Source: Gordonia aichiensis NBRC 108223 (GTDB lineage Bacteria > Actinomycetota > Actinomycetes > Mycobacteriales > Mycobacteriaceae). Taken from it: a stretch of DNA of 64,000 nucleotides. This document shows positions 1 through 64,000 of the stretch, one piece after another; the first letter of the stretch is position 1; each line of letters starts with the position of its first letter. The notes beneath the pieces are model-generated. The model searched no databases and had not been told where the DNA came from. It saw nothing but the letters and a program-made list of their open reading frames with translations. The stretch lies in the NCBI RefSeq assembly GCF_000332975.1, contig NZ_BANR01000006.1:62001-126000 (forward strand), given 5' to 3'. Made by a program: the position numbers and the translations under genes.

Positions 1-1062
1 CAACTCGCACCGCGCACCGACATCGGCGCCGTCACCGATGACGGTGTCCCGGATGAGCGCACGAGGACCGATCCGCGCACCTTTTCCGACGATGCTGCGT
101 TCGACCACTGCCCCCGCTTCGACAACGGAACCGTCGAACAACACCGCGCCGTCGAGTCGTGCGCGCGGACCCACCTCGCAGCCGCGTCCGACGACGGTTC
201 CGCCGATGAGGACTGCACCGGGAGCGATTCCCGCGCCCTCGTGAACGAGCGACTCTCCGTGGCGGTCGCCGAGAGCAGGCGATGGCGCGATACCGCGCAC
301 GAGGTCGGCCGAGCCGCGCACGAAGTCCTCGGGAGTACCCATGTCACGCCAATACGTGTGGTCGACGTAGCCCTGGACGTGCTGTCCGTCGGCGAGCAAT
401 TTCGGGAAGACCTCCCGCTCTACCGAGATCTCGCGACCGGCCGGGATCTGCTCGATGATCTCGCGACGAAAGACGTAGGTGCCCGCGTTGATCTGGTCGG
501 TCGGCGGGTCCTGGGTCTTCTCCAGGAATGCGGTGACCCTGCCGTCGTCGTCGGTGGGGACAGAACCGAATGCGCGAGGATCGCCGACACGCACCAGATG
601 CAGGGTGACGTCTGCGTCGGTGCGCTGGTGCGTCGCGACGACCTGGCCGATGTCGGTTCCGCTGAGCACGTCGCCGTTGAACACCACGACGTCGTCGGCG
701 GTGAGCAGATCGAGCACATTGCGGATGCCGCCTCCGGTGCCGAGCGGCTCGTCCTCGGTGACGTAACGCAAGCGCAGATCGAGCTTCGATCCGTCGCCGT
801 AGTACTCGGAGAACACGCTTGCCTTGAACGAGGTACTCAGCACGACATCGGTGATCCCGGCCGCGCGGATACGCGACAGGAGATGGGTCAGGAAGGGCAG
901 CCCGGCGACCGGAAGCATCGGCTTGGGCGCGGACAAGGTGAGCGGGCGCAGCCGGGTGCCCTTACCGCCGACGAGGATCACCGCCTGCGTCTTCGACATG
1001 TCGACATCGGCACTCGGCGCGGGAGCCGAGGTGGCCGTGCTTGGCACGCTGAATCCGGTCAC
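1..1062 (-). CDS. manB: Mannose-1-phosphate guanylyltransferase (GDP-mannose pyrophosphorylase), 3' end cut by window edge
   Basis: Makes GDP-mannose from GTP and mannose-1-phosphate in the cytoplasm, the mannosyl donor precursor for PIMs, LAM and mannosylated glycoproteins. I read 354 codons without a stop. The nucleotidyltransferase signature VGGKGTRLRPLT lies near the N-terminus, followed by the GDV metal-binding stretch (VVFNGDVLSG) and a C-terminal left-handed beta-helix with hexapeptide repeats. About five residues are expected to be missing beyond base 1, judging from the roughly 359 aa of the mycobacterial protein. Start: GTG at 1062, overlapping the stop of the upstream wbbL by 4 bp (GTGA), so it is translationally coupled. 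An in-frame ATG at 999, just before the signature, is an alternative. It is the last gene of the rmlD-wbbL-manB operon. The glucose-1-phosphate homologue RmlA is less likely given the operon order. Confidence 0.9.
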   Translation of the reverse strand, partial: MTGFSVPSTATSAPAPSADVDMSKTQAVILVGGKGTRLRPLTLSAPKPMLPVAGLPFLTHLLSRIRAAGITDVVLSTSFKASVFSEYYGDGSKLDLRLRYVTEDEPLGTGGGIRNVLDLLTADDVVVFNGDVLSGTDIGQVVATHQRTDADVTLHLVRVGDPRAFGSVPTDDDGRVTAFLEKTQDPPTDQINAGTYVFRREIIEQIPAGREISVEREVFPKLLADGQHVQGYVDHTYWRDMGTPEDFVRGSADLVRGIAPSPALGDRHGESLVHEGAGIAPGAVLIGGTVVGRGCEVGPRARLDGAVLFDGSVVEAGAVVERSIVGKGARIGPRALIRDTVIGDGADVGARCEL

Positions 1063-1958
1063 TGGTCGTGTCCTCTCACATGGTTCGAATCATCATCGCT
1101 CACCTCACGGGCCGCTGCGCGGACGGCGAGGCGAGAGCGCACGGCAAGGCCGAGTCGGAGCGCGAGCCGCAACGGAGCACGCCAGAATCCCGGGTTCCGA
1201 TCCGCCTGGAACAGGTACGCACTGCGGTGGTGTGCGGGCAGCATCGCGCCGGGATCGCGTCCGGCGCTGTGGCCCTTGGTGTGTGTGACCTCGGCACCCG
1301 GCACGTAGAGGTTCAGCCATCCCGCCTTGCCGAGGCGGTCACCGAGGTCGACGTCCTCCATGTACATGAAGTAGCGCTCGTCGAATCCGCCGATCGCCTC
1401 GAATGCCTCGCGGCGCACCAGCAGACACGACCCCGACAGCCAGCCGACGGGCCGTTCACTGGGCTCGACGTCGTCGGCGCGGTAGGCCGCTGTCCAGGGA
1501 TTCGATTTCCAGATGGTCCCGAGCAGCGCGTGGCCGGTTCCCGACACCAGGCTGGGGACGCGGCGCGCGGAAGGGTAGACCGAACCGTCCGGTTCATGGA
1601 TCAACGGACCGAGCGATCCCGCCCGCGGCCACCGCGCCGCAGCCGCGATGAGTTCGTCGATTGCGCCGGGCGACCACTCGACGTCCGGATTGGCGATCAC
1701 GATCCACTCGACGTCGGGGCCGAGTTCTGCCACCGCCCTGTTGATGCCCCCGCCATAGCCGATGTTGCCGCCGGTGTGCACCAGCGTCACATTCTCGTGC
1801 TCGCGTTCGGCTGCCTCGGGGGCGCCATCGCCGGAGCCGTTGTCGGCGATGATGACGCGGGGTACAGCAGAGGTCGCGTGGTCGAGACTCTTCAGGAAGG
1901 TCTCCACGTGGCCGCCGGACCAATAGGTCACCGTCACGACACCGAGGGCAGAAGTCAC
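1059..1958 (-). CDS. wbbL: N-acetylglucosaminyl-diphospho-decaprenol L-rhamnosyltransferase
   Basis: Family 2 (GT-A) glycosyltransferase that adds rhamnose from dTDP-rhamnose to GlcNAc-PP-decaprenol, forming the linker between peptidoglycan and arabinogalactan at the inner face of the membrane. Visible features: the N-terminal beta strand GVVTVTYWSGG, IADNGSGD, the nucleotide-binding IANPDVEW, and the acceptor-side loop GWLSGSCLLVRREAF followed by FMYMEDVDLGDR (an ED-type catalytic motif). The start is placed at GTG 1958, giving 299 aa, close to the 301 aa of mycobacterial WbbL; the frame stays open to 2024 but that would overlap rmlD. It sits 22 bp after rmlD, which makes its nucleotide-sugar donor, and overlaps manB. 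Confidence 0.92.
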   Translation of the reverse strand: MTSALGVVTVTYWSGGHVETFLKSLDHATSAVPRVIIADNGSGDGAPEAAEREHENVTLVHTGGNIGYGGGINRAVAELGPDVEWIVIANPDVEWSPGAIDELIAAAARWPRAGSLGPLIHEPDGSVYPSARRVPSLVSGTGHALLGTIWKSNPWTAAYRADDVEPSERPVGWLSGSCLLVRREAFEAIGGFDERYFMYMEDVDLGDRLGKAGWLNLYVPGAEVTHTKGHSAGRDPGAMLPAHHRSAYLFQADRNPGFWRAPLRLALRLGLAVRSRLAVRAAAREVSDDDSNHVRGHDQ

Positions 1959-1980
1959 CCGGTCAGGGTAACGAACGCCC

Positions 1981-2961
1981 TCAGTCGACGACGACATCGG
2001 TGATCGCCGCATGGAGCGCCGCACGCCACTCGCGCAGCGGGGTCAGTCCCGCCCCACGCCACGAGCTCCCATCGAGGACCGAATAGGCAGGTCGTGGGGC
2101 CGGTCGCGGAAACTCATCGGTCGACACGGGGGCGACCCGCGACGGGTCTGCCCCGACCTCGACGAATACCGCCTGCGCGACATCGAACCAGGTGGCGACG
2201 CCCGCGTTGGTGGCATGCAGCACGAGTCCCGTCACGTCGGCGTCGCCGACCCGTCCCGCGAGTTCCCACAGGCCATCGGCCAGGTCACGTGCGTACGTCG
2301 GCGAGCCTGTCTGGTCGTCGACGACGGTGATGGCGTCGCGCGTCGCCTCGAGTCGACGCATCGTGCCGACAAAGTCGCGACTCGCCGGACCGCCGGTGTA
2401 CACCCAGGCGGTCCGAACGATCGTGGCGGTCCGATCGGCTGTCCGAGCCGCACGCTCGCCCTCGAGTTTGGTTGCGCCGTACACGGTCTCGGGCACGTTG
2501 CCGTTTTCGATCAGCACTGCTTCGTACGGCGTGCTTCGCAGGGTGGAGGACCCGTCTTCGCGCCGACTCCCGGCAGCGACGCCGCCGAAGACATAGTCGG
2601 TGGAGATGTGGATCAACCACGCGCCCGTGCGGGCGGTCTGCGTCGCCAGGTTCGACGGTCCGTGTGCGTTGACCGCCAGCGCGCGATCGCGATCGGACTC
2701 CGCGGCGTCGACGTCGGTGTACGCCGCACAGTTCAGCACGACGTCTCCTGCTGCCAGATCGGCCAGCGCCTCCGCGACCGACGAAGGGTCGCAGATATCG
2801 ATATCGAGGGACGTCAGCGCGCGCACACGCGTAGGTCGGTGGGCGGACTCCAGCAGCGCGGTCCCCAGCTGGCCGCCCGCCCCGACGATCCACACCGTGT
2901 TCTGCGGCGCCGCGATACGGCGCTCAGACGGACCTGCGCCGTCGTCGTCGACCCTGTGCAT
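1981..2961 (-). CDS. rmlD: dTDP-4-dehydrorhamnose reductase
   Basis: Last step of dTDP-L-rhamnose synthesis, reducing dTDP-6-deoxy-L-lyxo-4-hexulose with NADPH. It is an extended short-chain dehydrogenase of 326 aa with a Rossmann motif VGAGGQLG near residues 27-34, the strand-end ISTDYVFGG, and the catalytic YGATKLEGE (YxxxK). About 20 extra N-terminal residues precede the Rossmann fold; the ATG at 2961 has a GAGG ribosome site just upstream, so I keep it. First gene of a minus-strand operon with wbbL and manB, all serving rhamnosyl/mannosyl wall assembly. The divergent neighbour at 3243 is a cell-wall ligase, so the 281-bp spacer probably carries both promoters. Confidence 0.93.
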   Translation of the reverse strand: MHRVDDDGAGPSERRIAAPQNTVWIVGAGGQLGTALLESAHRPTRVRALTSLDIDICDPSSVAEALADLAAGDVVLNCAAYTDVDAAESDRDRALAVNAHGPSNLATQTARTGAWLIHISTDYVFGGVAAGSRREDGSSTLRSTPYEAVLIENGNVPETVYGATKLEGERAARTADRTATIVRTAWVYTGGPASRDFVGTMRRLEATRDAITVVDDQTGSPTYARDLADGLWELAGRVGDADVTGLVLHATNAGVATWFDVAQAVFVEVGADPSRVAPVSTDEFPRPAPRPAYSVLDGSSWRGAGLTPLREWRAALHAAITDVVVD

Positions 2962-3242
2962 GGCCTCATCGTGCCGTACGCCTGCCGGGTCCGCCCGTAT
3001 GACCCGGCCGTCGCAGGCCGGAGGTGTCGGTCATCACGTCACACGCTCGGCTGCGGCGAGGTCCGTCGGCGTTGCAACCCCGATATCGGGCGCCACTTCA
3101 GTAGCCTGACGTCAGCACCACAACTTCAGTAACGTCAACCTCTTGAATAACGGCTTTCACATGCGCCCCGCGGGGAACGGGACGCGACCCCCGACGGGGC
3201 ACGGACTGCCGGATTCGACGATCGCAAAGGACCTGACCACTC

Positions 3243-5273
3243 GTGGAGTCACGACCCGAAGGCGCGCGCCGGCGACCCAGCGGACCCCGACGCCGAACCT
3301 CGGATGCGCATGACGAGCACCGGGCGGCCCGTCCCCGACGCCCTGCCCAGAACGGCGAACACCGCACGCCTGCACCGAAACGGCCCCGCCCCGGCGCTGC
3401 GACACCCGACGCACCACGCCGAAACAGCGCAGATGCGCAGCGGCGAGACAGCGCAGACGCGCAACGGCGACGCGACGGCGCGGAGCCACCACGCCGTGAT
3501 GGCGCTGATTCGCCGCGCCGACATGGTGCTGGGCAACCCCGACGCAACGATGCAGAAGCACCTCGCCGAGGACGTCCCGACGGGCAACGCCCGCGTACCC
3601 CGCAACCACCACGGCGGGTCCCGCCGAATGCAGGGTCGAGGCCCGGCCCGCAGACACCCGATGACAACGACGCACCCACACCACCGGCCGGGCCGCGCCG
3701 CGGTCGCCAGCGACGCTCGGGCGAGATCCACACCACGAAGTCGTCCGCCCGGAAGAATGCCGGGCGATCCGGACCCGACGACAGGAACCCGGACCAGAAT
3801 CCACCGCCACCTGAGCGGGGTGCACTGGCCACCGTCGGCGGATTCGGCCGCAAGGCGTGGGGACGCGGACTGATCGCACTGGTGTCGATCGCCGTACTGG
3901 TGTGCACCGGCTATGCGTGGAGCAGCGTCAACGGGTTGACGTCGAAGATCACCCAACTCGGCGGGCTCGACCTCGGCGGAGGCGACGACGGCGCCACCGA
4001 CATTCTCCTGGTGGGCACCGATTCACGAACGGACGCCAAGGGAAACCCGCTGTCCCCAGAAGAACTCAAGTGGCTGCGGGCAGGCGACGACATCTCCACC
4101 AACACCGACACCATTCTGCTCATCCGCATCCCCAACGACGGATCGTCGGCAACCGCGATCTCGATCCCGCGCGATTCCTATGTCTCCGTACCCGGGATCG
4201 GGATGTCGAAGATCAACGCGGCCTACGGCACCACCCGAGAGGGTGCGCGCAAGCGGGCGGTCGAAGCCGGCGAGACCGAACAAGACGCCGAGCGCGAGGG
4301 CACACTCGCCGGCCGCAAAGCGCTGATCGACACGGTTGCCGACCTCACCGGTGTCAAGGTCGACCACTACGCCGAGGTCGGTCTACTCGGGTTCGCCCTG
4401 CTGACCAAGGCGGTCGGCGGCGTCGAGGTGTGCCTCAAAGATGCAGTGAACGAGCCGTTCTCAGGCGCACGATTCCATGCAGGTCGCCAAACCCTCAACG
4501 GCCCACAGGCATTGAGCTTCGTCCGCCAGCGCCACGAACTCCCCCGTGGTGATCTCGACCGCATCACGCGCCAGCAGGTCTACATGGCCTCACTGACGCA
4601 GAAGATCCTGTCGGCACACACCCTGACCGATCCGGGGAAGCTGAACGAGCTCGAAGACGCCGTCTCCCGTTCGGTGGTGATCGACAACGACTGGAACGTC
4701 GTGCAATTCGCCGAACAACTCAAGGATCTCAGCGGCGGACGGGTCAAGTTCGCGACGATTCCCGTTCTCGACGAGCAGGGATGGAGCGAGGACGGACAGC
4801 AGAGCGTCGTGACCGTCGATCCCAATGCCGTGCACACCTTCACCAGCAACCTGCTCGACAACGACGCGTCGAAGTCACAGTCACGCCGTGGCGACTACAC
4901 CGTCGACGTCGACAACGCGGGAACCATCGACGGACTGGCAGCCAATGTCTCGAACATCCTGACCAACAAGGGTTTCCAGGCAGGAAAAACAAGTAGCACC
5001 CCCGCGGACATCAAGGATTCGGTGATCTACGCCCACAGCGCCGACAACCCCGGCGCCCAGTTGCTTGCAAAGGATCTGCGGGCGGTGCGCGTCGAGGCAC
5101 AGCCCGATCTCGACGAGCATCACCTGAAGTTGGTGCTCACGAACACCTTTGCCGGTCCCGGATCGATCAACGACACAGGTGCCCAGACCGATAGCAAGCC
5201 CGCAAGTCAGCGGGTGGGCAACAATGCCCCGCCGATCACGGCAGGCACCGACGGACCGGTGTGCGTGAACTGA
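3243..5273 (+). CDS. LytR-CpsA-Psr (LCP) family wall-polymer ligase with long basic N-terminal tail
   Basis: LCP enzymes transfer lipid-linked wall polymers (here probably arabinogalactan) to peptidoglycan outside the membrane. The 676-aa protein has three parts: a 205-residue tail rich in Arg, Pro, Asp and Ala with repeated RRDGAD/RRDSAD-like units, one membrane helix at about 209-228, and the LCP domain starting at LLVGTDSRTD. Conserved pyrophosphate-binding arginines are seen in TDSRTD, IPRDSYV and RQRHELPRGD. A LytR_C-like domain follows (about 540-630). The start is GTG 3243; the repeats are in frame, which supports a real coding tail. It follows wbbL/rmlD divergently, the position of the CpsA-like gene Rv3267 in M. 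tuberculosis. Confidence 0.88.
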   Translation: MESRPEGARRRPSGPRRRTSDAHDEHRAARPRRPAQNGEHRTPAPKRPRPGAATPDAPRRNSADAQRRDSADAQRRRDGAEPPRRDGADSPRRHGAGQPRRNDAEAPRRGRPDGQRPRTPQPPRRVPPNAGSRPGPQTPDDNDAPTPPAGPRRGRQRRSGEIHTTKSSARKNAGRSGPDDRNPDQNPPPPERGALATVGGFGRKAWGRGLIALVSIAVLVCTGYAWSSVNGLTSKITQLGGLDLGGGDDGATDILLVGTDSRTDAKGNPLSPEELKWLRAGDDISTNTDTILLIRIPNDGSSATAISIPRDSYVSVPGIGMSKINAAYGTTREGARKRAVEAGETEQDAEREGTLAGRKALIDTVADLTGVKVDHYAEVGLLGFALLTKAVGGVEVCLKDAVNEPFSGARFHAGRQTLNGPQALSFVRQRHELPRGDLDRITRQQVYMASLTQKILSAHTLTDPGKLNELEDAVSRSVVIDNDWNVVQFAEQLKDLSGGRVKFATIPVLDEQGWSEDGQQSVVTVDPNAVHTFTSNLLDNDASKSQSRRGDYTVDVDNAGTIDGLAANVSNILTNKGFQAGKTSSTPADIKDSVIYAHSADNPGAQLLAKDLRAVRVEAQPDLDEHHLKLVLTNTFAGPGSINDTGAQTDSKPASQRVGNNAPPITAGTDGPVCVN

Positions 5274-5306
5274 TGGAGTGTGTAACCCGATGAACCGTGT
5301 GAACCG

Positions 5307-6017
5307 ATGACCGATGACACGCTGACCGCCGCGCTGTTCGCTCATATCGACGACTGGGCCAGCCCCCTACTCACCTACTACGACGACCACAGCGGCGAAC
5401 GCACCGAGCTGTCGGGGGCGACACTGGGCAACTGGGCGGCCAAGACGGCCAACTATCTCGTCGTCGAACTCGGTCTGGTGCCCGGCGACGACGTCGCGGT
5501 CGACCTGCCCGAGCACTGGCAGACGGCTGCGATCCTGTTGGGGGCGTGGTGGACCGGTGCCCATGTGCATGTCACACCAGGGTCCGACGACCCTCGGGTC
5601 GTGTTCACCAGCGCAGCAGCAATCGACAACCACTCCGACGCTGACGAACTCGTCGTGGCCTCGCTCGATCCGTTTGCGCTCGGCGTCGCCGATCTTCCGC
5701 CAGGGGTCACCGACTACGCCTCGGCGGTCCGGGTGCACGGCGATCAGTATTCACCGTCCCGGTATTCGGGCCCCGCACTCGACGGGGCCACCGCGGCGCA
5801 GCTGCTCGACGCCGCGTCGACGGAGGCAGCCTCCGACGGTGTTCGACCGCACAACCGAGTGCTCTCAACGCGTGAATGGCGCACGGGCACCGGAATTCTC
5901 TCGAATCTGGTCGCACCGATGAGCGTCGGGGCGAGTCTTGTGTGGGTGTCCCCGACACCCGATACGGACCTCGCATCGCGCGCGGCGTCCGAACGCGCCG
6001 ACGTGGTACTCGAGTGA
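5307..6017 (+). CDS. TIGR03089 family protein (AMP-binding-enzyme-like)
   Basis: Actinobacterial conserved protein of 236 aa that resembles the N-terminal part of acyl-CoA synthetases but lacks the C-terminal half and the AMP-binding P-loop signature, so it is unlikely to be a full adenylating enzyme. Visible: a start resembling acetyl-CoA synthetase (PLLTYYDDHSGERTELS) and the segment LGNWAAKTANYLVVELGLVPGDDVAVDLPEHW cut here to its ends (LGNWAAKTAN, VAVDLPEHW). It begins 33 bp after the LCP stop and is probably co-transcribed; the same pair stands together in mycobacteria (Rv3267-Rv3268). Biochemical role unknown. Confidence 0.8.
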   Translation: MTDDTLTAALFAHIDDWASPLLTYYDDHSGERTELSGATLGNWAAKTANYLVVELGLVPGDDVAVDLPEHWQTAAILLGAWWTGAHVHVTPGSDDPRVVFTSAAAIDNHSDADELVVASLDPFALGVADLPPGVTDYASAVRVHGDQYSPSRYSGPALDGATAAQLLDAASTEAASDGVRPHNRVLSTREWRTGTGILSNLVAPMSVGASLVWVSPTPDTDLASRAASERADVVLE

Positions 6018-6082
6018 GAGATCTGTCCGCAGTGTGACGCCACGCGCCGAACGGGTTCACCGGCGGTGTCACATGCGGCAGA

Positions 6083-6508
6083 GTGGATCACATGCAACTA
6101 CCCGAGTGGCTCGCCCGCGCCAACAAGAAGATCACCAATCCGATACAACGTCGCTGGGCCCCGTACCTGCCGCCGTGGGCGATGGTCCACCACGTCGGCC
6201 GCTCGAGCGGTCGGATCTACTCGACCCCGGTACTCGCGTGGGTCAGCGGAACACCTGACGATCAGAAGATCTTCATCATCCTGGCCTACGGACGCGACAC
6301 CGACTGGGTGCGTAACACGCTCACCGCAGGGTCGGCGGGGATCACCCGAAAGGGCAAGCAGTACAAGCTGGTCCGACCCACGATCATTCCGGCCGACTCG
6401 CCGGATCTTCCCCTTGTCGCCGGTCTCGCCGGACGTGGATTCGAATGGGCACTGCAGGGCAGCCTGGTTGCTCCCGACGACGCTGACTCGACGTCAACCC
6501 CGCGATAG
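6083..6508 (+). CDS. Deazaflavin (F420)-dependent nitroreductase family protein
   Basis: Small split-beta-barrel protein of about 141 aa (138 if translation starts at ATG 6092). It shows the family pattern: HHVGRSSGRIYSTPVL (Gly-Arg-x-Ser-Gly-Arg binding the F420 phosphate), an IILAYGRDTDWVRN strand and helix, and a GITRKGKQYKL strand. This matches the DUF385/Ddn-type family, which binds F420 and reduces quinones, nitro compounds or enones; the substrate cannot be told from sequence. It is convergent with purE and 65 bp after the TIGR03089 gene. Confidence 0.8.
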   Translation: MDHMQLPEWLARANKKITNPIQRRWAPYLPPWAMVHHVGRSSGRIYSTPVLAWVSGTPDDQKIFIILAYGRDTDWVRNTLTAGSAGITRKGKQYKLVRPTIIPADSPDLPLVAGLAGRGFEWALQGSLVAPDDADSTSTPR

Positions 6509-6547
6509 CCGGGACGCTCCTCCGAGGACCAAGCCGCTCGACGACGG

Positions 6548-7291
6548 TCAGTCGCCGCCGAGCAAGCGCTGACGCAGCGCAGCATCCTTGTCGAGCACGA
6601 GTTGTTCGAGACTGCGCTGGAAGGCCTCCATGCGAGCTCGCAGTACCGGGTCGGACGAACCGAGGATACGCACGGCGAGCAGCCCCGCATTGCGCGCGCC
6701 GCCGATCGACACGGTGGCCACCGGCACACCGGCGGGCATCTGCACGATCGACAGCAGTGAGTCCATGCCGTCGAGATAACGCAGCGGCACCGGCACGCCG
6801 ATGACCGGTAGCGGCGTTGCCGCAGCGACCATCCCCGGCAGGTGTGCCGCACCACCCGCACCTGCGATGATGACCTCGATGCCCTCTGCCGCAGCCGACT
6901 TCGCGTAGTCGAGCATGCGCTGCGGGGTGCGGTGGGCCGACACGACCCCCACCTCGAACGGCACGTCGAACTCCGCAAGTGCTTCGGCCGCGGCCTCCAT
7001 CGTCGGCCAGTCCGAGTCGCTACCCATGATCAGGCCGACGCGCGCCCGGTGACGCAGCGGTGTGGTCGATGCAGCGTCGACCGCCTCGCTCGTCTGCTCC
7101 GCGTAGCCCGCCTCCGCATGGCCCGTCGGCTCAGAACCGGCAGGGGTCCCCGCCGCGTCTGCCACCGTCGCGGATTCGGCCGCAGCCGACTCCTGCTCGG
7201 GCACGCGTGTCTCCTGCTCGGGCACGCGTGTCTCCTGCTCGGCCGGGTCTGTCTTGTGGTCCACCGGGGCGCCTGTCGTCTCGTCGTTCAT
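6548..7291 (-). CDS. purE: N5-carboxyaminoimidazole ribonucleotide mutase (PurE) with low-complexity N-terminal extension
   Basis: Converts N5-CAIR to CAIR in purine synthesis. The core (from about residue 83) is a classical class I Pur[33 protein letters not shown] and [10 protein letters not shown]. In front is an acidic, Ala/Glu-rich extension of about 80 residues with two heptads ETRVPEQ, absent from ordinary 160-170 aa PurE proteins. The ATG at 7291 overlaps the purK stop (ATGA), which fixes the start; an internal start close to the core is less likely. It is the last gene of the minus-strand run PH protein-RR-HK-purK-purE. Confidence 0.95.
7190..7242. repeat. 21-bp tandem repeat inside purE
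   Basis: A 21-bp unit (ctcctgctcgggcacgcgtg followed by t) occurs twice, at 7190-7210 and 7211-7231, with a partial third copy to 7242. Read on the minus strand it encodes repeated ETRVPEQ heptads in the PurE extension. A 21-bp unit keeps the frame, so copy number could vary between strains without breaking the gene. Confidence 0.85.
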
Positions 7292-8568
7292 GAATGCGGG
7301 TCCCACCCATCTGTCCACTCGGCGTGTGACATCCAGTGCGCCGCACGTTCGGCGCGTTCGCGGACCGTGGCGACGTCGTCGCCCGGCTTCCCCACGATGT
7401 TGACATGTCCGATCTTGCGGTCCGGACGCTCACCCTTTCCATACAGGTGGATGCGCGCATCGGGCATACGCGCCATCAGGTGATGCGTGCGCTCATCCAT
7501 CGACATCTCGGGAGCGTCCTGCGCGCCGAGAATGTTGGCCATCACCGTCACCTCGGCACGCGGAGCCGTGTCTCCGAGCGGGTAGTCGAGGACGGCGCGC
7601 AGGTGCTGCTCGAACTGTGACGTCACCGCCCCGTCCATGGTCCAGTGACCGCTGTTGTGCGGTCGCATGGCAAGTTCGTTGACGAGCAGGTCGCCATCGG
7701 TTGTCTCGAAGAGCTCCATCGCCATCACGCCGACGACGCCGAGCTCGGATGCCAACCGCAGCGCCATCTCCTGTGCGCGCTCAGCGACGTCGTCGCTCAG
7801 TTCTGGCGCAGGCGCGACGACCACCGCGCACTGTCCCCTGCGCTGCACCGTCTCCACGACGGGCCAGGCGCCACCCTGACCGAACGGCGAACGCGCGATC
7901 ATCGCCGACAGCTCGCGGCGCATCGCCACCTTTGCCTCTGCAATCAGGTCGGTCCCGGCGGCGAACTGCTCGTCAAAGACCGCGAGCGCCTCGCGCGCGC
8001 CGTCGACGATCCAGACCCCACGACCGTCGTATCCCCCGCGCACCGCCTTGAGTACGATCTGCCATTCGTGTCGTTCGCCGAACTCGACGAGTCGCCCGCG
8101 GGCAAGGCCGAGGTCGCCCGAGAGGTCCGCGAAGTCGGGAATCGGGAGGCCGAGTTCACGCAGTTTCACCCGCATTGCGCGTTTGTCCTGGGCGTAGAGC
8201 AGTGCCGCCGACGGCGGACGCACCGCAACACCTTCGGACTCCAGCATCCGCAGGTGCTCGAGTGGCACCCCCTCGTGGTCGAACGTGAGGGCCACAGCAC
8301 CGCTGGCGGCGCGGCGCAGATCGTCGAGGTCGTCGTGGGAGCCGAGCACGACGTCAGCGCTGACCTGGGCGGCGGGATCAGCGACGCTCGCGGCGAGCAC
8401 ACGCAGACATTCGCCGAGCGCGATCGACGCCTGATGGGTCATTCGGGCGAGCTGACCGCCCCCGATCATCGTCACGGTGGGCAGTACGTCGCGGTCGGGG
8501 ATCACGCGCGCGGCCGCATCTGGCGGCGCCGCGGAGTTCGCGCCGGAATCTGGATCTCGGGCAGTCAC
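7288..8568 (-). CDS. purK: 5-(carboxyamino)imidazole ribonucleotide synthase
   Basis: ATP-grasp enzyme of 426 aa that carboxylates AIR to N5-CAIR for PurE. The N-terminal PreATP-grasp strand carries [11 protein letters not shown], followed by the ATP-grasp fold ([17 protein letters not shown]), the ELSAMIARS strand, and the metal/phosphate loop [17 protein letters not shown] typical of PurK. The first 30 residues are a poorly conserved extension. Stop overlaps purE by 4 bp; the histidine kinase stop lies 30 bp upstream, so the operon continues from the two-component genes. Confidence 0.95.
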
Positions 8569-8598
8569 GCGTTACATCGTGGCATGTCCGGCTGGGTG

Positions 8599-10011
8599 TC
8601 ACCGATGCGGCACACGGTCGCGTCTGAGGCCCACCCGTGCCGCGGCATCGCGCCGCGCCGACGTTGCCACCGCGTCCTTCTTCACCGGGACCTTGTTTCG
8701 CGAGACCGTGTGCGTTCCGTCGCCCTCACCCGAGCCGCCGGCGTCCTCGTCAGCGGCTGCTGCCGGTACCACGATCGCGAAGACCGGCGGCCGTCGCGAG
8801 GTGAGCTCGAGCCGTCCACCGTCGGCTTCGACGAGCGCCCGGGCGAGCGAGAGTCCGACACCGTTGCCCGCGCCGCCGGAAAACCCCCGTCGGAAGATAT
8901 CGGTGGCCACCTCGTCCGCGACGCCGGTCCCCTCGTCGGCGACAGTGATCCGGAGCATGTCGCCCTTGAGGTCGCTGACGGAGATCCGGCACTCGCCGCT
9001 GCCGTGCTGCAGCGCGTTGTCGACCAACACGCTGACCGCTTCGCGTAGTCGGCCGGGCCTCGAACTGCGCGCCACGGCGTCGCCCTGGAACGAGGCGGTC
9101 AGGCTGCGTCCCTCGGCGGAGAAGGTCTGATCGAAGTCGCCCACGAGAGTGGTGATCAGTGACGACACGTCGACGCTGTCGGGTTGGGCCGGATCATCAC
9201 GCGATGCGGCGACGAGCTCGTCGAGTTCGGCAGCAAGGCGATCGACCTGTCCGAGCGCTGCTTCGGCCTCACTCACGACCGCGGGATCGTCGTGGAGCGA
9301 GAGTTCGTCGAGGCGCAGCTGGATCGCCGTCAGGCGCGAACGGATCTGATGCGAGACGTCACCGACGATCTCACCCTCGCGTTCGAGACGCAGCGCGATC
9401 TCGGCGTTCGCGTCGCCCAATGCTCGGGAGACGCGGTCGAGCTCGTCTATTCCGTAGGTCTTCCACCGCGACCGGAAGTCGCCGCGTGCCATGGCCTCGG
9501 AGCGGTCGGCGAGGTCGATCAGCGGGTCGGCGATGCGTCCCGCCGTCACCGCAGCCGCCACCGTGCCCGCGGCCATCGACCCCGCGACCACGATGCACAC
9601 GATGCCGACGGCGGCGAGCTGATCGGAACGAACGGTGTCCATCGGGATCTCGAGGAGCAAGGTGCCCGCTGCTCCGAGACCGATCGAGTCCGACATCGTC
9701 TTCCCCGTGATGTCGGTACCGATGGACGTGCTGACGGGCGCACCGTTACCGCCGTGATAGCGCAGGGTGAGCCTGCCGTCTTCGGGAAGCATGAGCCGGA
9801 TCGACTCGGAGTCGATGACTGATCCGTCGAGGTGCTCGCCCATCTCGGCCTGCCGGATGATCTGATCGGAGATCGTCTTGAGCCGCGAATCCATCGACTG
9901 GTGCGCGCTGTCGGCCACCCACCACCATGCGACGACACTGAGCGGGATACCCAGCAGCGCGCCGACCGCCAACAGCATGGCGATCATCGTGTAGAGGATT
10001 CGACGACGCAC
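8599..10011 (-). CDS. Membrane sensor histidine kinase (HAMP-containing)
   Basis: 470-aa sensor kinase. Membrane helices at about 5-31 and 131-157 flank a small extracytoplasmic sensor of about 100 residues. A HAMP linker follows (about 158-210), then the dimerisation box with phospho-accepting His221 in DVSHQIRSRL, and an ATPase domain with N-box VDNALQH, G1 VADEGTGVADEVA and G2 GGAGNGVGLSLARA. The H-box HQIRSRL differs from the common HELRTPL but is seen in a subset of actinobacterial kinases. The last ~45 residues are basic and unconserved. It lies 12 bp after its response regulator. Signal unknown. Confidence 0.9.
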   Translation of the reverse strand: MRRRILYTMIAMLLAVGALLGIPLSVVAWWWVADSAHQSMDSRLKTISDQIIRQAEMGEHLDGSVIDSESIRLMLPEDGRLTLRYHGGNGAPVSTSIGTDITGKTMSDSIGLGAAGTLLLEIPMDTVRSDQLAAVGIVCIVVAGSMAAGTVAAAVTAGRIADPLIDLADRSEAMARGDFRSRWKTYGIDELDRVSRALGDANAEIALRLEREGEIVGDVSHQIRSRLTAIQLRLDELSLHDDPAVVSEAEAALGQVDRLAAELDELVAASRDDPAQPDSVDVSSLITTLVGDFDQTFSAEGRSLTASFQGDAVARSSRPGRLREAVSVLVDNALQHGSGECRISVSDLKGDMLRITVADEGTGVADEVATDIFRRGFSGGAGNGVGLSLARALVEADGGRLELTSRRPPVFAIVVPAAAADEDAGGSGEGDGTHTVSRNKVPVKKDAVATSARRDAAARVGLRRDRVPHR

Positions 10012-10023
10012 CGCAGCGCTCCT

Positions 10024-10698
10024 CTACGCGTCGAACCGGAAGCCGACACCGCGCACGGTCACGATGTGACGCGGTCGGTCGTGACGGTCATCGCCGATCT
10101 TGCGGCGAAGCCACGAGATGTGCATGTCGAGCGTCTTGGACGAACGCAGGTCCGCCGAACCCCACACCTCGGTCAGGATCTCGTCGCGCGACACCACCTC
10201 CCCCGCCCGCTCCATGAGGAAGCGAAGGAGGTCGAATTCACGGTTCGCCAGCACGAGGTCCTCACCGTTGACGAGCACGCGCCGTCCGCGGGCATCGAGC
10301 TGGATGTCGCCGCCGGTGAGCACGACGTCGACAGTCTGTCGACGCCGCAGCAACGCACGCACCCGCGCGAGGAGTTCGGCCAACCGGAACGGCTTGCCCA
10401 CGTAGTCGTCGGCGCCGGCGTCGAGTCCGACGACGAAGTCGACCTCGTCAGTGCGCGCCGTCAGCATCAACACCGCGAGCTCAGGACGTTCGACGCGGAC
10501 CCGCCGGCACACCTCGAGGCCGTCGATCTCGGGAAGCCCGAGGTCGAGGATGAGTAGCTCGTAGCGGTGGTCCCGGGCCTGTTCGAGCGCCGCCGATCCC
10601 GTCCCCACGACGTCGCATCCGTAGCCTTCGCGGGCTAACGCGCGTGCCAGTGGCTCCGCGATCGCCGCATCGTCTTCTGCGAGCAATACGTCCGTCAT
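10024..10698 (-). CDS. OmpR/PhoB-type response regulator
   Basis: 224-aa regulator. Receiver domain with acidic pair Glu8/Asp9/Asp10, phospho-acceptor Asp52 (LILDLGLPEIDG), Thr80 and Lys102 (GKPF); the C-terminal winged helix spans about 130-224 and contains REFDLLRFLMERAGEVVSRD and the recognition-helix stretch SKTLDMHISWLRRKIG. It starts at ATG 10698 overlapping the stop of the PH-domain gene (ATGA), and its partner kinase follows after 12 bp. Targets unknown; the operon also drives purK and purE. Confidence 0.93.
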   Translation of the reverse strand: MTDVLLAEDDAAIAEPLARALAREGYGCDVVGTGSAALEQARDHRYELLILDLGLPEIDGLEVCRRVRVERPELAVLMLTARTDEVDFVVGLDAGADDYVGKPFRLAELLARVRALLRRRQTVDVVLTGGDIQLDARGRRVLVNGEDLVLANREFDLLRFLMERAGEVVSRDEILTEVWGSADLRSSKTLDMHISWLRRKIGDDRHDRPRHIVTVRGVGFRFDA

Positions 10699-11318
10699 CG
10701 CCTGTCGACCTCCACCCGGCGAGAGTACGCGGCGCCACCGCCGCGCCCTGCGTCCTCGTAACCGCCGCGTCCTGCGCCCGCGTATCGGTCGGAGGTGTCG
10801 ACGACGTCGTCGAAGCGATCGTCGGCGACATCGAGTACCTCGTGGTAGAGGAGCGCATGGACCCGTTCGACCTGCGGCACATCGTCGAACAACAGAGGTT
10901 CGTCCGAGGCCGACTCGATGATCAGCGTCCCGGTCCGCAACATGCGGTCGAGCAGACCGTGTCGGAACTCGACCGTGTTGATCCGTCGGATGGGAATGTC
11001 GATGCCCGAGCGGGTGAGCACGCCCCTGCGGAAGATCACACGGCGATCGGTGAGCACGAAGTGCGTCGACTTCCATGCGACGAGCGGGCGGGCGAAGAAC
11101 CAGACCGCCGCGGCCGCCCAGCACACCGCCACCACGATGTTGAGGACCATCGTCAACATCGCGTTGAGCGTCGACGCCGCGATCGCTCCCGCGGCAAGGC
11201 CTGCGAGTCCGGTGCACACGATGAACGTCGAGAACGGTCCGGTCAGGCACTTCCAGTGGGGGTGGTGATGTACCACGACGCGTTCGCCTCCGGCGAGGTT
11301 GTCCCGAGGAAACGACAT
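10695..11318 (-). CDS. PH-domain (YdbT/DUF304-type) membrane protein
   Basis: 207-aa protein with two membrane helices at about 29-49 and 52-76 followed by a bacterial PH domain (about 80-155: FVLTDRRVIFRRGVLTRSG, IPIRRINTVEFRHG). The C-terminal 40 residues are Gly/Arg/Asp-rich and probably disordered. Function of the family is unknown; it is the counterpart of Rv3278c in M. tuberculosis, which lies next to birA as here. The ATG at 11318 is chosen because a TATGCT box ends 7 nt before it, indicating a leaderless transcript; the ATG at 11330 falls inside that box. First gene of the operon leading to the two-component system and purK-purE. Confidence 0.85.
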   Translation of the reverse strand: MSFPRDNLAGGERVVVHHHPHWKCLTGPFSTFIVCTGLAGLAAGAIAASTLNAMLTMVLNIVVAVCWAAAAVWFFARPLVAWKSTHFVLTDRRVIFRRGVLTRSGIDIPIRRINTVEFRHGLLDRMLRTGTLIIESASDEPLLFDDVPQVERVHALLYHEVLDVADDRFDDVVDTSDRYAGAGRGGYEDAGRGGGAAYSRRVEVDRR

Positions 11319-11325
11319 GAATCTC

Positions 11326-11331
11326 AGCATA
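11326..11331 (-). promoter_or_regulatory. -10 box of a leaderless promoter for the PH gene
   Basis: TATGCT on the minus strand, 7 nt before ATG 11318. It fits the actinobacterial TANNNT consensus at the spacing of leaderless transcripts. No convincing -35 hexamer is seen. Confidence 0.45.
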
Positions 11332-11426
11332 TCCGCAGATGAACGGGTGACTGGTCAACCCGACCCGGCGTCGACGGCTCGCTCGGTAGACTGCGTGCAC
11401 ACGACGCGCAACAGGTCAGGAGAACC

Positions 11427-12068
11427 ATGAGCTACCGCGACCCCCGCGATCCCCGGGACCAAGACCCACGGGATGCGGGTACAGCGCGCTACGAAACCGG
11501 CTACTCGCCGCAGTCGCGCGCATACAGCCAGCCAACCGATCGCTACCAGCAGCCCTACGACAACGGCCGCTACGAGTCAGCGCAGTACGACCCGCGCTAT
11601 GCGCAGTCGGGCGCGGGTTCGTACGACAGGCAGCCCAAGGCGCGCCAACGTCCCGGCATCAACGCCGGGCTCTACGCGGGCGGGGTCGTGATGAGCGGCG
11701 TCGTGACGGGTCTTGCCGCCTGGCTGGTCGCGTGGATCATCCGGGCCATCGCCCAGCGCGTGAACGAGGCGGGCAACCTGGGGGTGTGGAATCCACTGGC
11801 TCAGGACGAGTACTGGTTCGCCATCACGGGATTTCTCTGCGCACTCGCGGGCGGCGCCCTGTGGTACGTCCTGTACCTCACGACGCCGTCGCCCAACCAG
11901 TTCTATCGCTGGATCGTCGGGTTGCTGACCGCTGCGGCGGTGATCATCCCGCTTGTGTTGTCGGCACAGATATCCACGGGCATCGGTACGGCGGTGGTCC
12001 ATCTCGTCATCGGGCTTCCCGTCCTGTCACTGATTCCCGCGATGGGCGAGAAGAGTATCCAGCACTGA
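11427..12068 (+). CDS. DUF6069-like four-helix membrane protein with Tyr/Arg-rich tail
   Basis: 213-aa protein. The first ~75 residues are a disordered cytoplasmic tail with RDPRDPRDQDPRD and tyrosine-rich segments (YQQPYDN, YESAQYDPRY). Four hydrophobic helices follow, at roughly 83-105, 130-150, 155-178 and 185-205. I recognise a general resemblance to actinobacterial DUF6069 proteins but no defined activity. ATG 11427 has an AGGAGA ribosome site 5 nt upstream. A TAGACT box at 11385-11390 may be its -10. It is the only plus-strand gene between the PH gene and birA; M. tuberculosis has a GtrA-like gene near here instead. Confidence 0.7.
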   Translation: MSYRDPRDPRDQDPRDAGTARYETGYSPQSRAYSQPTDRYQQPYDNGRYESAQYDPRYAQSGAGSYDRQPKARQRPGINAGLYAGGVVMSGVVTGLAAWLVAWIIRAIAQRVNEAGNLGVWNPLAQDEYWFAITGFLCALAGGALWYVLYLTTPSPNQFYRWIVGLLTAAAVIIPLVLSAQISTGIGTAVVHLVIGLPVLSLIPAMGEKSIQH

Positions 12069-12083
12069 CCGTCGACCTCGGGT

Positions 12084-12914
12084 TCAGTTCTGTGCCGGGC
12101 GCAGGTGCAGCACGTCGCCCGCAGCAGCCGTGAACGGGCCATCGTCTGTGCGGATAACGATCCGCCCCTGCTCGTCCACATCGTCGGCAACGCCGTCGAC
12201 GCTCCGCTCGTCGGGCAACGAGAGCCGAACCCGACGGCCGAGTGTGTCGCACCGATCGCGATAGCGACGGGCCAGGTCCTCGATGTCGTCCGGCCACGGC
12301 ATGTCGCCGAGTGCCTTCAGATAGTCGGCAACCAGAGTCGGCACGTCGACCGGCTGACCGCTTTCGATCTGCAGGCTCGTGGCCGTGTCCACGGGGAGTT
12401 CGTCGGCCGTCATCGCGGTGTTGATGCCGATCCCGACGATCACCACGCCGCCGGCGGGCGACGGGATGTACTCGGCCAGGATTCCGGCCACCTTCTTACC
12501 GTCGACCAGCACGTCGTTGGGCCACTTGAGTGTCGGACGCACTCCGGTCGCCGACTCTATGGCCGACGCCGCGGCGACTCCCGTCGCCAGCGACAACCAG
12601 CCCAGTCGCTCGGTACTGCCGCGAGCGTCGAGCACCACGGAGACGGCCACCTGCCCCCCGGGCGGCGCCGACCACACGCGGGCGTGCCTGCCACGTCCCG
12701 ACGTCTGGTCGGTGGTGATCCGCACCGTACCGATGATCCCGGGCTCAGCGGCGCGTGCCGCGAGATCGGCGTTCGTCGACCCCGTCGCGTCGACCACCTC
12801 GATTGTCGACGCCACGCCGTGTCCCGGCGAACCGACGCGTTCGGCGATCGCCGCGCGAAGCGCCTCGGCATCTCGGGGGGACCGGGAGTCGGATGATGTC
12901 TGCTCGTCGCTCAC
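12084..12914 (-). CDS. birA: Biotin--[acetyl-CoA carboxylase] ligase
   Basis: Activates biotin with ATP and attaches it to the carrier lysines of AccA3 and pyruvate carboxylase, both encoded in this window. 276 aa, without the N-terminal DNA-binding domain of E. coli BirA, so it is ligase only. Visible: DATGSTNADL, the biotinyl-AMP loop TSGRGRHARVW (GRGRxxR-like), LKWPNDVLVDGKKVAGIL and a C-terminal SH3-like domain. The frame is open far upstream, but a promoter (ATGACC-17 bp-TAATCT) ends 8 nt before GTG 12914, which puts any upstream ATG (for example 12950) outside the transcript. Divergent from accD5. Confidence 0.93.
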   Translation of the reverse strand: MSDEQTSSDSRSPRDAEALRAAIAERVGSPGHGVASTIEVVDATGSTNADLAARAAEPGIIGTVRITTDQTSGRGRHARVWSAPPGGQVAVSVVLDARGSTERLGWLSLATGVAAASAIESATGVRPTLKWPNDVLVDGKKVAGILAEYIPSPAGGVVIVGIGINTAMTADELPVDTATSLQIESGQPVDVPTLVADYLKALGDMPWPDDIEDLARRYRDRCDTLGRRVRLSLPDERSVDGVADDVDEQGRIVIRTDDGPFTAAAGDVLHLRPAQN

Positions 12915-12922
12915 ATCCACCG

Positions 12923-12950
12923 AGATTAGTCGCGCACGCACGGCGGTCAT
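12923..12950 (-). promoter_or_regulatory. birA promoter
   Basis: Minus-strand ATGACC (12950-12945), 17-bp spacer, TAATCT (12928-12923), then 8 nt to GTG 12914. Good match to a housekeeping promoter producing a leaderless or nearly leaderless mRNA. Confidence 0.5.
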
Positions 12951-13019
12951 GACATCACTTCGACGCCTCACCGTGGCGCCGGTCACGGCAAAGATGAGGC
13001 ACATCTCATATTGGGGCGG

Positions 13020-13050
13020 TTGACGCGAGCTACCGAGCGCTCGATAGCAT
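13020..13050 (+). promoter_or_regulatory. accD5 promoter
   Basis: TTGACG at 13020-13025 and TAGCAT at 13045-13050 (19-bp spacer; GATAGC two bases earlier would give 17). The ATG at 13059 is 8 nt further, so the mRNA is probably leaderless. It lies back to back with the birA promoter. Confidence 0.5.
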
Positions 13051-13058
13051 CGGCTGTT

Positions 13059-14687
13059 ATGACCTCTGCGCCGCAGCAGCCCGACGCTGCTCCAGACATC
13101 CACACCACCGCGGGCAAGCTCGCCGACCTGCGCCAGCGCCTCGACGAAGCCCGCCACCCCGTCGGCGAAGCAGCCATCGAGAAAGTCCACGCAAAGGGCA
13201 AGCTGACGGCACGCGAGCGCATCACCCATCTCCTCGACGATGACTCCTTCGTCGAGCTCGACGCCCTCGCGCGTCACCGCAGCACCAACTTCGGGCTCGC
13301 CGAGCGTCGACCGCTCGGCGACGGTGTGGTCACCGGCTACGGCACCATCGACGGACGCGAGGTCTGTGTCTTCAGCCAGGACGTCACCGTTTTCGGCGGC
13401 AGTCTCGGCGAAGTCTACGGCGAGAAGATCGTCAAGGTCATGGACCTCGCGATCAAGACCGGCCGACCCCTGATCGGCATCAACGAGGGCGCAGGTGCGC
13501 GCATCCAGGAGGGCGTGGTCTCCCTCGGCCTCTACGCCGACATCTTCTACCGCAACGTGCGCGCGTCTGGTGTGATCCCGCAGATCTCGCTCATCATGGG
13601 CGCAGCCGCCGGCGGGCACGTGTACTCGCCCGCCCTGACCGACTTCGTCGTGATGGTCGACCAGACGAGTCAGATGTTCATCACCGGTCCCGACGTCATC
13701 AAGACCGTCACCGGCGAGGACGTCACCATGGAGGCGCTCGGCGGCGCCACCACCCACATGACCAAATCCGGCGTCGCACACTACGTCGGCTCCGATGAGG
13801 AAGACGCACTCGAGTACGTCAGGGAGTTGCTCGGCTACCTCCCGAGCAACAATCGCGCCGAGCCGCCACACCTGCCGGTCGACGAGCCCGCCGCAGGATC
13901 GATCGAGGACACCCTCACCGACGAAGACCTCGAACTCGACACCCTCATCCCCGACTCACCCAACCAGCCCTACGACATGCACGAGGTCATCCGGCGCATC
14001 CTCGACGACGACGAATTCCTCGAGGTCCAGGCCGAGTACGCAACCAACATCGTCGTCGGTTTCGGTCGGGTCGACGGGCGCAGCGTCGGTATCGTCGCCA
14101 ATCAGCCGACCCAGTTCGCGGGATGTCTCGACATCAACGCATCGGAGAAGGCAGCCCGGTTCGTTCGGACGTGCGACGCATTCAACGTGCCGATCGTGAC
14201 CCTCGTCGACGTGCCGGGCTTCCTGCCGGGCACCGACCAGGAATACAACGGCATCATCCGACGCGGAGCCAAACTGCTCTATGCGTACGGTGAGGCGACC
14301 GTCGGCAAGATCACCGTGATCACCCGGAAAGCGTACGGCGGCGCCTACGACGTCATGGGCTCCAAGCACATGGGCGCCGACGTCAACCTCGCCTGGCCGA
14401 CCGCCCAGATCGCCGTGATGGGCGCATCGGGCGCAGTCGGATTCGTCTACCGATCACAGTTGAAGGAAGCGGCCGCCAACGGCGAGGACGTCGACGCACT
14501 GCGCCTGAAGCTGCAAGAGGAGTACGAGGACACCCTGGTCAACCCGTACGTTGCCGCCGAACGCGGATACGTCGACGCGGTGATCCCGCCGAGCCACACC
14601 CGCGGGCAGATCGCCACGGCGCTCAAACTCCTCGAACGCAAGGTGGTCAACGTGCCGCCGAAGAAGCATGGGAACATCCCGCTGTGA
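13059..14687 (+). CDS. accD5: Acyl-CoA (propionyl-CoA) carboxylase beta subunit
   Basis: Carboxyltransferase subunit of 542 aa that, with AccA3 and AccE, makes methylmalonyl-CoA (and malonyl-CoA) for fatty and mycolic acid synthesis. Crotonase-fold duplicated domain: N half with GARIQEG and [15 protein letters not shown] half with [25 protein letters not shown] cut to its ends ([15 protein letters not shown]), the acyl-CoA oxyanion stretch [13 protein letters not shown] and [14 protein letters not shown]. Length and order accD5-accE-maf-sseA match M. tuberculosis Rv3280-Rv3283. ATG 13059 follows the promoter directly. Stop overlaps accE. Confidence 0.95.
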
Positions 14688-14926
14688 GCACACCACAGGA
14701 CCAGACCCCGCACGCCGACACCACCGATCAGCCGGGTCGGCCGGTGCTGCGCGTGGTGAAGGGCAACCCGACCGACGAGGAGATCGCCGTGCTGCTGGCG
14801 TTGCTCGCCACAGGTTCCGGCGGCGCGTCGGAGCCGAGGAGGTCCGAGCCCCGCAACGAGTGGGGCCGTCCGATCGATCAGCTGCGTCCGGTGTGGGGCT
14901 CTCCGTCGTCGTTCCTGCGCTTCTGA
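14684..14926 (+). CDS. accE: Acyl-CoA carboxylase epsilon subunit
   Basis: 80-aa subunit that links the alpha and beta subunits of actinobacterial acyl-CoA carboxylases. The N-terminal 20 residues are variable and acidic, then comes the conserved [20 protein letters not shown] helix and the C-terminal [10 protein letters not shown]...WGSPSSF signature. Starts with GTG overlapping the accD5 stop by 4 bp, so coupled translation. Confidence 0.93.
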
Positions 14927-14975
14927 CGATGCAGGCAGATGACTGTGACCCGGCACGTCGAGTGGAGGTGACGCG

Positions 14976-15668
14976 GTGAGCGGCTCAGCCGATGGCCGCC
15001 ACCTCGAGGTTGTGCTGGGGTCGGCATCTCCCGCCCGCCTGTCGGTCCTGCGACACGCGGGCCTCGACCCCCGCGTCGTCGTCTCCGAGGTCGACGAGGA
15101 CCACCTTCTCACGACACTGGCCGCCGAGGCACCCGGTGACGCGGTCACGCGTCTCGCGCAGGCGAAGGCCGACTCGGTGATCAGAACGCTGCTGGGCGAA
15201 CGCCTCGACCACGCTGGGTCGGCCGACGCGCAGACACTCCCCGACCTCGTGGTGCTCACCTGCGATTCGATGCTCCTGCACCGTGGAACCCTGACCGGTA
15301 AGCCACATTCGGCCGAGGTGGCGATCGAGCAGTGGAAGCGCCTGCGCGGCGACGAGGCCCAGCTTCTCACCGGGCATTGCGTGTCTCACATCAGCGGGCT
15401 GGAGGTGGTGGGCCGCAGCGCGGAGTCGGCGTCGACGGTTGTCCGCTTCGCCGATGTCGACGACGACGAGATCAACGCATACGTGTCGACCGGTGAACCA
15501 CTCGAGGTGGCCGGGGCGTTCACGCTCGACGGCCGGGGCGGCTGGTTCATCGAGAGCATCGACGGCGATCCGTCGTCGGTGATCGGGATCGGATTGCCCA
15601 CCGTCCGCCACCTACTGCGCCGACTGGGCATCCCCGTGAGCTCACTGTGGACGTCGAACAACGTCTGA
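14976..15668 (+). CDS. maf: Maf-like nucleotide pyrophosphatase
   Basis: 230-aa Maf/ham1-superfamily protein that hydrolyses non-canonical or modified nucleoside triphosphates. Family motifs: LGSASPARLSVLRHAG (S-R/x-SPRR-like N-terminal loop), VVSEVDED, CDSMLLHRGTLTGKP (DT/S-V-V loop variant) and a C-terminal GRGGWFIESIDGDPSSVIG. Starts with GTG 14976, 49 bp after accE, in the conserved accD5-accE-maf block. Confidence 0.9.
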   Translation: MSGSADGRHLEVVLGSASPARLSVLRHAGLDPRVVVSEVDEDHLLTTLAAEAPGDAVTRLAQAKADSVIRTLLGERLDHAGSADAQTLPDLVVLTCDSMLLHRGTLTGKPHSAEVAIEQWKRLRGDEAQLLTGHCVSHISGLEVVGRSAESASTVVRFADVDDDEINAYVSTGEPLEVAGAFTLDGRGGWFIESIDGDPSSVIGIGLPTVRHLLRRLGIPVSSLWTSNNV

Positions 15669-15774
15669 ATTCACCCCACGCCCAACCGTGCGGTCAGTGC
15701 GTTGTCGACTAGGCTGAATTGCGCCGTCCTGCGCCGCCGCGCCGTGGCCCCGATCCGAGCTGGAGAATCACACT

Positions 15775-16665
15775 GTGACTGTGGAAACCGATCCGAACCC
15801 GGCATTCGCCGGTTACGCGCACCCCGAGCGTCTGGTCACCACCCAGTGGCTGTCCGCGCATCTGGGAGCCAAGGGTCTCAAGATCATCGAGTCCGATGAG
15901 GACGTCCTGCTCTACGACATCGGACACATCCCGACGGCGCAGAAGGTCGACTGGCACCTACACCTCAACGATCAGGTCGTGCGCGACTACATCGACGGTG
16001 AGAAGTTCGCAGAACTGATGCGCAGCAAGGGAATCGAGCGCGACGACACCATCGTGATCTACGGCGACAAGAGCAACTGGTGGGCCGCGTACGCGTTGTG
16101 GGTCTTCACGTTGTTCGGCCACGAGGACGTGCGCCTGCTCGACGGCGGCCGCGACGCGTGGATGTCAGAGGATCGCGACACCTCGTTCGACGTACCCGAG
16201 TATCCGCGCTCCGAGTACCCCGTCGTCGAACGTGACGATTCACTGATCCGTGCGTTCGAGTCGGACGTGCGCGCCTCACTCGGCACCGAACCGCTCGTCG
16301 ACGTGCGGTCTCCGCAGGAGTACACCGGCGAGCGCACCCACATGCCCGACTACCCCGAGGAGGGTGCACTGCGCGGCGGTCACATCCCAACGGCGATCTC
16401 GATCCCGTGGGCCAAGGCCGCACGCTCGGACGGCCGGTTCCGCTCGCGCGACGAGCTCGACGAAATCTACGGCGACCTCGAACCCGACACCCCGACCATC
16501 GCCTACTGCCGTATCGGTGAGCGGTCGAGTCACACCTGGTTCGTGTTGACTCATCTGCTCGGCTTCACACGCGTTCGCAACTACGACGGGTCCTGGACCG
16601 AATGGGGCAACGCGGTGCGCGTGCCCATCGCGGTCGGCGAAGAACCCGGCGACGCCCCCGCCTAG
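15775..16665 (+). CDS. sseA: Thiosulfate sulfurtransferase (rhodanese-type)
   Basis: Tandem-rhodanese enzyme of 296 aa that moves sulfane sulfur from thiosulfate or mercaptopyruvate to an acceptor. The N-terminal domain is catalytically silent; the C-terminal domain has the active-site loop [12 protein letters not shown] with the nucleophilic Cys, preceded by [11 protein letters not shown]. The SufE-like gene follows 8 bp later. ATG... is replaced by GTG at 15775 preceded by a GGAGA ribosome site, and a TAGGCT box lies at about 15711. Confidence 0.92.
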
Positions 16666-16673
16666 GCATTCCG

Positions 16674-17105
16674 ATGGGCACCCTTCCCACAGCGCTCGCC
16701 GAGATCGTCGACGACTTTGCCGCCCTTGGTGATTCGGACAAGGTGACGTTGCTGCTCGAGTTCGCAGGCGAACTGCCCCCACTGCCCGACGACCTCGCAA
16801 CCGAGGCGATGGAACCGGTGCCGGAGTGCCAGTCACCGGTGTTCCTGTCGGTCGACGCCGCCGATGCCGATGCCGTGCGGCTCTACTTCAGCGCGCCTCG
16901 TGAAGCCCCGACGACCCGCGGTTTCGCATCCATCCTCGCGCAGGGCCTCGACGGCGAGTCGGCAGACGCGATCCTCGGCGTGCCCGCCGACTTCTACCAC
17001 GATCTCGGTCTCGACGCCGCGGTCAGCCCGCTGCGCCTGCGCGGTATGGCCGGGATGCTCGGCCGCGTGAAGAACCAGGTACGCAGTCAGACCGGTCGTC
17101 GGTGA
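16674..17105 (+). CDS. SufE-like sulfur acceptor protein
   Basis: 143-aa SufE/CsdE-family protein. The expected cysteine sits in [12 protein letters not shown], the acceptor loop of SufE. The fold is supported by [15 protein letters not shown] at the start and [19 protein letters not shown] in the middle. It starts 8 bp after sseA; the pair (Rv3283-Rv3284 in M. tuberculosis) suggests it receives sulfur from, or passes it to, the SseA rhodanese rather than from a SufS desulfurase, although this is not demonstrated by sequence. Confidence 0.88.
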
Positions 17106-17142
17106 CGGCGACCATCGGCTGCGCGCGGCTCGGACGACCACG

Positions 17143-18639
17143 GTGAAATTCATTCAGATCCTCGAGGAGCCGATCGAACCGGGCGGTCTCGTCGAGTGGG
17201 TCCCCGCGGTTCCCGGCGGACTCGGAACCTGGCTCGACGACTCGCGGCTGACCTCCCACAATCACGAGCAGCATCTGCGCGACGCATTCGACTACCGCAT
17301 GCGCACCCGGCGAGAGGGCGGCCGCGAGTCGTGGCTCGGACTCTCGATCAACTTCGACGAACCACTGTCCATCCCCGCGATTCGCGCCACGTTGTCGCAG
17401 TGGATCGATCGTCACGAGGTCCTACGCAGCCACGTCGTCATCAAGGCCGACGGTCTGCATCGGTTGAGCACACCGCCGGGTACCGTCCGGCTGAAGATGG
17501 GGCGAATCGGGTGGTACACCGAGTCGGGCCCGCTCCTCGAACAAATCGCAGGCGCCTTCGACCGTGCGACCGCACCCATGCAGTGGCCCGCCTACATGTT
17601 CGCGACGGTCGGCCGCGAGTCGTCGTTCACGCTGTTGTTCGCCGCCGACCACTCGCTGGTCGATGGCTACTCCCTGATCATGGCCCAGCACGAGCTGATC
17701 ACCCTCTACCGCGCCGCGCGCGAGCACACAGACCCCGATCTGCCCGAGGTCGGCAGCTATGTCGACTTCAGCGCGCAGGAGCGGCGGCTGGCCGACCAGA
17801 CCGGAGCCGACCACCCGAGCGTGTCGACGTGGACGTCATTCCTCACCGCGGGTGAAGGCGACATGCCGTCGTTCTACTCGCCTGCGCCCGCCATCGCGGC
17901 GGACGCGCCACCGGATCCAGCCGTCGACGCGCCGCAGGAGTCGTTGTCGGGGGTGATCGCCGACGACGATGCCGCGAACCGGTTCACGGCCGTGTGCTCG
18001 GAGGCCGGCGGGACCCTCACCGCCGGGATCCTCGCGGCCTTCGCCATCGTTCATCACCGGCGCACCGGCGATCGGGAGTTCCGCTGCGTGCTGCCGCGCC
18101 ACACACGAAGCGAGCGTCGGTGGCTCACTGCGCTCGGCTGGTTCGTCGCTGTCGCACCGTTCTGCCTCGACATGTCCGATTCGCCGACCTTCGATCAAGC
18201 AGTCGGCCGCGCGACCGAGGAACTCAAACGCGCACGCCAAGGCGCATCGCTTCCCTTCCTGCGCGTGGCAGAACTCATCGGTTACCGAGGCGAACCCCAA
18301 TTCGTCATCTCGTTCATCGACACCCGCTACGCCCCGGGCGCCGCCGAGGCCGACAGCGGACGTGCGACTGTGATCCGCAGCCACAGTTATGCGCGCAACG
18401 AAGTGTTCATCTGGATCAACCGCACACCTTCGGGGATGCGGTTCTCTGCCCGGTTTCCCGCAGAGAACCGCCTCGGTGATCTCGTAGGCCCCACCCCGGT
18501 CGCCGACCCGGAGGTGCGCGCACCGACACCACCGGGCGACATCGACCCCGACGAGGGGCCCGTCCACGCCTATCTGCACGATTTCGCCGAGTGCGTCCGG
18601 TCGGTCGGTGACGCAAGCACCTTCAATCCCACAGTGTGA
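17143..18639 (+). CDS. Free-standing condensation-domain / PapA-like acyltransferase
   Basis: 498-aa protein of the chloramphenicol-acetyltransferase/condensation superfamily, which joins an acyl thioester to a hydroxyl or amine. The active-site motif HxxxDG is intact: His170 to Gly175 in ADHSLVDGYS. A C-terminal subdomain contains FRCVLPRHTRSERRW and LGWFVAVAPFCLDMS (the latch/floor region). The N-terminal part (WLDDSRLTSHNHEQH) resembles polyketide-associated PapA proteins, which esterify lipids with long acyl groups. No carrier-protein or PKS gene lies nearby; acyl-CoA carboxylase genes on both sides suggest a wall-lipid role, which is only an inference. Starts at GTG 17143, 37 bp after the SufE-like gene. 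Confidence 0.78.
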   Translation: MKFIQILEEPIEPGGLVEWVPAVPGGLGTWLDDSRLTSHNHEQHLRDAFDYRMRTRREGGRESWLGLSINFDEPLSIPAIRATLSQWIDRHEVLRSHVVIKADGLHRLSTPPGTVRLKMGRIGWYTESGPLLEQIAGAFDRATAPMQWPAYMFATVGRESSFTLLFAADHSLVDGYSLIMAQHELITLYRAAREHTDPDLPEVGSYVDFSAQERRLADQTGADHPSVSTWTSFLTAGEGDMPSFYSPAPAIAADAPPDPAVDAPQESLSGVIADDDAANRFTAVCSEAGGTLTAGILAAFAIVHHRRTGDREFRCVLPRHTRSERRWLTALGWFVAVAPFCLDMSDSPTFDQAVGRATEELKRARQGASLPFLRVAELIGYRGEPQFVISFIDTRYAPGAAEADSGRATVIRSHSYARNEVFIWINRTPSGMRFSARFPAENRLGDLVGPTPVADPEVRAPTPPGDIDPDEGPVHAYLHDFAECVRSVGDASTFNPTV

Positions 18640-18872
18640 CCCCGAGCGCAACCGAACGATTGCTCGGTGGGCTAGGGTGAAGCGCGGAACACACCCGATA
18701 GACTCGAGTGGTTGACGTCGTCTCGGTAACACGGTCTCGGTGACACATCGTCCACCGGTACGGCGGAGCCGCACGATCGACAGCGGGTGGTGAGACGAGG
18801 GGACGTCGCACACCGGCGGCAGTAACCCGTGAAGACAGCTCAGCACAGAGCCAGGCCCAGGAGATCAAGCAA

Positions 18873-20684
18873 GTGCCCAGTGAACAAGCGCCCAACTCCA
18901 CGATCAGCAAGGTCCTCATCGCCAATCGAGGAGAGATCGCGGTCCGCGTCATCCGCGCCGCACGTGACGCCGGAATCCCCAGTGTCGCGGTCTATGCGGA
19001 GCCGGACGCCAATGCCAAGTTCGTGAAGCTCGCCGACGAGGCGTTCGCTCTCGGTGGCCAGACCTCTGCGGAGTCGTACCTGGTCTTCGACAAGATTCTC
19101 GACGCCGCCGCGAAGTCGGGCGCCAACGCCATCCACCCCGGGTATGGCTTCCTGTCCGAGAACGCCGACTTCGCGCAGGCCGTGCTCGACGCAGGCCTCA
19201 TCTGGATCGGCCCGTCGCCGGAATCGATCCGCGACCTCGGCGACAAGGTGACCGCTCGCCACATCGCCCTCAAGGCCGACGCACCGATGGCTCCCGGCAC
19301 CAAGGACCCGGTCAAGAACGCCGAGGAGGTCGTCGCGTTCGCCAAAGAGTACGGCGTACCGGTCGCCATCAAGGCGGCGTTCGGCGGCGGCGGCCGCGGC
19401 ATGAAGGTCGCGTACACCATCGAGGAGATCCCCGAGCTGTTCGAGTCGGCCACGCGTGAGGCCATCTCCGCGTTCGGTCGCGGCGAATGTTTCGTCGAGC
19501 GCTACCTCGACAAGGCACGTCACGTCGAAGCGCAGGTCATCGCCGACCAGCACGGCAACGTGATTGTCGCCGGTACCCGCGACTGCTCGCTGCAGCGTCG
19601 TTTCCAGAAGCTCGTCGAGGAGGCACCCGCACCGTTCCTCACCGACGAACAGCGCGACCGTATCCACTCCTCCGCGAAGGCCATCTGTCGCGAAGCGGGC
19701 TACTACGGCGCGGGCACCGTCGAGTTCCTCGTGGGCAACGACGGTCTCGTCTCGTTCCTCGAGGTCAACACCCGCCTCCAGGTCGAGCACCCCGTCACCG
19801 AGGAGACCTCGGGCATCGACCTCGTCCGCCAGCAGTTCCGCATCGCCAACGGCGACAAGCTGGAGTTCTCCGAAGACCCGGCACCGCGGGGGCACTCGAT
19901 CGAGTTCCGCATCAACGGTGAGGATCCCGGACGCAACTTCCTACCGGCTCCCGGACCGATCACCGTCTACAAAGAGCCCTCGGGTCCCGGCGTGCGCGTC
20001 GACTCGGGCGTCGAGCAGGGCGACGTCATCGGCGGGCAGTTCGATTCGATGCTGGCCAAGCTCATCGTGACCGGAGAGAACCGCGAGCAGGCACTCGAGC
20101 GTGCCCGGCGTGCACTCGACGAGTTCGAGGTCGAAGGCCTCGCCACCGTTCTTCCCTTCGATCGCCACATCGTCTCCAATCCGGCGTTCATCGGCCACAC
20201 CGACGAGAACGGTGTCGAGACGTTCGACGTCTACACCAAGTGGATCGAGACCGACTGGGACAACCCGATCGAGCCCTACACCGGCGCCCAGCCCATCGAC
20301 GAGGATGATGCGGCACCGCGCCAGAATGTCGTCGTCGAGGTCGGTGGCCGTCGGGTCGAGGTCTCGCTGCCCGGCGATCTCGCGATCGGCGCAGCACCGT
20401 CCGCGGGCGGTGTCGTCCGTAAGAAGCCCAAGCCGCGCACGCGCAACAAGAGTGCGGGTGCTGCCGCGTCCGGCGACTCGGTTGCCGCACCGATGCAGGG
20501 CACCGTCGTCAAGATCGCCGTCGAGGAGGGCCAGGAGGTCTCCGCCGGCGATCTCGTCGTGGTGCTCGAAGCGATGAAGATGGAGAACCCGGTGACCGCG
20601 CACAAGGATGGTGTCGTGACCGGCCTCGCCATCGAGGCAGGCGCCGCGGTGACACAGGGAACCGTGCTTCTCGAGATCAAGTAA
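18873..20684 (+). CDS. accA3: Acetyl/propionyl-CoA carboxylase alpha subunit (biotin carboxylase + BCCP)
   Basis: 603-aa subunit carrying biotin carboxylase (residues 1 to about 455) and the biotin carrier domain (about 530-603). Seen: [20 protein letters not shown]-grasp glycine loop [42 protein letters not shown] and the biotin site EAMKMEN with Lys569. It partners AccD5 and AccE and is biotinylated by BirA upstream. A 233-bp spacer separates it from the condensation gene and ends in a perfect hairpin after the stop, so it is its own unit. Start GTG 18873. Confidence 0.95.
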
Positions 20685-20702
20685 CACTGCCGACAACACG
20701 AT

Positions 20703-20736
20703 GCGTCGGGCCCGACCACACGGTCGGGCCCGACGC
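20703..20736 (+). terminator. Perfect hairpin after accA3
   Basis: 15-bp perfect stem (20703-20717 with 20722-20736) around a 4-nt ACAC loop, core CGTCGGGCCCGACC. It starts 18 bp after the accA3 stop. No U-run follows, as is usual for high-GC actinobacterial terminators. The ribosome site of the next gene begins a few bases later. Confidence 0.75.
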
Positions 20737-20753
20737 GTCGTAGAGGAGCCCCG

Positions 20754-21122
20754 TTGGAACCTGTCGAGATCAATGCCGGCGCATGGTATCTCCGCGGACT
20801 ACGCGCGGACGACCGGATATCGGATGCCCCCGCGCTCCGCGAACTAGGCATCCCCGAACCCGAAGACTATGTCCGACAATCGGATTCGGCGTGGACGGAC
20901 GAGAAGTCGTTCACCTGGGCCATCTGTGAGCCGACAACCGGCGAGCTCGTGGCGCTGATCGGGGTCACGACCACAGACGGCACCGCCCGACTGTGGGACA
21001 GCGCACGCAGCGGCTTCGACGACGCCGTCGTCACCGCACGTGGGCCGGTGTGCCGCTTCGCCGTCGGAGCGCTCGGACTGCCGATGCCCACACTCCTCGG
21101 CGGGAGCTCCGCACCGGAGTAG
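20754..21122 (+). CDS. Small GNAT-like protein, probably degenerate
   Basis: 122-aa protein with a TTG start at 20754, supported by GAGGAG 6 nt upstream. The N-terminal half looks like a RimJ/RimL acetyltransferase (YLRGLRADDRISDAP, WAICEPTTGELVALIGV). The C-terminal part, DAVVTARGPVCRFAVGALGL, aligns by eye with the acetyl-CoA-binding helix of GNATs, but the R/QxxGxG/A phosphate loop that should precede it is not there and the last strands are missing. It is therefore either a shrunken pseudo-enzyme or a protein that has kept only the fold. Downstream of the accA3 hairpin and upstream of a fatty-acid gene. Confidence 0.55.
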   Translation: MEPVEINAGAWYLRGLRADDRISDAPALRELGIPEPEDYVRQSDSAWTDEKSFTWAICEPTTGELVALIGVTTTDGTARLWDSARSGFDDAVVTARGPVCRFAVGALGLPMPTLLGGSSAPE

Positions 21123-21199
21123 GTTGGCTGTGGGAGGATCTTCGCCCGTCGGGGGCGGACACGTTGTGGTCGGGCATTCGACGACGATGGAGGCGCACG

Positions 21200-22069
21200 A
21201 TGGCAGATTTCCAGAAGGTCACAGTCCTCGGAGCCGGTGTACTCGGCTCCCAGATCGCATTCCAGACCGCGTACAAGGGTTTTGATGTCACGTCCTACGA
21301 CATCAACCAGAAGGCACTCGATGCCGCGGCGAAACGGTACGACGACCTCGTCGAGACGTACAAGAACGAGGTGCCAGGTGCCGCGGACGGTGCCGCCGAC
21401 GAGGCACGCAAGCGCATCACGCTGACCGACGATCTCGCCAAGGCGGCCGACGCCGACCTCATCATCGAAGCGGTTCCCGAAGTCCTCGAACTCAAACAGG
21501 ACACCTACCGCAAACTCAACGAACTCGCCCCGAAGGAGACCATCTTCGCGACCAACTCCTCGTCGTTGCTCCCCAGCGACCTCGAATCTTCCACGGGGCG
21601 CCCGGATCGCTTTCTGGCGCTGCACTTCGCCAACCGGGTCTGGCAATTCAACACCGCGGAGATCATGGGCACCAAGGACACCGATCCCGCGGTCTACGAC
21701 AAGGTGGTGCAGTTCGCCTCCGACATCGGCATGGTGCCCATCCAGATCCACAAGGAGAAGGCCGGGTACGTCCTCAACTCGCTGTTGATCCCGTTCCTCA
21801 ATGCGGCACTCGAACTGGCAGCAGGCGGTTACGCCGAGCCCGAGGACGTGGACAAGACGTGGCGCATCGCGACCGGCGCCCCGCTCGGCCCCTTCCAGAT
21901 CTACGACGTCGTCGGATTGATGACCCCGTACAACATCCTCATGAACGGCGACCAGGGCAATCGCCATCTCGGCGCGTGGCTCAAGCAGAACTACATCGAC
22001 AAGGGCAAGCTCGGGATGGCCAGCGGCGAGGGGTTCTACACCTACCCCAAGTCCGATCAGTCGGCCTGA
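21200..22069 (+). CDS. 3-hydroxyacyl-CoA (3-hydroxybutyryl-CoA) dehydrogenase
   Basis: 289-aa NAD-dependent enzyme that oxidises L-3-hydroxyacyl-CoA or works in the reverse direction. Rossmann motif LGAGVLGSQIA, nucleotide-acidic residue YDINQ, IIEAVPEVLELKQDTYRKL cut to IIEAVPE, FATNSSSLLPS with the catalytic-pocket Ser/Asn, and the catalytic His in ALHFANRVW (H-F-x-N, matching HFFNP-type). C-terminal dimerisation domain from about 185. The ATG at 21200 has GGAGG 8 nt upstream. It stands alone between the GNAT-like gene and the convergent MocA-like gene. Confidence 0.92.
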   Translation: MADFQKVTVLGAGVLGSQIAFQTAYKGFDVTSYDINQKALDAAAKRYDDLVETYKNEVPGAADGAADEARKRITLTDDLAKAADADLIIEAVPEVLELKQDTYRKLNELAPKETIFATNSSSLLPSDLESSTGRPDRFLALHFANRVWQFNTAEIMGTKDTDPAVYDKVVQFASDIGMVPIQIHKEKAGYVLNSLLIPFLNAALELAAGGYAEPEDVDKTWRIATGAPLGPFQIYDVVGLMTPYNILMNGDQGNRHLGAWLKQNYIDKGKLGMASGEGFYTYPKSDQSA

Positions 22070-22076
22070 CGCCGGG

Positions 22077-22673
22077 TCACGGCTCGTCGCGATCGAGTCC
22101 CGAAGCCAGGTCGCCACATTCGACCATCTCGACGATGTCGGCGTGCGCGCGCAGATATGCCGCCGCGCCGACATCTCCGTGCAGCGACACCATCACGTCG
22201 CGCAGATGCTCGGCGCCGAGATACACCGGATGCGCCGGAGCGCCTCGATACACCGCACGCACCAGGGCGTCTCGTCGACGCCCCGCCCGCGCCAACACAC
22301 GCCGCACGACAGCGGCCGACACGTCCGGCATGTCAACAACATGTAAAACCACACCGGCCAGATCGGCCCGCTCGAGCGCCTCGCCGAGGACTCTCCGCAC
22401 GCTTGCCGACAGTCCCGACTCCCAGTCGGCGACGATGATCGACGTCGCGCCATCGGGTGCTTCCACCACTGCGGCACCCATCGCCACGAGCACCTCGTCG
22501 CACCCTCCGGCACGCAGCGCCGAGACCGAGGCCGCCACCCACTCCCCTTGCGCGGCAAGTATTTTCGGCATTCCGTAGCGACTGCCCGCACCCGCGGCGA
22601 GCACCGCTCCGACGACCCTCCCCGGTGTCGAACAGCGGCTACGTCCGGCGTCAGCCGACTCCGTGTTGTCCAC
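22077..22673 (-). CDS. MocA-like nucleotidyltransferase (molybdenum cofactor cytidylyltransferase family)
   Basis: About 198 aa from GTG 22673 (the frame is open to an ATG at 22766, so up to 229 aa). The N-terminal signature AVLAAGAGSRYGMPKIL is the NTP-binding loop of MobA/MocA/CoxC proteins, followed by VDMPDVSAAVV (metal-binding Asp) and GAPAHPVYLGAEHL. MocA makes the cytosine-dinucleotide molybdopterin used by xanthine-dehydrogenase-type enzymes, so it may serve the dehydrogenase encoded at 48-50.8 kb. It is divergent from the purine permease. An unrelated small NTP transferase is the alternative. Confidence 0.75.
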   Translation of the reverse strand: MDNTESADAGRSRCSTPGRVVGAVLAAGAGSRYGMPKILAAQGEWVAASVSALRAGGCDEVLVAMGAAVVEAPDGATSIIVADWESGLSASVRRVLGEALERADLAGVVLHVVDMPDVSAAVVRRVLARAGRRRDALVRAVYRGAPAHPVYLGAEHLRDVMVSLHGDVGAAAYLRAHADIVEMVECGDLASGLDRDEP

Positions 22674-22844
22674 GGGTGCCGATGGTAGCGCCGCGTCGAA
22701 TCCGCCCGTGTTAACCCCGCTGAAACATGACCGCGCCGCTGCGCGGGATCGCCTTCGGGGGTCCACTATCTATCTGCTGGCTCGCATGTCCATCTGCGGT
22801 CGGCCCATATCTGTGCGCGGAACACCATCTCGTTGGAGGCGAAC

Positions 22845-24830
22845 ATGACAACCGAGGCGACCCCGGCGTCCCCGCCGGCGAAGAAGCGAAAGCGCGTCCA
22901 TCCCGTCGACCAGGTTCCGCCACCCGGCAAACTCGTCGCCCTCGGGGCACAGCACGTCGTCGCGTTCTACGCCGGTGCGGTGCTGGTCCCCTTGCTGATC
23001 GCGCGCGCCATCGGACTCGACTCGGACGCGCTGACGATGCTCATCACCGCTGACCTCTTCACCTGCGGCATCGCCTCGTTGCTGCAGTCCGTCGGCATCT
23101 GGAAGATCGGTGTACGCCTGCCGTTGCTGCAGGGCATCACCTTCGCCACGCTCGCGCCTGTCATCCAGATCGCCAACCAGAACGGCGGCGGACGCGTCGG
23201 CCTGCAGACGGTCTACGGTGCGGTGATCGCAGCCGGCATCGCGACCTTCCTCATCGCGCCGTTCTTCGCCAAACTCATCCGCTTCCTGCCGCCGGTGGTG
23301 ACAGGCACGCTGATCACCATCATCGGCGTCTGCCTCATCCCGGTCGGCGCGGGCGACGCGGTCACGAACCCGCACGAGCACCTCCACGACAACGCGAACT
23401 GGAAATGGGTGTGCTACGCGCTCGGCACCATCCTGCTGATCGTGCTGATGCAGCGATTCTTCCGCGGCTTCATGGCAACGATCGCGGTGCTGATGGGCCT
23501 CGTGGTCGCCACCTTCATCGCCTGGCTGTGCGGCGACGCATCATTCGGCATCGTCGGCGAAGCCGGCTGGTTCGGCTTCACCCCGCCGTTCGCCTTCGGC
23601 GCTCCGATGTGGGACCTCGTCGCGATCGTGTCGATGATCGTCGTGCTGCTGGTCGTCGCTGTGGAATCGACCGGATCGATCTTCGCGACCGGCGAGATCG
23701 TCGGCAAACGCATCAAGAAGGAGGACGTCGCGGCCGCGGTACGTGCCGACGGCGTGGCCACCATCTTCGGCGGAATCTTCAACTCGTTCCCCTACACCGC
23801 GTTCTCCGAGAACGTCGGCCTGGTGCGGCTGACCGGGGTCAAGAGCCGCTGGGTGGTCGCCTGTGCAGGCGTCATCATGATCATCCTGGGCTGCCTGCCC
23901 AAGCTGGCGAAGGTGGTCGAGTCCATTCCCGCGCCCATCCTCGGCGGTGCGGCGCTGATCATGTTCGCGACCGTGGCCATCGTCGGTATCCAGACGCTCA
24001 CGTCGGTCGACTTCACCGACCACCGCAACCTGATCATCGCGGCCACCTCGCTGGCCGTCGCCCTCTATGTGCAGTTCTCGCAGTCGGCGACCCCCACCAC
24101 CGTCATCGAGAAGGGTGGCGCGCACGTCGACGTCCCCGCACTGCCCGGCGTCGATCAGGCGATGCCCAACATGATCCTGCAGATACCGTTCTCGACGGGC
24201 ATCACGATGGGTGCGATCACGGCAATCCTGTTGAACCTCTTGTTCTTCCACGTCGGACGTCGCGGCCCGGCCGTCGCGGGACGCGGCGCCATCACCCTTG
24301 ATGCCGTCAACAAGATGACCTACGTCGAATTCAGTCAGACCTTCGGCGGCCTGGTGCAGAACGTCGACTGGGTGGTCGAGCGCGCCTACGAGCAGCGGCC
24401 CTTCGAGGACGTGCACGATCTGCGCAGCGCCTTCCAGGAGGCCATGCTGACCGGCAGTGACGAGGAACAGTTGCAGCTCATCCGCGCATTCCCCGACCTC
24501 GGCGCGGAAGACGAGACCGGCGAGCTGACAGCCGTCGACCACAAGGGCCTGTCCCACCTCGAGGAGACCGAGCACGAGAACGTCGTCGACCTCGCCAAGG
24601 CGTACAAGGACCACTTCGGCTTCCCGTTGGTCATCGACGCCCAGGAGGCCGAACGCTACGACCGCGTGCTGCGCAACGGTTGGGCCCGCATGGACAACTC
24701 CGAAACGTCGGAGAAGTCCTTCGCGCTCATCGAGATCGCGAAGATCGCCAACCACCGGTTCGACGATCTCGTGGCCGACGCCAACCCGCTGACCTCGGCT
24801 CGCTTCAGCCGCCAGCCAGAGCTCTCGTAG
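22845..24830 (+). CDS. NCS2 purine permease fused to a degenerate OHCU-decarboxylase-like domain
   Basis: 661 aa. Residues about 25-485 form an NCS2 nucleobase:cation symporter: many membrane helices, LGAQHVVAFYAGAVLVPLL at the start, and the substrate motif SENVGLVRLTGVKSRW (E in place of Q of QNxGxxxxTG, as in xanthine/urate carriers). Residues about 490-655 are cytoplasmic and resemble OHCU decarboxylase: MTYVEFSQTFGGL, GELTAVDH, FGFPLVIDAQ and a terminal EIAKIANHRF helix. The catalytic HPDL motif reads FPDL (Phe549) and the usual SxxEQ segment is absent (DHKGLSHL), so this domain is probably non-catalytic. The separate uraD follows 9 bp later. The start is ATG 22845, with GGAGG 5 nt upstream. 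Confidence 0.85.
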   Translation: MTTEATPASPPAKKRKRVHPVDQVPPPGKLVALGAQHVVAFYAGAVLVPLLIARAIGLDSDALTMLITADLFTCGIASLLQSVGIWKIGVRLPLLQGITFATLAPVIQIANQNGGGRVGLQTVYGAVIAAGIATFLIAPFFAKLIRFLPPVVTGTLITIIGVCLIPVGAGDAVTNPHEHLHDNANWKWVCYALGTILLIVLMQRFFRGFMATIAVLMGLVVATFIAWLCGDASFGIVGEAGWFGFTPPFAFGAPMWDLVAIVSMIVVLLVVAVESTGSIFATGEIVGKRIKKEDVAAAVRADGVATIFGGIFNSFPYTAFSENVGLVRLTGVKSRWVVACAGVIMIILGCLPKLAKVVESIPAPILGGAALIMFATVAIVGIQTLTSVDFTDHRNLIIAATSLAVALYVQFSQSATPTTVIEKGGAHVDVPALPGVDQAMPNMILQIPFSTGITMGAITAILLNLLFFHVGRRGPAVAGRGAITLDAVNKMTYVEFSQTFGGLVQNVDWVVERAYEQRPFEDVHDLRSAFQEAMLTGSDEEQLQLIRAFPDLGAEDETGELTAVDHKGLSHLEETEHENVVDLAKAYKDHFGFPLVIDAQEAERYDRVLRNGWARMDNSETSEKSFALIEIAKIANHRFDDLVADANPLTSARFSRQPELS

Positions 24831-24833
24831 GCT
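24828..24833 (+). promoter_or_regulatory. -10 box of a leaderless promoter for uraD
   Basis: TAGGCT, which overlaps the stop codon of the permease, lies 6 nt before GTG 24840. The same box and spacing precede uraH, which makes a chance match less likely. Confidence 0.45.
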
Positions 24834-24839
24834 GACCGC

Positions 24840-25361
24840 GTGCGACGAGTGGATTGGCGTGGTCTGCCCAGTTTCAACGAACTGTCGGAGCGGCAGGCGA
24901 TCAGCACGCTCTACGAGTGCTGCAGTTCATCGATCTGGGCGCTGCGCGTCGCCAAGGCGCGTCCGTTTGTCGACGACGAGGCGCTGTTGGAATACGCCGA
25001 CCTGATCCTCGCCGAACTGACCGAGTCCGATCTCGACGAGGCGCTGGCAGGGCACCCGCGCATCGGGGACCGCCCCGACAACGCCTCGTCGAGTAGAGAA
25101 CAGTCGGGGGTTGCGGGCGCCGACCCCGCCGTGCTCGCCGAACTCAAAGCGCTCAACAGGGAGTACGAGGAGAAGTTCGGACACGTCTACCTGGTGTTCG
25201 CCAATGGACGGCCTGCCGAAGAACTGCTCGCAATCCTCAGGGAGCGCATGCGCAACGACGCCCCGACCGAGCGTCGGGTCCTGCGCATGGAGCTGGCGAA
25301 GATCAATCGCAGTCGGCTGCAACGGATGCTGACACCCGCCGTCGAGTTCGTCGACGACTGA
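24840..25361 (+). CDS. uraD: 2-oxo-4-hydroxy-4-carboxy-5-ureidoimidazoline (OHCU) decarboxylase
   Basis: Third step after urate oxidation: decarboxylates OHCU to S-allantoin. 173 aa from GTG 24840. The catalytic signature is complete: His72 in HPRIGD, SSSREQSGV (SxxEQ with the Glu), and a C-terminal TERRVLRMELAKINRSRL with the Arg. The middle YEEKFGHVYLVFANG matches the family FG-(F/H)-x-(F/Y)-(I/L) strand. It lies between the permease and uraH. A 62-bp hairpin element follows 30 bp after the stop. A second possible start is GTG 24849. Confidence 0.9.
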   Translation: MRRVDWRGLPSFNELSERQAISTLYECCSSSIWALRVAKARPFVDDEALLEYADLILAELTESDLDEALAGHPRIGDRPDNASSSREQSGVAGADPAVLAELKALNREYEEKFGHVYLVFANGRPAEELLAILRERMRNDAPTERRVLRMELAKINRSRLQRMLTPAVEFVDD

Positions 25362-25391
25362 TCGCGTCATCACGCAACCCGAAGATCCCAA

Positions 25392-25453
25392 ACGCGGCTG
25401 GAATCGGTAGACGCGGTTGGTGCACCAACCGCGTCCGCCGACTCGAGCCGCGT
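25392..25453 (+). repeat. 62-bp hairpin element, copy A
   Basis: Copy A of a three-copy family. Outer arms ACGCGGC (25392-25398) and GCCGCGT (25447-25453) flank a perfect 24-bp palindrome at 25411-25434 with arm ACGCGGTTGGTG. It starts 30 bp after the uraD stop, upstream of uraH. Copies B (50819) and C (59655) have the same length and outer arms. Possible roles: terminator, mRNA 3'-end stabiliser or REP-type element. Confidence 0.85.
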
Positions 25454-25482
25454 TCACGGCAAAGAAGTCACCGCCAACCCAC

Positions 25483-25488
25483 TAGGCT
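25483..25488 (+). promoter_or_regulatory. -10 box of a leaderless promoter for uraH
   Basis: TAGGCT ends 6 nt before ATG 25495. No ribosome site is visible, which agrees with a leaderless transcript. Confidence 0.45.
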
Positions 25489-25494
25489 GAATCC

Positions 25495-25821
25495 ATGACC
25501 GGACTGTCCACACACGTCCTCGACGCCGTCAGCGGTGCTCCCGCAGTCGGGATGTCGGTGATCCTGCGCGACGTCGACGGCGAACAACTCGCCTCGGGCA
25601 CCACCAACAGCGACGGCCGCATCCCGCAGGTCAACACCGACCCACTCGCGCCGGGCACCTACCATCTGGTCTTCGCGACCGCAGACTGGTTCGGCGCGAA
25701 CGGGATCGTCGGCTTCTTCCCGCAGATCGACATCTGTTTCACCATCGACGATCCGAATCGGCACTATCACGTACCGGTGCTGTTGAGTCCGTACTCGTAC
25801 TCCACCTACCGCGGTAGCTGA
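25495..25821 (+). CDS. uraH: 5-hydroxyisourate hydrolase
   Basis: Hydrolyses 5-hydroxyisourate, the product of urate oxidation, to OHCU, the substrate of UraD. 108 aa, the usual length for this transthyretin-like family. Signature residues are present: LSTHVLDAVSGAPA (His near the N-terminus), GRIPQ, HYHVPVLLSPYSYSTYRGS with the terminal YRGS. A separate promoter is likely (see TAGGCT box). The uricase (UOX/HpxO) that should supply it is not in the window. Confidence 0.95.
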   Translation: MTGLSTHVLDAVSGAPAVGMSVILRDVDGEQLASGTTNSDGRIPQVNTDPLAPGTYHLVFATADWFGANGIVGFFPQIDICFTIDDPNRHYHVPVLLSPYSYSTYRGS

Positions 25822-25825
25822 GTAC

Positions 25826-26695
25826 TCACCGCTCGTCGTCGCGCCGGTAGACCACAAGCGACAGTTCGTCACAACCGCGTACCTGCAGCGTCGTGAAGTG
25901 GCAGCCCACGACGCCTTCTCCCGGCACGCGCAGTCGCCACCGCCCCGACCTCTTGTCGTGCGGCTCATAGCGGTTCCAGATGTAGCGAAATGCCTTGCTG
26001 GACCGCCACAACCGGTCGATCAACGCTCGATGTTCCGCCGACGCAGGTCGCGTCGCGAGATTCAGATGAGCCAAGCCGACCACCTCGTAGGCCTTGGCCG
26101 TCCAGTCCACATACACCGATCTGCTGACCGGGTCGTCGAAGATGTACTCCAGCAACGAGACCGGTTGAAGCGGCCACTCGGACGAGTCCCGGTCGGGGAA
26201 CAGGACGGCCGCGGTCGCCTTGTCGACGGCGGTGAGCATCAACTCGTCGGTGAGAAGGTGCAGCATCACGGTGTCGAAGAGTCGGGTGCCGATGGCCAGC
26301 AGATCCGCCTCGGCATCGGCGAGCGCCTCGCTCGTCGCCATCGGCTCACCCGACGGTTCCGCGGTGAGTGCCAACAGATACCTGCGGTCGAGGTCGCTCA
26401 GACGCAGAGCGTCGGCGATGGAACCGACGACCGCGCGGGAGGGGTGTGCCACCTTGCCCTGCTCGAACTTGGTGTAGTAGTCCATGCTCACGCCTGCGGC
26501 CCAGGCGATCTCCTCGCGTCGCAGCCCCGCAACCCGGCGGTCGGTGGTGGCGTTGTAGACAGGCCAGGAGGGATCGGGCGCCAACTGTGCACGTCGATTC
26601 CGAAGGAACCCGGACGTCGCGGTGGCGCGGTAGTCGGCCGTGACAGAGCGCGACGACGCGCCCTTCGCGTCGTCGCTCCCCCGGCCTCCGCTCAT
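25826..26695 (-). CDS. XRE-family regulator with MmyB-like ligand-binding domain
   Basis: 289-aa repressor-type protein. The helix-turn-helix is at about 50-105 (LRREEIAWAAGVSMDYYTKFEQG); the C-terminal part (about 115-285, ending LQVRGCDELSLVVYRR) is the MmyB ligand-binding domain, which in its few known structures binds a fatty-acid-like ligand. These regulators often lie next to short-chain dehydrogenase genes, as here. It is the last gene of the SDR-DJ-1-XRE minus operon; its ATG at 26695 overlaps the previous stop by 4 bp. Probably an autoregulator of the operon. Confidence 0.88.
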   Translation of the reverse strand: MSGGRGSDDAKGASSRSVTADYRATATSGFLRNRRAQLAPDPSWPVYNATTDRRVAGLRREEIAWAAGVSMDYYTKFEQGKVAHPSRAVVGSIADALRLSDLDRRYLLALTAEPSGEPMATSEALADAEADLLAIGTRLFDTVMLHLLTDELMLTAVDKATAAVLFPDRDSSEWPLQPVSLLEYIFDDPVSRSVYVDWTAKAYEVVGLAHLNLATRPASAEHRALIDRLWRSSKAFRYIWNRYEPHDKRSGRWRLRVPGEGVVGCHFTTLQVRGCDELSLVVYRRDDER

Positions 26696-27240
26696 GCCAG
26701 TTGCGCGTCGATCGCGCCGGTGAAGTCCGACAGGTCGTCCGGCGTCCGCGACGTGATCAGCGTGAACCCGTTGGTGTCGTCACTCACGACCGCCTCGTCC
26801 ACCCAGTTGCCGCCTGCGTTGTTCACATCGGTCCGCAACGACGAATACGACGTCAGGGTCTTGCCGACCAGCAATCCGGTCTCGACGATCAGCCACGGTC
26901 CGTGACAGATCGCGGCGACCGGCTTACCCGCATCGGCAAAACCGCGCACCACGCTCTGCGCCGTCGCATCGGTGCGCAGGGTGTCGGCGTTGAGTGTGCC
27001 CCCGGGCACCACGAGGACGTCGTAGTCGGCGGGATCGACGTCGGCGATCGCGGCATCGGCGGCAACGGTTGGGCCCGGGTCCTTGTCGCCTACCAAGGTC
27101 TGTACGTCGTCGCCGTCGACGGTCGCGACAGTGACGGCGACACCTTCGTCACGCAGATGATCACGCGGGACAAGGAGTTCGTCGCGTTCGACGCCGTACG
27201 ACGTCGCGATGATCAGTGCCTTCTTGTCGGTGAGAGCCAT
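26692..27240 (-). CDS. DJ-1/PfpI family protein
   Basis: 182-aa class I glutamine-amidotransferase-like fold. Nucleophile elbow with Cys: AAICHGPWLIV, a strong PfpI/YhbO/DJ-1 match; also YDVLVVPGGTLN and an N-terminal KKALIIATSYGVERDEL. Members repair glycated proteins or nucleotides, or hydrolyse methylglyoxal; the activity here cannot be decided. ATG 27240 has AAAGGAT-like sequence upstream (weak). Stop overlaps the XRE start; the SDR stop is 13 bp upstream. Confidence 0.88.
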   Translation of the reverse strand: MALTDKKALIIATSYGVERDELLVPRDHLRDEGVAVTVATVDGDDVQTLVGDKDPGPTVAADAAIADVDPADYDVLVVPGGTLNADTLRTDATAQSVVRGFADAGKPVAAICHGPWLIVETGLLVGKTLTSYSSLRTDVNNAGGNWVDEAVVSDDTNGFTLITSRTPDDLSDFTGAIDAQLA

Positions 27241-27253
27241 GGGATCGATCCTT

Positions 27254-28105
27254 TCAGGAGTTGCCGTCAACCGGTGTGTACGGGGAGATGTCGTAGGCGG
27301 TCTGGACCAGTTCGGGACGCTTGCCGTCGTTGAGGGTGCGGTCCCACTGCGACTGTGTCTGCGCCTTGATGTCGTCGACCGTGTGCGCGGGCAGCACATG
27401 TCGGTAATCGGTGTCGGTACCGGTCAGCACATCGATCGTCACGGTGATGACCTCTTCGGGGTCGAACTGCTCGTGCGGGAATGCGAGCTTGCTGTAGTCG
27501 TAGAGCCGCGTCGACGGGTCGTCGACCCACGATTTCCACTCTTCGAACATCGTGTCGTTGAATCCGGTGAGGAACGGCCCGGGATTGATGGTGGCAACCG
27601 TCACGCCGTACTCGGCGAGTTCCTGATCCAACGCATCGGCAAACGCTTCGACGGCATGCTTCGAGCCTGCGTACGCACCGGTGAACGGGTCGACGGTGAG
27701 TCCGGCGACCGATGACATGAACACGATCTTGCCGCCACCCTTGGCCACCATCTGCTTGGCGATCGGCTGCGTCAGCAGGATCGGGCCGAAGACGTTCACC
27801 TCGAACTGCCTGCGGAGATTCTCGGCGGGAATGTCGACCGACGAACCGCCCTCGGAGATGCCCGCGTTGTTCAACAGCACGTCGACGTCCCACTGCGCAG
27901 CCTTCCGGCGATCGCCCTCATCGGTGACGTCGAGCTTCTCCACCCGCAGTTCGACGCCGCGCTTCTTCGCCTCCGCACGCAGCACGTTCACCTGCGCGAT
28001 GATCTCGACACCGGCGATCACATCGTGTCCCTGCTCCGCCATGCGTAGCGCGACCTCTTTGCCGAAGCCGCTTCCGGCACCGGTGATCAGATACGTCGTA
28101 CTCAT
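27254..28105 (-). CDS. Short-chain dehydrogenase/reductase
   Basis: 283-aa classical SDR: cofactor loop ITGAGSGFGKE (GxxxGxG), NNAG, catalytic Ser in SSVAGL and YAGSKHA (YxxxK). The ~40-residue C-terminal extension past the core could form a substrate cap. ATG 28105 with GGAGAG 6 nt upstream; a GTG at 28108 is alternative. First gene of the operon with the DJ-1-like and XRE genes. Substrate unknown. Confidence 0.9.
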   Translation of the reverse strand: MSTTYLITGAGSGFGKEVALRMAEQGHDVIAGVEIIAQVNVLRAEAKKRGVELRVEKLDVTDEGDRRKAAQWDVDVLLNNAGISEGGSSVDIPAENLRRQFEVNVFGPILLTQPIAKQMVAKGGGKIVFMSSVAGLTVDPFTGAYAGSKHAVEAFADALDQELAEYGVTVATINPGPFLTGFNDTMFEEWKSWVDDPSTRLYDYSKLAFPHEQFDPEEVITVTIDVLTGTDTDYRHVLPAHTVDDIKAQTQSQWDRTLNDGKRPELVQTAYDISPYTPVDGNS

Positions 28106-28173
28106 CACTTCTCTCCTTCATCGTCGATGACCGGCAGGACCGGTCGTCATGTCACACGCCGCTGGATTGCGGC

Positions 28174-28584
28174 TCACAGTGCAGCCGACGCCTCACGGGC
28201 GACCGTCGTGTCCTGTTCACGGGAGCCGCCGCTGACACCGACAGCTCCCACCACCATGCCGTCGACAATCAGCGGGATGCCGCCCGCGAAAACCAGGACG
28301 CGGCCGTGACCGCTCAACGCCATGCCCCAGAACTGTTCTCCTGGAAGCGAATCGGCGGCGAGATCTCCTGTTGGCGACCGGAAGAACACCGCGGTGTGCG
28401 CCTTGTCGATCGAGTGCTCGATACTTCCGAGCTGGGCGTCGTCCATCCGAACGTGAGCGACCAGGTTCCCGCCGTTGTCGACAACGGCGATGTTGCTCGG
28501 CGAGCCGATCCGCTCGGCCGCGGCGATCCCCGCGTCGATCATGCGTCGTGCGTCGGAGAGTCCGACCGTTGTCATACTTCGCAC
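28174..28584 (-). CDS. HbpS/GlcG/PduO-C-like protein
   Basis: 136-aa single-domain protein of the Haem_degrading family (HbpS/GlcG/PduO C-terminal). Typical start LSDARRMIDAGIAAAERIG, then IAVVDNGGNLVAHVRMD and IPLIVDGMVVGAVGVSGGS. HbpS binds haem, PduO-C a corrinoid; residues that would decide are not obvious here. Start at GTG 28584 because AGGAGG is 5 nt upstream; ATG 28575 is alternative. Divergent from the B12-riboswitch/metE unit, separated by a perfect palindrome. Confidence 0.82.
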   Translation of the reverse strand: MRSMTTVGLSDARRMIDAGIAAAERIGSPSNIAVVDNGGNLVAHVRMDDAQLGSIEHSIDKAHTAVFFRSPTGDLAADSLPGEQFWGMALSGHGRVLVFAGGIPLIVDGMVVGAVGVSGGSREQDTTVAREASAAL

Positions 28585-28663
28585 TGCTGCCTCCTCAACT
28601 GATTGATCGGAGTGCGCCGCTGTCACTGTTCGAGCGCGTATCACCCACGCTAGGCAGACCCTT

Positions 28664-28702
28664 GACGCCGTGCCTGGTTCTGTCGGAACCAGGCACGGCG
28701 TC
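28664..28702. repeat. Perfect 17-bp inverted repeat between the HbpS-like gene and metE
   Basis: Left arm 28664-28680 (gacgccgtgcctggttc), 5-nt loop tgtcg, right arm 28686-28702, no mismatch. It lies upstream of the probable metE promoter (TATGCT 28737-28742) and upstream of the oppositely oriented HbpS-like gene. It could be a terminator-type insulator, an operator, or the hairpin of an unannotated RNA. Confidence 0.8.
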
Positions 28703-28736
28703 GGCGACGGGGAATCGCCTCGACGTCGCCCTGCGC

Positions 28737-28742
28737 TATGCT
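28737..28742 (+). promoter_or_regulatory. Probable -10 box for the metE riboswitch transcript
   Basis: TATGCT. Transcription would begin near 28748, just before the riboswitch-like stem region. No clear -35 hexamer. Confidence 0.4.
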
Positions 28743-28747
28743 GCACC

Positions 28748-29015
28748 CGCAGCTGGTTCGCCCGCCGGGAGTCGCGATGGAGCCCCTCCGTCCCGCGCGC
28801 GGCGTCGAATCCGTTCGTCGCGCAGCTGCGCGACCTCGGGTGAGAGGGAATCCGGTGAGAATCCGGAGCTGTCCCGCAGCGGTATGTCGGAACGACCGCC
28901 GTCACACGCACTGGGCGCATGCCCGGGAAGCGACGGCCAGTAGGAACATCGCCGATGGCGAGAGTGCCGACAAGCCCGAAGACCTGCCTCCTGTACCGGT
29001 CGCGCCGCGACCGGT
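28748..29015 (+). promoter_or_regulatory. Cobalamin riboswitch upstream of metE
   Basis: Conserved core at 28846-28884: GGGAATCCGGTGAGAATCC then GGAGCTGTCCCGCAGCGGTA. The B12 box AAGCCCGAAGACCTGCC lies at 28972-28988. The last part carries a perfect hairpin 28995-29015 (ACCGGTCGC/GCGACCGGT) that may act in the expression platform, followed by about 130 nt to the metE start. It should turn off the B12-independent synthase when cobalamin is plentiful, as for mycobacterial metE. I saw no U-rich terminator, so translation could be the controlled step. Confidence 0.9.
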
Positions 29016-29144
29016 GGCTCACCGCCTCGTGGACCGGGCGCAGGTCGATCAGCGTTTTGTGATGCCCACGCATCACTCGGGGCTCGTCGACTCTCCCTGC
29101 ATGGCGGTGAACCGTCCGTATCGAATGCAGGAGTTCACGAACTC

Positions 29145-31469
29145 ATGTCCATCAGCACTCCCGGCACCTCACCCGCCGGCCACACCTCGGGGCCCGTGGC
29201 CGCCCCGTTCACCACCACCATTCCCGGTACACCCCGTATCGGCCCCCGACGCGAGCTCAAGCGGGCGATCGAGGGCTACTGGGCCGGGCGCGTCAGCGCC
29301 ACCGATCTGGAGCAGACGGCCGCCGACCTGCGACGGGATACCTCAGCACAGTTGGTCGCCGCCGGTTTCGACTCGATCCCGATCAACACCTTCTCCTACT
29401 ACGACCAGATCCTCGACACCGCTGTGCTCGTGGGTGCCCTACCCGCCCGGTACGACGGCATCGCCGATCCGCTCGACCGCTACTTCGCCGCGGCTCGGGG
29501 CACCGGCGAGATCGCACCGCTGGAGATGACGAAGTGGTTCGACACCAATTACCACTACCTCGTCCCCGAGATCGGACCCGACACGACGTTCACGTGCCAC
29601 CCCGACAAGGTGCTCGCCGAAGTCTCCGAGGCGCACGCGCAAGGGGTCGACGCCCGTCCCGTCGTCATCGGACCGATCACCTTCCTCGCCCTGTCGAAGC
29701 CCGTCGACGGCGCTGCGGCACCACTGTCGCGGATCGACGACGTTGTCGCCGTGTATGTCGAGCTGCTCGACAGGCTCGCGGAGGCCGGTGTGGGCTGGGT
29801 CCAGATCGACGAGCCCGTGCTCGTCACCGATTACGCCGACGACCTGACCGCCCTCGCCGGCTCTGTGTACTCGACGCTCGCCGACGCCACGAGCCGTCCG
29901 GCGATCTTCGTCAACACCTACTTCGGCGATCCCGGCGAATCCCTTGCGGCACTGGCACGTACACCGGTCGAGGCCATCGGTGTCGACCTCGTCGAGGGTT
30001 CTGTCGACACCGTCGTCTCGGTACCCGAACTCGCCGACAAACTACTCGTCGCCGGTGTGGTCAACGGACGCAATATCTGGCGGACAGATCTCGACAAGGC
30101 GCTCGCCACACTGGGAACACTACTGGGATCGGCACGGTCGCTTGCAGTTTCGACGTCCTGCTCCACCCTGCACGTCCCCTACACCCTCGACGCCGAGGAC
30201 GGACTCGACGACAATCTGCGCGGCTGGCTGGCGTTCGCGGCGCAGAAGTACGACGAGGTCGGGGTGCTCTCGCGCGCGCTGCGCAATGGCCGCGAGTCGG
30301 AGACGGCCGCTTTCGACGCCTCGTCGGCCGCCCTGGCGACACGCGAGTCGGATCCGCGCGTCCACGTCGCCGCCGTACGCGAACGGTTGGCAGCCATCAC
30401 CGACGACGACGTGACGCGCGGCAACGCGAATGATCGGATCGCCGCACAGAATGCGCGCCTGGGCCTCCCGACGCTGCCGACGACCACGATCGGCTCCTAT
30501 CCGCAGACCTCGGCGATCCGTCTCGCGCGGGCAGCACTGCGGTCCGGTGAGATCGACACCGCCGAGTACGAGCGGCGGATGCGCGCCGAGATCGACGACG
30601 TCATCGCATTGCAGGAGAAGATCGGGCTCGACGTCCTCGTGCACGGCGAACCCGAGCGCAACGACATGGTGCAGTACTTCGCCGAGCAGCTCGACGGCTT
30701 CTTCGCCACCGCGAACGGCTGGGTGCAGTCCTACGGCACCCGCTGCGTTCGCCCGCCGATCCTGTACGGCGACGTGGTGCGCACACACCCGATGACCGTC
30801 GACTGGATCACCTACGCGCAGTCGCTGACGAACAAGCCGGTCAAGGGGATGCTGACGGGACCGGTGACCATTCTGGCGTGGTCGTTCGTCCGCGACGACC
30901 AGCCGTTGTCGGTGTCCGCCGACCAGATCGCACTCGCCATCCGCGACGAAACCGTCGATCTGGAGGATGCCGGGATTCACATCATCCAGGTCGACGAGCC
31001 CGCACTGCGCGAACTGCTGCCACTGCGCGACGCCGACAAGAGGACATACCTCGACTGGGCCGTGCGGGCGTTCCGATTGGCCACCTCGGGCGTGTCCGAC
31101 ACGTCGCAGATCCACACGCACCTCTGCTACTCGGAGTTCGGCGAGGTCATCGGTGCGATCGCAGACCTCGACGCGGACGTCACATCCATCGAAGCCGCCC
31201 GCTCGGCGATGGAAGTGCTCGACGACCTCAACGAAGTCGGCTTCTCGAACGGGGTCGGCCCGGGTGTCTACGACATCCATTCACCGCGCGTCCCGGGTAC
31301 GGCGGAGATCGAGAAGTCGCTCCGCGCAGCACTCACTGCCGTTGGGCCGCAACGTCTCTGGGTGAACCCCGACTGCGGGCTCAAGACGCGAGCAACACCC
31401 GAGGTCATCGCGTCGCTGACCAACCTGGTCACCGCCGCCGCGACGGTGCGCGGCGACGTCGAGAACTGA
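29145..31469 (+). CDS. metE: Cobalamin-independent methionine synthase
   Basis: 774 aa; transfers the methyl group from 5-methyltetrahydropteroyl-triglutamate to homocysteine without B12. Two TIM-barrel halves: N half begins [19 protein letters not shown] cut to [10 protein letters not shown] half carries [10 protein letters not shown] and the zinc ligands in [11 protein letters not shown] (His and Cys), and CGLKTR (Cys). It begins after a cobalamin riboswitch, which matches its role as the B12-independent isoenzyme. ATG 29145; the first ~20 residues are low complexity. An imperfect hairpin follows the stop. Confidence 0.95.
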
Positions 31470-31505
31470 CGACAGCGACACCGACGCTCAGCTCGAACAC
31501 CGCAC

Positions 31506-31558
31506 GGAGAAGCCCTTCGCCGCCTGGTCACACGACCTCGGCAGCGGAGGGTTTCTCC
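31506..31558 (+). terminator. Imperfect hairpin between metE and the AraC-type gene
   Basis: GGAGAAGCCCT (31506-31516) pairs with AGGGTTTCTCC (31548-31558) with one G-U pair; a nested GCCGCC/GGCAGC-like stem closes part of the loop. It lies between convergent genes and could terminate both. Confidence 0.55.
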
Positions 31559-31627
31559 CTGCCATCGGCAGACACTGTCCGGCGGGCACGGAACGACTGG
31601 GGCGACGCCAAGCCGCCCGCCAGTCTC

Positions 31628-32569
31628 TCACCCCCGTGACACCTCGGACGGACTCCGGCCGTAGCGCTCGCGGAACGCGGCTGCGAATCGCCCGGAGTGG
31701 GTGAATCCCCACCGCAACGCCACCTCGGTCACCGATTCCGCGCCACCGCAGGATAATTCATCATGGACCCCGCGTAATCTGATCTCATTCAGGGTTTCTC
31801 GTGGCGACTTTCCGACGTATTGCTTGAAACCCTCCTGGAGACGTCGGACACTCACCCCGGCGATCTCTGCCATGTCCGCTGCCGTCCACGGTCGGGCAGG
31901 GTCAGCATGCAGCGCATCGAGCACCCTCGTCACGATGCGTGGTCGAGCCGCCATCCGATCGGACGGGGTCGTCGGCAGCGCCGCGACGAGAAGTGCGTCC
32001 GTGAGCGACGCCGCGAGCTGTTCGGCGATCAGTGGATTCGCCAGCAGCGGATCGTCGACCTGTTGACCCGCGAGCGATCGCACCAACCGTAGCCAACTCG
32101 CCATCTCCGGCGTCCTCACGTCGAGCTGATCCGAGATGGTCACGTCGGCCTCACCCGCGACACGCGTCGCTTCACGGTGGAGGAAATCCCTCTCGATCCT
32201 GATGCCGAGGATCGTGCAAGCGCTCGACCAGCGGGTGATGTCCACCGGCGTGTCGGGAGGGTTGACCGTGGCCAGGCCGCGTGTCGACACCACGGGACGG
32301 CCGTGCACGGTGGTCTCGAGCACGCCCGCGAGTGGAACATTGATGCCGTACGCACCGGGGTGATCGGTGCTGATCGCCACTTCCGCGCCCCACCCGATCC
32401 GCGCGATCCGGACCGGCCCGAGCGCGGTCACCTCGACGTCGGCAGCCGTTGCCGCGCTGTGGGCCTCACGCGGTGTCAAGTGATGCGGGAAGTACGCCTC
32501 GGACACGGCCTCACATGCCGCATCCCAATCCGGTTCGTCTGGCACGTGAATTCGGTCCACCCGACTCAT
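31628..32569 (-). CDS. AraC/XylS-family activator
   Basis: 313 aa. N-terminal AraC-binding-like sensor (about 1-195) and C-terminal double helix-turn-helix (about 215-313: WTAADMAEIAGVSVRRLQEGF and the second helix GFTHSGRFAAAFRERYGRSP). Start at ATG 32569 because AGGAGGTGA lies 7 nt upstream. Divergent from the flavin reductase/monooxygenase pair, which it most likely activates with a phenolic inducer, as in the nph/phe regulons of rhodococci. Confidence 0.88.
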   Translation of the reverse strand: MSRVDRIHVPDEPDWDAACEAVSEAYFPHHLTPREAHSAATAADVEVTALGPVRIARIGWGAEVAISTDHPGAYGINVPLAGVLETTVHGRPVVSTRGLATVNPPDTPVDITRWSSACTILGIRIERDFLHREATRVAGEADVTISDQLDVRTPEMASWLRLVRSLAGQQVDDPLLANPLIAEQLAASLTDALLVAALPTTPSDRMAARPRIVTRVLDALHADPARPWTAADMAEIAGVSVRRLQEGFKQYVGKSPRETLNEIRLRGVHDELSCGGAESVTEVALRWGFTHSGRFAAAFRERYGRSPSEVSRG

Positions 32570-32740
32570 CGTCCTCACCTCCTGAGATCGACCGGGCCGT
32601 GGGTTGCGTTGACCCGCAGTCGCGCCCGCACTGAATCCGTCGCGCTATTCGGATGGACACCGCGCACATCGGATCGCCAACGCTTGTCGATCGACTTATG
32701 TTCTACATCACATTCGACCCCGAGTGAAAGGCCGGTCAAC

Positions 32741-33331
32741 ATGGAAAAGAAGGCACTACAGAACGTCTTCGGGCAATTCGCGAGCGGCGTCACCGTCATC
32801 ACCTGCACCAACACCGACGGCGAACCACACGGCGCCACCGTCACGGCGTTCACCGCGGTCTCGCTCGAGCCGCGGCTGTGCCAGGTCACCTTGACGCGAA
32901 AGTCCAAGGCCTGCAGCTACTTGACCGATGCGCCTTTCGCAGTGAACATCCTCGCCGCAGATCAACTCGACACCGCCATGCACTTCGCGGGTCGAACGAG
33001 TGACCCGGGTCCGACATGGGCGAACGGCCGCACCGCGCCGATTCTCCAAGGCTGTGCCGCCGTGCTCAGCTGCCGGCCGTGGCGCCAGTACGACGGCGGC
33101 GACCACCTCATCTTCATCGGCGAGATCGTCGACGCCGTCACCACCGGGAAACCACCGCTCCTGTACTACCGCAGCACTTTTCACGACCTCGGCGAGCCGA
33201 GCGTCAATTCGCTGTGGACACTCTGCGCCGACGACCCGCACTCCGGTTGGTTCGATTCGACCACCACATTCACGCCGTTTCATCTGAACGCCGACGACGA
33301 GCCGACGCCCTCGGCCGTCGTACCCGCCTGA
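32741..33331 (+). CDS. Flavin reductase of a two-component monooxygenase
   Basis: 196-aa flavin-reductase-like FMN/FAD-binding protein: [33 protein letters not shown] (isoalloxazine contact TAFTAVSL), [11 protein letters not shown] and FIGEIVDA. It uses NAD(P)H to supply reduced FAD to the oxygenase 44 bp downstream. Start ATG 32741, with GAAAGG upstream. A TATGTT box at 32698-32703 may be its -10. Confidence 0.88.
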
Positions 33332-33375
33332 TTCATCACGGATTTCGTCACACCCATCAGAAAGAGGTATCAATC

Positions 33376-34995
33376 GTGACCACCATCGAGCGCCCCACGG
33401 GAAACCCTGCTGAGACCGGAGCGCCCACGCGTAACCCAGCCGCAGACGCTGTCGCCAACAAGCAGAAGAACTTCGCTACCCGCCCCATGACCGGTGACGA
33501 GTACATCGACTCCCTGCGCGACGGCCGCGAGATCTGGCTCCACGGCGAGCGCGTCGAGGACGTCACCACCCACCCCGCGTTTCGCAATCCCATTCGGATG
33601 ACGGCACGCCTGTACGACTCGATGCACGATCCCGCCGTCCGTGACAAGGTGACCGTGCCCACCGACACCGGCAACGGCGGAGTCACGATGCCCTTCTTCA
33701 AGGCATCGACCAGCAGTGACGATCTGATCCGCGAGCGTGACGCCATCGCCGAATGGGCCCGCATGACCTACGGCTGGATGGGCCGCTCCCCCGACTACAA
33801 GGCGAGCTTCCTCGGCACCTTGCACGCCAACAAGGATCTCTACGCCCCATTCGAGGCCAATGCCGAACGGTGGTACCGCGAGTCGCAGGAAAAGGTCCTC
33901 TACTGGAACCACGCGATCATCAACCCGCCTGTCGATCGTCAACTGCCGCCCGACGAGGTCGGTGACGTGTTCATGAAGGTGGAAAAGGAGACCGACGCCG
34001 GTCTCGTCGTGTCGGGCGCGAAGGTGGTGGCCACGGGATCGGCGATCACCAACTACAACTTCATCGCCCACTACGGCCTGCCGATCAAGAAGAAGGAGTT
34101 CGCGCTCATCTGCACGGTGCCGATGGACGCCCCCGGGATCAAGCTGATCTGCCGCAGCTCCTACACCCAACAGGCCGCAGTCATGGGTTCGCCCTTCGAC
34201 TATCCGCTGTCGAGCCGAATGGACGAGAACGACACGATTTTCGTGTTCGACAAAGTATTGGTCCCCTGGGAGAACGTCTTCATGTACGGCGACGTCGACC
34301 GCATCAATGCGTTCTTCCCGCAGTCCGGATTCCTGCCACGCTTCACGTTCCAGGGGTGCACACGCCTCGCAGTGAAGCTCGACTTCATCGCCGGTCTGCT
34401 CATGAAAGCACTCGACTGCACGGGGTCCGGCGGCTTCCGCGGTGTGCAGACCAGAGTCGGTGAGGTCATCGGCTGGCGAAACCTGTTCTGGACCATCACC
34501 GACGCGATGGCACACAACCCCGAGCCCTGGATCGGCGACACCGTGATCCCCCGTCTCGAGTACGGCCTCATCTACCGCATGTTCATGATGCAGGGCTACC
34601 CGCGTATCAAGGAGATCATCGAGCAGGACGTGGCGTCGGGCCTGATCTATCTGCCGTCGAGTGCCGCTGATTTCAAGAGCCCGACTGTGCGGCCATATCT
34701 CGACAAGTACGTGCGGGGTTCCAACGGCATCACAGCGGTTGATCGCGTCAAGGTGATGAAGGCGCTGTGGGATTCGATCGGGTCGGAATTCGGCGGACGT
34801 CACGAACTCTACGAGCGCAACTATTCCGGCAACCATGAGAATGTGAAGGCCGAGTTGCTGTTCGCCGCCCAGAACCGTGGCGGCGTCGACCAGATGAAGG
34901 GGTTGGCCGAAGCATGTCTGGCCGAATACGACCTCGACGGCTGGACGGTGCCGGATCTCATCGGCAACGAGGATGTGAGCTTCTTCGGGAACTGA
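33376..34995 (+). CDS. HpaB-family FADH2-dependent aromatic hydroxylase (phenol/4-hydroxyphenyl type)
   Basis: 539-aa oxygenase of the 4-hydroxyphenylacetate 3-hydroxylase family with acyl-CoA dehydrogenase-like fold. Visible: [20 protein letters not shown] at the start, [13 protein letters not shown] (the Arg/His near the flavin in HpaB), [21 protein letters not shown] cut to SRMDENDT, and [11 protein letters not shown] in the C-terminal domain. It ortho-hydroxylates a phenolic compound with FADH2 and O2. Gene order AraC / reductase / oxygenase matches phenol and 4-nitrophenol hydroxylases of actinobacteria (pheA, nphA); the substrate is unresolved. Start GTG 33376, after AAAGAGGT. Confidence 0.85.
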
Positions 34996-35065
34996 GTTCT
35001 CCGGGCACGCACTCCGAGGAGGGTCGACGCCCACGGAATTCTGAACGCTCCGTGGGCGCGACCCG

Positions 35066-35071
35066 TATCGT
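35066..35071 (+). promoter_or_regulatory. -10 box of a probable leaderless promoter for the kinase at 35079
   Basis: TATCGT, 7 nt before ATG 35079. No ribosome site is visible. Confidence 0.4.
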
Positions 35072-35078
35072 CTGGGTC

Positions 35079-35711
35079 ATGGTCATCGACGAGCTGGTCC
35101 GCGAGATCCTCGATCTCGCGACCGGCCGCTCTCGAGTGGTCGTCGGCTTCACCGGCCCACCGGGAGCGGGTAAGACCACCGTTGCCCGACGAGCCACGCG
35201 CGAACTCGCGGACCGGGTGGGCGCTGCTCACGCGGGTTACCTGCCGATGGACGGCTTCCACCTCGCGACACCGATGCTGCACCTGCTGGGACGTACCGAG
35301 CGTCGCGGCGCTCCGGACACCTTCGACGTCGACGGCTTCATCGCGACGCTTCGTCGAGCAGCCACGCCTGGAACCGAGGTGTACACACCCGATTTCGACC
35401 ACACTCTCGGCGAACCGATCGCAGCGTCGTCGCTCATTGCGGATACTGCGAGAATTGTTGTGGTCGAGGGCAACTACCTCGGATTCAACGGTTCGTGGGC
35501 GCCTGTTCGCGGTCTCCTCGACCGACTCTGGTTCGTGGACCTTCCCGATGCGATCAGACATGAACGACTCCTCGCCCGGCATGTGGCGACGGGACGGAGC
35601 GTCGACGATGCACTCGCATGGATCAGAACGGTGGACGACCCGAACGCTGCCCTGATCCGAACGACCCGTGACCGCTGCGACGGCACCCTCGACGCGACCG
35701 TCATCGGCTGA
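35079..35711 (+). CDS. Nucleoside/nucleotide kinase family protein (PRK/uridine-kinase-like)
   Basis: 210-aa P-loop protein: GPPGAGKT (26-33), MDGFHL after strand 2, Walker-B-like IVVVEGNYLGF and a lid segment ARHVATGRSVDDA. It resembles the family that includes uridine kinase, pantothenate kinase and fructose-transporter-associated kinases; the phosphorylated substrate cannot be told. A TATCGT box 7 nt before ATG 35079 suggests a leaderless mRNA. It lies 83 bp after the aromatic hydroxylase, convergent with pyc. Confidence 0.8.
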   Translation: MVIDELVREILDLATGRSRVVVGFTGPPGAGKTTVARRATRELADRVGAAHAGYLPMDGFHLATPMLHLLGRTERRGAPDTFDVDGFIATLRRAATPGTEVYTPDFDHTLGEPIAASSLIADTARIVVVEGNYLGFNGSWAPVRGLLDRLWFVDLPDAIRHERLLARHVATGRSVDDALAWIRTVDDPNAALIRTTRDRCDGTLDATVIG

Positions 35712-35814
35712 CCTGCCGCTGCGATCCGTATGACAGCTCGCCCGCACAACCGGGCTCAGCGTCATACTGATCTACGCTCGGCCGACTCCTCGTCCGATCG
35801 ACAAGCTGTTGCCC

Positions 35815-38800
35815 TCACCCGATCTCGATGAGCAGATCCCCCGGCGCGACCTGCTGCACCTGCGAGACCGCGACGCGGGCCACCTTGCCGCCTACCGGCG
35901 CGGTGATGGTGGCTTCCATCTTCATCGCCTCGATCGTGCCGATCGCCGCGCCGGCCGCGATCTCGTCGCCGACATCCACCGACAGCGAGACGACGCCCGC
36001 GAAGGGTGCACCCACGTGATTCGGGTTGGCCCGGTCGGCCCGCTCAGCGGCAGCGACCTTCGAGTCGACGGAGCGATCACGCACCGCGACGGGACGCAAC
36101 TGCCCGTTGAGCACGCACATCACGGTGCGCATCCCCTTCTCGTCGGCATCGCTGATCGCCTCGAGTCCGATGAGCAGCTCCACCCCCGGTTCGAGTTCGA
36201 CGCGGTGCTCGTCGCCATAGCGCAGCCCGTAGAAGAACTGATTCGCCGACAACTGCGAGGTATCGCCGTAGGTCTCCTGATGCTCTTCGAATTCGCGTGT
36301 CGGACCGGGGAACAACAGCCTGTTGAGGGTTTCCTGACGGCCGCGACCCGCGACGTCGAGGGCCGCGGAGTCGGCGCTCGACAACTCTTCGACCGGTCGC
36401 GGTGCCGTGCGTCCGGCGAGCGCTCGTGTTCGCAGCGGTTCGGGCCATCCACCGGCAGGTTCGCCCAATTCGCCACGGAGGAAACCGATCACCGAGTCGG
36501 GGATGTCGTAGGAGCCGGGGTTGGCCGCGAAGTCTGCAGGTGCGATCCCCTGGCCGACCAATGCGAGTGCCAGGTCGCCGACGACCTTGGACGACGGTGT
36601 CACCTTGATGAGTCGTCCGAGCATCGCGTCCGCGGCGGCATACGCTTCCTCGACGGCCTCGAACCGGTTGCCGAGCCCGAGCGCGATCGCCTGCTGACGC
36701 AGATTCGACAGCTGCCCGCCCGGGATCTCATGCGAGTACACCCGGCCGGTCGGTGCGGGAACACCGGATTCGAAGGGGGCGTACACCTTTCGCACGGCCT
36801 CCCAGTACGGTTCCAGATCGCAGACCGCGCCGAGGTCGAGACCGGTGTCGCGCTCGGTGTGTCCGAAAGCGGCGACGATCGCCGACAGCGGCGGCTGGCT
36901 CGTGGTACCTGCCAGCGGCGCCGACGCCCCGTCGACGGCGTCGGCCCCGGCGTTGACCGCCGCAAGGTAGGTCGCCAACTGCCCGCCAGGGGTGTCGTGG
37001 GTGTGCACGTGGATCGGCAGGTCGAACTCGCGCCGCAACGCCGACACCAGCAACTCCGCCGCCGGTGCGCGCAGCAGCCCTGCCATGTCCTTGATGGCCA
37101 ACACATGTGCGCCCGCATCGACGATCTGCTCCGCCAGTCGCAGGTAGTAGTCGAGGGTGTACAGCTTCTCGTCGGGGTTCGCGAGATCGCCGGTGTAGCT
37201 CATCGCCACCTCCGCGACGGCCCGATCGGTCTCCAGCACGGCGTCTATCGCAGGACGCATAGCGTCAATGTTGTTGAGCGCGTCGAAAATTCGGAAGATG
37301 TCGATGCCGACCTCGGTGGCCTCCGCGACGAACGCCGTCGTGACCTTCTGCGGATAGGGCGTGTAGCCAACGGTGTTGGCTCCGCGCAGCAGCATCTGCA
37401 GGCAGATGTTGGGCATCGCCTCACGCAGCTGCGCCAACCGATCCCACGGATCTTCCTTGAGGAACCTCAGTGCGACGTCGTAGGTGGCGCCACCCCAGCA
37501 CTCGACCGACAACAGCTCCGGCGTCATGGCCGCCACATACGGTGCGACCGCGAGCATTCCGCTGGTCCGCACCCGCGTCGCCAACAACGATTGGTGGGCG
37601 TCTCGGAACGTGGTGTCCGTGACCCCTACGGCGGGCTGCTGACGCAGATCGCGAGCAAAACCGGTGGGACCCAGAGCCAACAGACGTTGGCGCGACCCAT
37701 CCGGCGGGGCAAGCAGGCGGGAGCGGTCGACGGCGGGAAGCTTGTCGCGCGGATACACCGTGCTCGGACGCTCTCCATGCGGCTTGTTCACCGTGACGTC
37801 GGCGAGATACGACAGGATTCGCGTACCCCGGTCGGCTGATCCACGTGAGGTCAACAGCCACGGACGATCCTCGATGAACGACGTCGTCACGTGTCCCGCG
37901 GCGAAGTCCGGATCGTCGAGGACTGCTTGCAGGAAAGGAATATTGGTTGCCACGCCACGGATGCGGAACTCCGCCAATGCCCGGCGGGCCCGTCGTACCG
38001 CGGTGTCGAAATCACGCCCCCGACAACTCAGCTTGACCAGCATGGAATCGAAATTTCCGCTGATCTCGCCGCCCAGCACGGCGCTCCCGTCGAGACGGAT
38101 ACCCGCACCGCCGGGTGTGCGGTACGCCGTGATCCGGCCGACGTCGGGTCGGAAACCGTCTGCGGGATCCTCTGTGGTGATGCGACACTGCAGGGCAGCG
38201 CCCCGGATCGAGATCGACTCCTGATCGAGGCCCAGCTCATGCAGTGACTGTCCCGAGGCGACCCGCATCTGTGCACCGACGAGATCGATATCGGTGATCT
38301 CCTCGGTCACCGTGTGCTCCACCTGGATGCGCGGGTTCATCTCGATGAAGACGTGATTACCCTGCTCATCGACCAGGAACTCGACGGTTCCCGCACAGGA
38401 ATATCCGATCTGCCGGGCAAAGGCCACTGCGTCTGCGCAGATACGTTCGCGCAGTTGCGGATCCAGATTGGGCGCCGGTGCCAACTCGACGACCTTCTGA
38501 TGGCGTCGTTGCACACTGCAGTCACGCTCGAACAGATGGATGACGTTGCCCTGGGTGTCGGCGAGGATCTGCACCTCGATGTGTCGCGGATTGATCACCG
38601 CCTGTTCGAGGAAGACCGTAGGATCACCGAAAGCCGTGTCGGCCTCCCGCGATGCCGCTGAGATCGCTTCGGCCAGGTCCTCACGCCTGGCCACGCGACG
38701 CATGCCGCGGCCGCCACCACCGGCGACCGCCTTGACGAACAGCGGGAACGTCATGTCCGCACTGGCGGCGACCAACTCGTCGACATCGGCCGAGGGCTCT

Positions 38801-39204
38801 GACGACGCCAACACCGGCAGCCCCGCGGCCTTCGCCGCCGCAACGGCCTCGGCTTTGTTACCCGTCAACTCCAGAACATGAGCAGACGGCCCGACGAATG
38901 TGATGCCGTGTTCGGCACACGCCGCGGCCAACTCGGCGTTCTCCGACAGGAACCCGTAACCCGGATAGACAGCATCGGCGCCCGAATGCAGCGCGGCCCC
39001 GATGATCTCGTCGACCGATAGGTACGCCCGTACCGGATGCCCCGGTACCCCGATCTGATACGACTCGTCTGCCTTCAAACGGTGCAGTGAATTGCGGTCC
39101 TCATAGGGGAAGACCGCGACGGTGTCCGCACCGAGTTCGTATGCAGCGCGGAATGCTCGGATCGCGATCTCACCGCGATTGGCAACCAGGACCTTCTCAA
39201 ACAT
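35815..39204 (-). CDS. pyc: Pyruvate carboxylase
   Basis: 1129-aa multidomain enzyme that makes oxaloacetate from pyruvate, ATP and bicarbonate. Biotin carboxylase at about 1-450 (LVANRGEIAIRAFRAA, KAVAGGGGRGM, EMNPRIQVEHTVTEE), carboxyltransferase TIM barrel at about 530-800 (DTTFRDAHQSLLATRVR, MAVSYTGDL-type MSYTGDLANP, HTHDTPGGQ metal site) and a C-terminal biotin carrier (IEAMKMEATI). Start ATG 39204. BirA in the window should biotinylate it. Divergent-free: it sits after, and on the same strand as, prpDBC (convergent with the kinase gene), a link between propionate and pyruvate-derived carbon. Confidence 0.96.
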   Translation of the reverse strand: MFEKVLVANRGEIAIRAFRAAYELGADTVAVFPYEDRNSLHRLKADESYQIGVPGHPVRAYLSVDEIIGAALHSGADAVYPGYGFLSENAELAAACAEHGITFVGPSAHVLELTGNKAEAVAAAKAAGLPVLASSEPSADVDELVAASADMTFPLFVKAVAGGGGRGMRRVARREDLAEAISAASREADTAFGDPTVFLEQAVINPRHIEVQILADTQGNVIHLFERDCSVQRRHQKVVELAPAPNLDPQLRERICADAVAFARQIGYSCAGTVEFLVDEQGNHVFIEMNPRIQVEHTVTEEITDIDLVGAQMRVASGQSLHELGLDQESISIRGAALQCRITTEDPADGFRPDVGRITAYRTPGGAGIRLDGSAVLGGEISGNFDSMLVKLSCRGRDFDTAVRRARRALAEFRIRGVATNIPFLQAVLDDPDFAAGHVTTSFIEDRPWLLTSRGSADRGTRILSYLADVTVNKPHGERPSTVYPRDKLPAVDRSRLLAPPDGSRQRLLALGPTGFARDLRQQPAVGVTDTTFRDAHQSLLATRVRTSGMLAVAPYVAAMTPELLSVECWGGATYDVALRFLKEDPWDRLAQLREAMPNICLQMLLRGANTVGYTPYPQKVTTAFVAEATEVGIDIFRIFDALNNIDAMRPAIDAVLETDRAVAEVAMSYTGDLANPDEKLYTLDYYLRLAEQIVDAGAHVLAIKDMAGLLRAPAAELLVSALRREFDLPIHVHTHDTPGGQLATYLAAVNAGADAVDGASAPLAGTTSQPPLSAIVAAFGHTERDTGLDLGAVCDLEPYWEAVRKVYAPFESGVPAPTGRVYSHEIPGGQLSNLRQQAIALGLGNRFEAVEEAYAAADAMLGRLIKVTPSSKVVGDLALALVGQGIAPADFAANPGSYDIPDSVIGFLRGELGEPAGGWPEPLRTRALAGRTAPRPVEELSSADSAALDVAGRGRQETLNRLLFPGPTREFEEHQETYGDTSQLSANQFFYGLRYGDEHRVELEPGVELLIGLEAISDADEKGMRTVMCVLNGQLRPVAVRDRSVDSKVAAAERADRANPNHVGAPFAGVVSLSVDVGDEIAAGAAIGTIEAMKMEATITAPVGGKVARVAVSQVQQVAPGDLLIEIG

Positions 39205-39318
39205 CTCGGGACACAACTTCCATTCGTCGCGGTCACACCGTCATGAGCGGGCAATGGGCTACGGCAGCACTATCGCCGTGTCCAACGTATCGCAAAGTGA
39301 GGTCACCTCACCTTTGGC

Positions 39319-40449
39319 TCACGGAGTGAGAGTCCTCTGCGAAGGTCCGGTATAGCCACTCAGCGGCCGGATCAACGCGTTCGACGCCGCTTGCTCCATG
39401 ATGTGCGCAGTCCACCCCGTGATGCGGCTCATCACGAATATCGGGGTGAACGACCCGATGTCGAATCCCATCAGGTGGTAAGCGGGCCCGGTCGGAAAGT
39501 CGAGGTTGGGCCGGATTCCGGTTCGGTCGGCCATGAGATGCTCGAGTTCGCCATAGATCCGCACCCACCGGTCTTCCCCGAGATGCTCGGACACCTCCAC
39601 GAGCGCGTCGCGCATCGTCGGGACCCGCGAATCCCCGTTCTTGTACACGCGGTGACCGAACCCCATCACCTTGTCCTTGTTCGCGAGCTTTCGCTCAAGC
39701 CAGCCTCGTGCACGCTCGGGGCGATCGATCTCGATCATGTCGTACATGACGGCCTCATTGGCGCCGCCGTGCAGTGACCCCTTCAGTGCGCCGATCGCCG
39801 CGGTGACCGCGCTGTAGATATCCGACCGGGTCGAGGTCACCACACGGGCCGCGAAGGTGGACGCATTGAAACTGTGCTCGGCGTAGAGCACCATCGACTT
39901 CTCGAACGCCCGGACAATGACCGGGTCGGGAACCTCGCCGAAGCACATCGTCAGAAAGTTCTCGGCGTAGCCGAGCCCATGATGTGGTCCGATCGGGTCG
40001 AGGCCACGTCGTCGACGCATGTCCGCGGCGACGATCGTCGGCAGTACGGCGAACATCCGGAGCGATTTGTCGAGGTTTGCAGCCGGATTGGCGTCGTCCT
40101 CGTCCGGGTCCTCGGTGCCGAGATAGCTGATCGCCGTCCGCACGACGTCCATCGGGTGGCAGTTCTCCGGGATTCGGGCGAGAACGGCCTGGGTCGAACG
40201 GTCGAGCCGACGGCTCGCCCGCTCTCGCTGGGTGAACGCCGACAACTCGTTGTCGGTTGGCAGCTCACCGTGCCACAAGAGGTAGGCGACCTGTTCAACA
40301 CTGCAGTGCGCAGCCAACTCCTGTACCGCGTATCCGCGGTAGGTCAACGAGTTGGTCTCCGGGACCACCTTGGATATCGCGGTGGTGTCGACGACGACGC
40401 CCGCGAGTCCCTTGTGAATGGTCGGCTGGTCAACCGATGGTGCGCTCAT
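39319..40449 (-). CDS. prpC: 2-methylcitrate synthase
   Basis: 376-aa citrate-synthase-fold enzyme that condenses propionyl-CoA with oxaloacetate. Motifs: KGLAGVVVDTTAISKV, YRGYAVQELA, SLHGGANEAV (catalytic His region), GFGHRVYK (His) and NLDFPTGPAYHLMG (catalytic Asp). The operon context with prpB and prpD makes methylcitrate synthase the best call rather than citrate synthase. ATG 40449 overlaps the prpB stop by 4 bp. Confidence 0.95.
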   Translation of the reverse strand: MSAPSVDQPTIHKGLAGVVVDTTAISKVVPETNSLTYRGYAVQELAAHCSVEQVAYLLWHGELPTDNELSAFTQRERASRRLDRSTQAVLARIPENCHPMDVVRTAISYLGTEDPDEDDANPAANLDKSLRMFAVLPTIVAADMRRRRGLDPIGPHHGLGYAENFLTMCFGEVPDPVIVRAFEKSMVLYAEHSFNASTFAARVVTSTRSDIYSAVTAAIGALKGSLHGGANEAVMYDMIEIDRPERARGWLERKLANKDKVMGFGHRVYKNGDSRVPTMRDALVEVSEHLGEDRWVRIYGELEHLMADRTGIRPNLDFPTGPAYHLMGFDIGSFTPIFVMSRITGWTAHIMEQAASNALIRPLSGYTGPSQRTLTP

Positions 40450-41396
40450 GAGATTGTCTCCGTAGTCGTCTCGCCGGGCAGTCGGAAGGTGAAGAGTTCG
40501 GAATCGAAGTCGTTGTAGTCGGCGTAGCGGAGCAGCTCGTACAGGCGGCTGCGATGCTGCATGCCGTCGAGAAGACCGAGTTGCGTTCCCGCCGTCGCCA
40601 ATTCGCGCAATCCCGCTTCCACCGCGCCCATCGCGATTCGCAACGTGGTGACGGGATAGATGACGGCGTTGTATCCGACGTCGGAAAGCTGTCGGGCGGT
40701 GAGGAGTTCGGACTTGCCGAACTCGGTCATGTTGGCCAACAACGGAACGTCCACCGCGGCGCGAAACGCCTCGAACTCCGACAGATCACGCAGCGCCTCG
40801 GTGAAGATGAGATCGGCACCCGCGTCGGCGTAGGCCCTGGCGCGGTCGATCGCGGCGTCGAGCCCCTCGATCGCCCGTGCGTCGGTGCGCGCACAGATCA
40901 CGAAGTTCTCGTCACGGCGCGCAGACACGGCCGCGGCGAGGCGCTTGAGCATATCCGCCGTGGGCACGACGTCCTTGCCGTCGAGGTGGCCGCACCGCTT
41001 CGGGTTGACCTGATCCTCGAGGTGGCATCCGGACAACCCCGCGTCCTCGAGCGCTGCGACCGTCCGCGCCGCACTCATCGGTTCACCGAAGCCGGTGTCG
41101 GCGTCGATGAGAGTGGGCAGATCCGTCGCACGTGCGATCTGCCCGCCCCGGTCAGCCACCTCGCTGAGGGTGGTCAGTCCGATATCGGGCAGTCCGAGAT
41201 CTGCCGACAGCACGGCGCCCGAGACGTAGACACCCTCGAACCCCACGTCCGCGATGAGCTTGGCCGCCAACGGTGAGAACGCGCCCGGCCACCGCTGCAG
41301 TTCGCCCGAGGCGAGACCGGTTCGCAGTGCGCGACGTTTGTCCGATGCCGACACCGCCGAGGAGAACAATCCTGCTGTCGCGTCGGTCGCGGACAT
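40446..41396 (-). CDS. prpB: 2-methylisocitrate lyase
   Basis: 316 aa, isocitrate-lyase/PEP-mutase superfamily. Cleaves 2-methylisocitrate to pyruvate and succinate. Signature Cys in NPKRCGHLDG (KRCGH), DADTGFGEP and LEDQVNPKRCGH. The long insert of isocitrate lyase is absent, which fits PrpB. It overlaps prpD by 1 bp and prpC by 4 bp. Confidence 0.95.
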   Translation of the reverse strand: MSATDATAGLFSSAVSASDKRRALRTGLASGELQRWPGAFSPLAAKLIADVGFEGVYVSGAVLSADLGLPDIGLTTLSEVADRGGQIARATDLPTLIDADTGFGEPMSAARTVAALEDAGLSGCHLEDQVNPKRCGHLDGKDVVPTADMLKRLAAAVSARRDENFVICARTDARAIEGLDAAIDRARAYADAGADLIFTEALRDLSEFEAFRAAVDVPLLANMTEFGKSELLTARQLSDVGYNAVIYPVTTLRIAMGAVEAGLRELATAGTQLGLLDGMQHRSRLYELLRYADYNDFDSELFTFRLPGETTTETIS

Positions 41397-42907
41397 CAGA
41401 AGATCCCCGACCCGATGGTGGGCGCCTTGTCGAGGACCACGGGCTGCACTCTGGGAACCAGGGCGTCGAGGCCATCCGTGCCGAGCTCGGCGAGCCCATG
41501 GGCCGCGGTCAGGAAGCGTTGCTGTTCGGCAACATCGACGACGCCGTCGGCCATGGTTACGAACTTCGCTTCGTATTGCGCACGCGCGAAGGGACGCGCG
41601 CCGAGTGGATGGGCGTCGGCGACGGCGAGTTCGTCGGTGATCACCTCACCGCTGCGCAGGGTGATGACCGCCTTGGCGCCGAACGCCTTCTCGGCGGGGT
41701 CGGTCGAGTGGTAGCGCCGCGTCCACTCCGGGTCTTCGACGGTGGAGATCTTGCGCCACAGTTCGATGGTGTCGGGACGGTTGGCCCGCTCGGGCGCATA
41801 CGAGGACTCGTGGTGCCAGGTGCCGTCCTGCAGCGCCACGGCGAAGATGTACATGACCGAGTGGTCGAGCGTTTCCCGGCTCGCGGAGGGATCGAACTTC
41901 TGCGGGTCGTTCGAGCCTGTACCGATCACCACGTGGGTGTGGTGACTGGTGTGCAGCACGATCGATTCGATGTCGTCGAGATTCGCGATCCGCTCGCGCA
42001 TTCGGCGCGCGAGGTCGATCGGTGCCTGACTCTGGTATTCGGCCGAGTGCTCCTTGGTGTAGCTGTCGAGGATCGCGCGCTTGGCCTCGCCGGGGCCGGG
42101 TAGCGGGATCTCGTAGACCTTGTCGGCTCCACCGAGCATCCACGCGATCACACCGTCCTCACCTTCCCAGATCGGCGCGGGCGACCCCTCCCCGCGCATC
42201 GCCCGGTCGACGGCCTCGATGGCGATCTTCCCCGCGTGGGCGGGCGCGTACGCCTTCCAACTCGAGATCAGTCCCTTTCGGGACTGTCGGGTGGCGGTGG
42301 TGAGGTGCAGCGCCTGACCGACCGCCTGGTAGATGGTCTCGGCGTCGAGGTGCAGCATGGTGCCCAGTCCCGCGGCGACGGAGGGCCCGAGATGGGCGAC
42401 GTGGTCGATCTTGTGCTCGTGCAGAGACATTCCGCGCACGAGGTCGATCTGGATCTCGTACGCCGTGGCCAGTCCGCGGATCAGGTCCGCGCCGGTTGCA
42501 CCCACGTGCTGGGCGACAGCGACCAGCGGTGGGATGTTGTCGCCGGGATGGGAGTACTCCGCGGCCAGGAAGGTGTCGTGGAAGTCGAGTTCACGCACGG
42601 CGACACCGTTGGCCCACGCGGCCCACTCGGGTGAGTACGAACCACCCACCCCGAAGACCCCTGCACCGTTGTTCTCCACTGCCGGCGGGTGCGCAAGTGC
42701 CTGCGCGCGTGCCGTGGTGACGGGCCGTCGTATCACCGACGCCGCGCTGACCGCAGCGTTGTCGATGATGCGGTTGATCACCATGTCTCTCGTGTCAGCC
42801 GGTACCGCGACGGGGTCGACGGCGACCTCGGCGATCTTCTGAGCGAGGTGCTCGGACTGCGGAAACTCCTCCGCACTGCGGTGGGTGCGCACGCTGTGAA
42901 TGATCAT
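41396..42907 (-). CDS. prpD: 2-methylcitrate dehydratase
   Basis: 503-aa MmgE/PrpD-family enzyme that dehydrates 2-methylcitrate. Family motifs: [29 protein letters not shown] cut to RELDFHDTF and [32 protein letters not shown] [17 protein letters not shown], and [13 protein letters not shown]. First gene of prpDBC. ATG 42907 lies 6 nt after a minus-strand TACGGT box (42919-42914), suggesting a leaderless mRNA. Divergent from prpR. Confidence 0.95.
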
Positions 42908-43025
42908 GTTCGCACCGTACGCAGGTGGTCCACATTCTCGAAAGTGCTGGACAGTGCGTAGTTTTGCGGACGTCCGATCCGGTTTTTGCGAAGGTTGCGG
43001 ATGCTCGGGGCGCTACACTACCGAG
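42908..43025. promoter_or_regulatory. prpDBC/prpR divergent promoter region
   Basis: Two back-to-back promoters: TACGGT (42919-42914, minus) 6 nt before prpD, and TACACT (43014-43019, plus) 6 nt before prpR. Between them are two direct repeats, GTTTTGCGGA (42961-42970) and GTTTTTGCGAAG (42982-42993), similar to the TTTGCA-like sites of RamB/PrpR regulators. These are the best operator candidates. Confidence 0.55.
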
Positions 43026-44468
43026 ATGGCTGCCTCCGTCTCGGGACGTCTTCTGGTGGGCGCCCGTCTGCGACGCCTCCGCGACGAGCACGGGTTGTCG
43101 CAGGCCGCACTCGCTCGCCGAATCGACAAATCCACCAGCTACGTCAACCAACTGGAGAACGATCAACGCCCCATCACCGTCTCGGTGCTGCTGGCGCTCA
43201 CCCGCGAGTTCGACCTAAGCGCCGACTACTTCGCCGCCGACACCGACGCACGTCTTGTCGCCGACCTCGCCGAAGCGCTGGCCACGGGACCCGATGGCGT
43301 CGGTGCCACTCGCGCACAGATCACCGAACTGGTGTCCCGGATGCCCGACGTCGGGCGCACGATCGCGGCCCTCCATCGACGTCTCGTCGCGGCCGAGTCC
43401 GAACTCGACACGTACCGCGGCCAGGCGTCGAACGTCGGCTCGACGACTCCGATGCCGTTCGAGGAGGTCCGCGACTTCTTCTACGACCGCAAGAACTACA
43501 TCGATGTCCTCGACCGGGCCGCCGAGGCCATGTTCGAGCGGCATTCCCTTCGTATCGGCGGACTCGACCTGCAGTTGGCGACGTTGCTCTCGCGGGAGTA
43601 CGGCATCTCCGTCTCGATCGGTCACGACAACGATCCCGGTGAAGCCGCGCGGCGCCCCAAACGCGTCTACGACGCAGACCAACGCGTCGTGAGGCTCGCC
43701 GGCCGTCTCACCTCCGGCCAACGTGCCTTTCAACTCGCCACCCAACTGGCACTCATCACACAGGCCGACGTCGTCGACGCGGTGATCGCAGAGGCGACAG
43801 AACTCAGTGAGGAGTCGCGTTCGGTGGCCCGGATCGGACTGGCGAACTATTTCGCAGGTGCGTTGGTGCTTCCGTACGAGCGGTTTCGCGCTGCAGCCGA
43901 GGAGGCCCGCTACGACATCGAACTGCTGTGTGTGGGCTTCGACGTCGGGTTCGAGACCGTGTGCCATCGGTTGTCGACGCTGCAGCGCCCTGGCCATCGG
44001 GGTGTTCCGTTCATCTTCGTCCGGACAGATCGCGCAGGCAACATCTCGAAACGCCAGTCCGCCACAGCTTTCCATTTCTCGCGCGCAGGAGGTAGCTGCC
44101 CGTTGTGGGTGGTGCACGACGCCTTCGACTCGCCAGGCCGGATTGTCACGCAGGTCTCACAGATGCCCGACGGCCGGTCATACTTCTGGCTCGCACGTAG
44201 CACCGACGAGGGACTCGGCTATCTCACCCAGCACAAATCCTTCGCGATCGGGCTCGGCTGCGACCTCGGCCACGCCGACCGCCTGATCTACTCCACCGGC
44301 GTCGACCTCGCCGACGACCGTCGAATCGTACCGATCGGCGCCGGATGCAAGGTGTGCCCGAGACCGGCCTGCCCGCAGCGGGCCTTTCCCCAGGTCGGCA
44401 GCCCCATCGAGGTCGACGTCACGGTGAGCGATTCGATCCCGTACCGCGCTGCCCCGGCGCCACGGTAG
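43026..44468 (+). CDS. prpR: PrpR/RamB-type regulator of propionate metabolism
   Basis: 480-aa ScfR-family activator. N-terminal XRE helix-turn-helix (about 8-62: LRDEHGLSQAALARRIDKS), IrrE/ImmA-like domain (about 150-300, DUF955) and a C-terminal acyl-CoA-binding domain (DUF2083) with the Cys cluster CKVCPRPACPQ, where the M. tuberculosis PrpR is known to carry a [4Fe-4S] cluster. It probably activates prpDBC in response to propionyl-CoA. ATG 43026 lies 6 nt after TACACT, so probably leaderless. Confidence 0.9.
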   Translation: MAASVSGRLLVGARLRRLRDEHGLSQAALARRIDKSTSYVNQLENDQRPITVSVLLALTREFDLSADYFAADTDARLVADLAEALATGPDGVGATRAQITELVSRMPDVGRTIAALHRRLVAAESELDTYRGQASNVGSTTPMPFEEVRDFFYDRKNYIDVLDRAAEAMFERHSLRIGGLDLQLATLLSREYGISVSIGHDNDPGEAARRPKRVYDADQRVVRLAGRLTSGQRAFQLATQLALITQADVVDAVIAEATELSEESRSVARIGLANYFAGALVLPYERFRAAAEEARYDIELLCVGFDVGFETVCHRLSTLQRPGHRGVPFIFVRTDRAGNISKRQSATAFHFSRAGGSCPLWVVHDAFDSPGRIVTQVSQMPDGRSYFWLARSTDEGLGYLTQHKSFAIGLGCDLGHADRLIYSTGVDLADDRRIVPIGAGCKVCPRPACPQRAFPQVGSPIEVDVTVSDSIPYRAAPAPR

Positions 44469-44540
44469 GTGTAGCGCCGCCGGGCCGGGCGCCACGGACG
44501 CGTTGCGGCATATCGGGTCTGCGGTACCGTCGGAAACGAA

Positions 44541-45146
44541 ATGATATCGGTTGCCAAGAAGCGGAGTCGTGGTCTCACGTCGAGGTCACTCGTACAGGGG
44601 TACGCGTGGCCCGCGGTCGCTGCTGTCGCAGTTCTGGCCGTCACCATCGCGATGGTGGTCGGCCTCACGATGCACTCCTCGGCATCGGCCGACTCCGCGC
44701 CGACAACCGCCTCGGCACGACCGGTGGCCGCGCCGGCGATTCCCCGACCCACGTGCCCGGACAAGTCCGCGGGCAAGGCGATCGTTGTCGGGCTCGCGTC
44801 GCAGCACATGGTCCTGTGCCAGGACGGACGTCAGATCTCCGACGTCGCCGTCACCACCGGCAGCGTCGACCGTGGCGCAGGCACCCCGCTGGGCTCCTGG
44901 CGGATCGAGAGTCACGACGTCGATCGCACACTGAGCGGCCCCGGGTACACCGTGTTCGTGCACTATTGGTTACACCTGTTCGGCGACATCGGTTTTCACG
45001 ATTCGCCCTGGCAGAAGTTCCCCTATGGCGACACCACGAAGTACCGGACGCAAGGGTCAGAAGGCTGTATCCACGTGCCCGGCGACCAGATCAAGCGACT
45101 CTACGACTGGGCAGGCGACGGAACGCCGGTCACCATCACCGCCTGA
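44541..45146 (+). CDS. L,D-transpeptidase-like (YkuD) membrane-anchored protein
   Basis: 201 aa. Membrane anchor at about 22-46, an Ala/Pro-rich linker to residue 73, then a short YkuD domain: IVVGLASQHMVLCQDG at the start and a catalytic pair, GFHDSPW (His) and SEGCIHVPG (Cys). Classical enzymes read SHGCxR; here it is SEGCIH, with His instead of the Arg. It probably trims or cross-links peptidoglycan outside the membrane. ATG 44541; a TACCGT box lies 10 nt upstream. 73 bp after prpR. Confidence 0.82.
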   Translation: MISVAKKRSRGLTSRSLVQGYAWPAVAAVAVLAVTIAMVVGLTMHSSASADSAPTTASARPVAAPAIPRPTCPDKSAGKAIVVGLASQHMVLCQDGRQISDVAVTTGSVDRGAGTPLGSWRIESHDVDRTLSGPGYTVFVHYWLHLFGDIGFHDSPWQKFPYGDTTKYRTQGSEGCIHVPGDQIKRLYDWAGDGTPVTITA

Positions 45147-45245
45147 CCCCGCCCGACGCTCCCGCGCCGGTCTCGCGTAACGCATCTCACTCTGTCAGCG
45201 ATGTCTGTATTGCGAGGTTCGATCACGCCAACCAGGGAGAATCCC

Positions 45246-45737
45246 ATGCCGAAGATCGCACAGCACACATCCCTCCGACTCCGCCGATCACTCGGGGTGG
45301 CCATGGGCGTCGCCGCACTGTCGGCACCGCTGGCCGCGGGTGTAGCACCGGCGAACGCCGCGCCTACACAACCCAGCGGGCAGTGTTCGTTCACCTACCC
45401 CAACCCGAACTTGTTCGCGCTACCGACGTCGGCCACCGCGTCGGTCACCCAAACCGGCCGCGACACGATCCGGGTACGCGTGGTCTCCCGGCCGTACTCC
45501 ATCGCCGGATATCAGCAGAAGGTCAGTGTGACCTGGGCAAATCTCCGGACGGGTAGGTCAGGAAGCACCTTCTCCGCGCCGACTCGGGTCGGCGGTCTCG
45601 AATCGACGGTGACGGTGCCCCGTATCCGGACCGGCTCCGGAAGGATCACCCTCGTGGTGGGGGCGACCAACACCAGTTCCATCAATCCGAACGCCACAAC
45701 CAACGGAGACTGCGGCACCGAGGTCGTCGTCCGCTGA
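45246..45737 (+). CDS. Secreted small protein of unknown function
   Basis: 163-aa exported protein: basic N-terminus (LRLRRSLGVAMG), hydrophobic core and an AXA site (GVAPANAAP), leaving about 124 mature residues. The mature part has two cysteines (CSFTYPNP near the start, GDCGTEVV at the end) that could form a disulfide linking the ends, and a Thr/Val-rich beta pattern in between. I do not recognise a family. ATG 45246 has GGGAGA 7 nt upstream; an ATG at 45201 is the alternative. Independent of the L,D-transpeptidase by a 99-bp spacer. Confidence 0.7.
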   Translation: MPKIAQHTSLRLRRSLGVAMGVAALSAPLAAGVAPANAAPTQPSGQCSFTYPNPNLFALPTSATASVTQTGRDTIRVRVVSRPYSIAGYQQKVSVTWANLRTGRSGSTFSAPTRVGGLESTVTVPRIRTGSGRITLVVGATNTSSINPNATTNGDCGTEVVVR

Positions 45738-45793
45738 CCACTGTCGGGCCGCCGCGGGCCTGACGCCGAGATGCCGTGCGGACCCGATCGTCG

Positions 45794-45799
45794 TAGCGT
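45794..45799 (+). promoter_or_regulatory. Leaderless promoter for the deaminase operon
   Basis: TAGCGT (45794-45799), 6 nt before GTG 45806, with ATGCCG (45771-45776) 17 bp upstream as a -35 candidate. Confidence 0.5.
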
Positions 45800-45805
45800 G
45801 TCGCT

Positions 45806-47182
45806 GTGCCCTCAGCAACACTCATCGAGAACGCGTCTGTAGTGACGGTCGATCCGCAACGGCGGGAACTGTCGCGCGCGTCGGTACTCGTCGAGGGCAC
45901 CACGATCAGCGCGATCTTCGGCAAGGGCGAGCCGGCTGAGGTGCCGCCCGACGCGACCAGGGTCGACGGCTCGGGGTGCGTGCTCACGCCGGGTCTGGTC
46001 AACACCCACCACCACCTTTATCAGTGGATCACTCGCGGACTCGCCGCCGACCACACCCTCTTCGAATGGTTGACGACGCTGTACCCGGTCTGGGCGGGAA
46101 TCGACGAGAGCGCAGTGCATGCCGCAGCGCTCGGCGGTCTGTCGACACTGGCACTGTCGGGGTGCACGACGACAACCGACCACCACTACGTGTTTCCCCG
46201 GGAGGGCGGCGACCTACTCGGTGCCGAGATCGCGGCGGCCCAGGCAGTTGGCCTACGCTTTGATCCCACACGCGGCTCGATGGATCTGTCCGAGAAGGAC
46301 GGTGGCCTGCCGCCGGACAGTGTGGTGCAGAGCATCGACGAGATCCTCGCCGCTAGTGCGGAAGCCGTTGCGCGCTGGCATGATCCGTCCCCGGGATCGA
46401 TGCTGCGTATCGCACTCGCGCCTTGCTCGCCGTTCTCGGTCACGACCGAGTTGTTGCGCGAATCTGCGGTCCTCGCACGGAAGCTCGGGGTCCGGTTGCA
46501 CACTCACCTCGCCGAGTCCGTCGACGAGAACACCTATTGCGACGAGCATTTCGGTTGTACTCCACTGCAGTACATGGACTCGGTCGGCTGGACCGGTGAC
46601 GACGTGTGGTTTGCCCACGGCATCGAGTTCGCCGACGACGAGATCGCGCGACTAGCCGCGACCGCGACCGGCGTCGCCCACTGCCCCACCTCGAATGCCC
46701 GATTGGGCAACCACATCTGCCGTACCCGGGACCTCGTCGACGCCGGGGTGCCTGTGGGACTCGGTGTCGACGGTGCGGCGTCGAACGAATCCGCCAGGCT
46801 TCTCGAAGAGGCACACCAGGCGGTGCTCATGGCCAGGGCCAAGGGAGGCCCGACTGCGTTGACCACGAGAACCGCGATCGAACTGGCGACCATCGGCGGC
46901 GCACGAGTGTTGGGCCGCGACAACGAGATAGGCTCGATCGAGGTGGGCAAGCTCGCCGACCTCGTTCTCTGGGACCTGAACACCCTCGCCCATGTCGACA
47001 TCGACGACCCCGTCGCAGCACTCGTACTCGGCGCGATCCCGCCCATCAGGGCGTCCTGGGTGAACGGGAGGCAGATCGTGTCCGATTCGGAGATGCTCAC
47101 TCTCGATACCCGCGCTGTGGCCATCGACTGCGCGCGTGAACACAGCCGGCTGCTCGACAAGGCGCGCGGGGTGAAGGCATGA
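45806..47182 (+). CDS. 8-oxoguanine deaminase / TrzA-AtzB-type amidohydrolase
   Basis: 458-aa amidohydrolase of the cytosine-deaminase/ATZ-TRZ branch. Metal-binding residues: NTHHHLYQW, HTHLAESVDENT, the His in AHGIEF and the Asp in GVDGAASNESARL. Closest in look to 8-oxoguanine deaminase and hydroxydechloroatrazine ethylaminohydrolase. Because a xanthine-dehydrogenase-like pair follows within 20 bp, 8-oxoguanine or guanine to urate/xanthine is the more likely use. GTG 45806, 6 nt after a TAGCGT box, suggests a leaderless operon. Confidence 0.82.
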   Translation: MPSATLIENASVVTVDPQRRELSRASVLVEGTTISAIFGKGEPAEVPPDATRVDGSGCVLTPGLVNTHHHLYQWITRGLAADHTLFEWLTTLYPVWAGIDESAVHAAALGGLSTLALSGCTTTTDHHYVFPREGGDLLGAEIAAAQAVGLRFDPTRGSMDLSEKDGGLPPDSVVQSIDEILAASAEAVARWHDPSPGSMLRIALAPCSPFSVTTELLRESAVLARKLGVRLHTHLAESVDENTYCDEHFGCTPLQYMDSVGWTGDDVWFAHGIEFADDEIARLAATATGVAHCPTSNARLGNHICRTRDLVDAGVPVGLGVDGAASNESARLLEEAHQAVLMARAKGGPTALTTRTAIELATIGGARVLGRDNEIGSIEVGKLADLVLWDLNTLAHVDIDDPVAALVLGAIPPIRASWVNGRQIVSDSEMLTLDTRAVAIDCAREHSRLLDKARGVKA

Positions 47183-47201
47183 TCGTTGTGGTCGAGCCGG
47201 G

Positions 47202-48044
47202 ATGGCTGCGCTGATGGATCTCCACACGATCTCCACGTACCGCTATGCACACAGCCGCGCCGACCTCCGCCTTGCCGACGGTGAACGTATTGTCGCCGGC
47301 GGCACGTGGTTCTTCTCCGAACCGCAGGTGAGCTCGACCGGCATCGTCGACATCAGCAGGATCGGCTGGCAAGCATTCGAGGATCTTCCCGACGGTGGTC
47401 TCCGGATCGCAGCGACCGCGACGGTGGCCGAGCTCGCCGAAATGCCCGCACAACGGGGCTGGCGGGCTCATCCGCTGCTGTTCCAGTGTGCCACAGCACT
47501 TCTCGCTTCCTTCAAGGTCTGGAACGTGGCGACGGTCGGCGGTAACATCTGCCGCTCGTTCGCCGCGGCGTCGATGGTGTCCCTGGCGTCGGGTCTCGAC
47601 GGCAGCGCACTTGTCTGGCGTCCGGACGGCACCGACTACACCGTCGCCGTCGCCGACCTCGTGACGGGCAACGGCACCAACACCCTCGCAGAAGGAGAAG
47701 TCCTGCGCGCCATCGACATCCCCGGATATGCGCTGCGTGCGCGAACAGGATTCCGCAAGATCGCTCTCGCGGAACTGGGGCGCTCCGGCGCGGTGGTGAC
47801 CGGCCGACACGATGAAGACGGCACTGCGGTATTCGGGATCACCGCTGCAACCCTGTGGCCGACGGTCTTGCGCTACAAGGGATTGCCCGACGCGGAGCAA
47901 CTGCGTGCCGACATCTGGTCTGCGGACGGCTACTACACCGACCCGCTCGGCGCCGCGGATTGGCGGCGTGGCGTCTCGGCTGTTCTGGCCGAGCAGATCC
48001 GTACGGAGCTCTCCCGTCCGGGCGAAGGCGGCGACGCACGATGA
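47202..48044 (+). CDS. FAD-binding subunit of a molybdenum hydroxylase (xanthine dehydrogenase-like)
   Basis: 280-aa FAD domain (CoxM/XdhB-like): IVAGGTWFFSEP (FAD phosphate loop region), AATATVAELAEMP, and WNVATVGGNICRSFAAASMV (TxGGNxxxSxPA-like). It carries electrons from the Mo/Fe-S protein to NAD or another acceptor. Start is taken as ATG 47202; ATG 47214 is equally possible. Its stop overlaps the next ATG by 4 bp. Confidence 0.87.
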   Translation: MAALMDLHTISTYRYAHSRADLRLADGERIVAGGTWFFSEPQVSSTGIVDISRIGWQAFEDLPDGGLRIAATATVAELAEMPAQRGWRAHPLLFQCATALLASFKVWNVATVGGNICRSFAAASMVSLASGLDGSALVWRPDGTDYTVAVADLVTGNGTNTLAEGEVLRAIDIPGYALRARTGFRKIALAELGRSGAVVTGRHDEDGTAVFGITAATLWPTVLRYKGLPDAEQLRADIWSADGYYTDPLGAADWRRGVSAVLAEQIRTELSRPGEGGDAR

Positions 48045-50803
48045 GGTTCGAGATCAACGGTGCGCAGGTCGACGCCGAGCCCGCTGCAGGCCAGTGTCTG
48101 CGAACGTTCCTGCGCGATCAAGCTTATTTCGAGGTCAAGAAGGGATGCGATGCGGGCGACTGCGGTGCGTGCTCGGTGCTCATCGACGACACCCCGGTCC
48201 ACTCCTGCATCTTTCCCGCCCAACGCATCGAAGGTCGATCGGTCACCACAGTGTCGGGGCTTGGCACACCCGACGACCTGCACCCCATGCAGCAGGCCTT
48301 CGTCGACAACTTCGGCTTCCAGTGCGGGTTCTGCACCGCGGGCATGATCGTCACCGCGTCGACGCTGGACCCGCACACCGTCGCCGACACAGCCGAACTG
48401 CAGCGGAAGATGAAGGGAAACCTGTGCCGCTGCACCGGTTATCGCGCGATCCGCCAGGCGATCCGGCAGGGTGTCTCCCCCGCCGACGACCTCCCCGACG
48501 CGACGGACGAGCGTGGTGTCGAGAGCACCGCCGCCGTCGGATCGTCGCTCACGCCGCCTGCGGGCCGCCGCGTGGTCACCGGTACCGAGCCGTACACCTT
48601 CGACGTCTCGGTGCCGGGGACCCGCTATCTCCGGGTACTCAGCTCGCCGCACCCCCATGCACGCATCGTCGCCATCGACACGTCCGCGGCCGAGGCGCTG
48701 CCCGGGGTGGCGCTCGTCCTCACCCACGAGAACGTCAGCACGCGAAGGTTTTCCACGGCGCGACACGAGTCACGCGCCGATGACCCGGACGACACACGTG
48801 TTCTGGACTCCGTGGTGCGTTTCGTCGGCCAGCGTGTGGCGGCCGTGATCGCCGACACAGCCGGAATCGCCGAAGAGGCATGCCGGTTGATCGATGTCGA
48901 GTATGAGCTTCTGCCAGGGGTCTTCGACCCCGAGGAGGCTCGACGCCCCGGGGCCCCGCTCGTCCACCCCGACCGCACTTACGAGGACAGGGTCTTCGAG
49001 GCCGAGCGCAATGTCATCTCCTCGTTCCACGAGGGTTTCGGAGGCGACGTCGATGCGGCGCTTGCCGCCTCGGCCGTCACCGCTGGCGGTACCTGGCAGA
49101 CAGCTCGGATCTCCCACGCGCAGCTGGAAACCCACGGCTCGATCGGGTGGCTCGACGACGACGGACGCCTCGTGATCCGCACGAGCACACAGGTCCCCTT
49201 CCTCGTCCGCGACGAACTGGCGCTGCTTCTCGACCTACCCGCCGAGCGTGTCCGCGTGTTCAGCGCGCGCGTCGGCGGCGGCTTCGGCGGTAAGCAGGAA
49301 CTGCTCACCGAAGACCTTGTGGCGATCGGTGTGCTCCGGACCGGCGCGCCGGTGGCCTACGAGATGAGCCGCACCGACGAGATGACCCGAACCACGTACC
49401 GTCATCCGTTCCGGGTCGCGGTCGATCTCGGCGCTGACACCGACGGCAGGCTCCGTGCGATGAAGGTCGACGTCCTCTCCGACACCGGCGCCTACGGCAA
49501 TCACTCGATGGGGGTGATGTTCCACTCCTGCGCCGAGTCGGTATCGGTGTACAACTGCCCGGTCAAGCGGATCGACGCGGAAGTGGTCTACACCAACAAC
49601 CCGCCCTCCGGCGCGTTCCGGGGCTACGGTCTCGGCCAGGTGATCCTCGCTGTCGAGTCCGCCATGGACGAGTTGGCCATCGAACTCGACATCGACCCGT
49701 TCGACCTGCGCCGCATTAACGCGGTACGGGAGGGCGATCCACTGCTCATCGCGCACCCCGAGCCGGAAGACGACCTGATCTACGGCAGCTACGGGCTCGA
49801 CCAGTGTCTCGACCTCGCGCAGACGGCCTTGCGTCGCGGCAACGATGCGGTTGTACCGGAGGGCGATTCGTGGCGGGTCGGTGAGGGAATGGCCATCGCG
49901 GCGATCGCGACCATGGCGCCGAGGGGGCATTTCTCCACCGTGTCAGTCGGTGTCGACGTCGACGGCAGATACCACGTCGGTGTGGGCACAGCCGAGTTCG
50001 GCAACGGTACGACGACGGTCCTCACCCAGATCGTCACCGAGGCGGTGGGAACCGATCCGTCACGAATCGTGTTGCGGCACGGCGACACCGACGCAGCGCT
50101 TTACGACACCGGGGCCTTCGCCTCCGCGGGAATCACGGTGGCGGGCAAGGCGACCTACGGCGCAGCACTCGCCCTGCGCACGTTGTTGCTCGACGCCGCG
50201 TCGTCGATCACCGCGACATCTCCCGACGCCATCCGGCTAGTGCCCGATGGCGCACTCGTCGGCGAGAGACTCGTCGGTTTCGGCGAACTCATCGACGCGG
50301 TCGACCCGGTTCATCGAGTGGCCGACCGGGTTGTGGCCACGGGCTCCGAGAGCGGCGCACTGCGTTCGATCGCGTTCAATGTGCACGCATTTCGTGTCGC
50401 CGTCGACACCTCGACCGGCACGGTGCGCATTCTGCAGTCCGTCCAGTCCGCAGACGCCGGCACGGTGATGAATCCGCAACAGTGCCGCGGACAGGTGGAG
50501 GGCGGTGTGGCCCAGGCGATCGGTTCGTCGCTCTACGAGGAGATCATGCTCGACGGAAAAGGTGTACCGCTCACCCCGGTGTTCCGCACCTACCGGGTGC
50601 CGCAGATGGCCGACGTCCCCGAGACCGAGGTCTACTTCGCCGACACGTCGGACGAGCTCGGCCCCTACGGAGCGAAGTCGATGAGTGAGTCGCCCTACAA
50701 CCCGGTGGCGCCCGCCCTGGCCAACGCGGTCCGGCGGGCAATTGGCCGACGCCCCTACGAACTGCCGATGTCACGCGATCGGGTCTGGCGCCTGCTCCAG
50801 TGA
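48041..50803 (+). CDS. Xanthine-dehydrogenase-like protein: [2Fe-2S] and molybdopterin domains fused
   Basis: 920 aa. Residues about 1-150 are the two [2Fe-2S] domains (GCDAGDCGACSVL, CGFCTAGM, CRCTGY). The rest is the molybdopterin-binding hydroxylase: RVGGGFGGKQELLTED, GAFRGYGLGQVILAVES and the catalytic Glu in GAKSMSESPYNPVAPA (GVGEP-like). The small and large subunits, usually separate, are fused as in XdhD-type proteins. With the deaminase and the FAD subunit it should hydroxylate a purine. ATG 48041 overlaps the FAD gene stop. A 62-bp hairpin follows 15 bp after the stop. Confidence 0.9.
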   Translation: MRFEINGAQVDAEPAAGQCLRTFLRDQAYFEVKKGCDAGDCGACSVLIDDTPVHSCIFPAQRIEGRSVTTVSGLGTPDDLHPMQQAFVDNFGFQCGFCTAGMIVTASTLDPHTVADTAELQRKMKGNLCRCTGYRAIRQAIRQGVSPADDLPDATDERGVESTAAVGSSLTPPAGRRVVTGTEPYTFDVSVPGTRYLRVLSSPHPHARIVAIDTSAAEALPGVALVLTHENVSTRRFSTARHESRADDPDDTRVLDSVVRFVGQRVAAVIADTAGIAEEACRLIDVEYELLPGVFDPEEARRPGAPLVHPDRTYEDRVFEAERNVISSFHEGFGGDVDAALAASAVTAGGTWQTARISHAQLETHGSIGWLDDDGRLVIRTSTQVPFLVRDELALLLDLPAERVRVFSARVGGGFGGKQELLTEDLVAIGVLRTGAPVAYEMSRTDEMTRTTYRHPFRVAVDLGADTDGRLRAMKVDVLSDTGAYGNHSMGVMFHSCAESVSVYNCPVKRIDAEVVYTNNPPSGAFRGYGLGQVILAVESAMDELAIELDIDPFDLRRINAVREGDPLLIAHPEPEDDLIYGSYGLDQCLDLAQTALRRGNDAVVPEGDSWRVGEGMAIAAIATMAPRGHFSTVSVGVDVDGRYHVGVGTAEFGNGTTTVLTQIVTEAVGTDPSRIVLRHGDTDAALYDTGAFASAGITVAGKATYGAALALRTLLLDAASSITATSPDAIRLVPDGALVGERLVGFGELIDAVDPVHRVADRVVATGSESGALRSIAFNVHAFRVAVDTSTGTVRILQSVQSADAGTVMNPQQCRGQVEGGVAQAIGSSLYEEIMLDGKGVPLTPVFRTYRVPQMADVPETEVYFADTSDELGPYGAKSMSESPYNPVAPALANAVRRAIGRRPYELPMSRDRVWRLLQ

Positions 50804-50818
50804 TCATCGGTATCCCAC

Positions 50819-50880
50819 ACGCGGCCCCAGTGCGTGGACGCGGGTGGTGCACCAGCCGCGTATGCCAACTCGAGCCGCGT
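50819..50880 (+). repeat. 62-bp hairpin element, copy B
   Basis: Copy B of the family. Outer arms ACGCGGC (50819-50825) and GCCGCGT (50874-50880), inner hairpin 50838-50861 with one mismatch (arm ACGCGGGTGGTG). Starts 15 bp after the dehydrogenase stop and before mntH. Same orientation as the gene it follows. Confidence 0.85.
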
Positions 50881-50971
50881 TGAGGGAGGCGACCGACGCT
50901 TGGTTTCGGTAGCCCGAACTTTTTGATTCGCCTGTGTTGAACTCGACGCCGAGCTGTGCGAGATTGGTCAG

Positions 50972-52249
50972 GTGAGCACGGTCGGAGAACGCGAGCAAGC
51001 CGAGGCGTCGGCACCCCGCGAGCGCATCCGCCGTCCTCGCGCACTGCTGCGCAACGTCGCACTCCTCGGTCCCGCGTTCGTGGCCGCCATCGCGTATGTC
51101 GATCCGGGCAATGTTGCCGCCAACATCACCGCGGGCTCGCGATACGGGTTTCTCTTGGTATGGGTGCTCGTTCTCGCCAACGTCATCGCGATGCTGATCC
51201 AGTACCAGTCGGCGAAACTCGGGATCGTCACCGGCAAGGGGCTCCCGGCGATCCTCGGTGAGCGGATGGGACGCCGATCCCGGCTGGCCTTCTGGATGCA
51301 GGCCGAAGCCGTCGCGGTAGCCACAGACCTCGCCGAGGTACTCGGCGGCGCGATCGCGCTGAACCTCCTGTTCGGACTCCCGCTCGTCTTCGGCGGCGCG
51401 ATCGTCGGGGTGGTGTCGCTGCTGATGTTGCTGCTCCAGAATCCGCGTCAGCAGCATGTCTTCGAACGGGTCATCCTCGGGATGCTCGCAATCATCGTGA
51501 TCGGCTTCCTGGCCGGACTCGTCGTCGAACCGCCCCCTCCTGGAGAAGTTCTCGGTGGACTGGTGCCACGGTTACAGGGCCCCGAGACGGTCCTACTCGC
51601 AGCATCCATGCTCGGCGCCACCGTCATGCCGCACGCGATCTACGTCCACTCCTCGCTGGTCGTCGATAGGCACGGCATCAGTACCAGCACGTCGCGAACC
51701 CGACGACTGATCAGGGTCACCCGCTGGGATGTGGTCATCGCCCTCATCGTCGCGGGCGCCGTCAACATCGCGCTGCTACTCCTCGCCGCCACCAACCTTC
51801 GCGGCAAGGAGGGAACCGACACCATCGAAGGCGCCTACGACGCCGTGCGCGACTCGCTGGGCCCCTCGGTGGCAACCATTTTCGCCATCGGACTACTGGC
51901 CAGCGGCCTCGCCGCGACGTCGGTCGGATCGTCTGCGGGTTCGGCGATCATGGATGGACTGCTGCACATACGGATACCTCTCGTGCTCCGCAGGCTCGTC
52001 ACACTCGTCCCGGCGTTGGTAGTCCTCGGAGTCGGGGTCGATCCGACGTGGGCGCTTGTGATCAGTCAGGTGGTGTTGAGCTTCGGGATCCCCTTCGCGA
52101 TCATCCCGCTGGGGCGCCTCACCGCCGACCGTCGGATCATGGGTGACTACGCCGACGGATGGCCGCTCCGCATCGCCGCCACGATCTCGTCGATCCTCAT
52201 CGTGGTGCTCAATCTGGCCTTGATCGTGCTGATCTTCACCGGGGCCTGA
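50972..52249 (+). CDS. mntH: Nramp-family divalent metal transporter
   Basis: 425-aa importer of Mn2+/Fe2+ driven by protons. Signatures: GPAFVAAIAYVDPGNVAANIT (metal-binding DPGN in helix 1) and LGATVMPHAIYVHSSL (MPH of helix 6). About 11 membrane helices. Starts with GTG 50972 after a weak GGTCAG site. Upstream is the copy-B hairpin; mgtC follows 251 bp later. Confidence 0.93.
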   Translation: MSTVGEREQAEASAPRERIRRPRALLRNVALLGPAFVAAIAYVDPGNVAANITAGSRYGFLLVWVLVLANVIAMLIQYQSAKLGIVTGKGLPAILGERMGRRSRLAFWMQAEAVAVATDLAEVLGGAIALNLLFGLPLVFGGAIVGVVSLLMLLLQNPRQQHVFERVILGMLAIIVIGFLAGLVVEPPPPGEVLGGLVPRLQGPETVLLAASMLGATVMPHAIYVHSSLVVDRHGISTSTSRTRRLIRVTRWDVVIALIVAGAVNIALLLLAATNLRGKEGTDTIEGAYDAVRDSLGPSVATIFAIGLLASGLAATSVGSSAGSAIMDGLLHIRIPLVLRRLVTLVPALVVLGVGVDPTWALVISQVVLSFGIPFAIIPLGRLTADRRIMGDYADGWPLRIAATISSILIVVLNLALIVLIFTGA

Positions 52250-52357
52250 CACCTCGGGGAACTGACCCGCGAGGTTGACAGCGCCGGGGCGAGGGGCTAT
52301 TCCTGAGTGGGCCCTCAAGGGTGCCGATTCCGTCCGACCCAAGGGGGTGAGATCGAA

Positions 52358-52429
52358 ATGCCATCTGGCAACAGTAGTTCCGACTATCCGTTATGTGTTT
52401 CGTTCTCCCCCGCATGTTGGGTCTCCTGA
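52358..52429 (+). CDS. Candidate leader peptide ORF upstream of mgtC
   Basis: A 23-codon ORF starting at ATG 52358 with a very strong ribosome site (AAGGGGGTGAG, 6-8 nt upstream). It encodes MPSGNSSSDY, a Cys-Val-Ser-Phe stretch and a C-terminal ACWVS; six serines, two prolines after the first, two cysteines. The stop (52427-52429) is 71 bp before mgtC ATG 52501. It could be a translational sensor of Mg2+, Ser or Cys supply, as leader peptides are elsewhere, or just an unrelated small ORF. Confidence 0.45.
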   Translation: MPSGNSSSDYPLCVSFSPACWVS

Positions 52430-52500
52430 GCCGGCCGCGTTCACCCGTAGCCGCGATCGCCGAGGCGCCGACGCGTGGGCCTGCCGTAAAGGTGGCCACC

Positions 52501-53217
52501 ATGACCATCAACCTCGTCGAAGTCCTGAGCCGCGTGGCAGTCGCACTCGCGTGCGGTGCGCTCATCGGCCTGGAGCGTCAATGGCGCTCGCGTACCGCGG
52601 GCTTACGCACCAACGCACTCGTCGCGTTGGGCGCGGCACTGTTCGTGGTGATGGGGGCATTCAGCTTCCACGGCCCCGACGCCGATCCAACTCGTGTTGC
52701 CGCCCAGATTGTGTCCGGGATCGGCTTTCTCGGCGCCGGCGTGATCATGAAGCAGGGCGTATCGGTCTCCGGACTCAACACGGCCGCCACCCTGTGGGCC
52801 TCGGCCGCGGTCGGCGCGCTTGCAGGCGGCGGCCTTCTCCTCGTCGCCACCGTGGGAACGGTCACCGTGATGCTCGCCAATACCCTCCTTCGCCCGGTGG
52901 GCCGATTCGTCGATCGCCACCCCGGCCACGCGGGCCGCGAATTACCCTCTGCCGAGTACGTTTTCGCCGTCACATGCCCTCAGTCGGCAGAGAAGAGCGT
53001 GCGCGCCATGGTCTTCGACGCCGTGCACCGGCCAGAGTTGACGGTGCGCTCGATCAGCGCGACCGACGGCCCGAACGACATCGTGACAATCACGGCACAC
53101 GTGTTCACTCCCGAGCGCAACGATCGCGACGTCGAGGACGCCCTCGCTCTCGTCGCCTGCACAGAAGCCGTGACCTCTGTGCGCTGGTCGGCCACGGCCG
53201 CCTCCGCCGCCGACTGA
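52501..53217 (+). CDS. mgtC: MgtC/SapB family membrane protein
   Basis: 238 aa. N-terminal half has 4-5 membrane helices with the family signature ALIGLERQWRSRTAGLRTNALV and GIGFLGAGVIMKQG; the C-terminal ~90 residues are a cytoplasmic ACT-like domain. MgtC helps survival in low Mg2+ and in host cells by modulating ATP synthase. Start at ATG 52501, with AAAGGTGG upstream; a start in the upstream open frame would add a 36-residue unconserved leader. A leader ORF with a strong ribosome site precedes it. Confidence 0.87.
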   Translation: MTINLVEVLSRVAVALACGALIGLERQWRSRTAGLRTNALVALGAALFVVMGAFSFHGPDADPTRVAAQIVSGIGFLGAGVIMKQGVSVSGLNTAATLWASAAVGALAGGGLLLVATVGTVTVMLANTLLRPVGRFVDRHPGHAGRELPSAEYVFAVTCPQSAEKSVRAMVFDAVHRPELTVRSISATDGPNDIVTITAHVFTPERNDRDVEDALALVACTEAVTSVRWSATAASAAD

Positions 53218-53406
53218 CACAGTTTCTTCCCGCGGTAGCGACGGGCGCGTCGGCCCGGGCGGCGACGGACCCTATCCGGACGAACAGGGCCTCCCCTCCC
53301 CTGAAGGTCTGATCATCTTTTCATCTGAGCAGGTGATCTTGTATCCGCGTGACGTCGACCACACAGTGGAACACGACACACCGTCACGTCATTAGGAGAT
53401 CGCCAC

Positions 53407-54678
53407 ATGGCCATCGAGCTCAACCAGATCTGGGACTTCCCGATCAAGGACTTCCACCCGTTCCCCAACGCCAAGCTCGGCGTCGGCGCACACGACATGC
53501 TCGGCGTCGAGGCCAAAGACCTCGGCATGACACGCGTGCTACTCATGACGACCGGTCTGCGCGGGTCGGGCATCATCGAGGAACTCAAGGGAAAGATCGA
53601 GTACCAGGGTGTCGACGTCGTGCTCTACGACAAAGTGGAGTCGAACCCCAAGGACTACAACTGCATGGACGCGGCCGCGCTGTATCAGTCGGAGAAGTGC
53701 GACGGCATCATCTCCGTGGGCGGCGGCTCGAGCCACGACGCAGCCAAGGGCGCCCGCATGGTCATCGCCCACGACGGCCGCAACATCAACGAGTTCGAGG
53801 GCTTCTCGAAGGCCACCAACAAGGAGAATCCCAAGCACATCGCTGTATCCACCACCGCGGGAACGGGTTCGGAGACGTCGTGGGCCTACGTCATCACCGA
53901 CACCTCGGACATGAACAAGCCGCACAAGTGGGTGGCCTTCGACGACACGTGCCTCGTCGACCTCGCCATGGACGATCCGCTGCTCTACTACAGCTGCCCC
54001 GAGCACTTCACCGCGTTCTGCGGCTTCGATGTGCTCGCGCACGCGTCCGAGCCATACGTGTCGCGGCTGGACTTCGCACCGTCATTGGGCAATGCCAAGT
54101 ACGCGATCGAACTGATCCGCGACCATCTGCGCACCGCGGTGTACGAGCCGCGCAACCTCGAGGCCCGCACCGGCATGATGAACGCGCAATACATTGCGGC
54201 ACAGGCATTCAACTCCGGCGGCCTCGGTCTCATCCACTCGTTGTCGCACGCCGTCAGCGCGTTCTACGACAGCCACCACGGTCTGAACAACGCCATCGCC
54301 CTACCGCGTGTGTGGGAGTACAACCTGCCCAGCCGCTACGAGCGCTACGCCGACATGGCCGCCCTGTTGGGCATCGACACCACCAACATGTCGACCGTCC
54401 AGGCCGCCGATGCCGCTGTCGAAGAAGCCATCCGACTGTCCAAGGATCTCGGCATCCCGGACAACTTCGGCCAGGTCACCGTCAACAGTTACGAGAAGAA
54501 CCGGATGAACACAGGCAAGTACGAGGGCCGCGGAGAGACCATGGACACCTCGGACAAGCAGATCCGGGCGATCGCCGAGCACATGATGGATGACTGGTGC
54601 ACCCCGGCGAATCCACGCGAATGCTCCGTCGAATCACTCATCCCGATGGTGAGCCACGCGATGACCGGCACGTACTGA
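53407..54678 (+). CDS. mno: NDMA-dependent methanol/alcohol dehydrogenase
   Basis: 423-aa iron-type (group III) alcohol dehydrogenase with a tightly bound NAD(H). Key pieces: SVGGGSSHDAAKGARM, STTAGTGSETSW, and the metal site (FCGFDVLAHASEPYVS with Asp and His, then LIHSLSHAVSAFYDSHHGLNN with three His). It matches NDMA-dependent methanol dehydrogenases of Amycolatopsis, Rhodococcus and mycobacteria, which need mycofactocin as electron acceptor. ATG 53407, with TAGGAGA 9 nt upstream. MoxR and VWA genes follow after a large inverted repeat. Confidence 0.92.
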   Translation: MAIELNQIWDFPIKDFHPFPNAKLGVGAHDMLGVEAKDLGMTRVLLMTTGLRGSGIIEELKGKIEYQGVDVVLYDKVESNPKDYNCMDAAALYQSEKCDGIISVGGGSSHDAAKGARMVIAHDGRNINEFEGFSKATNKENPKHIAVSTTAGTGSETSWAYVITDTSDMNKPHKWVAFDDTCLVDLAMDDPLLYYSCPEHFTAFCGFDVLAHASEPYVSRLDFAPSLGNAKYAIELIRDHLRTAVYEPRNLEARTGMMNAQYIAAQAFNSGGLGLIHSLSHAVSAFYDSHHGLNNAIALPRVWEYNLPSRYERYADMAALLGIDTTNMSTVQAADAAVEEAIRLSKDLGIPDNFGQVTVNSYEKNRMNTGKYEGRGETMDTSDKQIRAIAEHMMDDWCTPANPRECSVESLIPMVSHAMTGTY

Positions 54679-54725
54679 CGGGCGCTTGCTGACGGGCACG
54701 TACTGATGGGCGCCGTCAGGAGACC

Positions 54726-54807
54726 CTCGGGAGACTGAGCACCTCCCGAGCATGCGGATCGGTCCGGGTGAGGTCGCGACCTGACCCTTCACCTGGACCG
54801 ATCCGCA
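54726..54807 (+). terminator. Two adjacent hairpins between mno and the MoxR gene
   Basis: Hairpin 1: CTCGGGAG (54726-54733) with CTCCCGAG (54743-54750). Hairpin 2: TGCGGATCGGTCC (54753-54765) with its exact complement at 54795-54807, enclosing a further 9-bp dyad (GGGTGAGGT/ACCTGACCC, one mismatch). Terminator of mno, attenuator of the downstream pair, or operator are all possible. Confidence 0.7.
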
Positions 54808-54854
54808 CCCCCGAGTTCACACCACACCCGCGAGCACTGATGTCACGAGGAGCC

Positions 54855-55982
54855 ATGCCGGACGTGTCCGAACTGTCCAACGCCCCATTGTCGAGCACCT
54901 TACTGCCGGAAGCCGAATCATCGCCCTTCTCACACGGATTCGACACCGTGGAGGAGCTGATCGGGAGTCTCGACGCCCAGGGCTACCTCATCGATGACGA
55001 CCTCGCGGTGGTCGTCCACCTCGCCACACTGCTCGACCGGCCACTTCTACTGGAGGGACCCGCGGGCGTCGGAAAGACCGAGTTGGCCAAATCTCTTGCT
55101 GCGGCGTCGGGTCGGGAGTTGATCCGCCTGCAGTGCTATGAGGGACTCGACGAGTCACGCGCACTCTACGAATGGGATTACGCCCGCCAACTCCTGCACG
55201 TGCAGATGCTGCGCGACCGGATCGGCACCGAGCTCGCCGCCCAGCCGACACTGTCCGCCGCATCCGCGGCGCTGACCCGCGCCGACGTCGGCGTCTACAC
55301 CGAGGACTTCCTCGTCGCCAGGCCGCTGCTCGCCGCAATCACCGCGGCCTCACCGACGGTATTGCTCGTCGACGAGGTCGACCGCACCGACGAGGCGATG
55401 GAAGCGGTCATGCTCGAGGTGCTCGCCGAGCGTCAGGTGACCGTGCCGGAACTGGGCACCTTCACCGCGCGGTCGTCACCGTGGGTGATCCTCACCTCCA
55501 ACGACACTCGCGAGCTCTCCCCCGCACTCAAGCGACGCTGCCTGCACTTCCAGGTCGATTACCCCGACGTCGAACGCGAACGACGCATCGTCGCGGTCCG
55601 CGCACCGGAGGTCGAGCCGGCGGTGATCGCCGACGTCGTCGACCTTGCGCGCCGCCTGCGAGAGTTACCGTTGCGCAAAAGTCCCTCCATCGCCGAGGTC
55701 ATCGACGCCGCACGGGCGGCGGCGTATCTACGCACGACGACCGCCGCGCACGCTGCGGACCCGCCACACGATCAGGCGTCCACCGACCGCGCCCTGCTCT
55801 CGCTGCTGGTGAAGTTCGGCAGTGACCTCGATACCGCGCGAGCCGCGATGGGTGCCCCGGCGTCGTCCGCATCCGGCGTCGATACCCCGACCCCCATAGC
55901 AGCCGACGGCTCGAGTCCGCGAGGATCTGTGACCGCGACCGCGTTCGGATCAGGTCGTGCACGTAGTGCCGGTCGACGCTGA
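54855..55982 (+). CDS. MoxR-type AAA+ ATPase
   Basis: 375-aa ATPase of the MoxR/CoxD type. Walker A GPAGVGKTELAKSLA, Walker B TVLLVDEVDR, sensor/arginine-finger region LTSNDTRELSPALKRRCL. The last 50 residues are Ala/Ser/Pro-rich. ATG 54855 follows GAGGAG; an in-frame ATG at 54840 is alternative. With the VWA gene 4 bp downstream it forms the chaperone pair that inserts metal into a partner enzyme; candidates are Mno just upstream or the Mo-hydroxylase at 48-50.8 kb. Confidence 0.88.
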   Translation: MPDVSELSNAPLSSTLLPEAESSPFSHGFDTVEELIGSLDAQGYLIDDDLAVVVHLATLLDRPLLLEGPAGVGKTELAKSLAAASGRELIRLQCYEGLDESRALYEWDYARQLLHVQMLRDRIGTELAAQPTLSAASAALTRADVGVYTEDFLVARPLLAAITAASPTVLLVDEVDRTDEAMEAVMLEVLAERQVTVPELGTFTARSSPWVILTSNDTRELSPALKRRCLHFQVDYPDVERERRIVAVRAPEVEPAVIADVVDLARRLRELPLRKSPSIAEVIDAARAAAYLRTTTAAHAADPPHDQASTDRALLSLLVKFGSDLDTARAAMGAPASSASGVDTPTPIAADGSSPRGSVTATAFGSGRARSAGRR

Positions 55983-55986
55983 GAAC

Positions 55987-57525
55987 ATGGCGACCCCTTC
56001 TCGAGTGCGCAGTGCCACCGCGACCCGCGATCACGTACTGGACGCGATTGCGGTGGTGTTCGGACACGCGCTCCGCCGTCATCACGTCACCGTCTCCCCC
56101 GCCGAGGTCATCGAGATCAGACGGACGCTGACACTCGTGGGGGCCGACGACCTCGACCGGCTACGGGCGGCACTCCGCGCGGTCAGCGTGAAGTATGCGC
56201 ACGAGGGCGACGGCTTCGACACCGCCTTCGACCTCGTGTTCGTCGGCGCACAGAAGGCAGATGACGCCGCCGACCTCCCACGTCCCCGCGGCGCGGCGGC
56301 AGAGCTACCCGAGGACGTCGCCTGGGACGACGACTTCGACGGAGCGGCACGGCGCATCGGCGCCGACGAGCACACCGACGAGATCGGCGACCTGATGGCC
56401 GACGATCCCGACGCGCGTGAACGCCACGGGGAGAGCGCACATCGCGAAGAGAACGATTTCTCGGTGTCGGCGGGGACAGAACAGTTGACCGTGGACGCCG
56501 AAAGCGACAGCGTCGCAGGCGGAATCACCTACACGGTCGAGATCGACGGAGCGGCAGCTGCCCAAGCCGGTGAACTGGTGGGGTCGACGGCGCGCGTGAG
56601 CGGAACGTCGATCACGATGGCCGACGCGGCTGCGATTCTCGCCGCTCTCGACTCCGCCGACGCACGCAGCGTCTACGGCGACGACGGCGCGAAGGACCTC
56701 AGCGACGAGCAACGTGCGGAACTCGAACATGCACTGTCCCAGTTCATCTCAGCACTCTCCGAACGCCTTGTCGGCGTAGCAGCAGACGCCGTACTCGATT
56801 CCGCGCCCCTACACGGGAGCGATCAGGCACAGATCGACCGAGCGTGTCACCGACTCATCCAACGTCTTCGGGGTGCGCCACGTACGGTGGCGCGCACAGC
56901 TGATCGTGGAGCGCTCGACATGCGTCGCACGATGCGTTCGGCGGTCCGCACCGACGGGGTCCCCCTCACGCTGTGGCGCAGGGTTCGCTCGCCGGGCCCG
57001 GTGCGACTGCTCATCCTCGTCGACGTCTCGTTGTCGGTGCGACCGGTCGCGGGTTTCATACTGCGACTCGCACAGACGCTCTACGCGTTCGGTGACCGAT
57101 GCGAGGTCGTGGCTTTTGTGGACAGACCGGTGCTGGTCACGACCGCGCTGAGAACAGCCGCCGCCGACGGCGCACTCGCGGCCGTTTTGGCCACCGACGA
57201 CCTCGACCTGTCTGCGACGAGTGATTACGGCCGCATGCTCGCCGAGTTGCTCGAGAGTCATAGCGGTCTCATCACCGCGCGCACGTCGGTCCTCGTCGTC
57301 GGCGACGCGCGCAGCAACGGCTTCGATCCCCGCGTCGACCTGTTCGCCGAATTGGCTCGGCGGGTCCACCGGATGGCATGGGTCACCCCGGAGCCGCGCC
57401 GATACTGGACCCAAACGGGCTGCGCTCTCGGTGATTACGCGCAGCACTGCACCGGCGCGGTAAGCGCCCGCGACGGAACAGAACTCATCGAGAAGGCCGA
57501 CGAACTCGGAAGTGCGCTGGCCTGA
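55987..57525 (+). CDS. VWA-domain CoxE-like protein
   Basis: 512 aa. N-terminal ~300 residues are acidic and helical. From about 335 a von Willebrand A domain follows with a MIDAS motif DVSLSV (Asp346, Ser348, Ser350), then SDYGRMLAELLE and VLVVGDARSNG. CoxE-type proteins act with MoxR ATPases to mature metalloenzymes. Start at ATG 55987, 4 bp after the ATPase stop; an upstream GTG (55957) would overlap it. Convergent with the acyl-CoA dehydrogenase gene. Confidence 0.85.
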   Translation: MATPSRVRSATATRDHVLDAIAVVFGHALRRHHVTVSPAEVIEIRRTLTLVGADDLDRLRAALRAVSVKYAHEGDGFDTAFDLVFVGAQKADDAADLPRPRGAAAELPEDVAWDDDFDGAARRIGADEHTDEIGDLMADDPDARERHGESAHREENDFSVSAGTEQLTVDAESDSVAGGITYTVEIDGAAAAQAGELVGSTARVSGTSITMADAAAILAALDSADARSVYGDDGAKDLSDEQRAELEHALSQFISALSERLVGVAADAVLDSAPLHGSDQAQIDRACHRLIQRLRGAPRTVARTADRGALDMRRTMRSAVRTDGVPLTLWRRVRSPGPVRLLILVDVSLSVRPVAGFILRLAQTLYAFGDRCEVVAFVDRPVLVTTALRTAAADGALAAVLATDDLDLSATSDYGRMLAELLESHSGLITARTSVLVVGDARSNGFDPRVDLFAELARRVHRMAWVTPEPRRYWTQTGCALGDYAQHCTGAVSARDGTELIEKADELGSALA

Positions 57526-57531
57526 CAACCC

Positions 57532-58755
57532 TCAGGCAAGCAGCCCCTTTGCCACATGAGTCACCTGGATCTCGTTGCTACCCGCGTAAATCATCAGCGA
57601 CTTGGCATCGCGCGCAAGCTGTTCCACGCGATATTCGGCCATATAGCCGTTTCCGCCGAACAACTGCACCGCCTCCATCGCGACCTCCGTCGCCGCCCGC
57701 GACGAGTAGAGCTTCATCGCCGACGCCTCGGCCAACGACAACGGCTTGCCCGCCTTCGCGCGTTCGAGCGCGTTGAACAGCATGTTCTGCACGTTGATCC
57801 GCGCGATCTCCATCTCGGCGAGCTTGAGCTGGATGAGCTGGAAGCGACCGATTTCCTGGCCCCAGAGTGTCCTCGACTTGGCGTACTCGATCGACAGCCG
57901 CTGAGCCTCGTTGATGATGCCCATCGACAGCGCCGCGATCCCGATACGTTCGGCGGTGAACCCCGCCTTCACACCGTCGTCGCCCCGGCTGCTCGACCCG
58001 GTGTCCTCGGTCTCACCGAGCAGCCGGTCACGCCCGAGACGCACGTTGTCGAAGAAGAGCTCACCGGTCGGGCTGCTCATGATGCCCATCTTCTTGAACG
58101 GCTTGCCCTGCGTGAGTCCCTCCATGCCCTTGTCGAGCACGAAGGTCAGCACCTTGCGGTCGCGCATCGGTGTGCCGTCACCCTCGTCGAGTTTCGCGAA
58201 CACGACGATGGTGTCGGCATACGGGCCGTTGGTGATGAACGTCTTCTGCCCGTTGAGCACGTAGCCGTCGCCGTCACGGCGGACCGTCGTCTTCATGCCG
58301 CCGAGTGCGTCCGAGCCCGAGTCCGGCTCGGTGATTGCCCAGGCACCGACCTTCTCCAGTGTCACCAGCTCCGGCAGCCACCGCTTCTTCTGCGCGAGCG
58401 TGCCTTTCGAGCGGATCGTCGACACCGTGAGTCCGACGCTGACCCCCATCGAGACCACCATGCCGAGACTCGCTGCGGCCAGTTCCATGTTGAGGATGAG
58501 CGCCATCGAGTTCATCATTCCGCCGCCCCCGGACCCCTTGGGCTTGGACTCACCCGCGGCCTCGGCGTCGAGTTCCTTCTCGAGCCCCTCGCGCGCCATC
58601 GCGTCGACGCCGAAGGAGGTCATCAGCTTCCGCAAGATGTCGTACGGCGGCAACTGCCCGCTCTCGAGTTCGTCGGAGTGCGGCCGGATCTCCTTGTCGA
58701 CGAACGACCGCACCGCGTCGCGGACCATAAGGTCTTCTTCGGACCACTCGAACAT
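57532..58755 (-). CDS. Acyl-CoA dehydrogenase
   Basis: 407-aa flavoenzyme of fatty-acid oxidation. Middle domain AWAITEPDSGSDALGGMKTTV and VLNGQKTFITNGPYAD; C-terminal domain with GGNGYMAEYRVEQLARDAKSLMIYAGSNEIQ cut to GGNGYMAEY and IYAGSNEIQ, the flavin-binding signature. A ~25-residue Gly/Ser/Lys-rich insertion (KPKGSGGGG) lies at about 70-82 of the first domain. ATG 58755, with TAGGTGG upstream; GTG 58761 is alternative. Chain-length preference unknown. Its stop is 6 bp from the stop of the VWA gene. Confidence 0.9.
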   Translation of the reverse strand: MFEWSEEDLMVRDAVRSFVDKEIRPHSDELESGQLPPYDILRKLMTSFGVDAMAREGLEKELDAEAAGESKPKGSGGGGMMNSMALILNMELAAASLGMVVSMGVSVGLTVSTIRSKGTLAQKKRWLPELVTLEKVGAWAITEPDSGSDALGGMKTTVRRDGDGYVLNGQKTFITNGPYADTIVVFAKLDEGDGTPMRDRKVLTFVLDKGMEGLTQGKPFKKMGIMSSPTGELFFDNVRLGRDRLLGETEDTGSSSRGDDGVKAGFTAERIGIAALSMGIINEAQRLSIEYAKSRTLWGQEIGRFQLIQLKLAEMEIARINVQNMLFNALERAKAGKPLSLAEASAMKLYSSRAATEVAMEAVQLFGGNGYMAEYRVEQLARDAKSLMIYAGSNEIQVTHVAKGLLA

Positions 58756-58968
58756 TGCCACCTACCCATCAGCGAGAACTAGAACACGTTTCAGTACAGC
58801 TTGGCACGCCGCGTTCTCCCCGGTCCACACATACCCGGATTCTGCCCAACCGGTACCCGCGTGAACTGCACTCACGCAATCGACGGCTACCGGCTAGTGA
58901 CACGAGTGCCGACCGCTGACCCGCCGCGTGAATGGACACCATTCGCCGTCGTGCGCTACGCAGAGACC

Positions 58969-59646
58969 ATGACCGAGTCAATCCACGCCGCTTTCGGCCC
59001 CTTCTTCGAGGTCGAGATCCACGACGCGGACGATCATGTCGAGGAGGGCTGGTTGACGATGACGGCCGCCCTGCTTGACGACACGGTGCTCACCGACCGG
59101 GTCGAGCGGGTGCGGCGCGCATTGGGTGTGGGCGCCACCGGCACCGTCCACGAACGGGCCGCGGCCTCGGTGACGCATCTCGGCCTGGTGGCGCGGCTCA
59201 TCGCACCCTCACTGGGTGCCGCGGTGTCCGGGACAACCGTCTCGCTGAAGCCCGACCACGTCTGGTGGCGCGACGAGCTCGGCGGACCGTTTCCGCTCTC
59301 AGTCGTGTTGCTCGGTGCCGTCGACACGAAACCCGGTGCCGTCGACGTGGATCTCGGTGCCGTCGGCGAACTGAGCGCATGGTTCGCCCGGCGGTATCCG
59401 CTCAGCATGCGAGTGCTCGGAGGAAACGTCGCGTCGGCGATCAACTCCGCGGCACGGATGATCGGGATGGCTGTCCCAGACCTCGCGGACGCCGCACTAC
59501 TGCACGCGGACCGGTTTCTCGCACACCCCGACATCGAGGGTGGGCAGCTGCGGGCCGGGCCTGCCTTCAGACGCCGAAGCTGCTGCCTGATCTACCAGGT
59601 GTCGGGCGACCGCACCGCGGTGTGCGGCGACTGCGTGCTGGCCTGA
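58969..59646 (+). CDS. FhuF-like ferric-siderophore reductase (C-terminal Fe-S motif)
   Basis: 225-aa protein ending in the FhuF-type [2Fe-2S] signature: RRRSCCLIYQ and VCGDC (Cys-Cys, x10, Cys-x2-Cys). The rest has a conserved WARRYPLS-type WFARRYPLS helix and LGGNVASAINSAARM. Proteins of this family reduce ferric iron from siderophores in the cytoplasm. I see no siderophore synthesis or uptake gene nearby. ATG 58969; upstream open frame to GTG 58801 is probably untranslated. Followed by the 62-bp element, then the convergent cbtA. Confidence 0.75.
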   Translation: MTESIHAAFGPFFEVEIHDADDHVEEGWLTMTAALLDDTVLTDRVERVRRALGVGATGTVHERAAASVTHLGLVARLIAPSLGAAVSGTTVSLKPDHVWWRDELGGPFPLSVVLLGAVDTKPGAVDVDLGAVGELSAWFARRYPLSMRVLGGNVASAINSAARMIGMAVPDLADAALLHADRFLAHPDIEGGQLRAGPAFRRRSCCLIYQVSGDRTAVCGDCVLA

Positions 59647-59654
59647 TAAGCCAC

Positions 59655-59716
59655 ACGCGGCCCGAACTGGTGAACGCGGCTGGTACACCAGCCGCGTCTG
59701 CCAACTCGAGCCGCGT
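59655..59716 (+). repeat. 62-bp hairpin element, copy C
   Basis: Copy C. Outer arms ACGCGGC (59655-59661) and GCCGCGT (59710-59716); inner hairpin 59674-59697 (arms ACGCGGCTGGT / ACCAGCCGCGT, AC in the centre). It starts 8 bp after the FhuF-like stop and ends 17 bp before the cbtA stop, so it lies exactly between two convergent genes and could terminate both. Confidence 0.85.
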
Positions 59717-59733
59717 GTGGGAACGGAGGAAGG

Positions 59734-60549
59734 TCAGGCGACGGTCTGAGTTTCCGTGTCGTCGACGCCCTGGTTCGCTCGCGAGCGTGACAGCAAGCCC
59801 AGCACGAGCGCGAACACGACGGTCAGGACCGTCCACAAGATCACCTGGTTCGCAATCGCGTAGACCCGGAAGTCGCCGATAACGTCGGCCGGGAAGCCCG
59901 GGTAGACGATCTGGCCCGCGTCGTTGGTGACCGGGGTCGGCACCTCGTCGAAGCTCGGCAGCAGGGCGATCGCGACAGTGACCGCGACGAGATACCCCAC
60001 CGCGCCCGCGATGGCACCGAGCAGTCCGCCGATTCGCGGCCGCAGCCAGAGCGCGAACACCACGGCAGCGATCATGAAGACGAGCGACAGCACCGTCATC
60101 GTCAGATACGCGCTCGATCGGTCGGCGATCGTGTCGTCGTTGCCGACAGCGGGCGGGTTTGCCGGGTACGCGAAGAAGGGCACGCCGAAGAAGGTGACGA
60201 ATCCCAGCGCGCCGACACCTGCCGCTGCCCAGCGGGGATCGGTAGCGGGATAGCGACGACCGAGGTAGGTCCAGAGGATGGTGAACGCGACGGCGAAGAA
60301 CGCACCCATCGCCACCGCGAAGACCACGGTGCCGACGCCCGCTCCGATGTTCTCCTGCACCGAGCGGGTGAACACCTCGTGCTCGTGTCCGTGCTCGCCG
60401 GTCAACATCTCCTCGGCGTGGCCACGGCCTTCTTCGTAGTCGATCGCCTTGGCGACCTCCGGCTCGATGAAGATCCTGGCGAAAACGTACGCGAAAATAC
60501 CAGCGATCAGGCCGGAGAGCAGGCCTGCGCCGATGAACTTCTTCTCCAT
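59734..60549 (-). CDS. cbtA: CbtA family cobalt transporter subunit
   Basis: 271-aa membrane protein of the CbtA family, about six helices (FIGAGLLSGLIAGIFAYVFARI at the N-terminus; FALWLRPRIGGLLGAIAG). A His/Glu-rich loop (HGHEHEVF, EGRGHAEEM) between the first helices could bind metal. CbtA with CbtB is a B12-regulated cobalt importer family. It starts 24 bp after cbtB, downstream of a cobalamin riboswitch. Confidence 0.9.
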   Translation of the reverse strand: MEKKFIGAGLLSGLIAGIFAYVFARIFIEPEVAKAIDYEEGRGHAEEMLTGEHGHEHEVFTRSVQENIGAGVGTVVFAVAMGAFFAVAFTILWTYLGRRYPATDPRWAAAGVGALGFVTFFGVPFFAYPANPPAVGNDDTIADRSSAYLTMTVLSLVFMIAAVVFALWLRPRIGGLLGAIAGAVGYLVAVTVAIALLPSFDEVPTPVTNDAGQIVYPGFPADVIGDFRVYAIANQVILWTVLTVVFALVLGLLSRSRANQGVDDTETQTVA

Positions 60550-60573
60550 TGTTCTGTTGTCTCCCGGGTCAGA

Positions 60574-60798
60574 TCAGTGGCAGGGGAAGCCGAGGAAGTG
60601 ACGGGAGTCGTGGACGAACTCGTGGATGTGCGTGTCGCTGCCGAACACCGACCAGGCGCCCTGGTCGTATCCGATGAAGTAGTAGGCGAGAGCGGCGACG
60701 AGCACGGTCGCGGTGAGCCACAGCGCGGCCGACGCCGCGGAGAGGTTCGGTACGGCGAGGGCCGCAGGCTTTCGTGCTGCTCGTGTCGAGGCAACCAT
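60574..60798 (-). CDS. cbtB: CbtB family protein
   Basis: 74-aa protein with one membrane helix (AALWLTATVLVAALAYYFIG) and a C-terminal His-rich motif HIHEFVHDSRHFLGFPCH, typical of CbtB (metal ligand). Works with CbtA in cobalt import for B12 synthesis. ATG 60798, with AAAGGAA 8 nt upstream. Confidence 0.92.
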   Translation of the reverse strand: MVASTRAARKPAALAVPNLSAASAALWLTATVLVAALAYYFIGYDQGAWSVFGSDTHIHEFVHDSRHFLGFPCH

Positions 60799-60834
60799 GG
60801 GGCAATTCCTTTCGGGGATGACGCGTCCCTGACG

Positions 60835-60952
60835 TGTTCTGGAACCAAGCTGACCGTCACGTCCTGACTCGTCACCGAAGGAACATGCCCTTCGGACTCA
60901 CAGTGGCGCGACCGTTCCGGACTCTCACCGGATTCCTGACAATCAGCGTGGA
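60835..60952 (-). promoter_or_regulatory. Cobalamin riboswitch upstream of cbtBA
   Basis: Read on the minus strand, core GGAATCCGGTGAGAGTCCGG then AACGGTCGCGCCACTG (60935-60900) matches the conserved cobalamin core; a B12-box variant GAGTCAGGAC lies at about 60871-60862. A TATAGG box (60964-60959) would start the RNA near 60952. It should shut off cobalt import when B12 is high. Confidence 0.8.
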
Positions 60953-61017
60953 TCTGACCCTATACCAGATTGTCGTCGACGAACCAGCGTGTCGGACCCG
61001 TACGGAACAATGGAGGG

Positions 61018-64000
61018 GTGGCTCGTTCGACTCCCATCCTGAACCGCTTCACCGACCCGACACGTCGGTGGTTCAGCGGCGCCTTCCCCGCGCCGACTCC
61101 CGCCCAGGAGGGCGCATGGAAGGCGATCGCCGACGGCGAGAACACACTGGTCATCGCCCCGACCGGCTCGGGAAAAACGTTGTCGGCGTTTCTGTGGGCG
61201 CTCGACACGCTCGCCGCTCGTCCCGAGCGGTCCAAGGGCACCCGTGTCCTCTACATCTCGCCGCTCAAGGCGCTTGCGGTCGACGTCGAACGCAACCTCC
61301 GCGCACCTCTGGCGGGAATCACACGGGCCTCGCAGGAGCTCGGGGTGCCCGAGCCCGCGATCACCGTGGGCGTCCGCTCAGGCGACACCCCGGCGGCGCA
61401 GCGTCGACTCCTTGCCAAGACACCACCCGACATCCTCATCACGACTCCCGAGTCGCTCTACCTGATGCTGACGTCGTCGGTGCGGGAATCGTTGACCACC
61501 GTCGAGACCGTCATCGTCGACGAGGTACATGCCGTCGCCGGCACCAAACGCGGCACCCATCTGGCGCTCTCGCTCGAGCGACTCGACGAACTGCTCGACT
61601 CCCCCGCGCAGCGCATCGGACTGTCCGCGACGGTCCGTCCCCCCGAACTCGTCGCGCAGTTCCTCTCCGGATCGCGCCCGTGCACCGTCGTGCGACCGAA
61701 GGCAGCGAAGACGTTCGACCTGCGCGTCGACGTCCCGGTCCCCGACATGGCGAACATCCCACCCCCGCCGGATGCTCCCGACGGCGACGACCTCGACGAC
61801 CTCGACGACGCGTTCTCGCCCACCGCGGGTTCGCTGTGGCCCTACGTGGAGGCCTCGATCGTCGACCTCATCGAGACCAACCGCACGACGATCGTCTTCG
61901 CCAATTCCCGACGCCTCGCCGAACGTCTCACCGCACGGCTCAACGAGATCCACGAACAGCGCACGGCGCCCGGCCGCGAACCGCCGCGTAATGAGCGGGT
62001 GGGCGGGGGTGCACCCGCGCTAGTGATGGCGTCGGGAGCGAGCACCGGGGCCGCAACCGTGCTGGCCCGCGCCCACCACGGATCGGTCAGCAAGGAACAG
62101 CGCGCCGAGATCGAGGACGATCTCAAGAGCGGACGGCTGCGCTGCGTGGTCGCGACCAGTTCCCTCGAACTCGGCATCGACATGGGCGCGGTGGATCTGG
62201 TGATCCAGGTGGAGACGCCGCCGTCGGTGGCCAGCGGACTTCAACGGATCGGCCGCGCCGGTCACCAGGTCGGCGAGATCAGCCAGGGCGTGCTGTTCCC
62301 CAAACACCGCACCGACCTGATCGGCTGCACGGTCGCGGTCTCCCGCATGCGCGAGGGCGCGATCGAGGAACTGCAGGTGCCGCGCAATCCGCTGGATGTG
62401 CTTGCGCAGCAGACGATTGCGGCCGCCTCCGTCGACATCCTCGATGTCGACGAATGGTACGACGTGGTCCGTCGCGCCGCGCCGTACCGCGAACTCGGGC
62501 GGTCGGTCTACGAGGCGACGTTGGATCTGATCTCCGGCCGGTTCCCGTCGGACGAGTTTGCCGAACTGCGTCCACGGGTCACCTGGGACCGTGAAGCGGG
62601 AACGCTGACCGGACGACGCGGCGCACAGCGACTGGCGGTCACCTCCGGCGGCACCATCCCCGACCGCGGGCTGTTCGGTGTCTTCATGGTGGGCGAGAAG
62701 TCCACCAGGGTCGGCGAACTCGACGAGGAGATGGTGTACGAGTCCCGGGTCGGCGACGTCTTCGCGCTCGGTGCGACGAGTTGGCGGATCGAGGACATCA
62801 CGCACGACCGCGTCCTCGTGTCGCCCGCCTTCGGCCAGCCGGGCAGACTCCCGTTCTGGATTGGTGACGCCCAGGGACGTCCTGCCGAACTCGGTGCCGC
62901 CATCGGCAAGTTCGTCGGCTCCCTCACCGACGAAGCCGAACTCGACCGCCGAGCAACGGAACTCGGCCTGAGCGGCTACGCCCGCGACAACCTGGCATCG
63001 ATCATCTCCGAGCAGCGCGAGGCCACCGGCCACGTCCCCACCGACCGCACACTCGTCGTCGAGCGATTCCGCGACGAACTCGGCGACTGGCGGCTGATCC
63101 TGCACTCCCCGTACGGCTTACGTGTGCACGCACCCTGGGCGTCGGCGATCTCGGCACGCCTGCAGGCAACCCTCGGACTCGACGGAGCGGTCACCGCGTC
63201 CGACGACGGCATCATCGTGCGCCTTCCCGACACCGACGACAACCCGCCCGGCGCCGACGTATTCGTCATCGATCCCGACGAGATCGAGCAGATGGTCACC
63301 GACGCACTGGCCGATTCCTCGATGTTCGCATCACGTTTCCGTGAATGCGCGGCACGTGCGCTGCTCCTGCCCCGACGTGATCCCGGCAGACGTGCCCCGC
63401 TATGGCAGCAACGTCAGCGCAGCGCCCAATTACTCTCCGTCGCATCGCAGTTTCCCGATTTCCCGATCATCCTCGAGACCGTCCGCGAATGCCTGCAGGA
63501 TGTCTACGACCTCCCCTCGCTCACCGATCTCCTCACGCGCATACGCTCGCGCCGGGTGCGGCTGACCGAGGTAGAGACGCCGAGCCCGTCGCCGTTCGCG
63601 GCGTCGTTGCTGTTCGGCTACGTCGGCGCGTTCATGTACAACGACGACGCCCCGCTCGCGGAACGGCGTGCCGCGGCGCTCTCGCTCGACACCGCGCTTC
63701 TCGCCCAGCTTCTGGGCCGAGTCGATCTCCGCGAACTGCTCGACCCCGGTGTCATCGCCGAGGTCACCGCGCGTCTCCAGCGACTCGACGACCACCGCAA
63801 GGCACGCGATGCCGAGGACGTCGTCGACCTGCTGCGCTGGCTCGGCCCGCTCACCACCGACGAGGTGGCGCTGCGCTATCGGCGCGGCGACGACGGCCCG
63901 CCCGCGCTCGATGTGCTCAACTCGCTGCACCGCCAGGGCTCGATCATCTCGGTCGCCATCCGCGGGGTGCCCCTCTGGGCCGCCATCGAAGACACCGCGC
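61018..64000 (+). CDS. lhr: Lhr-type ATP-dependent helicase, 5' portion (3' end outside window)
   Basis: 994 codons read to the window edge; complete actinobacterial Lhr proteins are about 1500 aa. DEAD/H-box core: Walker A APTGSGKT (47-54), TTPESLYLML, DEVH, LSATVRPPE, ATSSLELGIDMG and QRIGRAGHQ (motif VI). The Lhr-specific winged-helix/beta-barrel modules follow (VTSGGTIPDRGLF, HSPYGLRVHAPWA). Lhr is a 3'-5' DNA helicase in mycobacterial DNA repair. Start GTG 61018 has AATGGAGG almost adjoining, so translation start is tentative. In M. tuberculosis lhr is Rv3296, 11 genes after accA3; here 40 kb separate them. Confidence 0.92.
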   Translation, partial: MARSTPILNRFTDPTRRWFSGAFPAPTPAQEGAWKAIADGENTLVIAPTGSGKTLSAFLWALDTLAARPERSKGTRVLYISPLKALAVDVERNLRAPLAGITRASQELGVPEPAITVGVRSGDTPAAQRRLLAKTPPDILITTPESLYLMLTSSVRESLTTVETVIVDEVHAVAGTKRGTHLALSLERLDELLDSPAQRIGLSATVRPPELVAQFLSGSRPCTVVRPKAAKTFDLRVDVPVPDMANIPPPPDAPDGDDLDDLDDAFSPTAGSLWPYVEASIVDLIETNRTTIVFANSRRLAERLTARLNEIHEQRTAPGREPPRNERVGGGAPALVMASGASTGAATVLARAHHGSVSKEQRAEIEDDLKSGRLRCVVATSSLELGIDMGAVDLVIQVETPPSVASGLQRIGRAGHQVGEISQGVLFPKHRTDLIGCTVAVSRMREGAIEELQVPRNPLDVLAQQTIAAASVDILDVDEWYDVVRRAAPYRELGRSVYEATLDLISGRFPSDEFAELRPRVTWDREAGTLTGRRGAQRLAVTSGGTIPDRGLFGVFMVGEKSTRVGELDEEMVYESRVGDVFALGATSWRIEDITHDRVLVSPAFGQPGRLPFWIGDAQGRPAELGAAIGKFVGSLTDEAELDRRATELGLSGYARDNLASIISEQREATGHVPTDRTLVVERFRDELGDWRLILHSPYGLRVHAPWASAISARLQATLGLDGAVTASDDGIIVRLPDTDDNPPGADVFVIDPDEIEQMVTDALADSSMFASRFRECAARALLLPRRDPGRRAPLWQQRQRSAQLLSVASQFPDFPIILETVRECLQDVYDLPSLTDLLTRIRSRRVRLTEVETPSPSPFAASLLFGYVGAFMYNDDAPLAERRAAALSLDTALLAQLLGRVDLRELLDPGVIAEVTARLQRLDDHRKARDAEDVVDLLRWLGPLTTDEVALRYRRGDDGPPALDVLNSLHRQGSIISVAIRGVPLWAAIEDTA

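Follow-up and report, generated by a model that had tools for sequence, protein, structure and literature searches.

Introduction

Three elements of 62 bp, each lying just behind a stop codon, occur in a 64,000-nucleotide stretch of the Gordonia aichiensis NBRC 108223 genome (contig NZ_BANR01000006.1, positions 62,001 to 126,000; hereafter, the window). What are these elements, and why do they lie where they do? They had been described from the sequence as a REP-type or terminator-like family, possibly specific to the lineage. Herein, we follow the family through its own genome and the genus, ask whether its sequence is constrained as RNA or as DNA, and examine the gene that its members bracket.

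Results

Architecture of the 62-bp element

All three elements were found exactly at their predicted positions (Table 1), each with the ACGCGGC/GCCGCGT ends and the inner 24-bp palindrome ascribed to it. Their distances from the upstream stop codons had likewise been given correctly: copy A begins 30 nt after the stop of a uraD-like gene and ends 41 nt before the start of a uraH-like gene; copy B lies 15 nt past the stop of a gene whose product looks, from its sequence, like a fused xanthine-dehydrogenase-type protein; and copy C sits between convergent genes, 8 nt from one stop codon and 17 nt from the other. The whole 62 bp is a single imperfect palindrome (19 + 24 + 19, with arms of 31), so little can be made of the further claim that all copies share the orientation of the upstream gene. 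Each arm has the consensus ACGCGGCCCGAACTGGCAGACGCGGCTGGT plus one centre base, in which the half-site ACGCNG appears twice, 19 bp apart; each element thus carries four half-sites, as a direct pair in each arm, mirrored about GGTNNACC. The original division into outer and inner arms gave the right sequences but missed these repeated ACGCGG-like half-sites. When the inner pattern was sought with up to three mismatches, the three copies were the only places returned from the window, with none in 100 shuffles.

Table 1. The three window copies and the genes next to them, in window coordinates
Feature	Position	Strand	Half-sites or basis
Copy A, 62-bp element	25392-25453	.	Half-sites 25392-25397, 25411-25416, 25429-25434, 25448-25453; centre GGTGCACC
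Copy B, 62-bp element	50819-50880	.	Half-sites 50819-50824, 50838-50843, 50856-50861, 50875-50880
Copy C, 62-bp element	59655-59716	.	Half-sites 59655-59660, 59674-59679, 59692-59697, 59711-59716
OHCU decarboxylase (uraD-like), upstream of copy A	24849..25361	+	Pfam PF09349
Hydroxyisourate hydrolase / transthyretin-like (uraH-like), downstream of copy A	25495..25821	+	Pfam PF00576
Gene upstream of copy B	48041..50803	+	Codon-usage gene finder
Nramp-type metal transporter, downstream of copy B	50972..52249	+	Pfam PF01566
FhuF C-terminal-domain protein, upstream of copy C	58951..59646	+	Pfam PF11575
CbtA cobalt transporter subunit, far side of copy C, convergent with the FhuF gene	59734..60549	-	Pfam PF09490

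Copy number and taxonomic range

A search with copy C returned 11 full-length places in the G. aichiensis genome, and a profile built from 34 copies recovered these and no others, matching every place on both strands (22 matches). The original prediction had set beforehand a threshold of ten copies genome-wide, together with a relation to gene ends. The 11 copies pass this test, and 10 of them follow a called stop codon at a distance of 0-36 nt. The eleventh (L086) has no stop called nearby, and its orthologue in G. otitidis (L068) lies 29 nt behind one. Across 59 Gordonia genomes, the consensus matched in 6 (E 0.001) and the profile in 24 (E 0.01). Strong profile matches (E < 1e-9) occur in seven, which bears out the suggestion of a lineage-specific family: G. 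aichiensis itself (G000), G. jacobaea (G019), G. otitidis (G027) and G. sputi (G053), together termed the sputi group, plus G. oryzae (G026), G030 and G031. Each sputi-group genome holds at least about 9-11 copies by profile search; genus-wide copy numbers are lower bounds, as they come from a 62-bp profile search with stricter filters. When named genomes were scanned for the inner pattern, 18 stretches came up: G. otitidis, G. sputi and G. jacobaea had five apiece, and G. oryzae, Naasia and Thermocrispum had a single one each. Viral contigs contained no match to the inner pattern, nor did plasmid or phage records to copy C, and a phage or plasmid origin was rejected on these grounds.

Position behind stop codons and the case for an RNA hairpin

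Position was analysed in 37 copies (35 from the sputi group, with L112 included and L065 dropped, plus one each from G031 and G030). Of these, 24 lie behind a single stop codon, 12 between convergent stops, and one (L057) has no called stop nearby. The distance to the stop is 0-52 nt in 36 of the 37 (the L086 value being that of its orthologue), against 19% within 52 nt of a stop for random placement in the intergenic space of the window; the 37 copies are not independent, as the majority have an orthologue in another species. Gene calls came from a home-made codon-usage finder trained on the window, and neighbours of L086 and L057 may thus have been missed. HNH genes adjoin L086 and L089, and we regard them as neighbours only.

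Such placement is what would be expected of RNA hairpins acting as transcription terminators or as 3'-end stabilisers of the upstream mRNA, and the window copies indeed fold strongly as RNA (-50.1, -34.5 and -44.4 kcal/mol for A, B and C); to this extent the terminator-like description was apt. However, no T-tract follows the stem behind any of the three, and at gathering scores Rfam returned two cobalamin riboswitches only from the window. In an intrinsic terminator, stem complementarity would be under selection, and the 62-bp family shows no sign of this: real arms form 23.7 pairs versus 24.0 for arms shuffled between copies, and the covariation score of 0.131 lies below the shuffled mean of 0.147, with 483 of 500 shuffles scoring at least as high as the real arms. 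G-U cells (66) scarcely exceed A-C cells (61) when 24 tandem copies are read in their assumed direction of transcription. Each arm instead follows the consensus independently, as a symmetric protein-binding site would. With arm covariation absent, a double-stranded DNA site fits better; the RNA hairpin was rejected as the main reading of the selected feature, and we regard it as improbable.

A bracketed gene with an AbiEi-type winged helix and a Vsr-type domain

In the sputi group, two 62-bp copies bracket one gene, for an AbiEi-type winged-helix protein with a C-terminal Vsr/homing-endonuclease fold. The AbiEi label comes from PADLOC profiles, from weaker Pfam matches and from the fold (winged helix plus middle domain); among 37 homologues at a Pfam E-value of 0.01, AbiEi_4 matched 18 and AbiEi_1 matched 5, and at E 0.001 the G. 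aichiensis and G030 proteins matched no Pfam or NCBIfam family. The C-terminal domain of this candidate nuclease has the Vsr/homing-endonuclease catalytic-domain fold, and acidic residues of the putative nuclease domain are invariant. Homologues (E 1e-5) are found in 58 of the 59 Gordonia genomes, with 1 to 13 matches each, and are multicopy in most. No toxin-like partner was noticed beside the gene when its neighbours in L084 were read by eye. Read from sequence, the neighbours at L084 and L056 are an aldolase and a VOC-type protein. The RNA hairpin reading does not account for the palindrome ahead of the start of the nuclease-type gene.

The RAYT gene sought in the G. aichiensis genome on the strength of the REP-type prediction did not materialise, with no match there to PF01797, whose positive control matched in 5 of 14 named genomes. 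REP/RAYT systems are marked by recognition of a single-stranded hairpin with a conserved tetranucleotide tag; the observation on the 62-bp family that bears on this feature is its lack of arm covariation. What survives of the REP-type label is the presence of dispersed extragenic palindromes bracketing a nuclease-like gene. Membership of the REP/RAYT family is not supported, given the missing PF01797 match and the AbiEi/Vsr-type fold of the associated protein. Among the open-access literature matches listed (subscription papers and most preprints being outside this scope), none describes palindromes around AbiEi/Vsr-type genes.

Matching flanks recur around homologous genes

We compared the 170 nt before each homologous gene with the 170 nt after it, counting a similar stretch with a score of 24 or more as matching flanks. 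Of 27 Gordonia loci, lying either beyond the sputi group or elsewhere within it, 22 had such flanks, as did 18 of 28 loci of an order-wide set, i.e., the best-scoring from 102 matching genomes of 200; two of the latter are from Gordonia, leaving 16 of 26 outside the genus. Scores fell below the cut-off at 5 of the 27 and 10 of the 28 loci, respectively. After grouping by shared flanks, the two sets came down to 15 and 16 independent loci; 12 and 9 of these, respectively, had one or more positive members, and in 11 and 7 every member was positive. As controls, none of 50 window genes had such flanks (best score 16), and one did among 133 genes of the fetched loci. Both flanks carried a strong palindrome at 15 of 27 Gordonia loci, 6 of 28 order-wide loci and none of the 50 controls, a count that misses the upstream palindromes at L154 and L161 through start-codon choice; outside the genus, matching flanks are thus commoner than good palindromes.

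Palindrome sequence varies by subfamily (CGCTCAC, GCGAGC, ACGCGG and others) while the geometry recurs. Among palindromes of at least 55 bp, 12 of 23 contain an exact 6-mer repeat within the arm (tested range 14-25), and the repeat spacing is 19 in all 12, with 0.61 expected by shuffling; by shared flanks, these 12 represent about five independent loci. The closer two proteins are in identity, the more alike their palindromes tend to be (Mantel r 0.74; 0 of 2000 permutations), the signal coming mainly from the nine closest pairs, several of which are one locus in sister species. Three loci with no clear palindrome (L158, L163 and L167) were left out of the spacing and Mantel analyses. Altogether, the association between the palindromes and the nuclease-type gene is well supported.

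These results also bear on a rival reading in which an ordinary transposase or DUF222-HNH genes would mobilise the elements as MITEs, with the AbiEi/Vsr-type gene a passenger. DUF222-HNH genes were considered as drivers because related palindromes adjoin multicopy examples in G030 and G031. Against this, neither the window nor the sputi-group loci that were fetched (L053-L074, L084-L090, L112 and L330-L333) contained a DUF222 match, and these genes were rejected as the driver. Judged by eye, the 11 G. aichiensis copies show no consistent target-site duplication, which old copies may have lost. Moreover, matching flanks of unrelated sequence recur around nuclease genes of other families, unlike what a passenger would display; we consider a MITE origin very unlikely.

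A second palindrome family behind stop codons

The palindrome of the G004 nuclease gene, unrelated to the ACGCGG family, has matches in 17 of the 59 Gordonia genomes; the candidates scored per genome were capped, so copy numbers are again lower bounds. Forty-three copies were taken from five genomes: the nearest stop codon is no more than 28 nt away in 37 of them and no more than 55 nt away in 39, and a single copy lacks a called stop. Conserved ends at a constant 63-nt spacing are seen in 34 copies. Dispersal to positions behind stop codons is therefore not peculiar to the ACGCGG family. The arms here give a weak hint of pairing (24.3 versus 24.0 pairs, P 0.09, 34 copies; 9 of the 43 copies were left out of the covariation set by hand, by no fixed rule).

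Conservation and turnover of copies

Members of the sputi group share the positions of most copies, whose sequences are more strongly conserved than the DNA on either side. Across 37 orthologous copy pairs, in which the sputi-group copies represent 13 places, the elements are 90.2% identical in gapped alignment versus 76.5% for the adjacent 40-nt flanks; among 34 copies, 25 of 62 columns are invariant, and changes avoid the half-sites. (L065, with its 2-nt insertion, is outside the position/pairing, identity and covariation sets, and L112 is also outside the covariation alignment.) Since the elements are better conserved than their surroundings and the half-sites are spared, the copies behave as functional or actively maintained DNA motifs would, unlike dead repeats.

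Presence, in turn, varies between close species. Copy A has an orthologue in G. otitidis and is absent at that place in G. jacobaea and G. sputi, where 121 bp are missing; five other Gordonia compared have a short unrelated spacer at the site. Copies B and C have orthologues in all three sister species (the G. sputi orthologue of copy B being L065), and the L090 copy is absent from all three. The G030 unit of gene and palindromes sits between two convergent genes, and matches to its flanks are 67-360 bp apart in at least 26 other genomes (hand count); one of these, G031, has half a palindrome left at the site, which suggests loss of the unit there. In three further genomes, the flanks are about 670-750 bp apart, with a different ORF called in two of the three. 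Inspection of copy A, L090 and the G030 unit revealed no clean insertion boundary. These comparisons show turnover of copies with no clean insertion footprint; as the copies are few and mostly vertically inherited, mobility would be slow at best.

Could the solitary copies then be DNA sites useful to the host, such as a protein-bound transcription roadblock or a chromosome-organising anchor, with the nuclease gene carrying operators of the same sequence? The binder would be the AbiEi/Vsr-type protein or another of the same specificity. The conservation described above and the narrow band past stop codons would both suit such a role, and the nuclease-type gene is at the same locus in several species, hence not obviously a recent invader. 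However, the presence of copies varies between close relatives, and the genes served are unrelated to each other. A pure regulator would need neither a palindrome past its own stop codon nor a nuclease domain with invariant acidic residues. Furthermore, the nuclease-type gene of G. aichiensis lacks its first 28 codons, and with them the start of the DNA-binding domain, yet the dispersed copies persist. We thus deem host sites unlikely, albeit the strongest of the alternatives.

Discussion

We consider it somewhat probable that the 62-bp elements are a dispersed palindrome family belonging to the bracketed AbiEi-winged-helix/Vsr-type gene, i.e., REP-like, but served by a nuclease unrelated to RAYT. 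This reading accommodates the bracketing of the gene, the matching flanks elsewhere, the four-half-site geometry, the tie between palindrome and protein subfamily, the placement of two families behind stop codons and the conservation of the copies as DNA motifs. Several findings tell against it: no empty site shows a clean recent insertion, copies are few and mostly passed on vertically, the truncated G. aichiensis gene coexists with persisting copies, a share of the loci lack matching flanks or strong palindromes, the Mantel signal leans on a few close pairs, and the G. aichiensis and G030 proteins match no Pfam or NCBIfam family at E 0.001. Binding, cleavage and mobilisation of the palindromes by the AbiEi/Vsr-type protein would follow a proposed scheme as follows. 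The winged helix would bind the half-sites, perhaps with one protomer on each, and the protein would repress its own gene via the upstream palindrome copy, as AbiEi antitoxins do; both four-half-site binding and self-repression are expected by analogy with known AbiEi proteins, which repress their own promoter through inverted repeats, and with Rv2827c, which binds four of them. The nuclease domain may then cut or nick, with repair spreading or maintaining the palindromes; a RAYT-like role of this kind is suggested by the combination of a nuclease-type domain, a palindrome behind its own stop codon and dispersed copies. Palindromes would persist where insertion does little harm, i.e., behind stop codons and between convergent genes. 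The whole would thus work like REP/RAYT, with an unrelated enzyme.

More broadly, and at close to even chances, AbiEi/Vsr genes may be selfish actinobacterial elements that recognise their own double-stranded, four-half-site palindromes and copy or maintain them behind stop codons, with one palindrome per subfamily, the REP/RAYT arrangement having been invented independently. The palindrome-nuclease pairing has the appearance of a selfish repeat system of a new kind. Were this so, genes that carry the annotation of an AbiEi-type antitoxin and no further context would turn into nuclease candidates with self-carried target sites, and the DNA specificity of a subfamily would be readable from the repeats flanking its gene. 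The apparent co-evolution of a dispersed palindrome family with a nuclease-like protein would also gain a second, non-HUH case, allowing ideas developed for REP sequences (selfish spread versus host use, and why behind stop codons) to be tested on an independent system.

Comparison with known systems

In the accounts of REP/RAYT systems drawn on here (PMC8266576, PMC3733652), palindromes are dispersed within one lineage, a dedicated nuclease gene sits beside its own palindromes, usually with no sign of self-movement, and enzyme and palindrome co-evolve. The present family is likewise dispersed and extragenic, and its palindromes flank a dedicated nuclease-like gene. It differs in (i) the protein, which pairs an AbiEi winged helix with a Vsr-type fold whereas RAYT is an HUH tyrosine transposase, (ii) the element, whose 62 bp hold four half-sites (two per arm, spaced by 19 bp) and whose arms do not covary, and (iii) abundance, with about 10 copies per genome and a gene family that is multicopy in most genomes.

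Known AbiEi proteins, as portrayed in PMC7319586, bind paired inverted repeats that precede the gene encoding them and repress it, with M. tuberculosis Rv2827c binding four repeats. The N-terminal winged helix and middle domain are shared with these type IV toxin-antitoxin antitoxins (S. agalactiae AbiEi and M. tuberculosis Rv2827c), whereas the proteins described here have an extra C-terminal nuclease-type domain, palindromes on both sides of the gene as well as dispersed, and, at the locus inspected by eye, no toxin-like neighbour. The fold type of that extra domain is the one found in the homing endonuclease I-Bth0305I and in Vsr; here, the candidate nuclease domain is joined to a DNA-binding part of AbiEi type, and palindromes bracket the gene.

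In TIRtrons, as characterised in PMC3733652, short elements match the ends of a longer gene-carrying unit. The same relationship, common to MITEs and TIRtrons, holds for the 62-bp elements and the longer unit with its nuclease-type gene. In contrast to those systems, no known transposase was found at the unit and no target duplications were seen by eye, and each end of the unit in the sputi group is itself a complete palindrome.

Nuclease-type genes near the palindromes

The own-genome AbiEi/Vsr-type gene, which encodes a winged-helix protein with a Vsr/homing-endonuclease fold, lacks its first 28 codons, beside the upstream palindrome. The gene is complete in two sister species and its start is present in G. 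otitidis (G027); the missing codons may reflect an assembly error. HNH-type genes lie near 2 of the 11 own-genome copies of family 1 (the 62-bp palindrome), at distances of 30 nt (locus L086) and about 450 nt (L089). In the Gordonia genomes G030 and G031, family-1-like palindromes adjoin multi-copy DUF222-HNH genes (L076-L082, L316, L318, L319, L320, L323), part of which are fragmented. Such genes could possibly represent a second nuclease type on the same palindromes, or else a target-site preference.

Neighboring and repeat-like features

Two cobalamin riboswitches were detected in the window, the second of which lies upstream of, and on the same strand as, the CbtA gene adjoining palindrome copy C. 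Among the 133 control genes scored for flank similarity (cut-off 24), that at L144 was the sole one with mutually similar flanks (score 25) and could be another bracketed element. At L085, an extra half-unit, GATTCGGGCCGCGT, follows the 62-bp element, as if the 19-20-bp unit were repeated once more. On contig C1 of G031 (6.03 Mb), the family-1 matches listed all fall at 0.9-2.15 Mb or 5.18-6.02 Mb, with 3 Mb between these two zones free of any listed match, an apparent gap that further matches might fill.

Coordinates of genes, riboswitches and repeat-like features
Feature	Location	Strand	Detail
AbiEi/Vsr-type gene	L084 3089-3937		own genome, contig C75
HNH-type gene	L086 3093-4175		HNH
HNH-type gene	L089 3514-3876		GmrSD_C/HNH_4
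Cobalamin riboswitch	window 28807-29005	+	Rfam RF00174, 83.7 bits
Cobalamin riboswitch	window 60835-60962	-	Rfam RF00174, 33 bits
Control gene	L144 1716-2048
Extra half-unit	L085 about 3063-3082
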